Below are positions 1 to 64,000 of a stretch of 64,000 bases of DNA, in pieces. The stretch spans positions 1,240,001 through 1,304,000 of the forward strand of contig CP126196.1 of NCBI GenBank assembly GCA_030272155.1. The letters run 5' to 3'. A model generated the notes under the pieces. That model did no database searches. It had not been told where the DNA came from and worked only from the letters and a program-made list of their open reading frames with translations. This stretch comes from Tetradesmus obliquus. Lineage: Eukaryota; Chlorophyta; Chlorophyceae; Sphaeropleales; Scenedesmaceae. Both the position numbers and the translations under genes were made by a program. Every line of letters begins with the position of its first letter. Within the stretch, counting starts at the first letter, position 1.

Positions 1-629
1 AGTGGCTGTACCACCTGACTACTGCGCGCAACTTCTTCAAGCAGTGCAGCCATTGCAAGGGCAGCTCAGGTGGGCGTGTGTGGACCTGCAGGAGCAGCGG
101 GTGCCTGGCATGCCGAAAGCTGTGCTTCCTCGCCGTGCTGCTTTTGCTTGGGAGGCTCGGGAGCAAATATCGTCATGCCATGTCATGCTGCTACTGTACA
201 TTTTGACCCATATATGGTTGTCTGTAAACTTGGCCACCTGCGGCTGCCACTGCCGCTTCTTGTGCACTGCGTTGCAGGGCGTGATGTGAGTGCCACCTAC
301 TTCGACCTGCAGGTGGGTGACATGCGCGAGATATGTGTATGCGCGTATGCTAGGGGTTTGAAGATGGTTGGCTGTGTAGCCATAGTGCCCTGCGTACCTT
401 ACTGATCTGGTTGGAAGGCGTCCTTGAGAGTGCTGAGGCGCCAGTTCACAACCACTGTCAGCTGGTGAGGCAATGCTGTGCATGCTGCCATCTTTGGTGG
501 ATATGATTGGCCCGTGCTGCCATTGCCGCTGCTGGCGCTGTTGCCTGCTTGCGCATTTCACAACCATGTACGTGTGGTATTCAGCGTTGCGGGACCATTG
601 GTGATGGGCCTTTTCTAAAGTGTGCCATG

Positions 630-662
<33 letters not shown>

Positions 663-3600
663 AGGACCCTGCCTCAGGCCCCATGTGCCACCAGTGCGCA
701 TCAACGCCGGCACGCAACGGCCACAGGATCGTGCAGGTTTGTGACTGGAAGGCGGCCCAGTTTGGCCTCGTTTTATGTTCTTTGTGTGGCAGGTGTGGCA
801 CACTAACTGTCCAGCAAGCGCCTACTGTGGGGCAGGTTCCACTGCTGACGGCTGAGAAGCGCAGGCAGTGCGTTGGTTTGTCTCCATTACTTGGTGGGAC
901 AGAAGCATCCCCGGCTGCCTGCACACTGTGCCTGTTGTGCACTGCATGCAGTCTGTTAGGCCCTGCATGCAGGAGCTCAGGTCACAGGAACATAGGCTTT
1001 TGGATCTGGCTGATCCTATTGGGCTGACAGCTGCTGGGCTCTTTAGGCGCTGGTGTTGGTGTCACTGCGTTTGGCTTCGCAGGCTGCAGGCAGCGGCACC
1101 AACTCCAGCACTCCAACAGGCACTGCAACCAGCAAAAGGCATGTATGGGCGCTGGCCAAAGGACTGCATCTTCACAGTTGAAACGTGTCTTGCTTGCATG
1201 CCTGTGTATTCAGGGTGGTTTGGCTACATCTCTGTATTGCTCGGCCTCCGAGGCTGGTTGAGCTTATTTCATTTGAATCAGTATTTGAATTCATTAATGT
1301 GTGCTGTTTGCGGCCTGTCGGCATGCTGCAGGTGTGCTGCTCCACCTACTTTGCGGCGCCCGTGGCTGGCAATCCCGGCTGCCTCAGACTATGGTCGCTT
1401 TTCTTTGGTACAGCACACCTCACCCTGTGCGCCGCCAATGTTTGCTGCCTGACACACCCTGCGTCCTTCATGTATACTCTGCTTCACCTCTCAAAAGAAG
1501 CTCAAGGCTGCTCGCCCTGCCTCCTCACACTCTTGCAGCCATCACTGCTGTGTGCGCGCCGTTTTACTTGTTGCATTGCTGCAGGTGCGGCGCTCACCTG
1601 CCATAAGGTTGCCACGTCACTTTTTGCCTCATTTGACCCCTGTGTGTGCTGCGGCGTGCCGCCCTCTGTTGCAACTCCCCCTGCAGGTGCGCCGCTCCAC
1701 GTACCATGAGGTGCTCAAGTCCAGCGAGGCGACAACACTGCTGGACGTGACAGGTGGGCACTGTGGGACTTTTTTTCTGTTTATTACTCAGTAATATCAG
1801 GCTGATCCTCCGCGTTGGGCCGGTGTCATGCTGGTTGGCTGAGATGGATTGTCATTGCTGGTGGCAACGGGTAATCGGCGGTGTAGCAAGTGATGTTCAA
1901 TTTGGGAACTGCTTGCCACTGCGCCGCATTGTATGTTCTGCTGTGCAGTGCCACGCTGCTTACAACGCAACAAGCATTCAGTGTGCGCATCAGCCCCAAA
2001 GCAGTGTTCAAAATCATAGTTATGGTGGGGTTAGGTGGCATAGCAATTGGTGCACTGGCTGATGCGTGGTGGAATGTGTTATCCACCCATATGATGGGGG
2101 CTGGCCCTTCCACCACGCCTGACTCAGGGCACCTGCAGCAGCGCAGATGATGAAGCCGCGGTTGTTGACGTTGCAGTGTGCAACCCCACGTGTTGCCAAT
2201 GGGCAGCATTCATGGTGTACTAAGTGTTACAGTGTTGTCATTCTTGTGTTGCGTTGGTTGGCTAATGTGGCCACACTGGTAGTAGCAATGGGCCGGCAGG
2301 TGAGTCTCGGCGGTGGCTCTACAGCATCAAAGACTACTTGCCATTGTGTTGCAGGATGTACGGTCCTGTGTAGTCTCACACTGCTTACCATGAAACAAAT
2401 CTTTACAGCAGTTTGCTGCAGCCCAGCGGCGTTGCAACTGACTACATATGTATACGTACATTATTGAAAGGGTCGGGCTTGGTGACAGAGCAGGCAGGTA
2501 GAGGGAGAAGTTACATGCGGGTCCTGGCACCATCAACGAAACTTGCGTCGCATAAGCTCGCAGGTATGAGCCACAACAGGGTTGCACATGGTCTGAATCC
2601 AGAAAGGAAAACAATGAACACAACCACATACGATGTACAGTCTTGCATGCCAAGAGCAGGTGGTGCATCTGCTGAGGCGTGGTGAAGGTGCGGCCGCCAT
2701 ACATGATGGGGCCTGTCCCCTTCCACCACGCCTGACTCAGGGCACCTGCAGCAGCGCAGATGATGAAGCCGCGGTTGTTGACGTTGCAGTGTGCAACCCC
2801 ACGTGTTGCCATCGGGCATCATGCATGGTGCACTAGGTGTTACAGTGCTGTCATTCTTGTGTTGTGTTGGTGTTGGTCGGCTAATGTGGCTCTACACTGC
2901 TAGTAGCAATGAACTGGCAGGCGAACCCAGGCGGGGGCGCAACAGCAGTGGCAACTCGCCATTGTGCCGCAAAATATGTTTTGCTGTGTAATCAGATGCT
3001 GCTTACAACGCATCACCCCTGCACAGCAGTGTAATTGGGTGCAGCAGTGTTCACAACCAAAGATGTCACAAAGATGTCATAAGTGGCGGGGCTTGGTGGT
3101 GGAGTAGGTGGTGCACTAGCTGAGGCGTGGTGGGGGTGGAGGTGCTCCTAATGATGGGGTCTGTCCGTTCCGTTATGCCTGAGCCAGGGCGCCTGCAGCA
3201 GCGCACACCTTACACCTTGAAGCTGCTCTGGTTTATGCTGCATAATACAATGTTACGTGGCAATTGACATCATCTGTGTCTTGCGGTCTGGGTCGTAGGC
3301 CCTGGGGCAAACGAGGTGCCTGTGTGGCGCTCATCGGCTGATGCCTGCTGATGCTTCGCTGTGGTTTGTGCCGCATCGTACAGTGCCACATGCTGCTGGG
3401 CGTTAGCTTGCAGCGTTGCTTATTGCATATTGTTGTAGCATTGAGCAGGCATGCAGCCGTACTTGGTGCACGGGAGGCCAGCACGGGCCTGCTCAACACC
3501 ACCGTGCCAAAGCTTTGCTGATGGAAAGACGTGACCATGCCACTGGTTGTCGGTGTCGCTGATCTGGCCCCGCAGACGTGCAGCCGTCTGTGGTCTATCA

Positions 3601-6600
3601 TGCGGTTGAACATGGAGTCAGTTATGTTGAGTTTGCACATTGTAGCAGATGGGAGAGTTACAGGTGGGATGGTGGTAGAAGAACACATCTTTGCAGGCAA
3701 GGCTGTGATCTACCACCATCCCACCTGTCAACTTAACTCCTTGTTCAACCGCACTTATGCCACGCTGCCCGCAGCCGTGCAGCCTTATGTGGTCTACGCG
3801 TCCAATGTCAAAGGTGCTGTTTGCCGTTATACTCATGCGCATACAATTTCTCTCTATCTGCCCCTCTGCAGACGTGCAGATTACGTGATCAACGCGAGCA
3901 AGGTGCTGTTCCTGCGGCCGCGCCCGCAGCCGCTCTCCAATGTCCCATTCAACAACTTTGCTGCCTGCTGCACCCATCGCCCGCGCGAACATCACACCCA
4001 CAAAACATCAGCAGTCAGCTCCTTGCTCCTCTGCTGCCACCACCATGTTGCTCACCACCATATCGCCTATTGACTTGTGTCAACGTCTTTGCCCCTTTGC
4101 AGACGTGCAGCCGTATGTGATCAACTCCAGCAAGGTGCTGTTCCTGCGGCCGCGCCCGCAGCCGCCCCTCACCCGTCCCACCCACCAACTCTGCTGTCAG
4201 CTGCACCCCTCACCCACCAGAATAACACACCCACAAAACATGACCAACGCTGCTCCTCACTGCTCTGCTGCCACCACCATGTTGCTCACCACCACACCGC
4301 CTATTGACATGTATCAACTTCCTTGTGCCCCGCAGACGTGCAGCCGTACGTGATCAACGCGAGCAAGGTGCTGTTCCTGCGCCCCCGCCCGCAGCCGCGT
4401 GCGCCCAAGGGCCAGGCCATGCCCAGCCGCTGCGTGGTGGACGGGCGCCAGCTCATGGACGCGGGCACGCGCTACTGCAGCATCAGGTGGGCAGTGTTGA
4501 CTTGTATTGTTGCTTTTGTTGCTGTTTCTGTTGGTTTTTACAAACTCATCTGCAAGCGTGCCGCCATCGCTGCGCTGCATTGTCATGAGCTTGTCAGGGC
4601 TGGCCTGTGATGTGGCCGCCAGCAACAATCCACTGTCTTCCAGCGTGCTGGTTTGCGGACAGTCAGCATGCTTGCTCTTTCTGTCAAACAAATCAAACTA
4701 TTTGTGTGATCCGCCAGGTGCAAATACAAGCCCAAGCATCCTGACAACTTTGTTAATTGTGACACGCTTTTTTTGACTCCAGCAGCACACTTACCTGTTT
4801 GCGGACACTTTCCCTTTGCCTGCGCCAGGTGCAAGTATGAGCACGAGCACCCTGATGACTTTGCCAAGTACGTGGCACGCGTGAAGCACCTGGAGACCTA
4901 CGCACCCCGCCCCAACAGCAGGGCAGCACTGACCTACCACACCAAGCAGCACAGCAAGCCTGCTGCTGCTGCTGCTGCTGCTGCCAGCAAGCCTGCTGCA
5001 AAGCCAAAAGCAGCAGCAGCAGCAGCAGCAGGGTCTGGTAAGGCAGCATCGCCTGGCAGCAGCAAGGGAGCACCGGCAGCAGCAGTGCCGGGCAAGGCTG
5101 CTGCTGCTAGTCCTGCTGCTGCTGGTGATGGCAGCAGCAGCAAGAAGCTCCGCCTCTCCCTTGCAGCACCAGCAGCAGCAGCAGCAGGTGGCGCTGACCT
5201 GGCAGCAGCAGCACAGCAGCAGCAGCAAGGCGCAGCAGCAGCAGCAGGGGATGTGGGGCTTGATAAAGTCAGCAAGGAGGTTGCTGATCTGTATAAGGCC
5301 CGGCTAGGGTTTGCAGGCAGCCCCATTCGGCGCAGCAGGCGGGCAAAAAAGAGTGCTGCTGCTGCGCTGATGCAGCAAGATTTTGAGCTGGATGATTTTG
5401 ACACTGAGGAAGAAGAAGAGGAGGAGGAGTATGTGGCAGAAGAGGCAGAGGAGGGAGAGGAGGGAGAGGAAGATGTGAGGGAGCAGCAGCAGGCAGCATC
5501 AGCAGCTGTGGGAGGCCAGCAGGGCAAGCAGCAGCGGCGCAGGACACCCACTAAAGCAGCGGCAGCAGCAGCAGCAGCGGCGGCGGCAGGGGCTAGTCCT
5601 GGTGTGGATGCAAGTGCGCAAGGTGACCCAGCATCAGCCAGCAAGCAGCCACGGAAGAGGGCCAAGCCGCCGGCTGGCAGGGGATTGGGTGCCAAGGGCG
5701 GTAGTGCTGCTGCTGCTGCCGATCAAGACAGCGGACTGGCTGCGCTGGCAGAAGCAGCAGCAGCCACAGACGAGCATCAGCAGCAGCAGCAGCAGAAGAG
5801 CGGCGGGCGGCGCAAGCCGCGTGCTCCAGCTGCTGCTGCTGCTGTTGGTGGCAGTATCAATGGCAGTGGCGGCCGGACCGCTTCAGGTGGCGGCAGCGGA
5901 GGCAGCAGGAAGCGTGGTAGGGGGCAGCAGGCAGCAGCGAAAGCACTGGCCGCACAGGCAGCAGCAGCAGCAGGGGATGATGATGATGGGTTTGAGTCGC
6001 CAACAGAAGCCGCGCGCGCTCAGGCGACAGAAGCGGCAGCAGCAGCAGCCAACATCATCCTGTCGCCCAGCGCCCGCACAGCTGTCAGCATCCTGGGCGG
6101 TTTAGGGCTCAGCTGCCACCGCAGCGGCTCACTAGGGTTCCCCGGCGGGCTGGGTTTAGAAAATAACAGTGTTGGCGGCGGCGGTTTTGGGGCTGCTGAA
6201 CCGCTGTTTGGCGGCAGGCGGCGCAGATCGTCCAATGGTGGCGGCAGCACTGCTGGCGCCAACCACACTGCAGCAGCAGCAGCAGGGCTTGGTCCAGATG
6301 GTTGGACAGCAGAAGATGGTTGGGGCTGCAGTATGTATGATGCAGATGCGCCGCAGTTTGAAACTGCAGAGCCGCCACCAGAGCTGCCACTAGCAGCAGA
6401 GCTGCAGCGGCCGCCCTCAGCAGCTGCTGCTGCTGCAGCTGCACCTGGGGCTCAGGGCTCAGTGGGTGGTGTTCAGCAGGAGGGTTCAGCGGGGCCCTGG
6501 GGTTCAGCGGCGCTGGGGTTTGGTGGGAACCCTGATCGGGGTGGAGCTGGGGGGTTTGGGGTTCAGGGATCTGCTGGCAGGGGTGATGCGGTTGGGTTTG

Positions 6601-8538
6601 GCATGGGCAAAGGCACTGAGCAGCAGCAGCAGCAGCAGCCGCTGCAGCAGCTGCCTGGGTATGCTGCTGCTGCTGGAGGCGCCGGTGCAGTAACAGGGCA
6701 ACTGAACCCTGCTGCAGCGGCTTTAGGGCCTAGGGTTTTGCCGGCTGGGGTTGAGGGCTCAGCAGAGTCCCCTGCCAGGCCTGCTGACAGTGCCGATGAT
6801 GCAGTGTTTGCTTTCTATAGGCAGGCAGTTGCTGCAGGCCAGCAGCAGCGCAGCGCACAGCAGCTGCCCTTGCAGCAGCAGCAGCAGCAGCATGTCGCGG
6901 GGTTTGGTCAGCCACAACAGCTAGCGCTTGGCCGGCAGCAGCAGCAGCAGCAGGCCATGCAGCAGAGGCTTGGGGGGTCTGAGCCCATTCCAAGTGTCCC
7001 TGCTCGTGTTGCTGGCATCGGTTTAGATCTCAGGAATCTCACAGCAGCAACAGCAGCAGCGCCAGCGCCAGCACCATCAGTGAATCCGGCGCTGTGGATG
7101 CAGTCCCCTGCTCCTCCCATCAGCGGCCCTGCAGGGGCTGCTGCTGCTGGCCTGATTGCTGCTGCTGGTCACTATGCTGCTGCTGCTGGTGGCGGCGGCA
7201 GTGTAGCTGCTGCTGGTTGGGATGCAAGTGCTGACCCTGCTGTCTTTTTTTGTGAGCGCCCCGTGAGGGGCAGCGGCAGGCCCAGCAGCGATGGCGGCGC
7301 GCCAGCCGGTAGCGGCAGGGGCAACAGCGGCACACCACCGCTCTACCCAGCAGCAGCAGCAGCAGGGTTAGCAGCAGCAGGTGTGCCCGGTGCTGCACCA
7401 CCACCAGCAGCAGCAGCAGCAGCAGCAGCAGTTAGGGGTGCATATGATGCTGCCGCTGGCAGTGGGTGGGGCAGGAGGGGCAGCTCAGATGGAGGGACAG
7501 GCGGGCAGCAGCAGCAGCAGCATGTTGGCAGCAGCACTGCACTGTATGGCCCATCTGGGCCAGGCAGTACGACAGCTGCTGTGCTGCAGCAGGCTTTGGC
7601 TCTTGGGGGTGGGCCTGAGACTGCTCTTGATGTGTTAGAGGCAGCAGCAGCACGGTCACCACTGCTGCCTGACAAAGAGCCGGCAGGAATTCTTGCTGCT
7701 GCTGCTGCTGCCGCATCTGGTAATCCAGGGTTTGTATCTCAGCAGCAGCAGCAGCACCAGGGTGTGGCTGGCTGGGGCGAGGGTTTATCGGCGGGGTTTG
7801 TTGAGCCGGAGGTGGCCCTGCCACGCTGGGGTGTGCGTGTGCGGCGCAGCAGGCAGCACCAGGTGAAGCTGGAGGGATCAGAGGTGATGCTGCTGCCTGG
7901 CGCACCCGGCAGCGCTGCTGCTGCTGCTGCTGCTGCTGGCAGTGCACCGCTGAGTGGCCGCAGCCCCTCGCCTCAGCCCAGCACAGCAGGGTACACAGGA
8001 GCTGCTGCTGGGGGTGGCAGTGTGGCGGGTGGGGGCAATGATGCTGCTGCTGCTGCTGCTGTCTGGCCTAGCAATATCATTGGCGCAGAGCTGCAGCAGC
8101 AGCAGCAGCAGCAGGCAGTGCCAGCAGCAGCTGCGCCTGGTGCTGTGCTGCCAGGGGTTGATGAGGGTGACCTGTCTGACAGCTGCAGCCAGGTGAGCAG
8201 CGCTGATGGTGTGTGAAAAGATGGACAGTCTAGCATGAACAATGCAAAGTTGCGCACCTTCAAGCATTGAAGAAGGTGTGCCTGCAAGCACTGCGTCCTC
8301 GTGCATCTCGTACGGGTGCTAGCTGTGCAGGTGCTACTAGCTAGGAGCTGTGCAGGCGACAGCATGTGATGCACATGCAAATACTGCAGCAGCAATTGCA
8401 GTGCCTGCCTGTTTGCACGCACTTGCAAGCCCTACATAGCTGCAGCGCACCACATCAACTGTGTTGGCTGCTCCTGCTGCTGCCTGAACCCCTTGCAGAG
8501 GCAGCAGCGCACCAGCAGGACCCCACCTAGCCAGTCTG

Positions 8539-8587
<49 letters not shown>

Positions 8588-8618
8588 CACTGACAACCTG
8601 GCTACCTCAGCAGGCAAC

Positions 8619-8657
<39 letters not shown>

Positions 8658-9602
8658 GGGTCTGGTGCAGGCGATGTGCTGCATGCAGTGCGGGCACTTA
8701 CACCCCCCTCAGATGAGCTGGATACAGCCGCCACCACTGCAGCTGTTCCTACTGTCCCTGGCCCTGCAGCCATTGGCACTGCCAACACTGCTGCTGCCGC
8801 AGCAGCAGCACCTGGACATCCGGCAGGCAGCGCACCCCAGCAGCAGCAGCAGCAGCAGCAGAGCAGCTTCCCTGGCCGCACTGCTGCTGCCGCTCAGTAC
8901 GGTGCCGGCAGCAGCGGCAATGCGCGTGGTGGCGCCAGCACACCCCCGCTGCCACCGCAGCGGCAGCGGCAGCCTGTGGAGCATCACCACGGCCTGCCTT
9001 TCAACTACCACAACCAGCAGCAGCTGCAGCAAGCGCTGCAGCTGCCCTGGCAGGTCTACAACACCCAGCTGCCTCAGCAGCAGATGGCGGCGCAAGTTGC
9101 AGAGCAGCTGCCGCATGCATACCCGCGTGGCGGCAGCAGCAGCGGCAGCAGCAGCAGGCGTGCCAGGGGCCTCCGCAGGGGCAGCAGCCGCATCAGAGGC
9201 ATAGCAGCAGGTGCAGGTGGCAGGCAGCAGCACGGCCCAGCAGCAGTGCTACCCGACAATCCTGCAGCAGCAGCTGCTGCTGCCATGGCAGCTGGGTTTG
9301 GGTTTGATGCAGCTACGCTGGCAAGCAGTGGTGCTGGGGGTTACGTGAGTGATGGTGTGCTGCTGCCTTCAGGAGCTGCTGCTGCTGGTGCCAGCCAGGG
9401 CAGTGCACGTGCAGGCAGTGCCAGAGGCAGCGCCATGCGCACACGATCTGCTGGCGATGCCGCTGTCGGTGTGCACGGCAGAGCAGCAGCAGCAGCAGCA
9501 GCAGCGGCAGAGGGTGATGACGGCTGCGACAGCGACCACAGCATGCGCAGCACAGGCAGCCACAGGAGGAAGGCGCAGGCCCCACACAGGGCCGGCCTGT
9601 GA
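1..9602 (+). CDS. PLATZ-type zinc-binding transcription factor, 5' truncated, with giant low-complexity tail
   Basis: The exons I assign are <1 to about 134 (donor uncertain), 665-736, 1687-1753, 4336-4486, 4829-8192 and 8499-9602. From 665 onward they sum to 4,758 nt, exactly 1,586 codons including the stop, with matching phases at every join. The first exon begins WLYHLTTARNFF and carries CSHC and CLAC. It is followed by MCHQC and GHRIVQ, then VRRSTYHEV, then VQPYVINASKVLFLRP, then CSIRCKYEHEHPDDF. This is the order of the plant PLATZ domain, a Zn-dependent DNA-binding family. In the last Cys motif the second Cys of the usual CxxC is Asp (CVVD), which is odd. The rest of the protein is Ala/Gln/Ser/Gly-rich, with an acidic run near 5386-5477, and resembles a disordered activation tail. 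The start codon lies outside the window. An alternative end is the stop at 8214-8216, if the intron 8193-8498 is retained. Confidence 0.85.
1332..1753 (+). repeat. Three tandem acceptor/exon-head copies before the PLATZ VRRSTYHEV exon
   Basis: The real exon starts at 1687 after ctgcag. Related stretches follow gcag at 1332 (reading VCCSTYF) and at 1585 (reading VRRSPAI). The 1585 copy lies 102 nt upstream of the real exon, and the intervening 34 codons contain no stop. Splicing to 1585 would therefore insert 34 residues in frame. The 1332 copy is more decayed. Confidence 0.6.
2090..2840 (+). repeat. Tandem duplicated intronic block (offset 613 bp)
   Basis: About 110 bases from 2106 reappear nearly unchanged from 2718. 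Both include gactcagggcacctgcagca, an ATGATGAAG run and a GTTGTTGACGTTGCAGTG run. A third, shorter copy with gagccagggcgcctgcagca starts at 3181. No coding motif is recognised in it. Confidence 0.75.
3576..4400 (+). repeat. Five-fold reiterated acceptor plus exon head of the PLATZ VQPYVIN exon
   Basis: The real exon begins at 4336 (acgtgcagccgtacgtg). Copies follow gcag at 3576, 3775, 3872 and 4103. The copies at 3872 and 4103 keep about 65 nt of exon almost unchanged, including the codons for SKVLFLRPRPQP, and then diverge into intron sequence. The copies at 3576 and 3775 are degraded. The spacings 3872-4103 and 4103-4336 are 231 and 233 nt. Each unit therefore carries about 165 nt of intron 3' end plus the exon head. 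The copy at 3872 runs into a stop after five codons. Confidence 0.85.
3660..3728. repeat. Perfect 20-bp inverted repeat in PLATZ intron
   Basis: The left arm acaggtgggatggtggtaga (3660-3679) is the exact reverse complement of 3709-3728, with a 29-nt loop. It could form a hairpin in the pre-mRNA just upstream of the reiterated acceptors. Any function is inference. Confidence 0.8.
4487..4870 (+). repeat. 111-bp duplication of acceptor and CKYE exon head in PLATZ
   Basis: The real exon starts at 4829 after gcgccag. A copy starts at 4718 after ccgccag and reads CKYKPKHPDNF, against CKYEHEHPDDF in the real exon. The copies are 111 nt apart, the gap has no stop, and the preceding tttgcggaca motif is also duplicated. 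Use of the upstream acceptor would insert 37 residues next to the last zinc-ligand motif. Confidence 0.8.
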
Positions 9603-9603
9603 C

Positions 9604-9639
<36 letters not shown>

Positions 9640-12041
9640 GTAAACGTCTGTGCAGAATGCAGCCATTGTACAGTGCGGGCTGGCCCTCAAAGCCTCGCCT
9701 GTGATGCAGCAGCAGCAGCAGCGAGTGGCTGTGCACATTGCAAGAGCAGTGCGCCGTGGCGCAGTGCACTGCGCCGCACGCTTGGAGCTTGGTTGATGCA
9801 CGTAGGGATGGCAGTGCTGCGGCTGGCTTGGGTGACAATGAAAATGTGCAACTTGACGGGGAGGCGTGATCACACTGCACAGGCGTGTGAGCAGCCTGCT
9901 CCACGTCAGACGTGGAGTAGGGTGCAGCTGGTGGTGATGTGCCAGCTGGCAGCCACATGCAACCTGGCAGCCTGGCAGCCTGGCTTGACTATGACTGAAT
10001 TAAACAAGGGGTTTGGGTGCCCGCCGCATTGCTACATTGCATCGTGCCGTGCTTGGCAACTGTGGCATGTGCAGCAAGCTGCGCACACTGTATCTGTTGT
10101 GGGTGCCCAGGTACGCCTGAACAGTGGCGCCGGCCACTCATATCGGGCGGGACTGCATGGCGGCCTGGTGTGAACACCGGAGAGATTGCAGCACAGCCTG
10201 CCTTACATGTGTTAGGTGAATAAAATGTGCAACGGCTGCAGTGTAGAAGTGCAAACAGCTTGCATATGGATACTGTGGGGTAAAAGATGGCTTGTGCTCC
10301 TTATGTGCTTCCAAGTGGCGGGTCGTGTCTTGCAGTATGCAGCATGTTGCCGGGCACACAGCAGACTACAAGAGAGCGAACGTTGGCACGATGGTTACGG
10401 TGCAGCGTCATGGACTCAGACGCACGCTGCTCATCAAACATGTTGCGATGGTGCAGCGGAACAAGTCGTTTGTACTGCTTTGGGCCGTGTGTTGACATGC
10501 TGCTGTTGAGAGGCAACAGGGCTTGCTTGGTAGCTGCTCCCTGGAGAGGTCTTCTGATAGCTGCATTGCACTACACGTGGCGGGCTGACGCGCCCATGTT
10601 TTGTGAGGAAAGGCTTGCAGTGGTGGGTTTGTGCTGTTGCTGCACTTACCACTGTTTAGGCACCAGGGCAGATCTATCTCGAGTGTTTGTGGGACAGTCT
10701 GCTTCAAGCCTGCTTATTGTGCGTTGTACTATCAGGGTGCCATTATGGCATTGGTTTAGGGTTTATGCGTCTGCTTGCTGGCGTCTTTGTAGCATGCTTG
10801 TCATGGCTGAGCAGTAGTGAAGATGTGTTGTATCGTGTTGCATTGTATTGTAGGGTTGCGGGTGTAGTGACCAGTCGTTGTTGACCAGTCGTTGTTGACC
10901 AGGCAGCTGCCAGCAGCTGCACACCTGCCTTAATGCCGCCATGAAGATGTGTTTGTGAGTTGTAATGATGCCACGGTGTACTGCCAGCTTGCAACGCAAA
11001 ATGAGGCCAGTGGCAGTGATGTGTCACACCAGATCGGTGTCAGATAGCATCGCACAGTCTGGCTTCAAGCCAGCTGGCCATTGCTGCTGGCTTCACCACA
11101 GCCAGCAAGCCAGCAGGGGCCATGTACGCTAGTAGCGTCAGCAGTGGTGAGCGCGCTTGCCACTTGCCCCCATGTGGCGTGACAACGTGGCAGTACACTG
11201 TTATGTAACGTAACAACCATGGCAACATGTCCGGACAGCCACCTGCATTGCTGGCTTGCGGCTGTAAGCAGCACTGCGCCAGTTGCTCTATGCAATGCAC
11301 CAGTACTTCAGCAGTTTCAAGACCCAGGCCACTCTTCAACAGCTTGCCTGGCTTGGGTTCTGTGCCCTCACCCGACCGCACCTTACTTTTTTGCGGACAA
11401 GAGGTGTATCAAGAACGAAGGTGTACAGTAAAAGTTACATGGACGCTGCAGGAGCTGCGGATGGTGGCGCATCCAGTGTCACCTGCCTGTAGCGGAAGGC
11501 ATTGGATGGTCGGACATCCAGTAATAAGCTGGACCTAACTCTGTCCGGCACGGCAAAAGCACGCAACCATCCCAGCGCTACACAACCATCCGGCTACACA
11601 ACCATTGTGCACAGCAAGCGCTAGCAGCAATGTCAAGCGCTCTAGCAGCAATAGCAAGATATATCATGGAAAGAAGTGCGCAGAAACGTAGTATATGAAG
11701 ATGATATAGTCGAGCAAACATTGCTGCACAACACACGTATGCTTGTGAACAGGCCGTTACTGCAGAAGCTCGCCGCTGCGGCAGCAGCCACTTGTGCAGC
11801 AGGTGCCAGCCAATGCACTTCTGCATGCCACAATGAATTGCTCATCCCTATTCGCGTCTCTGCCATTGCAACCGCCCCCATATCTGCAGCGCATGTGCAA
11901 TAGCAGCCTACTCCTGTGCAGCAGCATCAGCCGCCGCTGCCGTTGCCGGCACCGCCGTGACCACCACCTTAGATTGCATAAAATGAATCTCATCTCTTTC
12001 ACCCACGCCACCCCAATCTCCAGCGCACGAGCAACAACAGC
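9603..12041. other. Convergent intergenic region
   Basis: This stretch lies between the 3' ends of the PLATZ gene and the minus-strand two-domain AP2 gene. It starts with a CAG run near 9606-9638. Short open frames occur on both strands but none shows a motif or a plausible exon chain. It also holds a copy of the AP2 gene's last coding bases (11894-11975, listed separately). Confidence 0.6.
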
Positions 12042-12105
12042 CTACTCCTGTGCAGCAGCATCAGCCGCCGTTGCTGCTGCCGGCACCGCCTTGACCACCA
12101 CCTGA
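11876..12105 (-). repeat. 134-bp tandem duplication of the AP2 gene 3' coding end
   Basis: The last coding segment, which ends in DAAAQE and a TAG stop at 12042-12044, is repeated 134 bp further downstream. The copy reads [19 protein letters not shown] and also ends in TAG. It is preceded on the minus strand by an AG (tgcaatctaag), so it could serve as an alternative last exon that restores almost the same C terminus. Confidence 0.75.
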
Positions 12106-12896
12106 TAAGTGCCGTGCAGCTTCATCACGCTTGCAGCCTGCTCCTTCTTAGCCAGCTTGGCAGCCATCGCCGCCACCTCCTCTGCTGCAATGCTGCCCGC
12201 AGCGCCGGCCGACAGCCATGCAGAGCCGTGCGCAGCAGCAGCCTCAGGACCAAATATTGCCAGCATGGCTGTGTCGCGCGTGCGTGCTGCCTCTGCTGCT
12301 GTGATGTGCTGCCCGAGGTACAAGTAGCGGAAAGGTGGCACTGCAATGAACGCTTCATACCTGTTCTTGCGCATGCGGACACCCATCTGGCCTGTGGGGT
12401 TCTGCGCGTGGCTTACACAGCCAGGCCCAGTCACCTTCATGGGAGCAGGCAGCTCCTCACCGTCTGCGCCGCTGCTGGTGGTTGCAGCACTGCCAGCTGC
12501 AGCACCAGCTGCTGCAGCTTCGCCCTTGTCGCCGCTGCTGGCTTTGCCGCTGGCAGGCTTCCAAGCGATGTTCACCCTCCTCTTCTTCAACTGCTGCTGC
12601 TGCTGTTGGTACTGGCGCTGAGGAACTTGCGGCTGCTGCTGCAGCGGCTGCTGCTGCTGCTCGTACAGCGCGGACAGCCCTGCACTGCCAAGCATTGACC
12701 ACAGCTGCTGCAGCTGATCCTGCTGCTCCTGCTGGTACTTCGGCCTCCTCTGCTTGTGCTGTTCGTGCATCTGCTGCTGCATCTCTTGCATGCGCTCAGT
12801 GGGCCGCTTGGGGCGCGCAGAGTGGCGCGTGCAAGCACTGCCAAAGCCCAGCATCTCCAGCGCTGCTGCAGCTTCTTCATCAACATACTCCGCTGT

Positions 12897-12927
<31 letters not shown>

Positions 12928-13075
12928 TAGTCCTGCTCCTCATCGGCATAGACACCTCCAGCAGCATACATGCTTGCAGCAGCAAAGGCCAGTGCTTCAG
13001 CGCCTGAAGCTGCTGCAGCAGCCGCTGCCACAGCGTTCATGCCGCCGGCAGCACTCACACTCCTGCCCCTGCCCG

Positions 13076-13131
<56 letters not shown>

Positions 13132-14599
13132 TTCATGCCGCTGTCTGCACTCATGCTCCTGCCCTTGCCTGCTTCACCGGCAGCAGCAGCAGCATCATGC
13201 ACATCTGGTGGGCTGGGGCTGCGGCTGGGCCTGAATCTGGTGCCATCCGAGTGGTTGCTGCTGACACGGCTAAGCAGGCGCTGCTCGTTGCCTTCATTGC
13301 TGCGGCGCTTCAGCTGCGCTACTGCTGCTGCTGCTGCCTGTTCAGCCTGCTTCTGCTGCTGCTGCAGCAGGTGTGCAACTGTCGTTGATGCAGGCAGTGT
13401 GCGGGCACCTTCTAGTACCTGCTGCAGCCCGCTCATCTGGCTGCCAGGCTGTCCTAGTGCACTTGACCATGCCTGCTGCTGCTGCAGCAGCCACTGTGCG
13501 TGCCCTAGCTGCTGCCCAGAGGATGCAGCTGCGGTGGCAGCAGTGGCAGTGCCAGCAGGCGCAGGGGGAGGATGCCCAAAACGCTGCTGCTGCTGCTGCT
13601 GCTGAGGTGCGCGGCTAGATGCAGCAGACTGCAGGTGGCCACCTAGCAGGTGATGACGGCCCGGCTGAAGGATCTGCTGCTGCTGCTGCTGCTGCGGAGC
13701 TGTGCTTGATGTCTGGTTGAACTGCTGCTGCAAGTTGCGCAGTGTCTGCTGTGCAGACGGGCTTTGCAGGAACCCCTGCCAGTCAAGCGCTTTATCCTGC
13801 TGCTGCTCTTGCAGGAACTGCTGCTCCAGCTGCTGCATGATAACATGGGCTGCGTCTGTTTGCAGGAACTGCATAGCTTCCTGCTCTCCTGCAAGCTGCC
13901 CAGTTGGCTGCTGCTGTGGCTGCTGCTGGGTCTGGTGCACAGACCTCTGGCTTGCAGGAACCCCTTGGCTGCTTGCAGGAGCTTGCAGGAAACCACCCTC
14001 TGCTGCTGCTGTGTTGCCCCAGCTTGCAGGGACATGCCCAGCACTGATGGCACACTGGCGCCCAACATGGGCTGGCTGCCTGTCACTGTGAGTGCCAAGT
14101 GCTTTCTGCTGCTGCTGTGCTGCGCTGCTGCTGCCTAGGTTACTGCTCCTGGCATGTGCGGGCAGCAGCGCTGCCTGCTTTTCAGCTGGCAGGCTAGCAG
14201 CTGCATCAATCAAGCACAGCAAGCCATGAAGCATGCCAGGGTCATCAGATGAACCAAATCCTGCAAGCTCCTGACGCTGCTGGCACTGCTGTGCAGCAGC
14301 ATGTGCTGCATGCATGTGCTGCTGCTCTGCGCATGCCTCGGCCTCTTCTGCTTTCACAGCAGCAGCCTGCAAACTTGCAAACGCCTGCTGCTGTGTTGCT
14401 GCTGCACCAAGATAGCTCTCCTGGGGCAGCAGCTCGCCTGTGCTGTTCCTGCTGCTTGGCTGCAGCCAGATGCTTGCTGCGCCTGCAGCAGCTGCAGCTG
14501 TGCTTGCAGGAAACTGCGTCTGTCCATCTACCGGCTGCTGCTGGTTGTGGTCTTTGCTTCCGGCTGCAGGATACATGCCGAGCAGCAAGCTCTGCTCCC

Positions 14600-14631
<32 letters not shown>

Positions 14632-15326
14632 GCTGCGCTGTCATCTGTTTGGCCAGCTGCAGGCTGCAGCCGGTCAGCGCCAGGTGTGGCTTTGAGGCGC
14701 TTGCAGGAAGGGATGTAGACTGCAGCATCTGCCTGCTCCAGCTGCTCCAATGGCTGTTCCTGCAGGCACTTGCTGTCTGCTGCTGCAGGAGCACACGCAG
14801 CAGCTTCTTGATTGTCACTGCTGGGATGTGCCCTCTTGCTGCCCACAGCTGGCTCTGCAGCAGCTACTGCAGCTGAGAAGGTGCTGGCTGCTGCTGCTAC
14901 TGTTCCAGTTGTACCTGTGCATGCAGTGTTCTGTCCTGCTCCTGCTGTTGCAGAAGCTGCTGCTGGTGTGACCTCCGTGAACAAGAAGGGGCTGCAGGAG
15001 AGTGTTGCCTGGCTGTGCTGCTGCTCACGCAGCAGCTTCTGCCTCATTGATGCGACCTCTTCGGCGCTGTAGTGTTCAGCAGGACAGTTGACCGCTGCAT
15101 CTGGCCCAAATAGAGCAAGCATCATCACATCATGGGCCTTCACTGCCTGAGCGATGCTGTCAAAAACTCCCAACTGCAGGCTCTGGCTGCAGATGGTGAT
15201 GCTCGCCAGGTACTTGCCATTTTGGTGTGAACCAACCCCGCGAACGGACTTCTGCTGCGGTGGCGCTGCTGTGACCTGCAGCTGCTGAGAGCAGCGCAGA
15301 TGCAGGTCTGCTGTGCTGTCTTGCAT
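12042..15326 (-). CDS. AP2-like transcription factor with two AP2 domains (1,094 aa)
   Basis: A single uninterrupted frame opens with ATG at 15326-15324. An N-terminal AP2-like unit spans about residues 28-85 (RGVGSHQNGKYLASI, then LGVFDSIAQAVKAHDVMMLALFGPDA). A second unit lies near the C terminus (MGVRMRKNRYEAFIAVPPF, then YLYLGQHITAAEAARTRD and AIFGPEA). AP2 domains bind DNA through a three-stranded sheet packed on a helix; the GVR and YLG cores and the alanine-rich helix are recognisable. Between the domains lie about 870 residues rich in Gln, Ala and Ser from CAG repeats, probably disordered. The C-terminal domain closely resembles that of the large AP2 gene at 31561-38103, so the two are paralogues. 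DNA targets are unknown. Upstream non-coding exons are possible. Confidence 0.8.
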
Positions 15327-18167
15327 GTTTGCCTGCCAACCAAGGGCTTACACCGCACTACTGTCCTGCAAGTGAGATACAAAATGGATAAAAACCATGG
15401 ATATGACAGCGGCGATGTCTTTGCGCTTGTATAGAAACTACATTGTGGGCCAGCACTGCGCGGCACTGTCTGTCTATAAATTCAAAACTGACGTACCTGC
15501 GCACGCTATAGCTCCTTCAAAGAGCTATAATTACATCAGACTATCGTTTGGGTTTGGCTTGCCGGCATCCTGCAAGCTGATTGCAGAGAGTACGCTTTGA
15601 CTTTGGGCGCCCACTTCATGTACATGCGGACGATGGCATTGATGTGTTTGAGCAAGCCCTGCATAAGTTGCAGATATAAGTGATGTGGCACAGCGTGCTG
15701 GTTTAAGAAAATCAGCAACCCGCGCTCCAAATCATTTGAACCTTTGGGTGTGCCGAGTTCCTTGCGGCCAGTAATCGTACAAACAATCAATGGTAATATC
15801 AAATAAAGGATTATTGTTGCATTGTGAGAGGCATGATCGGTCGGATCTCAGTGCTGCTGAGTGCCTTGACTTGCAGGAATTTGCTGTTCCGAGACAGCAG
15901 TGCTGATGGTCAGAAGATCTGCAAGCAGTCGCTGCCACTCGTGCAGCATGCTATCAGAACAGGTAGGAAGTCGTGTACAGACAGCAATTGCTTGTTGCAT
16001 CAAGACCCAACCACCAGGCAGGCAAACCCGACCGAACTGAGATCTCACAGCAGGAGGTTTGACATCAGGCTCTTCCTGTTCTACTGTGCCATGCCTGGCC
16101 AACATGGTGATATACACCCTCTGTTTGTGATGATACATAGGACACAACGAATCAAGCCTTGCGGCCTAGTCCTGAAACGTAAGCTGCCGCTTCATACGCT
16201 AGCAGCGTGAACATTAGGGATCACCCCGACTACAGCAGTGCCCAACAAGAGGCTGGCTGCTCAATGCAGTGCAAAACCCAACTGCAAGGATCACGACGAT
16301 GGACACCCAGTGAAAGTGTCCAGCTTCACAACCACAGAGCTGAGCGTGCAAGCGTAACAAGCAAGTACGGCACCAGCTGCTGCAGTGCAGCATACTGGGC
16401 ATGCGATGCTGCCCATGCAACCAAGCATATATGCGTACAAAGTACCCTGTCTGTGTCACAGCGCGGATGTGCGAGCATCACACGCTACCTCTACGCTACG
16501 TAGCTACCAGACTACAAACACGTGAGTACATCAACACAGCCAACACAACGGAACAACTGTGGAATGAACACACAACGGCGTATCACGCCTCGCCTACAGC
16601 GCAACCCTGCATGTAATGCACCTGCCTGCCCCCACAGACAACCCCCAGCCCTGCCTGCCAGCATAGACACTACACAAACACATACCGTACATACTGCACG
16701 CCCCTACCCTTGGCATGCATTCGTCCCAGCATGTGATGTCAACAGCAGGGCAGGAGAACTTGTCCACAAGCCCAGCTCACATTTTCAGGTGCAACACGCA
16801 AGCGCCTGACAGTATCTGGGAGCTGACTGCAGCTCGATCACAGCACGGTATGCAGCACATGAGGCGGCAGTGCGGCGCTGCACCCTCGACTGCACACGTT
16901 TGGGGTGACTGCTACACAGCAGCAGCACAGGCAGCAGCAGCGCGGCGCGCCTCTGCTGCTGCAGCCGTGTGCACACCTGCCAATGCTGCTGCCTGATGCG
17001 CTGACCATATGGTATCTAAGTCGTATTCACAGTGTGTTGTATTGCTACACAACAAAGGTGGAAGGATAGCGCGGCAATGACAGCAGATGATGATCATCCT
17101 ATCATCTTGGTGTACAGTTCCGCTTCAGCTGTTCGACTTCCAGCACAGAACACACACATACCAAGCCGCGACAACAAAAGAGAGTATGCTACTACTACTA
17201 CAACTACAGGGGCTTGAAACACCGAATGGTGCATGCACCTCAACATCACACAAGGCCATTGTGTGACTGTGGATCACAAGTGCAAGGCTGCTGCAGCACC
17301 ACAAGCCATTGCCTGCCTCAACCTTTGCCTCGTGCTTCCTGCCGCTTACTTGCTCGCAGTCATGCTGCCACAAAAGGGAGATTTACAGGGGTTCATCTCC
17401 CCGCCCTGCCTACCAACCCATCAACAACGGCACATGGTCACTGCTCCCAGAGCTACTCGTGCTTCGGCAGTACCAACCACAACCAGCAGGCATCATGGCA
17501 CAGAGTATGTGTGCGCGTGTGTTGCGTACACACAGCCACAACCAGCCGGCAGCCACATTTGAGGTGTGCATGGGCTTAAGTGTGATCACGGCCGCACATC
17601 TGCGTGAACCTGCCAGCCGCCGCCAATGCCAAAGCAACTGAGCACTACTGCATGAAAGGACAGGCCTCCAAACAGGCCAGCTCTACAAGCTGCTGAAGCA
17701 CCACCAACTCAGCTGCAAAATGCATTCCAGCTGCAGCAGCCTGCATACATTGACGGCACCATTCTCATCCGATCTCTTCAACCCCGACACAACAAACAAA
17801 CAAACCTACATTTGCCGGTTGCCGGTGCATAATGCGTCCCTACCCTAGCACAGAACTTCCCCTCTGCCGCATTTGTAGGCAGCCACTGGAAGGTGTGCCG
17901 CCTTTTCCAGCCTCAGGGACCTGCCCCAGAACATCAGAGGTGCAGCACAGCCCCAAAACCCCAGCCCCAGATCTTCACCCAGACACACCTCAGCACTGCC
18001 AGATGCACCAGCCTGCTTCAACTCACAACTCCCACCACCCCATGATAAGCTTGCAGGGCACTACCAGCTGCAAGCGCTTGCGCGCAGTGGACAGCGCCCT
18101 GAGTATGATGAAACAGTACAATGATGCACACTACACATATCACATGCATGCCATGCCTAGCCACACA
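15327..18167. other. Intergenic region between two minus-strand AP2 genes
   Basis: This is about 2.8 kb without a convincing gene. The part near 15330-15500 would hold the promoter and 5' UTR of the AP2 gene to its left. The part next to 18168 would be the 3' UTR of the three-domain gene. Open frames here are short and show no family motif. Confidence 0.6.
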
Positions 18168-21100
18168 CTAGTAAGCAATGGCGGCCCCTTCCTCAACAGC
18201 TCCTGGCAGCCATACGGCAGCTCCCTGCTGTGCTGCCAGCTGCTGCATTGCAGCAATCTCCAACTGCAGCGCAGCAAGCTCTCGCTGCTGCTGCTGCTGC
18301 TGCTGCTCCTCCATCTCTGCAGCTGCTGCAGCACAGCCTGCCGCATCTGCTGCCATGCAGCCAGCCCCCAGCTCCTCTGCCACTGCTGCTGCTGCCAGCT
18401 GCTGCAGCGCCACTTCGCTGCTGCTGCCGCCGCCGCTGCTGCCAGCACCCGCACCCATACCTGCCAGCAAGTGCGCAGTCCCATACTGCTGCATCGCCTG
18501 CACTGCCTGCGGCTTCTTTGCAAGCCGCGCTGCCATCTCCTGGATAGCGCCATTTGTTATGCTGGCAAGGCTGTCAGAACTTACACCGAGCGCAGCAGCA
18601 GCCTCCTTTCCATACACCACCAGCATTGCAGTGTCCCTGGCCTGCACTGCAGCCTGCACGGTGCGGTAAAGCCCCACATACAGGTACTTGAAGGGAGGCG
18701 TGGCAATGAAGGCCTCATACCCGCCCTTGTGTGTGCGTACACCCAGCCTGCCAGTGCTGTGGCTGCCCAGCCGGCCATCTTTTGCAATCATGCTGCGGCG
18801 CGTGCAGATGCTCACGCAGGCCTCCCCGTCCGCACTGGTGCGGCTGCTGCTGCTGGGCTCCGCAAACGGCGCCACTGCTGCTGCTGCTGCTGCTGCCGCT
18901 GCTGGGCCGGCAGCAGGCAGCGCGAGCAGGCCAGCATCAGCCATGTCGATATCGCCCTCGGCAGCTGCTGCAGCTGCTGCTGCCGCTGCATACGCTGCAA
19001 CAGCCTCGGCATGCAGATCAAAGGACGCAAGCTGCTGCTGCTGCTGCTGCTGCTGCTCTGCTGCCTGCATGCTAGGGTCCCTGCTAGCCGCGCGCTTCGC
19101 GGCAGGCGCTGACTCATCCTGTGCTGCCGCCCCTGCTGCCATGTGTAGCCCTCCTGTGGTGGCGTCGCTCTCCTGGCCAGATGCTGCAGGCCCCTCCGCC
19201 TCATCTGCTGCTGCCAGCAGGGCCTGCTCCAGCCTGAACGCTGCTGCTGCGCTGCGCTTCCTGCTGCTGCGCCTGTGGCCGCCAATGCTAGCCTGGGCCT
19301 TAGCTGCCGCTGCCGCAATCTCCATGGCTGCCGCATTGCTTGCAGGAAGCGAGCCAGGCAGCAGGCCTGCCTCAGTATCCTCTAGCCGCTCTGCTGCTGC
19401 TGCCAGCACGTCCGACACGTGCTGCTGCTGCTCGTGCTGCCGCTGTTGCCGCCGGCTCGGGCGCCGCAAGGCCTCGCCCGGACCATAGTGCTCTGCTGCT
19501 GCTGCTGCTGCCGCAGCGGCCTGCTGCGCCTGCACCTGCAGCTGCAGCTGCACCTGCGCCAGCTGCTGCTGCGCCGCCGGCCCCGCACGCCGCTGCGCTG
19601 CCGCGGCAGCCTCCGCCTCTGCTGCTGTCAGCAGCGCATCCGTGCCGTACTGCCGCATCGCGGCAAGCGCAGCCGGCTTGGCAGACAGCTTCACGGCCAT
19701 GTACCGCACATCCTCCTCAGTCACTGCGTGGGGCTCAGCTCCAAACTGCTCGACCGCCAGCATGCTGCCGTAGATCGCCATCATGGCAGTTGCCTTCATG
19801 CGGCGGGCTTCGTAGAGGCTGTTGGCTCGGCCCACGTAGAGGTACTTGAAGGGCGGCGTGGCCAGGAAGACCTCAAACACGCCCTTGTGCTCGCGGATGC
19901 CTGCAAGTAAAGCAGGTGCAGCAAAGAAAGGAAAGGGAGGTGAGACGAACTCAAACCAGCAGCTAGGGGAAGATGTGGCACACAGGGTACATCAAACACG
20001 CCCTTGTGCTCGCGGATGCCTGCAGGAAGCGTGCGCAACAGGGCAGGGTGGGGCAGGGTGAGGCAGGATGTAACACGGTAAGGTTAGAGACGAACGCAGG
20101 CAGTAACAATGGCAAGGTACGGTGAACAGAGTATGGCACAGAAGATGCGGGCAAGGCGGGGTGTGGAAGGGTAGTTGAAACAGGGGCGGACAGGCAGCAT
20201 GTGTACAATGTTGCTGGGAGCAGGTGTGGAATTTTTGTTGAAGAGTCGGCGACACACATACACTCAAACAGCAAGAAGCAACTACAACAGCCAGACAGCA
20301 CCAGCGCACTTGCTGTCCCTGGTATGGCAGCGTTGTGTCACCACAGCAGCTGCAGGCATGCTTGCTTGCACCAGGCCGGCAGCCCACCTGTTGTGCCTGT
20401 TGGATTGGCTGTTGCGCGGGCATGGTAGTGCTGCAGCGATGCAGCAACCCCAGGAGCACTTGATGACACGCCACCACTGCTGGTGCGGGCCATGCGGCCA
20501 GCAGACAGCTTGGGAGTGGTGGCCCTGGAAGGCCTGGGCGCTGCTGCTGCCGCTGCTGCATCCTCGGTTACCGCCGGCTCGTACTCTGCTGCTGCTGCTG
20601 GCTGTGCTGCTGCTTCTGCAGCTGCTGCTAGTGCCACCAGCTCTGCCAGCTGGCCAGACTCAAAAGTAACAGCGGCTGGTGCCTCTGCTACAGCCTCTGC
20701 TGCTGCCGCAGCTGCATCAGCCTCCTCTTTCACAGGCACTGCAGCATCTGCTGGCTCTGCTGGCGCCCGTGAGCTTGCACGAACTGCAGCACGGCCGCTG
20801 CCAGCTGCTGCCGCCGCTGCTGCTGCTGCTTCAGCTGCTGCCTGCAGTCCTGCCCTGGACCTCCCAGTGCCCTGCTTGCTGGCATGTGCATGCAGCATCG
20901 GAGGCTCCCCGCAGCTGCCGCTGCTGGCCGCGCCAGCCTGGCTGCTGCAGCTGCTGCTGCTGCCCTTGCGCTCACCCAGCTGCAGCTGCTGCTGCTGCTG
21001 CTGCTGCTGCTGCATGCGCTCCTTGTGCTCCTCCCGGATCATCTGCAGCGTGTGCTGCAGCCCCGGCAGCCGCCTGCTGCGCGGCTGCTGCGGCTGGTGC

Positions 21101-22764
21101 AGCGCGGCATCACCAGCCATTCCCTCCGGTGGCCACAGCCCGTTCGCCACCATCACTGCACGCGCTGCTGGCTTCTCAGCCATCTGCGCACGCACTGCAG
21201 CAATGTCTCCCTCGCTGTAGTTGCTGACAGGCTCTAGCGTGGGCACAAGCTTGGGCCCGTGCACTGCTAGCACTGCCAGGTCGCGCGCGTGCTTGGCATC
21301 TGGCAGGTTCTCATACTGCCCCACATACAGGTACTTGAGCCCCTGTGCACACAGAAACACCTGCCAGCGGCCCTGCCCGCGTGGCTTGAGGTTTGGCAGG
21401 CTCCCTGTGCCATCTGCTGGCGCAACCTGCAGCCCCGCGCCAGTAGCGGCAGCAGCCGCAGCCGCGCTGCGCCGCGCGGCGTTGCTGCCGGCAGCTGGCG
21501 GCGCGCCTGCAGCGCCGGCTGCTGCTGCTGCGGCCTTCTTGCTGCTGGGCATCCTGCTGCGGCCTGCAGGGCTGTCACTCCTGTCACCCTCGCCGAGCTT
21601 AGTATACTTGCGCTGCTTGGCGTGGCTTGCAGGAAAGCCCCCAGGCACCCCCAGCGCTGCTGCAGACAGCATCTCCAGGAAGCTGCTGCTGCCGCCAGCC
21701 AGGTCACTGCTGGCTGCTGCTACTGCTGCTGCGATGCCGCTCCTGTCAGGCTTGCGCGGGCGCGCCCTGGGCAGCGCTGCCGGCAGTGCTGCTGCCTCCG
21801 CTGGGTCGTGCTCTGAGTGGCGCAGGGTGCGGATCGCAAGCGCTGCCATGCTTGTTGCTGCATCATACGGTGCTGCATCCTGCAGGCTGGCTGGGTGCGC
21901 CTCAGGACAGCCTGGCAGCAGCTGCTGCAGCTGCGGCGGTTGCAGCTGCGCCTGGTGCAGCTCGCCTGCTGGCGCAGCCTCTGCTGCTGCAGCGTTGCTG
22001 CTGTCCTGCCTGGTCACATCGGCTGGCGCTGCACTGTCTGCCTCTGCATCACCTGAGAGTGCAGCAGCAGTCTCAATCAGCAGCAGCAGGCCACTGAAGT
22101 CCTGCTGAGAAGAAGCCAGGCCTGAGGCAGCAGGCGCCGCTGCTGCTGCAGCTGCTGCTGCTGCTCCTGCTGCTGCAGACAGTGGCGAGCCTGGTGCAGG
22201 GTCCTCATCTCTCAAGAAAGGGTGCGCCCTGCGTCGCTCCCTGCTGGATCTGCGCAGGGCTTGCTGCTGTGCTGGGGCCTGAGCACCTGCTGCTGTTGCC
22301 AGGCTGCAGGTGGTTGACACGGGATCTGGGACGTGCTCGTCTGCAGGCTCCTCCCAGCGCTTTTGGAAGCCAGGAGCGGCGCTGGAGCGGTCGCCAAGTT
22401 GTCCAACGGATGGCGAGTGCTGAGCCTGGGCCGAGAAGGCAATTGCAGTTACAGTGCTATGTTGGCCCTGCAGGCTAGCGTCCATCAGGCTGCCCGCGCC
22501 GTCACTCTTGTCTGCACTGGTAGCAAGAGGTGCTAGCAGAGGTCTCAGCCCCGCAGGCTTGGCGCTCAGCTCCTGGGCTTCCTGGGCTGTAGCCATGCCT
22601 TCCCTCTTGCGTTTTTCCGGCCTGAGAAGGCCAATGACCCAACAAAAAGACGTTTGATAGATGTTAATGCATTTGGAAACAAGTGCGACACGCAGCAGGT
22701 GCAGGACGGAAAGAGCGGACTTGGTGCTTCCTTGCTGGTGCTGTTTCACTGCTGTGTTGCGCAC
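18168..22764 (-). CDS. Three-domain AP2-like transcription factor, two exons
   Basis: Exon A runs from 22596 (or 22764) down to 20388 and exon B from 19900 to 18168. The donor follows ...NPTGTTG in phase 1 and the acceptor opens with IREHKGVFEVF, which rebuilds the second AP2-like domain across the junction. Domain 1 (GRWQVFLCAQGLKYLYVGQ) lies near 21400-21245, domain 2 near 19900-19730 (FLATPPFKYLYVGR) and domain 3 near 18765-18590 (LGVRTHKGGYEAFIATPPF). Between and after them are Ala/Gln/Ser-rich linkers. From the Met at 22596 (MATAQEAQEL) the protein is 1,313 aa; an in-frame Met at 22764 would add 56. I prefer 22596, because the upstream stretch is Leu/Ile/Val-rich and unlike the rest. Three AP2-like units in one protein is uncommon. 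Confidence 0.82.
19870..20035 (-). repeat. Duplicated acceptor and exon head in the three-domain AP2 gene
   Basis: On the minus strand the real exon starts at 19900 and encodes GIREHKGVFEV. An upstream copy of the ctgcag acceptor is followed by bases from 20019 that encode GIREHKGVFDV and then diverge. The spacing is 119 nt, not a multiple of three, so use of the decoy with retention of the gap would shift the frame. Confidence 0.8.
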
Positions 22765-25229
22765 AATGAGTCACTGAACATGTGTGAATTACTGACAGCG
22801 GCGCTGTTGGAGAAAGGTTCAGACGTACAGGAAACGGAGTAACCGAACAAGTCCCTTCAAACGCGTAACACTAGCCTGAACCTACTTCGCTGTTGTAAAA
22901 AGAAAACATGCCTTTCACTTTATACGAAAACATGCAGTGCAGCGCGGAGCACTGTGGGCCGAGGCAGGACCTGACCCCGCCAGGCTGGACGTTGTTTCTT
23001 GATCTCGCTTCACACAACACCCGGCACGCTCGTGACGTGCCTGATCTGCTGTTCACCACAGATCCTTTACCAGAACAATATTAGACAACAAATGGTGTTG
23101 TCTGTGGACCAGGGTGGTGAGATCCCACCTGCTCACTGCACTGCACTGCCTCACCAGAGCCCAGTACTGCTGCCCACAACAGTGGTTGCAAGTCCCACTG
23201 GCGATTCAAAGACCGACATAAAGCTCTGCACAAAGTACAATCCAATTCTTTTTTTACCGCAGCACCTGGTTTGTATAGCACGCCGCAACATCCCGAAGAA
23301 ACTGTGTCAGCGGCTTGCTTGGGCTTGAGGCCTGACGCCGTTCCAGCGCCACATGCCAGCCACTGCCTCAGGTGCGTGAACAGAAAGCAACTATTTTACT
23401 ACAGCAAAGTGGTGCTGCTTGCATCTTGAGGCTGATTGGCTTGATTCAAGCTGCACTGCACGCCCAGGCAGGGGCTGATCCTCATGAGGTTTAGAATCTT
23501 GTCACTCCTACTAGTCGTGTCCCACTGGAAGGGTGGTGGTCAAACAGGAGGCCTGAAAGTTAGTGTGCATTGGCAGGCCAGTTGCTGGGTTGAGTTGCTT
23601 GTGGCTGTTAAATCCCAAGCGCCAAGCACTACAGCACTGTACATCAACATGCAATGGCAGCAGGAGGCCAGAAATAGCCATTTCGAGACAGCAGCTGTCA
23701 GCATACTTTTCAATGATTGACACTTTTGCCAATACTGGAGAAGGTGCCCAGTGACGCCGTCAGCACCCTATAACAGTGCTGAGCCACTGCCATTGCTGGC
23801 AGCAATGGCTTCACTGGATGATCCAGCTTCAAGCTGTACAAGTTGTAACACAGTGTGTTGCCACTGTACTGCTGCAGATGTCACCACCGTACGGCTGGGC
23901 TGCAATGCTACTCTCCGCGCAGTGCGGCTCCCGCGAGCGCATCATCTGCCCCACCCGACTCTGCTGCGCTTCTGCTGAGCGGAAGAAGGGAGGAGAAAGA
24001 GGAGGAGGGCTGTGGCAAGCTGTGGCACCCATGTGCTGTGGTGGTAGCAACATGGTGCTGAGCCTGGCCTGCTTCTCCTCAACCACACTGCGCTGCGCAT
24101 TCAGAGCAACACAGGCAGCAGGCTTGGAATGGGGCATCACAGGAACTGTCAGGTGGGCCTGTACTTGCACTGCGCTTACCGCAGCAGCATGCCATACTTG
24201 CTTGAACACCATGTTGCCATGATGGCAGATGCGGCGTGCTGGCAGCAGACTCGACTTGCAGCAACTTGCTGTTCAAAGGCCTGCCGGTTACTACCGATGT
24301 TCATCTTGGCACCTGCTGCAGCATGCTTCCTCAGCACAGCATGCTCTGAAAATCAGATTGTTTGTCAGTCACACGCGCGGCCGCCGTTTGTTGATTGGCC
24401 ATCTCAGATAGCAGCGCTGTGCATTACGTTTGCATCTCTGGCTCAGCCAACATGAGTCATGTTAGTACTTGTGTTGACCAAAAGGACGATATGTGTGAGG
24501 GCCGCACAGCGGTGTCGTCCATTTGTTTTTTCAAATAGTTGCCTCCCCATCAGATGAGCGTGTCATTGGCTGTCACATTGGCTGCCCAGCAGGCAAGTAG
24601 ACACATTCGTTTGCATTGCGTTGCTATGGCGAAGTGCACTCAGTCACCGTGACCTGCTGTTTTCTTGGTATAACCTGTCATGCATTGCAGCAATGACTCC
24701 CTCAGGGAGTGGGCAATGCCTGCCATGAACGTCAAGTATTCAAGTTGAAGGGACTTGCATGCAGCAGCGCCCACTGATACTGCCCGGGGTAAGCGCGCCA
24801 CGATCTGACCAAAAAAAGCATACAGCAACAATTGGTTTTCCTATCATACTTGTCTAGCATATCGCGGCAAGCCAATGATGATCACGGCGCACGAACACGT
24901 GCCCATGTTGACCAGTCAACGTGACAGTCTGATGCATAAGGTGGATGACCTGTACCGTTTCAACATCTTTACCGTCCAATGTGAGGTCATTATCTCATCT
25001 CTCAACAACAATTCGCAGATCATCTCCACTACACTGAGCAGGTACGTGTTCGCGCCTCAGACCCAACTCGGCGAGAAACCAAAATGCGTCCTTATTACAC
25101 CTTGTTTGTATAAAGGTAGCGTTTGAACAACTTATTTTTTTCATGATCTGACCGCCGGTGTGCTGCCGGCCCATGGTGGTATGCTGCTGCTTGTTTGACC
25201 TTCAGGTGAAACACTGTAGAATCATCATC
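22765..25229. other. Divergent intergenic region, no supported gene
   Basis: This lies between the start of the minus-strand AP2 gene and the first assigned ATG of the plus-strand Cys-rich gene. Several open frames of 60-150 codons occur, such as 23776-24222 and 24875-25126, but none shows a motif. The frame at 24875-25126 contains a gtacgt donor-like site after CACTGAGCAG and could be an upstream exon of the next gene. That is not established. Confidence 0.45.
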
Positions 25230-25593
25230 ATGGCAGCAGCAATCGCCCCAACCAGCCAGGACATGACTGCTGCTGCAGACTTCGACGTCTGCAATGGAGA
25301 GGAGCGCATCATGGCGTTTGAGTCGTTTGACATGGCGGTGCGTCTCTGCCTCAGCAGCAGCACAAGAAGAAGCAACCCACGCCTGCAGTCAGCATCCTGC
25401 GCACGGTGCATGCAAATGTTTCTCATCGATCTGTTATTGATTGTTGTCGAATTTTCTATCACTAAAAACAACAGTATATCTACAGTTTTTGCATACCCTG
25501 TCCAGTTGGTTCATGCTTGCTGGCTGACTTGCTGTGAACACTGTACTTCGACTGGTTGCCTGAAGTGCAGAAAGCAACTCAGCTGCGCCTTTG

Positions 25594-25624
<31 letters not shown>

Positions 25625-26542
25625 GCTGCAGGACAAGCCAGTGCATGGCCTGCTTACCGACAGGCGCATCATCCTGAGGGAGTCCAGCGGCTCCTGCGGC
25701 TTCCCCCTGGACCTCTGCTGCGTCTGCTTCAAGGTAACAGCTTAGCAACGCAGCGTTATGGTGTGCAACGCATTGCACAGGATCTGACAACATGTCCTAT
25801 ACATGACAACAATACCGTCTACAACATTGCCACTTGCTGTGGACACTTGGCATTGAAACATGGCGGACGCCATGTGTGCTAGCTGGTTGGGACGGCTGCC
25901 AGACACCTGCCGCTGCACCGATGCTGATGCGGCAGCTGTGTAGCTTTCTATGCCACAAGATGGGCTAGTACTGGGCTGGTGTGCCGCTCAAGCATTACCA
26001 AGTGTTACCTAGCCATGTTTTGCATATTGAATGCATGCATATAACACACACATGTCACAGGGAGCAGCCTTATTCCTGCAGCTCTTTTTCGGTGCTGCTG
26101 GCCTGCCCACAGCTGCCGCCTCATGCTGCTGCCGCATGCTGCTGCTGCTGCTGCTGTGCAGGCTGAGACTGACAGCAGCTATTCCATCCTGGACCTGAAG
26201 AGTGTGCAGCCCTACGTGGCCAGCGGCTGCGCTGCCGACTGCATGGCAACCATGTTCAAGCTGGCCACCACCAACCCGCTGTGCTGCTGCCTGCCCAAGA
26301 TGCTGCCCAACGGTGTCAGGCTGGGCTTCTCGCGTGTGGGTAAGTGCCCAACACCAAGCTCCACAGCTCACAGCTGTGCTTGTCTGGTATTGTGGGATTT
26401 GGGGTGGTGTTACGCAGGCGCCTGCTTCTTGGCAGCTATTTAAAGCACCTGCTAGAGGCAAAAATCCGTCATACTACACACTAATGCACGCGCAGCAGCT
26501 CAGCAGTCTCATGTCGTGGCAATATCAACCAATTGTGCAGCA

Positions 26543-26608
<66 letters not shown>

Positions 26609-26937
26609 ACAATACCAGCTCAGCGTGCACCCCCTGTGTATTCCCGCCCAGATGGACAAGCAACCCTTGTGATGCTCCTGGCCTGGCCCAACACATGCTA
26701 ATCTGTTGCGCGTCAATGCATACAGCTGTAGCTCACCCTGCTCCTGCTCCTGCTGCTGCTGCCCTCCTATCAGGCGACCTGGTGCCCAGCTGGCTGGGTG
26801 GCTTTGGTGTGCCTGGTGTGGGCCCCAACTTCCACAGGGTGCACCTGCAGCTGCAGAAGGAGGATGCGCTCAAGCTGCGCAAGCTGCTGGCCACGCACCC
26901 CAACAGCAAGGGACTCAAGTACACGGAGAAGCAGTAG
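25230..26937 (+). CDS. Conserved-looking Cys-rich small protein, possible PH-like fold (183 aa)
   Basis: The four exons 25230-25337, 25632-25733, 26162-26339 and 26774-26937 join in phases 0, 0 and 1 to give 183 residues, starting MAAAIAPTSQDM and ending LKYTEKQ. I do not recognise the family. The pattern LLTDRRIIL, then SILDLKSVQPYV, then a final FHRVHLQLQKEDALKLRKLL helix resembles the strand-strand-helix layout of PH or GRAM-like domains, which is inference only. There are clustered cysteines (DLCCVCFK and NPLCCCLPKM) that could be palmitoylated or bind metal. There is no signal peptide and no clear membrane span. Intron 3 contains a pure CTG run of about 22 units. The syntaxin gene follows about 1 kb downstream on the same strand. 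Confidence 0.72.
26544..26609 (+). repeat. (CTG)n microsatellite, about 22 units, intronic
   Basis: This uninterrupted CTG tract lies in intron 3 of the Cys-rich gene, about 165 nt before the last acceptor. It is among the longest pure triplet runs in the window. Confidence 0.9.
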
Positions 26938-27920
26938 GGGGTAACAGCTTGCGGCGCCATGCAGGATGCAAGATGCTGGGTGACGCGCGTTGCACCCGGA
27001 TGGCTGGTGTGCAACGCAGCCTGAGGTGTTGAAGACCCTTGGTGGTGAACGAATGCAAACGGCTGCTTGAGTTTGGAATTGATGTGTACTGCACTGGGTT
27101 GTCTGCTGCAGCTTCTTGTTGATTCAATCAAGAGCGGCCGCCGCTTTTGAAGAGTCTTGAAGAGTCTTGAACTGTGATTTGGTGTGTACTGCACTGGGTG
27201 GCGTGCTGCAGCTTCTTGATGACTTCTCCTACTGGTACAGCCGTTCACAAGAGTTCACATACTGTGGATGCAAGCTGTTTATGCATGGCAGTCATCGCAA
27301 AGATGGCAGGCATTGGTAACATCTGTGCCTCAATGTTGAGCTGGTGTCTCACGCCTTGACCACTGGCTGCTGGTCACGATCTCGACATTTACCAATTGGA
27401 CCACCCCCCTCTCCAGTTTAGAAGAGGGGCAGTAACGTCTCGTGTCCGCCATTGAAGATGAGCGGGCTTTATTATAGTGACAGCTGTTGGTTACGCATAT
27501 CCAGCTGTCCGGCAGCAGGCACTTGGTGCCTGTGTCGTTGAGAGTGTCCCATACCTCCTGTGGGCTATTGCTTGAGGTGCGCAGCAGTTTCAGCAGCACG
27601 TCGGCAATGACAACCGTGTGTCACCTGGGCTTAGTCACCAAGGGGTTACTACCGAGTCCAACCTGGTGGGTGAGACTGGTGCAGCTGCATTCACTTGAGC
27701 AAAATTAAACTAAACTGTCGGATTAATAAGGACTATTGAGGCCTTCGCGCTCCCCTAACCGCAGAGAGGACCCGAGGGATGCAATCGCTGTGCCTCGTTT
27801 GCCAACCCAATGCTTCGTGTTGAAATTTAAACATATGTTAGGCTGCTTTAGTGTGACGCAGCTGCCTTCTTAGAGCTGCCAAATTCTTGCCACACACAGC
27901 AGCAGCTCCAAAGCAGCACC
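26938..27920. other. Intergenic region with a short tandem repeat
   Basis: This holds the 3' UTR of the Cys-rich gene and the promoter of the syntaxin gene. A block with gtgtactgcactggg followed by gctgcagcttcttg occurs at about 27083 and again at 27183 (100-bp offset), with a doubled gaagagtctt motif between them. I see no gene here. Confidence 0.55.
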
Positions 27921-30300
27921 ATGGCGGGGCTACAGCAGGACCCTTTCTACATCGTGAGGCAGGAAATACAGGATACGGTGAGCAGCAGGATGTCGCTGTG
28001 CAAAGCAGCATGTCGCTCGAACTGCAGCTGAGTGCTGAACTATGCTTCACCTGCATCTGCAGGTGAATGAGCTGCAGTCCAAGATGTCGCGGTTTCATGG
28101 CCTCACAGCAGCCAACCCAGAGCGTAAAACCATTGCCAACATAGTCACAGATGGTTGCGAGTCCTTAAAGTGGCAGGTGCGGACGATGAAAGACTCTTAC
28201 GCAGGCAGTGCAAGCAGTGAACACGTGCTGGAGCAGCTAGGCTGGAGGACAGCTCAGCTACACCTCTAGCACATACATCACACAGCACTTGAAATATTTG
28301 TGCAGCTGTTCGCAGCTACAGCATGTTTCAAACCTTCTTGCTGCCAGTAAGGCAGCAGCGGCTGTGCCGCCGTGGTCTCATGCAGCTGCGTGCATCCAGG
28401 CAGTTTACGGGTGCCTCTGTAGCAATTTGCCTCATGCAATTTGCCCACCTCAGCGCTTGTGCTGCTGCCTTGCTCTTGTGCGGCTTGCCTGCAGGTTAAT
28501 GAGCTAGATGCAGCAGTTAATCGGGCAGCAGAGCAGCCGCAGCGCTTTGGGCTGACGCCAGAGGAGATAGCCAGCAGACGAAAGTGGATCTCATCTACAC
28601 GGCGGCAGGTGCGCCAGCAGCCACAGATATAGCTGATGCAAATGGCAGCAGTGCATCGGCAGCTGCTGCAATTTGTTTTGGATCGCATGCCAAAAAAGCA
28701 CCAACTTCGTCCCGGCGTTGCCAGGTTTAGGCCTGTTGCTGCTCCAGCAGTAGGCTACAGGCTTGCACACACAGGCAGCAGCAGCAGCAGTCGCCAGTCA
28801 AACAGCAGCAGGGTGCTCACCACCAGGCAGCCAGCAGCTGGTACTGTGTTGCATTTCAGCCGACATGCTAACAGCTGAGACGCAACACGCCACAAGGGGT
28901 TGAGGGTTCGCTGCCGTGCTCAGCACGTGAGCCCTGCATGCTCCTGCAAACATGCCGCACTGCAGATCGAGGGCATGACTGACACCATCAAGACTGCCAC
29001 CGCTGCGCGCGTGAACCCAGCAGAGGAGAAGCTGCACAAGGCCAATGAGGGCTTCCTGCAGGACGAGGGCGGCAAGCAGCAGCTGCTGCTCAAGTGAGTT
29101 GCTGCGGTCCGGCAATTCTTAGCTCTATTTTGCGCTGAGTGGGGCTGCTGCGGGCAGCAGCCGTTTGGCTGACTAGCGCCGAAGCTGTGGGCCCTGCAAG
29201 CAGCAGATGGACAGCGTGAATGGGGCTTGGGGCGTAGGCGCATGTGCATGGGCATGTGCATCGCTGTGGCTTGTAATGGAGGGGCTGGATGCAGCACAGG
29301 AGTCATGCAGCAGCGATGGTTCATTGAGAGTTCAGTGGCTGATGCCATCCGCAGCAGCCGCAGCAGCCTGCTGCTGGGGCTGAATGCTCATCTTGCAGGG
29401 GTGCTGCACCAGTGTTCAACACACCAGTGGCACCGTGTCGGGGACAGCCAGCGGCTGCAGATGCTGTCTGGCACGCCTTGCATGGCGCCTCCTCCATTAC
29501 AGGGACCAGGCCAGCGAATCTGCTGGGCAGCAGTTGGTGCCCTGGTGCGCTGCGCCTTGCTGCTGCTGCTGCTGAGTGTATTGTCGTGGCCATGCGTTCC
29601 TGCAGGCACCAGGACGCGCAGCTGGAGGACATCGAGGCTGCTGTGTGGTGCCGTGGCTGCTGCGTTTCAAACGGATTGTGCTAATGCACTGCTGCCGCTG
29701 CTGCTGCTTCATCCCTGCAGGCACCAGGACGCGCAGCTGGAGGACATCGAGGCCGCTGTGCTGTGCCCTGTTGCTGCCGATCCTAATGCTGACACACTCT
29801 TCTGGCACGTTCTTGTGTGTTCCTGCAGGCACCAGGACGCGCAGCTGGAGGACATCGAGGCTGCCGTCACGCGGCTGGGCCGTGTGGGGCTGACCATCCA
29901 CGAGGAGCTGGCCAGCCAGGGCCAGATGCTGGACGAGCTGGGCGAGGACGTGGACACCACGCACAGCAGGCTGCGCGCAACACAGAAGAAGGTGCGGCTG
30001 CAGGGGTGTGACGAAGCATGTTCTTGTGGCAGGTGCTGCAGTTGCTGGACTTGCGGGCCTCCCCCTGTTCATGGCTCCTTGCTCGCTCCTGTGCTTGGTG
30101 GTGTCCTGCATGCCCGTCTGCTGGTCCCTTGCTGGCCGCCTTGAGCTGGTGTTCTTTAATTCTCCTGCCGCTGCTGCTGCTGCTGCTGCTTTATGCAGGT
30201 GCTTGATGTGATAAAAAAGAGCGGCACTACAACGCAGCTAGGGCTTATCGTTTTCCTCATGATCGTACTGGTGGTGCTGGCAGTGGTAGCTTTTGTATAG
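27921..30300 (+). CDS. Syntaxin-6/SYP6-type Qc-SNARE (225 aa)
   Basis: The six exons 27921-27977, 28063-28176, 28495-28608, 28966-29093, 29829-29991 and 30199-30300 sum to 226 codons including the stop, with consistent phases. The N terminus (DPFYIVRQEIQDTVNELQ, then RFGLTPEEIASRRKWISSTRRQ) matches the syntaxin-6 N-terminal three-helix domain. The SNARE motif runs from HQDAQLEDIEAAV through LASQGQMLDELGEDVD to RLRATQKK. The Gln in LASQGQ sits where the zero-layer Gln is expected. A single C-terminal membrane anchor follows (GLIVFLMIVLVVLAVVAFV). Members of this family act in trans-Golgi/endosome membrane fusion. The length is typical. The intron before the SNARE-motif exon contains repeated copies of that exon's head (separate entry). 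Confidence 0.94.
29600..29870 (+). repeat. Triplicated acceptor and exon head before the syntaxin SNARE exon
   Basis: The sequence encoding HQDAQLEDIEAAV follows ctgcag three times, with exon starts at 29606, 29721 and 29829 (real). The coding bases are almost identical in all three. The gap from 29721 to 29829 is 108 nt without a stop, so the middle acceptor would insert 36 residues, duplicating the start of the SNARE motif. The first copy is 115 nt further upstream and reaches a TAA within 26 codons. Confidence 0.92.
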
Positions 30301-31347
30301 GAGCGGCACGGGGCGAGCGCAGCGGCTGGCACAGTGCAGCGGCATCAAGCAAGAGATAGATGGCGGCAGTACTTCCTTGTATGTGCTCGGCGTTACAACA
30401 TGCCAAGTATACGCAACAACTGCAGGCTTTGGCAGGAGCAGCAGCAGCAGCAGTGGCAGCAACAGCCGGGCTGTAGTGCGGGTAGCACGTGCTGCCGTCG
30501 CGCAGCTTGCATGGCCCTGCTGTTGGACAGTGGCTGGTGGCGTGTTGGCTCCTATTGGCGACATGCTGTCCAACACACAAGTACGGCTGAGCAGCGCGAC
30601 TGATCCGATTCTGCGGACATGGCAGATGGCCAAAAGCAGCAGATCGCTGGGGCTGTCTGCCGCATTTGAACCTGTTGGGCGGGGGGACTGCACAGCTACT
30701 ACCGACATGATGGCGTGTACATGGGTTCCTTTGTATGATGGGTTATGATTCTGGGTTGACTCGCTGAAAATGCGAGCTGTCCTGCATCCACAGCGATCAG
30801 TGATCACATGCAGTTGGGGCGATGCATGTTCAGGGCAGCGCGCTGCGTCTGTTTTTCTGGAAGATCACACAGGCATACAGCCAATGCCCTCTGGTTCGCT
30901 TGTATCCTCACTTAGAACAAGTTATTGGTTGCACGCTGTGGCATACACAAGCATGCACAGCAGCAGCTGACGATGCAACCCTGGACTTTTGTAACAAGGG
31001 TTCTGCTATATCTCGTTGTTACCAAAGGGTGTGTGAAGCCCGGGATAGATCCCCACAAGCATCCAGTTTTGATGCATACAACAAGAAGACGACTTATGTC
31101 AAACATTTGCTACAGACTACATGCAGCGCGTAAACCTTGGCGGGCGGGAGTAGATTTTGAAAAGCTCAAACGCTTTGAGCCGGAACTGCTTGCGTTGGTC
31201 TTCAAACTCTAGGCATATATCTAGATATTCGTATCAAATGATGGAACGACGCGCATCGCTCGCTGGGCTGCAATAGCAACTCTTCGACAATTCTGGTGAG
31301 TCTTCATGCAGCAGCGATGCTTGCTCCTTTGAACTGAGCTTATAGGC
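30301..31347. other. Intergenic region before the large AP2 gene
   Basis: This should contain the syntaxin 3' UTR and the promoter/5' UTR of the next gene. Open frames are short and no motif is seen. A small non-coding exon for the AP2 gene may lie here, since a ctgcag acceptor precedes the first good Met region near 31540. Confidence 0.5.
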
Positions 31348-31560
31348 GTGAACTTTGTCCAACACATGTTCACCATGGACGTCCGCGCTGTGCCGCTGGC
31401 CATGGACGCCCAGCAGTGCACTTGTGCTCCTCGGCGTTTGTTTGGTGTGATCTTCACATCCAAGCCTGCTGCGTGCACCAGACCAGCTTTGTTACATTCT
31501 TACCTACCACATATACGGTTTAAAATATTGCCTGCAGCGTCTCAAGCCCAGCAGCCCCAG

Positions 31561-31917
31561 ATGTCAGGCTTCAGCCTGGACCTGCTGTCTCTGCTGCCAG
31601 CTGAAGGCCCCACACACACCGTGTCACCATTCAGCAGCCATGGCAACACCGCAATAGCACGGGAGGTGAACCAATCGACCCAGCAAGCCCTGATCGAGGT
31701 TTCACTGCCAACAGGAGAGGCACTGGCCTTCTGGGCACCCCTCAGCGCCATTAGCATCTGCAGCAGCACCCAGCGTGTGACCTGGCGCACCAGCAGCAGC
31801 ACTGCGCCCGCTTCTGCTGCTGTCACAGCAGCCGCCCCATCAACAGCCATTGATGATCAACGTCTGTCTGGCCAGCTTGAGCAGCTCATGCAGCAGCATG
31901 CAATGCCTCAGGGTGGC

Positions 31918-31963
<46 letters not shown>

Positions 31964-33304
31964 CAGCAGCACCCTTAGGCCCATTTGCATCAGCACCAGC
32001 CATGCAGCCACCCCTGAGCATCACCACCTACAGCAACCAGCAGCAACAGCAGCAGTCCAGCAGCAAAGACATCAACATACCACATGCCTACGACCAGCAG
32101 CAGCAGCAGCAGTGGCTGCAGCCACCTGAAGACACTGCAGGTGCTGCCTGCTACCCCTACCCACAGCACCACTACAGCATCACCACCACCAGCCAACCAG
32201 CACCTGGACTCCCAGCAGCTGATGCCCCATCTGCCCTACCTGGCCTGTTTCTGAGCAGCCCACCTAGCAGCAAGCCTGGCTGCAGCATGTCTGGTGGTGT
32301 GCATGCCTACCAACCCCCTGGAGGTGGCTCGCCAGTGGTTATGCTGCTGACTGCCTCCCCTAGGCCTGCTGCTGCTGCTGCTGACCCTCTGCAGCACTTC
32401 ATGTGCCTGCCTGCCAGCATGCCAGCGCTCATGCCAGCTGCAGCTGCAACTACAGCGGCAGCAGCAGCGGCAGGTCCGGCCAGTGAGCAGATGGACATGC
32501 CAGCAGCAGCAGCAGCAGCAGGATCGGCCGGGAAAGGTGGTTGCTATGGTAAGATCAAGCCAGGTAGCCTTGGCAGTGGCGAGCTGGATTTCAGCTGGGC
32601 TGGCTTCAACAGCAGCAGCAGCTTTGACGGGAGCTGCCTAGTCAGCAGCCAAGCAGCAGCAGGAGCAGCAGCGGCGGCGGCAGCAGCAGCGGCAGTCAGC
32701 AACACCTGGCCTGAGCTGCCGCTGCTGCCGCCAATCACAACGGCAGCAGCAGCAGCAGCAGCAGGTGCTGGCACTGTGGGGATGCCCTCAATGTCCCATC
32801 CAGACACAGCAGCAGCAGCAGCAGCAGTGGGCGATGAGTCAGCTGGTTGGCTGCGGCACCCGGCTCTGTTGCACTCCTACCAGCTGCAGCACAGCATGCA
32901 TGGCTCCACACCTGCAGCAGCAGCAGCAGGGCTTGATGATGTATTTGACAGGACCTCCATGCAGCAGCGTACACAGCTGCATGTGAAGCAGCGGCGCAGC
33001 AGCACCAGCAGCAGCGCTAGTTTCAGCAGCGACGCCAGTGCTGCGCTAGACCTCTCCCAGCCCAGCCTGCCGCAGCACCTGCTGCTGCTGCAGCAGGATG
33101 CACCATCACTGCCTTCAACGCTCTGCGGCCAGCCGCCGCTGCAGCAGCAGCAGCAGCAGCAGCAGCTTGATGCAGTGCCGACTCAGCCCCACCAGCTAGT
33201 GACCAACATTGCAGCAGCAGGCAACGAAAACACTACTGCTGCTGCTGCTGCCGGCAAGCGCGTGAGGCAGTCAGTCACCTTCCAAGGTGCAGCACCTCCC
33301 ACAG

Positions 33305-33336
<32 letters not shown>

Positions 33337-34092
33337 GTAGCCAGGCCCAGCTTCAGGGGTGTCAACCAGCACAGCAGCACCAGCAGCAGCAGCAGCAGCA
33401 GCAGTAAGAGCGGCAAGGCAACTGCAAGCATCACAGTAATGGGTGTGGAGTTGCAGCTGGGGCACTTCGAAGATGCCTTTTCTGCAGCGAGGGCATATGA
33501 TGTGGCCGCACTCGCGCTGCTGCAAAACATAGCAGTGACAAACTTCCCTAAGCAGAGCTACCATGCAGCTGAAGTGGCGGCAAAGCGGCGGCAGCTGCTG
33601 CAGCAGCTGCAGAAGCAGGGCGGGCGCAGCGGCACTGGTGCTGTTGCAAAGCAGTGGGCTGCAGCACAGGAGCTGCAAGATCACAAGAGGCTGCTGCTGC
33701 AGATGGATGCGGAATGCAGTGATGCTGCGCCATCAAAGGCTGCTGCTGGCAATGCAACAGAGCATGGCAGCTACAAAGCGCCTGGCGCTGGTGCTGCAAC
33801 AGCAGCAGCAGCAGCAGCTGCAGATGATGCAGCAGCCAGCCTGATGATGATCAGCAGCAGCCCTATGCGCAGTAAGCCTCCAGGGCAGCTCAGCAATGTT
33901 ATGTTGAATCTGAGCACACAGAGCTTCGCAGCAGGTGCTACAGATGGCAGCAATGATAACAAACACACACAGCTGATGCAGCGGAAGGATCTGGCAGCAG
34001 CGGCGCCGGCGGCAGCAGCAGCAGCTGCTGCAGCAGCTCTGCTGCTTGATGCTCGGCCGTCTGGCAGTCTAGACCAGCCCAATGTGCCAGAT

Positions 34093-34149
<57 letters not shown>

Positions 34150-34261
34150 GCAGCAGCAGCGGCAGGCAAGAAGGGTGGTCAGCGCAAGAAGGGAGGGCCA
34201 CGCTCAAGCAATCAGCCGCAACCACAGCAGCAGCAGCAGCAGCCTGAACCGCCAGTGACTA

Positions 34262-34293
<32 letters not shown>

Positions 34294-34383
34294 GCTAGCA
34301 TGCAGCCTCCTCCGCACAGATCTGGAAGCAGTGCTGAGGCCAGGAGGAAGCTAAGGCATGACCCGCTGCTGCTGCAGCGCCAG

Positions 34384-34418
<35 letters not shown>

Positions 34419-36203
34419 CCCTGGAGTGCTGTCTCCCCAGCTGCCGCCGGCACGCTCATCATGCTTCAGCCCTGGCTTTAGGCGTGCTGCTGGATTTGGC
34501 TTTGGAGCAGCAGCGGCAGCAGCATCAGCAGCAGGAAGTGTTCCGCACCCACACCCACTAGGGTTTGGTGCTGCCTCAGGTCTTGGCAGTCCTCCTCCTG
34601 CTGCAAGTACTGCTGCTGCTGCTGCATCCTCCCCGATGCTGCTTGCCAGCTTGTTTGCAGAGAGCAGCCCAGCATCTGGCAGGCTTGTGCCATACAGCCT
34701 TCCAAGGTTTGGGCTAGATCATGATGTGCATGGAGGCAGTACAAGTTTGTTTGGCTTTGGGCAGTACGATCAGCACCACATGCTTGGCAGCCAGCAGTAC
34801 AACCCATTTGACCAGCAGTACAGTCAGCTGGGGGTTGCAGGGGGTTTAGGCATTGATCAGGCCAGCGATTTAGGGTTGGGGCTGGAGCCTGCTGGGTTGG
34901 CAGCTGCGGTAGGGGCAGACCAGGTCAGTGGGGTAGGGCAGGCGATAGCATCTGGCTTTGCTGGTGCTGCTGCTGGTGCTGCTGCTGGTGGCAGTGGTGG
35001 TGGTGCTAGCGGTGGTGGCGCAGGAGCAGCAGCAGCAGCTACTGCTACTACTGCTGCTGGCAGTAACGGGGTGCTGCTGTCGCCCAAGAACCTGCTCAGC
35101 AAGTTTGCAGAGAAGGAGCAGCAGAGGCAGCAGCAGATGCAACAGCAGAAAGAGAAGCAGCAGCAGAAGGAGAAGCAGCAGCAGCAGCAGCAGAAACAGC
35201 AACAGCAACAGCAGAGGAAGAAAGGTCAGCCCAAGCCCAAGGCACAGCAGAAGAAGCAGACAATACAGAAGCAGCGGCGCACAGGGCAGCAGCCAGCACT
35301 TAAACAAGTGCAGCAGCAGCAGCAGCAGCAGGACGGCCAGGTGACGAGTGCAGTTCAGCAGCTGGGCCCTGCTGCTGCTGCTGCTGCTGCTGCTCAAGAT
35401 GCCACTGCAGTCGAGCCGATGCCGATCTCCAGCGCACTTGTATCTGGCACATCAGCAGGCCAGCATGCACCCGCAAGTGCTGCCATGCCTAACAGCGCAA
35501 CTGATGTTGCTGCACCACTCAACACATCTCCGCAGCAGCAGGTGGCATCCGCACAGCAGCAGCAGCAGCAGCTAGGCAGCAATTTGGATACAACCGCTGC
35601 AGCTGCAAGCAAGGAGGGCCAGCAGCGCCCCACCCAGCCAGCTGCATTGGACACCGCACGGCAAGAGCTGCTGGTGAAGCACGCTGAGCCAGCAGCAGCA
35701 GCAGCAGCAGCAGCTGTGGCTGCACCTCCTGCTGCTGCAGTCATGGCTGATGGCTCAGTGGGCATGGAGCAAGCCCAGCTGTCGCCTGCACATCCAGCAG
35801 CACCAGCAGCAGAGCAGGCAGCAGCAGCAGCAGTTCAGCGCGATGCTGCAGTGCTCGCTGCAGCGCCCGCTGTGGTGACTGCAGACGCAGCAGCAGCACG
35901 TGTGGCCGCACCAGCAGCAGCTGCGGACACCTTTGCGCGGGTCAAATCTGATGGGGCAGCTGCGCCAGTGCTGCTGCCAGCCCTGTCAGGCCCTGCAGCT
36001 GCTGGTGGTGGTGCTGCTGCTGCCGCCCCTGTGGAGGCAGCAGCAGATGGAGCCAAGACCATACATCCGCGGCAGCAGCTGCAGCAGCAGCCGCTTGCAG
36101 AAGTTCCAGCTGCAACTGCTGCTGCTGCTGCCCCAGCAGCAGCAGGTGCTGCGCCAGGCATCAAGAAGCGCACCCTGAAGCTACCAAAGAAGATGAAGCA
36201 GCA

Positions 36204-36242
<39 letters not shown>

Positions 36243-36471
36243 TTCAGCGGCGGCGGCTGCAGCTCCTGCTGACGGCCAAGCAGCAGCGCCAGCTGCTGCT
36301 GCAGGCGCAAGGGCTGCGGCAGTGCCTGTTGCTCCTGCAGGGCAGGCAACAACAGCAGCAGCAGCAGCAAGTGCTTTGCCTGGTGTGAGCGGTGCAGCAG
36401 GAGCAGCCGAGCCAGCGACGGCAACGCCAGCAGCTGCTGCACAGAAGGCATCTGCTGTTAAGGCAAGCAAC

Positions 36472-36512
<41 letters not shown>

Positions 36513-38103
36513 TAAGCAGCCTGCCGTTGCAAAGATGCCAGCAGCCAAGAAGAGCCTCAAAAAATCGGGCAGCAGCAGCAAGGCTGGGGCTGCAGATGCC
36601 AACGTGTTGGCAGCAAAGTGGGCGCCCCGTAAACTGGCTGCTGCTGCTGCTGCTACAACAGCAGCACCAGCGGCAGCACCAGCACCAGCTGTGGTTAGCT
36701 CTGAGGACAACCCAGCAGCAGCAGCAGTTGCACAAGAGGGCACGTTGCAGCCAATGCCAGCAGCAGCCGCAACAGCAGCAGCAGGTGCAGCAGGCATGAA
36801 GCGGCCGGCACATCAGAAGCTGCAGCAGCCAGCTGCCAAGAAGCCCAAGACAGCAGCAGCAGCAGCAGCAGCAGCAGCCAATGCTTCAGCTGCAGGTCAG
36901 AAGGGGCCTGCTAGCAGCAAGCCACCAGCTGCTGTTGCAGGTGGAAAGGCTGGTGCAACAGGATCACCAGGAGCAGCAGGAGCAGCAGCAGCAACAGGCA
37001 AGGCTGCTGCTGATGCGGTGGCAAAGCCACGCACTGCTCCTCCAGTCGCCAAACTGACAGCTGCTGATCAGAAGATGGCTGCTCTTGCCAGGCTGGTGGC
37101 GCCAGGCACAACAGCAACACAGCTGGCAGCAGCAGCCCAGAGGAAGCAACTGGCAGCAGCAGCTGCAGCAACAGCAGCAGGGGCAGTGAAGAGGGTGCCA
37201 CAGCAGGCGCAAGAGAAGAAGCGAAAGGCTTTGCCACCAGCGGCAGCAGAAGCAGCAGCAGCGGCAGCAGCCAAAGCACCGCATGCCAGCAAGGGCCAGA
37301 CGGCTGGCGCCAAGGCTAGCGGCTTGCAAGCATCTGCTGCAGCCGCAACACATCAGCCTAAGAAGCCCAAGACAATGCCAGGCAGCACATTTGCAGGGAA
37401 AAGTGCAGGGTCCAGCAAGACAGCAGCTGCTGGGGCAGCCGGCACCAAGTCGGCTGCACCTGCAACAGCAACAGCAGGCGCAGCAGCAGCATCGAAGCCC
37501 GCTGCAACGCCAGCAAAGGGCCCCAGCGGACGTGCAACAGCCAACTCTGCAGCAGCAGAGAGTCAGCCTGGGTCCTTGCAGAAGCGGCCACGCAAAACAA
37601 AGGCTGCTGCTGCGGCGGCGGCAGCAGCAGCAGCAGCAGCAAGCCCTGCAGGTGCTTCCCCATCTGCTGCAGCACCAGCAGCAGCCAGCCCAACCACACC
37701 TGCTGCAACAGCAGCAGCAGCAGCAGATCCAGATGCTGCCGATCTATCAGCTACGGTCAAAGACAGCGGGCCCGGCTGTGTGAGCCATGCACAAAACCCC
37801 ACCGGCCACATGGGTGTGCGCAAGCGCAAGGAGCGCTTTGAGGCATTCGTTGCAACGCAGCCCTTCAGGTACCTCTACCTAGGACAGCATGCAACAGTGC
37901 AGCAGGCAGTGCGCACGCGCGACACAGCGCTGCTGGCTATCTACGGCCCTGAGGCTGCTGCTGCGCACGGCGCTGCATGGCTGTCGCCTGGAGCTGCTGG
38001 CAGCATTGCAGCAGAGGAGGTGGCGGCGATGGCTGTCAAGTTGTACAAGAAGGAGCAGGTGGCGAGTGTGATGAATCAGCATGGCACAGCACCAGCTGGG
38101 TAG
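31561..38103 (+). CDS. Giant AP2-like transcription factor with two AP2 domains (about 2,180 aa)
   Basis: One frame is open from 31348 to the stop at 38101-38103. I place the start at ATG 31561 (MSGFSLDLLSLL), just after a ctgcag acceptor-like site; in-frame ATGs at 31366 and 31375 are alternatives. AP2-like unit 1 lies near residues 590-665 (FRGVNQHSS, a Ser run, then MGVELQLGHFEDAFSAARAYDVAALALLQN). Unit 2 lies at the C-terminal end near residues 2065-2140 (MGVRKRKERFEAFVATQPF, YLYLGQHATVQQAVRTRD, AIYGPEA). The rest is Ala-, Gln-, Ser- and Pro-rich, with Lys-rich patches (KKGGQRKKGG, QKEKQQQKEK). It is probably a nuclear regulator with a long disordered body. No intron is needed across 6.5 kb, although the neighbouring genes in the right half are densely interrupted. 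Confidence 0.8.
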
Positions 38104-38372
38104 TGAGCTGGGGTGCAGCAGCTGGATCGCGTTGTGCTGCAGGGGATGCAGGCCCGGTGCAGCAGGCAGTGCGCACGCGCGACACAGCGCTGCTGGCTAT
38201 CTACGGCCCTGACGCTGCTGCTGCGCACGGCGCTGCATGGCTGTCGCCTGGAGCTGCTGGCAGCATTGCTGCAGAGGAGGTGGCGGCGATGGCTGCGAAA
38301 CTGTACAAGAAGGAGCAGGTGGCGGGTGTGATGAACCAGCATGGCACAGCACCAGCTGGGTAGTAAGCTGGT
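37897..38372 (+). repeat. 260-bp tandem duplication of the AP2 gene 3' coding end
   Basis: The last roughly 207 coding bases (from VQQAVRTRD to the stop) plus a few downstream bases reappear 260 bp later, at about 38157-38372. The copy keeps the reading frame of its own half-domain through VMNQHGTAPAG and a TAG. Differences are few, including GPEA to GPDA, MAVKLY to MAAKLY and VASV to VAGV. Because 260 is not a multiple of three and the first copy ends in a stop, the second is outside the main frame. It is either a pseudo-copy or an alternative last exon. Confidence 0.88.
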
Positions 38373-39942
38373 GTGCAGATTTGGGCTTGGGCTGCGGCTG
38401 CTGCCAGCGACGCTATGGGATGTGTACAACCAACGCTGTTGATGTGGGTGGGACAGCAACTGCTGTGGACTGAGCTGATGTGCAGCTGCTAGCTTCATTT
38501 GCTGCAGAGGATGCGGCTGCAGGCGATGCCATAGTATGTTACGCAAGCAGTCAACGCGTGTGGTTCACAGCATTACTGGCAGGGCAAGCGGGGCATGTGG
38601 TGGCAGCATGGCATGGCACAAGCTGCTTTTGGGCTGTTATATTGTGCAGATCGACAGTACCTGGCACTCGTGCCACTGGTGGCACTCGTGCTTGTAACGT
38701 CATGGCGTGCTGCATGCTGCAGTCTTGCAGTGCTGCACCATTGTGTGATTTTTGTTCTTGCCTTGCGATCAGAGCACCAGGGACAGCCTGCAGACTATGG
38801 CTACTTACTCCGTTGACCAAACAGGCAGCTCAACAGGATGCCACCAGTGGTTTGACCAGCTTTTGGGGCCAGCTGCTTTGACAACCTGGTTTGAGCAACA
38901 GCTGCATGGAAGGCACAGGTTGTTGCTGTTGTGATGAACATGCAAAGGAGTACCAAGACGGTGCAGTTTGTTTTCTGTTGGCAACACCTTGTGCGGTGCA
39001 TATGTATGATGGATGTTGTCAGTGTTGCCTTGATGTGAGTACCGGCACTATCTATGTCGTCGTTTGTGCCATCTGCGACACCAAAAGATTGCAGGCCCTC
39101 AGGATCGGTCAAGTACTATGGGTGGCATTCTGAAAAAGCGCTGCTGCCCTGCGCACTTAACTCGTTGCTTTTCAGTACCAGGATCCCAGTATTTACAATG
39201 TAGGGCGTGATGCACGACAATGTGGCAGGTGCAAGGCAGACTTGCTTGCTTGGCTGCCTGGCCCAGCATAATGCTGCGCAGCAGCTGCTGCTGCTTCAAC
39301 ACGTAGTGCCTTCAGGGTCTATGTGTCAGGTTGTGATCACGAGAGCTCGTACGATCTAGGTGATGTGTAAAACATGTATGTTACTGGTCGGTCGGTGTGT
39401 GCTGCATCAATGCTGTGAAGTTATAGCGGCTTTTAGTGTGAAAGGAAGGATGCAAACGTGCACATACATCAAAGCCTGCAGCACTTTAGATGGCATCTGC
39501 TGAGCAACATGGCCACCGGGACCAATGAATAGTATTTACAACTGCTGCTTCAACAGTAACATCAGGGCCTGCTGGCGTGCTAGCCTGCAGGCCAGAGTCT
39601 GCCCAATGCAGCACCAATTGCAATGGCCAACAGCAACAACACATACATACATGGCTGACTCAACCCAACAAAACAGTATAACAACAGGCATTGCGCGGCA
39701 TGTTGCCTGACCGCACATGCCAACAGCGCACAGCGCACAGCACACAGGATCAAGAACAGCAGGAACTACTTCTTGCAATAGCTGAATGCAACGTATTGCT
39801 CAGCGCACAGCACACAGACAACAAAGCAGCGCAACAGCAGCTGATGACAGCCAAGTGCGCCAACAGTCACCTGCTGCCTGCTGGCCTGTAACAAACAGTG
39901 CCTTCTGCCGGCACAAACATCGGACCATGCCGTCATGCCACT
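38104..39942. other. Convergent intergenic region between AP2 and helicase genes
   Basis: This begins with the duplicated AP2 end. A TGTAA at 38693-38697 matches the usual green-algal polyadenylation signal and could end the AP2 transcript. The rest shows no supported gene. The right end would hold the 3' UTR of the minus-strand helicase. Confidence 0.5.
38693..38697 (+). terminator. Possible TGTAA polyadenylation signal for the large AP2 gene
   Basis: TGTAA is the common polyadenylation signal in chlorophyte algae. This one lies about 590 nt after the AP2 stop codon. A pentamer occurs often by chance, so the assignment is weak. Confidence 0.25.
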
Positions 39943-41656
39943 CTACCAGCTGCCGCGCCGCTCCCGCTTCTCCCGCCTGCCGCCGTACCCCTCATCGCCC
40001 CCGCTGCTGCCCCTGCCCCAGCTATCCTCATCCCTGACCCTGCCCCTGCTGCTGCCGCCGCCGCCACGCGGCCGCCACTCATCCTGCTGCTCCCGCCTCT
40101 GAAAGCCGCCGCCGCCGTGGCCGCCCCTGCTGCCGCTGCTGCTCCTAAACCCACCGCCGTTGCGGCCGCCGCCGCCGCCGTAGCGGTGCTTGCTGGCCGC
40201 AGGCTTGCGCACGCGAGCAGCCACTGCCTCCAGCTCAGGTGGCACGATCTGCCCCGCATCGCGCATGATCTGCACCAGCACAGGCGTCACTGCAGCATCC
40301 TGCGGCACGAGCAGAGTGAGGCTCTCTCCCTTGCGCCCGGCACGGCCCGTGCGGCCGATCCTGTGCACGTACATCTCGTGGTCACTCGGGAAGTCGTAAT
40401 TCACCACAGCCGTGACGCCTGGGATGTCCAGTCCGCGCGCTGCAACATCTGTGGCGACAAGCACGGGGACAATGCCGCGGCGGAAGGCTGACAGCGCCGA
40501 GTCGCGCTCGTACTGGGACTTGTCGCCGTGCACGGTGATCGCGCGGATGCCGGAGCGCGTAAGCTCGTGCGAGAGCCGATCGCAATCGCGCTTGGTGCTT
40601 GCAAACACCACCACGCGCGGCTGCGGGTTGGGAAGGTCATCCTGCGCGTAAGGGTCCTCTGTAGCGCCGCCTACCCCACCCCTGCTGCCGCGTCGGCTGC
40701 TGCTGCTGCTGCCGCTGCTGCTGCTTGATGTGTTGTTGCTTGTCAGCTCAGCGCCATGCAGGTGATCGTGCAAATAGTCGCGCAGCGCTGGCAGCCTGTC
40801 CTCGGCATCTCCCAGCATGGCAACTAGCTGCGTGACGTCCTTGTTGGCCACCAGCTTCTCCTACGGGCAGAAATAACAACAAAGTAACAACAACATAACA
40901 ATATGATCAGGGTATGCGCCAGAGCGGAATCAGATGCAGGCATGCAGCAATTCATGTAGGGCCAGATTATAAAGTGGGTAATGTGGGTGTGGAATGCTTT
41001 GATATGAAAGCCAGCATCTCCTATGCGCAGCAGCAGCAAGCAGTTCAACAGCAAGCACCATGCTGTCATGACAACACTACATCTTATTCACCAATGCCGC
41101 ACCTGCACGTTGCCCACAAACACACGCACGGGGTCGTTCCTGCACAGCTGCCGCGCGATGTGCTGCACCTCCTTGGGCCAGGTGGCACTGAAGAACAGCG
41201 TCTGGCGCTGAGGGGGCGCCGGCTCGCCCTGCTTCAGGGGCTTCGCTGCCTCGCCGCCTGCGGCACAGCATGTGACAGAGCAGCAGCAGCAGCAGCAGCA
41301 GCGTTGGCGTTGAGTGTGAACGATTGGGTCTTTTTGCACGTGTGATGAAAGCACGCACAGCCGCACGCGCGCCTGCATGCATGTGTGCGTGCTGTGGTCT
41401 GTGCAGACGATGTGGCGGCGCCAACCAAACGAAGGGCGCTGCTTGCTGTTTGCACAGTGTCAGAGCAGCAACCTGGCCCTTTTCTGAGTGCTGCACAGCT
41501 CGCATGTGCCTAGTTTACACTGCAATCTGAGAGCCGCATGCCCCTTCCCCCAGCATACCTGACATGTGGCTGAGCAGCTCCCTGATCTGGGGTTCAAAGC
41601 CCATGTCCAGCATGCGGTCAGCCTCATCAAGCACCAGCATCGACACCTGGCAGCAG

Positions 41657-41688
<32 letters not shown>

Positions 41689-43294
41689 TGTATGGTCAGC
41701 GCAGCGCTCCAACAACAAGCAAAGAGCATAGTGATGTGCGAGGACTGCCTGCCGCACAGACCAGCCTTGCCCCATGCTCCTGCTCGCGCACCCTGCACCA
41801 CCAGCAAGCCAAGCAAGCAACAGCACTGCTGCATACTACATTACCTCCCCAAACAACTGGAGCCGAACCGCATCCCCACTGCAGCTCAACTGCGGCCCCT
41901 GTCGAAGCTGAGCTCTCCCAAAGTCAGCATTCCCCCAAAGTCAGCACGCGCACCACAGAGTTCAGGCAGCAGCCGGCCAGGCGTGGCGATGACCAGCTGT
42001 CCACTAACAGCGACTCAACTGCCACACTACTCAACTCACCCTGTTGAGGCTGAGCTCCCCTGAGGTCACAAAGTCCAGCAGCCGGCCAGGCGTGGCAATG
42101 ACCAGCTGCGGGGCCCGGGACAGGCTGCGGCCCTGCGGCCCGCGCGATGCGCCACCATACAGGCACCTGCAGGCATGCAAACACATGTGCACAATGTGAG
42201 TCAGGTTGCTGGGATTGTCACTCCACATGCACTTGCAACAACAACGTGCGCAGTGCACAGCTGCCTGCAGGCTGCGGAGCACGGGAGAGGCCCTGCGGCC
42301 CGCGCGATGCGCTGCCATACAGGCACCTGCAGGCACACAGGGACACACACAATGCGAGTCAAGTTGCTGGGATTGTCACTCCGCATGCACTTGCAACAAC
42401 AACATGCGCAGTGCACAGATGCCGGCAGGCTGCGGTGCACGGGACAGGCTGCGGCCCTGCGGCCCGCGCAATGCACCGCCATACAGGCACCTGCAGGCAC
42501 ACAGGGACACACACAATGTGAGTCAGGTTGCTGGGATTGTCACTCCACATGCACTTGCAACAACAACATGCGCAGTGCACAGATGCCGGCAGGCTGCGCT
42601 GCACGGGACAGGCTGCGGCCCTGCGGCCCGCGCGACGCGCCGCCATACAGGCACCTGCAGGCACACAGGGACACACACAATGCAAGGCAGGTTGTTGCAC
42701 AGATTGCTGCGATTGCCGCCCATCAGGAGTGCTTGCAGGCACAAACAGGCAAGCGCACAATGTAAGGCAGGTTGTTGCACAGGTTGCTGCAGTTGCGGCG
42801 ACCGCCACACATCAGCAGCACTTGCAGGAACAGCAGATGTGCTCCTTCAAAACGCCGGCAAGCGTGTTGACCAGCAAATTTAGAGGGGAAGGTAGGCTGC
42901 TGCAAAGCGACAACATGCAGCTGCAACATGTCGAGGGTGCGAACAGGCACTCAAGGCTGTGCAACACCCTCCTCCAGGACAGCAGGTGCACACTCGCGCG
43001 TGGCGTGTGCTGAAGCACGCCCCCAGGAGCTCCGCCTCGGGCTGGATCTGCAACCCAGGTCGCCCAACAACACTGCCACTGACAGCAACCTCGGGACATG
43101 CAGGTGGCAAGCAGGTGAACACTCACGCATTGCGAATCTTGAAGGGCGCCCCTAAGCGCTCCGCCTCGTGCTGGATCTGCTGCGCCAGCTCACGCGTGGG
43201 CGCCAGCACCAGCGCAAACGGCGGCGCCTTGCCGGCCCCTCCCCAGCTCTGTGGCTGGTTCCACTTGCTCTGCCAGCCGCCGCGCTGCTGCTGC

Positions 43295-43327
<33 letters not shown>

Positions 43328-44785
43328 GGGTGCTGCGCTGCGTGCTGCTGCAGCGCTGCTGTCTGCTCTTGGATGTGCAGGAAAGCAGGCACCAGGAAGC
43401 CAGCTGTCTTGCCTGATCCTGTGGATGCGATTGCCACTAGGTCTCTGCCTTGCATTGCAATAGGCCACGCTTGCGCTTGGATGTATGAGGGCGCTGTGAA
43501 GCCGTGGCGCAGCAGCTGCGAGCAGGTGCACAAGCACACAGAAGCAGTAGACAAAGACGGCACAGCACACAAAGCAGCGCAGCCAGTAAGCGCAAGATGA
43601 GCTGTGCCAGGCGGACATGTGAGTTGTGCTGTTGCTGTGTCAAGACAGCTGTCAAATGCGGCAGCAGACAGCTGCTATAGCCCTGATTGGCACCCTGCAG
43701 CTGATGCACTGTATCACAGTTTTGACACCGCCAGGCAGACATGCAGCAACACACATGTGTGCGGCTGCAGAGGCCAGCTTAGCAGCGCACATCCCCTGCC
43801 TTAACCAAGGATGCCAGATCATTACAGGGCCAGCTGCACAATACACCACAGACCAACACACCAACAGACCTACAAACGTCTGCAGCGTTAATGATGCACG
43901 GTGCATTCGTCCAGCCAGCTTTCACACTCACCGCATTCAGCAGCGCTGCAGGCAGCTCAGCCTGCTCAAAAGTCTGGCAGGGGTCTGGAGCATCAGCAGC
44001 ATCCACATACATCTGGAACTTGCGCCGGTACTGTGTTGGGCTCAGCTGTTCCGGCTGCTGCTGCACTGCTGCTGCTGCTGCTGCTGGCTGCTGCTCGCTG
44101 TCACTCTCAGACTGGTCCTCTGGTGCTGCCTGCAGCACCAAGATTTTTCAGGCCAGGATGGTTTGATGATTGGGTATGGAGGCTCTTGATCAAGGCAGGT
44201 GCGATGTGGATGCATGTTTGAGGGGGTCGATATGTAGGTGTATTTTAGGAGTAGTGGTGAAACAATATCGCTCACAGCAAATGTGAACTGCTGCTGCTAG
44301 CGGCGATAATCAGCAAGCTGTTGGTGAACTGCAAACCTGTTGGTTTGCCTGGCTGCTGCCAATCCGTTCTGCGTGGTGGGCCGCATTGTGCAGCATGCCA
44401 GTCCCTGACAGCCAGGCTGGCAAAGTGCAATTGACAGAATGTGGCTGCAGCTGCTGCGGCTGCTGCTGCACACAACACAGACCACACAAAGCTATAAAAG
44501 CAGTCCCCTTCTCACCAGCATGCTTGATTGCCACCTAACAGGCTGCAGCTGCCCAGGATACTGCCAGTGCTGCTGCCGCAGCAGCAGCTGCGCTCCATGG
44601 CTTGACGCTCGCTGCTCCTTGCCATATGTCTGCCGCAGCTGCGCTGACAAGCAGCTGAGAGCGCTGAGGGAGCATGCACCTGGAATACATAAGCACAGTG
44701 CAGCATGGATATCATTCAGCCTTAGGTGTGGTGTGCCTGCAGGTCCTGATGCAGCAGCAGCAGCAGCGGCAGTCAGGTCCGGCAT
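39943..44785 (-). CDS. DEAD-box ATP-dependent RNA helicase, DBP2/DDX5-like (714 aa)
   Basis: The seven exons on the minus strand are 44785-44516, 44129-43932, 43515-43127, 42166-42040, 41646-41559, 41257-41103 and 40860-39943. All phases agree and give 714 residues. Motifs appear in order: Q motif ([16 protein letters not shown]), motif I ASTGSGKT at 186-193, PTREL, TPGR, DEAD at 335-338, SAT at 381-383, then [25 protein letters not shown] and [10 protein letters not shown]. The C-terminal tail is rich in Gly, Arg and Ser (RGG-like), as in DBP2/DDX5 relatives that act in RNP remodelling, splicing and decay. Two low-complexity inserts are unusual: a Gln-rich one between motif I and PTREL, and a Ser/Gly-rich one at the start of the second RecA-like domain. 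The first exon has no known motif and its Met is tentative. The gene is divergent from Maf. The intron before the CLYGG exon is full of repeats. Confidence 0.95.
42100..42830 (-). repeat. Reiterated acceptor and exon-head array in the helicase gene
   Basis: On the minus strand the real exon starts at 42166 ([12 protein letters not shown]). Units of 160-164 bp repeat the cctgcag acceptor plus about 60 exon bases, with acceptors ending at 42327, 42491 and 42655. Each unit then continues with the same intron segment (cctgccggcatctgtgcac and on to acttgcaacaaca as read on the opposite strand). More decayed copies reading LMGGNRSN and LMCGGRRN lie near 42733 and 42816. The spacings are not multiples of three, so retaining a unit shifts the frame. 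Confidence 0.93.
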
Positions 44786-45617
44786 GTCAGAATGCGTGAA
44801 GCCTTACCAGCAGCGGCAGGCAGCTGCTGAAACCCGCAGGTAATGCCCAGGGCAGCTCCAGGCCGGGTGCAAAGAGCTCCAAGCACGCGAGCTAGCCTCA
44901 TCGAAGCAGGCGGTGCCATGCTGTGGTACCCCTGGGCGTCCCTTCAAGGGCGCGACAGAGTTTTATGAGGCTCAGTAAAAGCCCAGACTGCTCACACCGC
45001 CCATGCACTGCTTACGAACACCACTGTGAGCAGAGGCGGGCGGGTGCGGAGCTCAGCTGGAAACAGCAGCAGCACAAGAACAACAGACAAGCATTTTCGT
45101 GCAAGCACCATAAAGCATAGGGCTCCCGTGTTAGTCGTAACCAGGGTTAGTGACCAGTGTGAGTTTCACATCACGGTCACCAGACTTCTCTGGGCTTGCA
45201 TTTGCGCGTTTATTGCTATCTGTGATTCCTGGAGCCCACGATAATTTCTAAATAGGATGCTGTCTGGCCTTGCATCTGCCTTGCTCAGCCCACCATGTTG
45301 AGCATCCTGTTGATCCTGTTCGTTGTCTGCACGATCATTGCATCAGTAGCCATTGAACAGTCGCGTATGTGGCCGTTGCTGTGACGCCTGCCCACGCACC
45401 TGCAGCACAGGCCCCTCAGGCCTTGACTGGTAGCACAGCAGTAGCAGCAAGCATCAGCCAAGTGCATACCTACTAGCCCAAGGCTTAAGCAGGCTTCGTG
45501 AAGCCGCAGCAGTGCCTAGCACTCTATATTTGCCTCAATTTGGCGACAAAGCTATCGTAGTAGCTAGATAGTAGCTGGAGCAGGCGCTGGGTCACTTGCA
45601 GGGAAGGAGAGTGAAAG
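44786..45617. other. Divergent promoter region between helicase and Maf genes
   Basis: This 830-bp region separates the tentative start of the minus-strand helicase from the plus-strand Maf gene and should hold both promoters. A very short hydrophobic frame at 45295-45384 is listed separately. I see no other gene. Confidence 0.5.
45295..45384 (+). CDS. Possible 29-codon hydrophobic micro-ORF
   Basis: ATG at 45295 opens MLSILLILFVVCTIIASV, continues AIEQSRMWPLL, and ends at TGA. The first 18 residues could span a membrane. It lies upstream of the Maf gene on the same strand. No homologue is recognised, and chance is a real possibility. It could be an upstream ORF in the Maf 5' UTR, a fragment of a longer spliced gene, or nothing. 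Confidence 0.2.
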   Translation: MLSILLILFVVCTIIASVAIEQSRMWPLL

Positions 45618-46612
45618 ATGAGCAGCCTGACAGCACGCTTTGCCAGCTTTGTAGCTTCCAACCCGCGCATAGTGCTGGGCACTGCGTCGTCATCCAGGCG
45701 GCAGATTATGGACAGCCTGGCATCACAGTACAGCTTTAAATATGAAGTCCTGAAAGCAGACATAGATGAGAAAGCCATTCGGCACGACACTCCCAGAGAC
45801 CTAGTGCTGGCACTTGCACATGCCAAGGCAGATGCTCTGCTGCAAAAGCTAGCTGCAGCAACCAGCAGCAACAGCAGCAGCATCAATGCGGTAGCAGGGA
45901 TTGCAGCAGCAGACAGTGGCAGCAGCGGCACGTTCCTGATAACGTGTGATCAAGTGGTTGTGCATGAGGGCCAGATGCGTGAGAAGCCTGAAGATGTGGA
46001 AGAGGCGCACAGGTGGGGCCATGGCTAGCTTGCTACATGAGTATGTAGCAGTAGTGCTGACAGTTTGTCGTCTTTTGAAGGGCACAGTGTAATGGAAAGT
46101 AGATGTAAAGGCTGCTATATCTGCAGTAGCAGCAGCAGCGTGAGGCCAGGCGTGAATCCCGGTGCCTGCATGCAATTATGCAGCTGAGATGAGGCACGCT
46201 GGCAAGCACCCACAGCTCGCATACTCAATTGCTGATCTGTTTCCTTGCCCCTGCTGCGCATCAACTTGGATGGCCATCCTGCAACAAACAAACAAAAAAC
46301 TGCTGCAGGTTCATCCACAGCTATAGCAGGAGCCCTGCGCAGACAGTCGGCTCAGTGCTGTGCACCAACGTAGCCTCTGGCAGCCGCCACGAGACAGTCG
46401 AGGTGTGCACCATCCACATGAATGACATGCCGGATGACGTCATTGATCAGCTGATTGCCGAAGGTGACGTGCTGTGGTGTGCTGGCGGGCTCATGGTGGA
46501 GCACCCGCTGGTGGTGCCATACATAACAGAGATAGAGGGCAGCCAGGAGAGTGTTATGGGGCTGGGCAAGGAAGCAGTGATGAGCGTGCTGGTGGCTGCT
46601 GCAGGCCTGTGA
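45618..46612 (+). CDS. Maf-family nucleotide pyrophosphatase (232 aa)
   Basis: Two exons, 45618-46012 and 46309-46612, join in phase 2 (R at the junction) to give 232 residues. The N terminus holds the Maf signature LGTASSSRRQIMDSL. It is followed by AHAKADAL, ITCDQVVVHEGQMREKP and, after the intron, GSVLCTNVASG, EGDVLWCAGGLMVEHPLV and EIEGSQESVMGLGKEAV. Maf proteins hydrolyse non-canonical or modified nucleoside triphosphates and are linked to house-cleaning and division control. The Asp of the usual DTVV-like motif is kept, but as CDQVV. A Ser-rich insertion from AGC repeats (SSNSSS) lies before the catalytic strand. The length is near the family norm. No targeting peptide is evident. Confidence 0.94.
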
Positions 46613-46613
46613 C

Positions 46614-46647
<34 letters not shown>

Positions 46648-48136
46648 CAGCAGCAGCAGTGTTTCTGTCTGATGATCAGTATAATCACAGGACAGGTCAG
46701 TCGCAGTCACATGGTGTGCGGCGCATGTGTGATGCGTGCTGCGCGTGTATGCACACAGCCCGCATGGGCGCCGTGGCCTGACAATCAGGCCACAACAGTG
46801 CGGTTGCAACGCTGGAATGTTTTGCGGGGCAGGCGTTCCAGTGCACGGGTGCCCTCTAGATAGGCGCTCGACTGCAGCAGCAGGACGTTTAGCTGGACTG
46901 CAGCAGCAGGAACCACCTGTTGCTGCCAGGTGACGTGTGGTGCGGTCTGGTGCCACACGATGCGATCAGCGCGCAGCATTCGCCCTGCACATTGCACTGT
47001 TGCAGCTGAGCCACCTGAGGTTGCTGCTTTTTCTGCGCATGTTGGTGAGCACAGTGGGTGCTATGAAATGGGCGTGGGACAGGCTTTGTCTGCGCTATTG
47101 ACAGCATGCACAATCCATGGTGCTGATGACATTCATGACATGCTATGCTGTTCCTGTCACAAGATGTGCAGTCGATACCACTGTCAGCTGGTGCTGATGC
47201 CATGCCCTGATCGTGCATGTCTGCTTGGCATGCCTTGCTGCCCACCATGAGCCACCATGGCATGGTGGCCAGGTGTTGCTGCTCAAGTGTTGCCATGGTG
47301 ATTACTATGGTGATGTTGCATGCCACACAGGGTCATGGTGACTGTGCAGTACATAGCTGCCTGCAGGCACGACTTGCCGAGGTGGTGAAGTGAACAGTCT
47401 AAGTTGGTGCTCGTTTCGAAGGTGGACTGCTTCTGTCTCGTCGACTCCAGGAAACCAACGATTTGGCGGCCCAGGCACATTGTTTGCCCTGCGTATCCGA
47501 CGATTCAGCTCTACTTGCCACAAAGCGACACATCATGGCATTCTCCGCCCACCAAGTTGGCAAAGAGTCCCCAGGTACGCACCGGTGCGCGACGACCTTC
47601 AACCTTCTTATAACACTTTCCCCTGACACGTCCTCGTCTCATTAGCAGCAGACTGCATTTAAGGTAAAACGTCTTGCACAACGAAACACAACAACCGATT
47701 ACAGATGCCTCTTTCTGATCTGTCACAGCAGCGACGTGCTTGACTACCTGTAGCTGTGTGCACGCGATCAGTCCCAGGACGTGTCTGTGCTCAGCTTTAG
47801 TGCTCATTTAGCTTTAACACCCCTTGTTATAGTCTCAAATCCAAGTCGCGCCGAGGTCGCTTGGGTGAGCGCCAGCATGCACTCATTATGCCAGGTTCCC
47901 AGCCAGCTTCCAAGTCTTTATGGCACTGCAAATTGGCCAGTTGCTATGAACTCCATTTACATCAGTTCAAAGAGTTTTCCTATGATTGACGTTGATCATG
48001 CAGTGCTGGGTTGCGCACTGACGAACCGTACCTGCCGGTGCTGCTGCGTTCCCTTTCGCTGCTGCTAGGCTTCGACGCCAACTGCAAGAACTTGAGACAA
48101 GCAAGCCACGGCAACTATCTGACAGAAAAAGCGCCC
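46613..48136. other. Intergenic region upstream of GT2 copy A
   Basis: This begins with a CAG run (46615-46645) in the Maf 3' UTR. Its right end shares two blocks with the region upstream of GT2 copy B (see next entries). Open frames elsewhere are short and lack motifs. Confidence 0.5.
47865..48090 (+). promoter_or_regulatory. Upstream/5' UTR blocks shared by both GT2 genes (copy A)
   Basis: Two blocks here match 56675-56905 upstream of copy B. One contains ccaggttcccagccagcttc and the other contains cctgccggtgct followed by ctgcgttcc. Their order and distance to the ATG are similar. They could be promoter or 5' UTR elements kept since duplication. In copy A the frame is open from 48011 into the main exon, but in copy B it is closed, so I do not extend the protein. 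Confidence 0.5.
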
Positions 48137-54240
<6,104 letters not shown>

Positions 54241-56951
54241 AGCAAGCGCAGCTGTTGGCACAGCTGCCGCGGCCTGCTAAGCAGCACTCCTGCAAGCGCT
54301 GCACAGTGGTTAGCTTGGGGCCGCGCGTGCGATGATGTGATTGGCGACAGCCAGTGCGGAGCTGCTGCTATTGTTCATGGCGACTAAATCTGCAGTCAAG
54401 TGAGGGCCAGGTGTTTGGTGCAGCAGATGTGGGCTGCGGTGGTCTGTGCTGCCGCAGTTCCTCGGGTCTTTTGCGTCTTAACCCATTGCAGCAACCCATT
54501 GATCTGTGCAAGGTTGTTGCTTGCACAGATGGTGAGTGTGGCGCGCATCATGCAAGAGTCTTGCAGCATGTTCCACAGAGACTGAGGTGGGCTGCACATG
54601 CAAGGGGCTTGCTGATGCACTGCCTGCAGCGCCTGTCAGTACTGAGCCAGTGAGGTTGATTTCTGTAGTTGGCTTGTACAGGCTGGTTATAGGCATGCAG
54701 CCAATGCTGTTTAGGTGAGTATGAACATGATGGTTTGTGCGGCAAGCGATGCGGCTACCTTTTCAAAGGGTTTGGCCATGTGAAGCTGCAGTCATATCGC
54801 CAGGTCAACTGCTGCAGCACCCCTGCTGCATGCAGTGACTGGGTCTTGTCTGCAGCAGAGTCTGTGGCCTTGGCAGCGGTTTCAGCAGGATTGAAGAACG
54901 TCATACCAATTGAGCTAGTGAGGCAGGATTGCGCTGCTGAGCCGCTGCTGCTCTTGCAGGTCTTGTAGCGCCTTACTTTGTTATGCATGTCGGGCATGAC
55001 CAGCTGCAGCAGTTGCAGAATAGCAGCATGGTGAAGTTTTCTGGGTACGCATGGTTACCCAAATTGCAGTGTGGAGCACTGTTAAGCTGTTTAGTTGTGT
55101 CTATATGCAGCGTTGTTGCGTAGGAGGTCAGATGCATGGTACCCTGGCGAATGTCTGCTGCATGCCTGTTGTGCTGATGCGGCCTCTTTGCAAAGAGCTG
55201 CCCAATGGCATGTTGACTGCGCATGGTCAATCTGCAGTGCAACAGCTGCTGTTGCATCGTCCTTTGGTGTGCTGCACTTTCCGCTGAATAGGCGGCACTT
55301 CAGTTTTCAGCCATTCAGTGCACAATGGGTATTGTTGAAAGCTCTCCAAGTTGAAATTGGTGCAAAACGTCGGAGGTGCATGCACATTATGTTGCACTAG
55401 TGCAGGATGCACATGCTGGGTTTAACATCGCTTAGAATGGTAGAATAGTTTGCATGCAGCTGCTTGCTAGGCAGGCGGCTGCAGCTGCCGCTATGCACAG
55501 CTGCCGCTGTATCAAGCAAACCAGGACAGGGTGCAGTGCAGCAGCTTCTGCAGGCACCAGGAGCCCAATATGAGCTGCACAAGTTCAAGCAGCATACTTT
55601 CTAGTGTGTAGTACAGTGTGGGTAGACCAGAGCAAGCGTACTGGGTGCAGCGTTTACATTTCTCCAATGCCAGTGCTGACAAGCGTGGTTCTGTATACCA
55701 TGCTGTAGCTGAGGGTGGGATGTTCAGTTGCACAGATCTCTGGAGAGCGCATATGCCAACATTAGTGTCTGCCGCTGCTGGTGCCTTCCAGTACGGTGCA
55801 GTTTGGTCAATACATGTGCAGCAATCAGTGCTGCCTGTTATCATGTAAGCATTGCACACACATGAATTGTACATTCTTTGGGGCGGCCCGTGACCTAATC
55901 ATTAGGTCAAGCAGCAGTCTGTTGTGCTGGTTGTGCACCCTGGAGGTTGTAACACATTGTCTGCACATACTGCAAGTCTCAGGTCGGTCATAGGTGTGGG
56001 TGTGACGCACAGCAGTGGCCACGCCTGGACGTATGCAGTGGCACTGCTGAGCAGTGCAGTGCCCTTGGTGTTACATGACAGTCACCGTGACGTGACGTGG
56101 TGTTTGACATCAGCACCGCCATCACGGACAGCTGGTGGTGGTGCCATGACGTGATGTGCTGCCTTCCCAGCAGAGCTGGATGCGTGTCATTCCATGGCTA
56201 GCAGCTGCAGATGTCTTGCTAATTTGATGTCTGTTGGGTGCCACACTTGGCAGTGGTGACTGAGCAGTGCACAGCTACTACGTTGCCAAAGGCTGCATAT
56301 TTTCATGCCTATATTGTTGGAAACCCACCTCAAGGTTGTCCAGCCCGCCATCGTCGCATCACCCATGTGCGAGGCGCCTGGCACTGCAAGGGTTGCAGCT
56401 GCAGTGACTGCAGTGACTCCACCTTCCTGTGACACATTCGTGTAACACTTCCTTCCGCAGCGCAGGCAGTGCTGGTTGCAAGCAGTGTTGGTATATCATG
56501 TAAACACATTCGAGGCAGATGATCACGGCTGTCTGACACGTCTCATCACAGTGGCGAGACCGGCTATTCGGAGCACTTCTTGACTAGTCTCAGATCGTGT
56601 CTTTGGTCAGCACCGACGTGTATAACACTTTTAAAGGTAGCTTAGTTAAAGTTTTAAGGGGCCTAAGTGACGCTTAGGTGAGTGCCAGCATGCCAGGTTC
56701 CCAGCCAGCTTCCAAGGCTTCAAGGTGCTGTCAGGTTTGCCTCGTGCATCCGAAACAGCCTCCAAACATATATAATCCAGCGATCAAAAGTTGTGAGCAA
56801 GGAATCAGCCGGCGATTGTTGGAAAAACATTAAGGAACAGGACCTGCCGGTGCTACTGCGTTCCTTCCCTGCTGCCAGGCCTCGAGGCCAGCAACTGCCA
56901 GCGTCTGAGCAGCTTGGGCTCTGAAATACAATATCTGTCTCTGGGCCACTC
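54241..56951. other. Spacer between the tandem GT2 genes
   Basis: This 2.7-kb spacer holds the copy A 3' UTR and the copy B promoter. The part near 54865-55170 shares stretches with 63590-63910 beyond copy B, so the segmental duplication included downstream flank. The right end (56675-56905) matches the flank upstream of copy A. Open frames in between are short and show no motif. Confidence 0.6.
56675..56905 (+). promoter_or_regulatory. Upstream/5' UTR blocks shared by both GT2 genes (copy B)
   Basis: This is the counterpart of 47865-48090. The ccaggttcccagccagcttc block and the cctgccggtgct block are both present ahead of the copy B ATG. A role in expression is inference from their retention. 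Confidence 0.45.
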
Positions 56952-59900
56952 ATGAACAGCAATGGAGCTGCCAAAGGGGCACCTTTGCCTAGGTCAGCAA
57001 GGGACCCTCAGGTCATGTCAGCTCCACCACCAAAGCTGCGCTCCAAGACCTCCAAGCCAGCAACTGCCTTCTTCGTGCTGTACATGGCGGCACTCATCGC
57101 CTACCTGGTGATTCGCTGCATCGGCATCGCAAGGGGCATGACCAACTGGGGCGAGCGCGGGTGAGATGATGGCCAGGACCAATGCTATAGCTATGATTAA
57201 GCTACTGCTGCCTGCCCGCACGCAGCGGCTCACGAGGGAAGTGAACAAAGCTATGCTAAAGTCACAGCTGCGCAGCATAGCTGTTATCGCTGAGCCTGTT
57301 GCGTGAGGTTCTTTGATAGGGTTGTCAGCAGTGGCTCAATGCTGCTTGGCTGGGCGCCACGCGCAAGATAGGCGCAGCATCTAATTAGCATGCACAGGCT
57401 GCCCCCTGCACCTGCTGCTGCCGCTGTTCCTGACAGTGTCACGCCACACATTCGCTCACGCTCGCACATCACCGCCCACAGGTACAGCATTGCTGTGCTG
57501 ATAGTCGAGGTCATTGGAGTGAGCGCCCTGGTGCCCTACGCCTTTGCTAACCTAAAGCCTACCCTGCCCATTGAAGAGCCAGAAAAGGATGCACCAACGA
57601 CATGGAAGGAGTTTGCAGTCTCGGACAAGTAAGTGCCACGCGCAAACAAACCAGCGACAGCCTCTTCCACCTGATCATACGGCAGGCTTGTACCTGTCTG
57701 TTGGCAGTGCTGCTGACTTTGCCTGTTCCAGCAGCTGTTGTTGTATACATTTGCACTTGGCTGCATGCAGAGCAAGATGTGCTGGATGGAGCAGGGGGCT
57801 TCCTACAACTTGCTGCCATATATCAGCTGCTGGCAGTTTTGTATGCAGCTGTGGCAAAGCACCAATGCTACAACCCAAAGTATTCAACTCAGCTGCTCAA
57901 GCTGGCTATCAGACGCTGCTTGTGTGCTGCCCTGCCCTGCCTGCTTCCTGCGCAGCTTTGACGTGTTCATCCTGGTGCCCTGCTACAAGGAGAGCTGGGC
58001 CACCATCAAGCGCACGCTGATGTGCGCCATGTTTGCGCGCGTGCCGCCCGGCTGCCGCAAGCACATCATCCTGGGCAACGATGGTCACGACGTGGTGCGC
58101 GTGGTTCAGCGCTAAGCCTGCTGCTGCTGACTGTGCACACTACGGAACTGTGAAAGTTTGCATGTTTAGAGCAACCTACATCATGCACAGACAGCGATGA
58201 TGGTAGCCTGTTGCAGCACCAGACGAATAAATCCGTGTATCTTCATGGGTCGGCCTGTTGCAGCAGGGCAGCTTAGCCGACGCATTATGCCTGACTTAAC
58301 ACGTGGATCATGCTGCATACGTATATTGTATGCTGCAGAGCAACTCAAACTGCCAGGCACGCCCCGAACTGGTGAAGAAGCTGCAGCATGACATGCGCAG
58401 GATGTACCCAGGTGGGCGGCACACCAGGCAGCGTTGCTCCAGACATAGGTGGTGCTGCAGTCAGCATAGGTGTAAGCATGGCTGTTGCCGGCAGCTTCCG
58501 GTGCAGGGTACTGGCTGTGTGCAGTTGTTGCAGGAATAAACAAGCATGCTCAATACAGGATAGGGCAGCGCAGTCGCCAACAACTGCGCTTGCTCTGACA
58601 ATGCCATGAAGTGTCTGCTGCGCTGCACAGGCCGCGAGGACTGGTTCTATGCGATCCATGAAAGCCGCCGGCCTAAAGTGCGCTTTGACCCTAACAACAA
58701 CACGTTCACCGGCGACAACAAGCGCATCGTCGGCAATGCCAAGTCGCTCAACGTGAACCACTGTGAGTGCCGCCGCATGGCAAGGCAGCAGCAGCTGCTG
58801 CTGCTTTGGCTAGGCACCTGAGGTCGGTTTTTCCAACCAGCATCGGCCGCATGTAGCTCTGTCGCCAAACCGGTGAAGCTAGCAGTGGATCACGCTCATT
58901 TCTCTGGTGCCTTGCAGGCATCAAGATCGTCATCCCCAAGATTCTGGCGCACCATCACCCACACCACAACACCACTGATCCCAATGAGCCTCGTCTGGCC
59001 GACTTTGATGAGGCAGTGCTGCGCCGCAGCGTGGTTGTAGTGCTGGACTGTGACATGGCCATTGCAAACGACCCCAACGAGTTCATGCTGGTCGACAGGC
59101 CACCCAGGAACGGAGATGGTGTGGGCTTCTTGCCCAAGGTGCGGCGCTGTTGCAAGTGTGCTGCCAGCAACATTGCCAGGCCCTGCATCGTGTGTTGTTG
59201 CTGTCGTGTGTCATTTCTGAAGAGTGGCGGTTGCTGTCACGGTGGCAGTATGCTTGCACCATACTAAAAGCTTGCAGGACTGGCGCGCACTCTGCACAGC
59301 GCTGTCATCTTCACAGCCCACTCGTCCTTTTTTACAGGCTTTTATTTCCTATCTTGCTGCTGCTGCTGCTGCTGCTGCTGCAGATCCTGCGCGTGCTGTC
59401 TGATGACCGCTGGGACCTGGTGCTCACCCCGCAGTACTTCACCAACATCTCACCTTATGCGGATGCCTTCAACCACCTCAACCCGCAGTTCTGGTGAGGC
59501 TCTGTTGCATTTCAAAGAATGAACGTATGTTTTTTGAGTGGTTGCTGTCTAGCACCAAGCTGTGCACGCACATGCCGGCCCTGCTCATAGTCACAGCAGC
59601 TTATCCTTGCGTCTGGTGCTGTGCGGTTGGTTGGATCAAGTGAGCATGTCCAACTGCAGACCTGCTGCTGTTGCTTGCTGCCTGCTGCTGCAGGGAGTAC
59701 ATCCTGCCAGGGCTGACCACGCTGGGCTACGTGGCCTGCACAGGTGAGCAGGCAGCCTGTTGCAACGCTGTGCCTTTGCTCGTGCTTCTGTGGGGTGCAA
59801 TGCTTGCAGCAGGTGCCGTCCTGTAGGTGTCCAGGTAAGCAACCGGATTCCAGCCAGCATGCACAATGGTTTCCTGCAAGCTGCCATCACAAGTTGCAGC

Positions 59901-62650
59901 TTCTCGCTGATGATGGAATGGCTTGGTAGTGTCTACTGTGCCCTTTTGCTTCACACTGCTGCTCATGTTACTGCTGCGACTTGCAGGCACCAACATGGGC
60001 CTGCGCCTGTCCATGCTGCACAACCACAGCAGCACAAATGACAGGAATGAGAACCAGGCAGTGAAGGAATTTGCAAAGGGCCAGGGTATTGTGTCAGCCC
60101 GCTACGAGGCTGCCATGCAGGGCCCCTTCCCTGTGTACAGTGTGACAGAGGACTATGCACTGTCCCTGGAGCTGAAGAAGGCAGGCGTCAAGGTGAGCAC
60201 TGCCCAGAAGCGGGGCGCTGGCCATGTTTGACCAGAGCGGACTGGCGTTGACCGGGTTTGACCATAGGTTGCAGCCACAGCAGTGACAGACATTCCCTGC
60301 TATGCTTGTTGCAGTAATAAAACAGTGCTTGTCAGCGAGTGTATGCGTGCGAGATGACAATACAACTTGCATGCTGACAGCCGCGTGCCTTTTTGCCTGT
60401 CTGCTGCATGCTGCTGCAGGGCACATACCATGCTGAGTACCTGGTCAGGGGTGCTGCTCCCTCAGGCATCACAGCAGTAGACATCCAGCGTGGCCGCTGG
60501 ACTGAGGGCCACTACCAGGTAAGTCACAGGGGTGTGCTGAACATGCAAGCTCAGCTTGCCCAAGAGATGCTTGTGTCTGCTTTCCTGCAAGCTGCAAATG
60601 CCACCAGCTTGCAGGAACTGCCTGTCCTGCAAGGTGATACCTGTGCAGACAGTCCAAAATGGCATGTGTGCAGGGTGTGGGTGCCGGCAACATGTCACAC
60701 AGCTCACCATCAAGCTTTGCACATAGCTCACTTGCCTGAGATGCTGCACCCCCTCTCTGCAGATCTTCTTCAGCCGCAAGAACCCCGCCTTCTACCCGCA
60801 CAAGCTGGGCCTGATGGGAGCTATTTACTACAACTACGGCACGCTGTGAGTGGTTGAGAGAAGCTGCTGAGTGCAGAATGAGCCGAACAATGTAGCAAGC
60901 ACTGCTAAAGATTGAATGGGCTGAGTGGCAGCTGCAGTTGCGTGGGCAGCAGGCACCTGCTTGACGGCGAGCCTTGATTTGTGACTTGTGTGCTGTACGT
61001 GCTGTCAACAGCTGCGTGCACCATCGCCTGTGCCTGACAGCTGGCCCCTGCCTGTCCACATGTCTGCCTGCCTGCCTGCAGCGCCTACCTGGCCAACATC
61101 ATCACCATCTGGGTGTACCAGTTTGTGCCGCTGCTCAGCGCACTGGGCATCCAGCCTGTGGCCTTCAGCCCAGCCTTCCGCTACGTGAGTGGCCTGCAGC
61201 ATGGCTTTCCGCGGCTGGAAGCTGTTTCTTTTGTCAGCTTGCGCAGCAAGGTATTGCCTTCTTGCAGCTTTGATGCTTCGTATGACCAAATCACATAACA
61301 CCGTGCATATACTGCAGGCAGGCTATACAAGCTGTACGATGCCACCGCACTCACGTGTTATGCACTGCTGTTTCTCTGCTGCTGCCAGGCTGCCACTGCC
61401 TACCTGCTGCTGACGGTAGCCGTGCAGTACTACGTGCGCGAGGCGCCCCACTACTTTGGCATGTGGCGCGCCAACATGAGCAACATCCTGCTCAGCTGGA
61501 CCTACACCAAGGCCATCGCCCGCGCAGCGCTGGGCACAAAGAGCGGCTTTGCCACGCACACAGCAGCTGAGGACGCTCCGGCTGATGACATCATGCCCAA
61601 CCCACCAATGCCTGACAAGCAGGAGGACAGTGAGTTGATGCTGCTGCTGGCTTTCCCAACTGGCAGCTGCTGCTGGGGGCACTGCATGCATCATGCGGTT
61701 TGGCTTGCTGTATGCAGGGTTGGGCATAATGGCACCTGCAGCCATGCACCCAGTTATGTTCTGCAGAGTCGCTGATGGGTATGTGCCATCACATTGCGGC
61801 TTTGTGCTGGCGGTTTTGCTGTATGCAGGGCTGGGCAGCATGGGACCTGCAGCCATGCACCCAGTTCTGTTCTGCAGAGTCGCTGATGGCTGTGTGCCAC
61901 AACACGTTAAGCTTTGTTGCTGAGTGCTGCCTGCTGTTACTTCTGCTCTAACTGCAGGCCTGGCACAAGAGAGCGTGCGTGATGTGGTGGGGCAGCTGCT
62001 GTACTTTGCGCTGCTGCTGCTGCTGTCCTTCGCCACCATCGTCATCTGCATCGCCAAGACAGTGCAGGGGGGCAGGCTGCACTCGCGCTTCCTGCTGCCG
62101 GCAGCGTGGGCGCTGTACAACGCTGTGGGGCCTGTGCTGTTCTTCTGTGCTGCCACACTGAAGAAGAGCAAGAGCCTGGAGCTTGCCATGTACCTGCTGA
62201 GCATGGTGAGCGCTGAGCAGGGCTGCTACTGTGCATGTCAGGTTTCATGTTGGGTGGTGTTTTTCTTAGTGTTACTGATTGTGTGACATCTTGAGCGTAA
62301 TGACAGGTGGCTGCATGCACCCAGGAACAGCTGGTATACTGCATTTCCTTACATGTGCCGCTTCGCTTCATGTTCACGCTTCACTAGTGACACTGACAAC
62401 TGCTGCTGTGATGCTGAGCATGGCAAGCTGCCGCATCTTGGTGGCACCCTGCTTTGATGCACTTTGTAAGTGACATCAGTCACAAGGGATGGGGGGGCCC
62501 GGTGCTCATTGCATGGTACACAACGATGCTGCTGCTGCTGCTGTTCTGCTGCAGATGCACACGCTGATGTCCTTCACTGCGCTGGTGGCGATGTGGTTCG
62601 TCAACAGCGCGCTCTCAATCGGCTACATCGACCCAACCCAGCAGAAGTAA
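56952..62650 (+). CDS. Processive GT2 glycosyltransferase, cellulose synthase-like, copy B (718 aa)
   Basis: Fifteen exons match copy A one for one: 56952-57160, 57482-57628, 57956-58094, 58339-58411, 58631-58762, 58918-59138, 59384-59493, 59694-59743, 59987-60192, 60420-60518, 60763-60845, 61082-61184, 61389-61629, 61958-62205 and 62555-62650. Eleven of the middle exons have exactly the same length as in copy A; only exons 1, 2 and 13 differ. Exon 3 encodes the same peptide in both. DCD, TED and QRGRW are all kept, so both copies look catalytically competent. Most differences fall at the N terminus, around the short insert after IPKILAHHH (His-rich here, charged in copy A) and in the loop between exons 13 and 14. 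Membrane layout and likely role are as for copy A. If exon 3 is read past its donor, a TAA follows QR within a few codons, which supports the intron. Confidence 0.92.
61700..61910 (+). repeat. 111-bp tandem repeat in GT2 copy B intron 13
   Basis: Two units start with tatgcagggytgggca (61711 and 61822) and contain acctgcagccatgcacccag and ctgcagagtcgctgatgg. Each carries internal gcag acceptor-like sites. Copy A has no counterpart in its much shorter intron. Confidence 0.85.
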
Positions 62651-64000
62651 AGTGGCGCAGCTGCTGGCACAGCTGCTATGGGCAAATACATGCTGTGCTT
62701 CAAGCACACTTGCGTGTGCTGCGCTGTGCAGTGCGTGCAGCCAGTGCAAAAGCACTTTGTCTGGTTTCCTTGACTTCACTGTCCGAGTATGAGTAGGACG
62801 CTTGTGGTGCTTCTTCGTTTGCTTGTGGCAGGTTCATTGCAGCGGCAACTCTTCTTTCTCTCTGTTGGTCAGCATGCCCTGGGCATGTTCACCCATGTGC
62901 CCTGCACTCTTGGTGCACGTGATGCACCCATGTGCCCTGCACTCTTGGTGCATGCGATGCACCCATGTGCCCTGCACTCTTGGTGCATGCGATGCACCCA
63001 TGCAGCCTAGTGTACTGAGGATGAGTAGGGACGTACCTGCGGTTGGCTGTTTCAGCAGCAGCAGCGCCTGGCAGTTGTGAGGGGGTTGCTGATGGCATCT
63101 CTGGATTTGACTGGTGACGGGCACGACAGCAGAACGTTGGTAGGCAACGGGGCTGTGTATGAGTGAGATGGTTGCAGTGCTTCTTTGTGGTTTTGTGGCT
63201 GGTTCATTGCAGGCCAAGTCCTCTCTCTCTTTCTCTCTGTTTGTTACCATGCCCTGGGCACGTTCATCCACGTGCCCTGCACTCTTTGTGCATGCGATGC
63301 GCACAGGCAGCCTGTTTTACTGAGGATACGCGGGGACGTGCCTGTGGTTGGCTGTTGTAGCAGCGGCAGTTGTGAGGCAGTTGCTGGTGGTATCTCTGGA
63401 AATGGCTGGTGACGGGCATGACAGCAGAATGTTGGTTGAATGAGCCGGGTACCTGTTTTTTTGGGGAGGAGGTAATGCGCCAATCGGTGCTGCTTGACAG
63501 TGTGAGCATGCATGGCTGCACAAGCCTGGCTGCTTGCATTGTCTGCAGCATCTTCAAGCTGCGGTTGCACTGCTTTGTTGGTTGGCTGCAGCAAGGACCG
63601 TGGCCTTGGCAGCTACTTCAGCAGGACTGATTACAACACAGAATTGAGCTGCTGAGGCAACATTGCAGCATGCTGTGGACCGGCTGCTGCTGTTGCTCTT
63701 GCAGGAGTTGCTGCTGCATGATTTGTTCTTCTGGTTGAGCATGGTACCGTTGCAGCAGCTGCTAGATAGCAGGCATGGTGGCGCTTTCCATGGATTGGAG
63801 CTGAGTTGTGTGCAGCTGTCTATGCATGTCCATGTGACTGGGTTCAGCAGGTATTGCATGGCACCCCAGTTGACAGCCGCCCTTGCCTGTGCTGATGCGG
63901 TTCTTTCACAATGGAGGGCATGCCCTCCAAGTGCATGCTGTTTACAAACAAACTACAATGGTTTTTTCACCCTTTTCGTTCAAGCTGAAAAGCTTTACTG
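62651..64000. other. Downstream flank of GT2 copy B, repeat-rich
   Basis: No supported gene. A block at about 62788-63080 recurs in diverged form at about 63150-63440 (both contain gtgcttctt, ggttcattgcag and ctctctgtt, then catgccctgggca). A 36-bp tandem repeat lies in the first block. The final part resembles the flank downstream of copy A. Confidence 0.6.
62893..63003 (+). repeat. 36-bp tandem repeat, about three units
   Basis: The unit contains catgtgccctgcactcttgg followed by tgcatgcgatgcaccc and is repeated about three times with one or two changes. One related unit lies in the diverged second block near 63270-63300. Confidence 0.88.

Follow-up and report, generated by a model that had tools for sequence, protein, structure and literature searches.

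Copies of exon edges and their splice sites in the adjacent introns of Tetradesmus obliquus

Introduction

Several genes in a 64,000-nt stretch of the Tetradesmus obliquus genome (contig CP126196.1, positions 1,240,001-1,304,000; hereafter the window) carry, within an intron, what look like additional copies of the neighboring exon edge. A previous sequence-only reading of the window described such copies in four genes, where the 3' end of an intron and the head of the next exon appeared to be repeated upstream of the real exon, and proposed a process acting on segments that straddle 3' splice sites. Here, we ask whether the copies are particular to 3' splice sites, how they may have arisen, and what they mean for splicing. 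Intron growth is usually credited to mobile elements. In a published comparison, T. obliquus is listed with a genome of 109 Mb, a GC content of 57% and a mean intron length of 462 bp, the longest among the five algae tabulated there (PMC5966456).

Sequences and gene models

The assembly analyzed comprises 104.66 Mb in 17 contigs. From this genome we sampled the window and 24 further 10-kb stretches, which mostly have a GC content of 0.55-0.60. One stretch with long satellite arrays (L027) was left out of all exon counts, which therefore refer to the window and 23 stretches; loci L001-L007 were likewise excluded from the counts, and two new stretches, L032 and L033, lie outside the exon ends counted. 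Exon models were predicted ab initio with a gene finder whose training set was this sample and whose seeds were sites identified by eye. The final model replaced two others, a gene finder that came to over-predict and a coding model dominated by Ala/Gln repeats, which were discarded. The gene finder recovered five exons that had been read by eye in a Gly_transf_sug gene (Pfam) of stretch L031, a result that is partly circular because the seeds included acceptors read in L031 and the window. In total, 277 confident exons gave 270 acceptor sides and 264 donor sides, that is, 534 exon ends. Copy counts per exon end go up to six on the scale of the search. The low-complexity filter reduced the comparison of mismatches between real exons and copies from 75 to 54 cases, and the splice-score and decoy-decoy analyses leave out any copy with an alignment end over 8 nt away from the junction, which keeps 120 of 128 copies for the splice scores.

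Exon-edge copies in four genes of the window

The exon-edge copies named in the four genes were all found again by reading, and most of them, among the matches listed, also by a self-diagonal scan. Their spacings are 97-253 bp. The copies and the real exons are given below in window positions.

1332..1359, plus strand: PLATZ gene, outer copy of acceptor and exon head; 253 bp to the next copy; 79% identity over 34 nt in the self-diagonal scan
1585..1620, plus strand: PLATZ gene, inner copy of the head of exon 1687; 102 bp to the real exon; found by reading, intron shuffle-tested as a whole
1687..1753, plus strand: PLATZ gene, real exon; gene finder and Pfam
3576..3597, plus strand: PLATZ gene, most decayed head copy of exon 4336; reading and self-diagonal scan; 199 bp to the next copy
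3775..3808, plus strand: PLATZ gene, head copy of exon 4336; 97 bp to the next copy; intron part 3300-3860 shuffle-tested
3872..3933, plus strand: PLATZ gene, head copy of exon 4336 in an array with a 233-bp period; 231 bp to the next copy; intron part 3860-4320 shuffle-tested
4103..4165, plus strand: PLATZ gene, head copy of exon 4336 in the same array; 233 bp to the real exon; same intron part shuffle-tested
4336..4486, plus strand: PLATZ gene, real exon; start at 4344 in the gene finder, with frame and motif, by eye, favoring 4336
4718..4752, plus strand: PLATZ gene, head copy of exon 4829; 111 bp to the real exon; self-diagonal scan and shuffle test
4829..7465, plus strand: PLATZ gene, next real exon; gene finder
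18168..19900, minus strand: AP2-labelled gene, real exon; gene finder
19989..20024, minus strand: AP2-labelled gene, copy of TGCAG and exon head; 97% identity over 36 nt; copy start 20019, spacing 119 bp
29606..29646, plus strand: syntaxin gene, exon-head copy; 115 bp to the next copy; scan, reading and shuffle test
29721..29761, plus strand: syntaxin gene, exon-head copy; 108 bp to the real exon; scan and reading
29829..29991, plus strand: syntaxin (SNARE-domain) gene, real exon; gene finder and Pfam
41967..41999, minus strand: helicase gene, copy of exon segment 42108-42076 in the downstream intron; 97% identity over 33 nt
42040..42166, minus strand: helicase (DEAD-domain) gene, real exon; gene finder and Pfam
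42180..42697, minus strand: helicase gene, three exon-head copies starting at 42326, 42490 and 42654; scan, reading and shuffle test
42981..43051, minus strand: helicase gene, copy of exon tail and donor 43180-43110 in the downstream intron; 80% identity over 71 nt

Seven exon heads and two exon tails were compared with a stretch of the adjacent intron, and all nine beat each of 500 shuffles (p ≤ 0.002), with every test scoring the best copy only. The weakest of the nine was PLATZ exon 1687, which scored 15 against 14 for the best shuffle. The two tail tests concern the helicase gene, where exon sequence from the donor side recurs in downstream intron; both cases were overlooked in the sequence-only reading. 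The segment 42108-42076 lies 36-69 nt from its exon end, and further downstream a decayed likeness of the very end of this exon and its donor was read by eye only. The tail copy at 43051-42981 has GC where the donor has GT. Counted from exon 42166, the helicase head copies are spaced by 160, 164, and 164 bp, and this 160-164 bp period takes in intron sequence. The intron flanking the copy in the AP2-labelled gene has no detectable similarity. Pfam matches to PLATZ, DEAD/Helicase_C, and SNARE support three of the four gene labels; the AP2 label was not confirmed: even at E ≤ 10, the three candidate domains had no match to an AP2 model. The gene finder called low-score exons at 29606-29647 and 19984-20019.

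Acceptor and donor sides

After removal of low-complexity matches, copies in the adjacent intron were found at 31 of 270 acceptor sides and 36 of 264 donor sides in the window and the 23 stretches. Together, these 67 of 534 exon ends account for 128 copies, and the remaining 467 are without a copy at the threshold used. Most copy-bearing ends (63 of 67) have one to five copies; the other four have at least six. Without the low-complexity filter, at a score of at least 20, matches to the upstream intron were found for 29/270 exon heads, and matches to the downstream intron for 37/264 exon tails, against 3/270 heads and 2/264 tails in unrelated introns at the same score. Matches on the wrong side were found for heads in the downstream intron (3/257) and for tails in the upstream intron (7/257). 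A metagene profile gave the same picture, with 10-13% of edge windows matching at both types of site and 0-0.7% in the null.

Acceptors and donors did not differ (Fisher p 0.51; p 0.26-0.51 over exon-score cut-offs of 8, 12, 16, and 20). Copies at 5' splice sites are thus as frequent as those at 3' splice sites, which the sequence-only reading had itself named as the result that refutes a 3'-specific process. The window alone, with copies at 5 of 55 acceptors and 3 of 54 donors, leans the other way and explains the impression of a 3' bias; set against the 31/270 and 36/264 of the genome sample, the 3'-specific proposal is refuted at this sample size and is hardly credible.

Orientation, spacing and flanking sequence

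Among local repeat pairs within 1 kb, 194 are direct and 11 inverted; direct local orientation is what tandem genomic duplication requires. The spacing of local pairs peaks at 80-160 bp, with a second peak at 220-280 bp. Eight of 33 tandem arrays are wholly intronic, with periods of 95-151 bp and one of 56 bp, and three are wholly exonic, with periods of 54, 96, and 105 bp, all multiples of three. The occurrence of arrays also within introns and, frame-keeping, within exons is as expected of a general duplication process filtered by selection. None of the 33 arrays is a whole-exon duplication, and two extend over more than one predicted exon.

In the predicted models, the copies sit in introns between two coding exons. 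For the 65 best copies that could be tested, the intron flank was homologous over the whole unit in 22 (shuffle p ≤ 0.02), without detectable homology in 33, and in between in ten. Some copies without homology in the intron flank have an exon identity of 95-97%. An earlier measure of flank identity was set aside because free end gaps inflated it. The distance to the next exon has a median of 666 beside copies versus 296, a difference that is confounded because copies add length and longer introns offer more room for matches.

The earlier description of the repeats as unrelated between genes, and not a dispersed element, agrees with our comparisons of the spacers. When 58 spacers were compared with one another they had only matches of 15-17 nt in common, with no dispersed family among them, and a genome-wide search with three of the 58, in which very common words were skipped, matched each to itself alone.

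The window also holds a tandem pair of genes that resemble GT2 glycosyltransferases, with a best Pfam match of 24.8 bits, below the cut-off of 27. The two genes form 12 exon pairs that are 78-100% identical, some at 92-100% beside others at 78-83%. Patchy exon conversion could be the source of these seemingly uneven identities. In ungapped flanks the similarity is mostly gone within about 50 nt. The introns are partly alignable, with a 1280-nt block at 72% spanning several of them and gapped identities of 66-79% (without a baseline); the exons of this pair are therefore less clearly islands, and the conversion reading is weakened.

Anchoring of repeat tracts at splice junctions

The claim that the repeated segments straddle splice junctions was borne out, as ungapped repeat tracts cover 59 exon-intron junctions. 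Their median extent is 48 nt on the exon side, and 11.5 nt (acceptors) or 14 nt (donors) on the intron side. Only one of the 59 tracts is mainly intron-sided, compared with 7-18% in simulation. The near boundary lies at most 20 nt into the intron from the junction in 46 of 70 exon-intron tracts, while 14 begin inside the exon and ten extend further into the intron. Among the 18 tracts that are at least 92% identical, 15 reach no more than 14 nt into the intron. Simulated random tandem duplication at acceptors followed by neutral decay gave 24-38% short intron sides among recent tracts, and a threefold intron rate with many indels gave 64%, the value nearest to the observed 15/18. Plain random duplication and decay are therefore insufficient to explain the anchoring.

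Tract identities range from 71 to 100%, in agreement with the range from nearly identical to decayed copies first described in the window, and the copying process has therefore been spread over time. A minisatellite class was rejected in view of the few copies per exon end (one to five in 63/67) and of boundaries that follow the junction in 46/70 tracts. The number of boundary-straddling arrays (18/26, versus 44% under random placement) is not claimed as an enrichment, since the placement used post-duplication intron lengths.

Decay, reading frame and splice sites of the decoys

Mismatches between real exons and copies fall at third codon positions in 181 of 313 cases (58%). This skew, which would suggest coding constraint on the decoys, weakened when changes were polarised and frameshifts counted: the third-position share is 47/76 for differences from the real exon that two decoys have in common and 21/44 for changes found in the closest decoy alone (expected 32%, p 0.036), and 39 of 43 gap events in the copies shift the frame. 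A codon-periodicity test on all repeat pairs pooled gave a weak signal (z 1.9). Ten stops were found in the 128 copies versus none in the real exons, with 30.1 expected as an upper bound in which every mismatch is assigned to the decoy; for the 33 copies without flank homology the corresponding numbers are 0 and 7.7. The third-position lean and the shortfall of stops hint at some constraint or conversion. Spacings divide by three with remainders 0, 1, and 2 in 43, 38, and 47 cases, showing no preference for multiples of three.

The canonical dinucleotide is present in 44 of 53 head copies and 49 of 67 tail copies. At acceptors the decoys have a mean site score of 5.6 and the real sites 7.0; at donors the means are 6.0 and 6.4, respectively. 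Of the 93 decoys in which the dinucleotide is canonical, 46 equal or exceed the real site in score. Use of a decoy would give a frameshift or stop in 88/93 cases and an open in-frame product in 5/93, which leads us to infer that the protein relies on the outer splice site. AG was retained in 21 of 23 head cases, and GT in 21 of 31 tail cases, with GC in four more; by our own arithmetic, this GT retention is no excess over the approximately 25 that an identity of 89% would leave.

Origin of the copies

The explanation to which we give an even chance is local direct duplication at exon borders, tolerated through splicing at the outermost site, with the similarity of the exon part prolonged by constraint and perhaps by conversion. 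Short segments across exon-intron borders would be copied directly to a place about 80-160 bp off, at acceptors and donors alike, probably as tandem duplications that soon lose their intron homology. Splicing would keep the outermost copy, which is joined to the full exon, so that the mRNA would be unchanged, and the inner copies would stay in the lengthened intron as decoys that decay without clear coding constraint. On this proposal, the exon side may stay recognizable longer than the intron side because its real exon partner is constrained, and short-tract gene conversion, invoked here, or slippage between copies would perhaps renew it as well.

A somewhat unlikely but serious rival is that copying is anchored at the splice site itself. 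An exon edge of about 30-80 nt would then be copied into the intron together with the splice consensus (3-20 nt of intron), e.g., by template switching or repair at transcribed exon borders, and spaced copies would be primary and tandem units secondary. Such copying fits the tract boundaries at −20 to 0 of the junction (46/70), the short intron sides of 15 of the 18 recent tracts and the 33 of 65 best copies without intron-flank homology. Decoy-decoy pairs, of which neither member is a real exon, also keep this shape, with an intron side of at most 14 nt in 52/95 and an exon side of at most 14 nt in 4/95, the pairs not being independent. However, among the 18 recent tracts the one with the highest identity (100%, in stretch L025) is part of a 79-bp tandem array, intron homology was found in 22/65 copies, the wholly intronic arrays have similar periods, and the copying would have no known machinery, all of which speak against this rival.

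It seems improbable that selection maintains the decoys as competitors of the real site, slowing or regulating splicing. The decoy scores equal to or above those of the real site (46/93) and the retained AG (21/23) are in its favor, but GT retention shows no excess, acceptor decoys are weaker on average, frameshifts pile up, and 467 of 534 exon ends do without a copy. We give slightly less credit still to the copies being alternative or mutually exclusive translated exon ends, even though the third-position share of 58% and a number of stops below the upper bound would fit translation. The skew is stronger in decoys agreeing against the real exon (47/76) than in changes that only the closest decoy has (21/44), and open in-frame products are expected from only 5/93 decoys. 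A source of alternative isoforms, one of the roles first suggested for the copies, is thus unlikely in view of the 39/43 frame-shifting gaps, the lack of a multiple-of-three preference in spacing and the 88/93 frameshifts or stops; the class of mutually exclusive exons fails on the same gaps, on the ten stops in 128 copies and on the absence of whole-exon duplications among 33 arrays, two of which span more than one predicted exon. An assembly artefact, by false duplication of haplotypes or reads, is very improbable, given tract identities that span 71-100%, exon ends with at least six copies, boundaries that track splice junctions and three exonic arrays that keep the frame.

Comparison with known systems

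Duplication across an exon-intron boundary has been published for a single gene (PMC4974935). As described there, a tandem duplication across the boundary between an intron and the next exon copied the acceptor and exon head, in one gene and one event, and gave a new intron that includes part of the upstream copy. By comparison, the copies in T. obliquus concern many genes and both types of splice site, form multi-copy arrays, and appear to lengthen existing introns. Ready-made splice sites are likewise brought by short intragenic direct duplication in the Rogers-type tandem duplication of AGGT exon segments and in internal gene duplication (work of Gao and Lynch 2009 and Hellsten 2011, as cited in PMC3443670 and PMC4974935). 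In the AGGT system as cited in these papers, an exonic segment with AGGT becomes an intron, whereas what is copied here is the edge of an exon along with a splice site that already exists; the exonic duplicated segment that the model requires is not what we found, as 59 tracts cover a junction and only 14/70 start inside the exon. NAGNAG tandem sites, as treated in PMC3250501 and PMC2423196, also involve adjoining competing sites of one type, but these are a few nt apart rather than about 100 nt, and here exon sequence is copied as well. Introner elements share the mass remodelling of introns but are described as dispersed families (PMC9860276), of which there were none among the spacers (three searched genome-wide, 58 compared mutually). 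Among open-licence full texts, a set outside which most subscription papers lie, no report was found of genome-wide exon-edge copies or of such density, symmetry, or junction anchoring. Single cases of boundary-crossing duplication are already known.

If duplication at exon borders is the right reading, introns can grow by a route that is silent at the protein level. The copies would also provide a natural experiment on splice-site choice, with competing sites about 80-160 nt apart in very many genes if the sample is representative, and gene finders can mistake decoys for exons. According to the proximity rule for splice-site choice, as put forward in PMC9225289, intron definition would pick the decoys on the inner side, and exon definition would settle on the real sites outside them. 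The persistence of decoys, taken with this rule, therefore predicts exon definition in this alga.

Copy frequency and contig size

In an exploratory comparison, in which the relation was found after looking, 28 of 378 junctions had a copy on contigs of at least 6 Mb versus 39 of 156 on smaller contigs. Copy frequency decreased with contig size over 24 stretches including the window (Spearman −0.56, p 0.005) and over 16 contigs (Spearman −0.60, p 0.014), and in the same stretches it showed no significant relation to GC or to the distance to the contig end. Per base, recombination is usually higher on smaller chromosomes. Tentatively, we raise a wider possibility, in which an active, recombination-linked process would copy exon edges and splice sites into the adjacent intron in a junction-anchored manner, at about one in eight exon ends and about 40% in some stretches, and introns would grow outward as decoy arrays that only an exon-definition spliceosome could ignore. 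In a check of the contig-size prediction, set down in advance, on two new stretches with few confident exons, junctions with a copy numbered 0/6 in L032 (small contig) and 0/9 in L033 (large contig), and local direct pairs, counted without the redundancy step, numbered 16 and 6, respectively.

Other repeats and duplications

The density of local direct repeats differed strongly among the 10-kb stretches sampled across the genome. Stretches from contigs C1-C3 and C7 contained 0-5 local direct repeat pairs per 10 kb, with one stretch reaching 11, and those from C8-C15 and C17 contained 9-22. Further repeats and duplications were located as follows:

L027 (sampled stretch of contig C16, near 1.0 Mb), 1-3959 and 4115-6039: two satellite-like arrays
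Window 2042-3205: partial copies of a longer repeat in the large intron of the PLATZ gene
L010, 1060-1179; L021, 5703-5925 (both sampled stretches); window 13008-13194: three tandem arrays wholly within predicted exons
Window 31333-38103, + strand: open reading frame, 2256 codons long and rich in CAG/GCA repeats
Window 37897-38378, + strand: 260-bp duplication with 95% identity
Window 48735-54236 and 57482-62646, + strand: tandem gene pair, GT2 glycosyltransferase-like (Pfam match below cut-off)

The satellite-like arrays have periods of ~275 and ~340 bp, and the repeat copies in the PLATZ intron are spaced ~613 and ~448 bp apart with identities of 76-95%. All three arrays lying wholly within predicted exons have a period that is a multiple of three, namely 54 (L010), 105 (L021), and 96 (window). 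Triplet runs of the CAG/GCA type, coding for Ala/Gln, are frequent across the window, and the first gene finders were led astray by them.

Past the end of one gene, the 260-bp duplication seems to add a second copy of that gene's terminal coding sequence, stop codon included. In the GT2-like pair, exon lengths mostly correspond between the two genes. Exon identity is patchy: it is 100% across a 50-nt stretch, 97% across one of 139 nt, and 78-83% in other exons, a pattern that may reflect exon-sized gene conversion.
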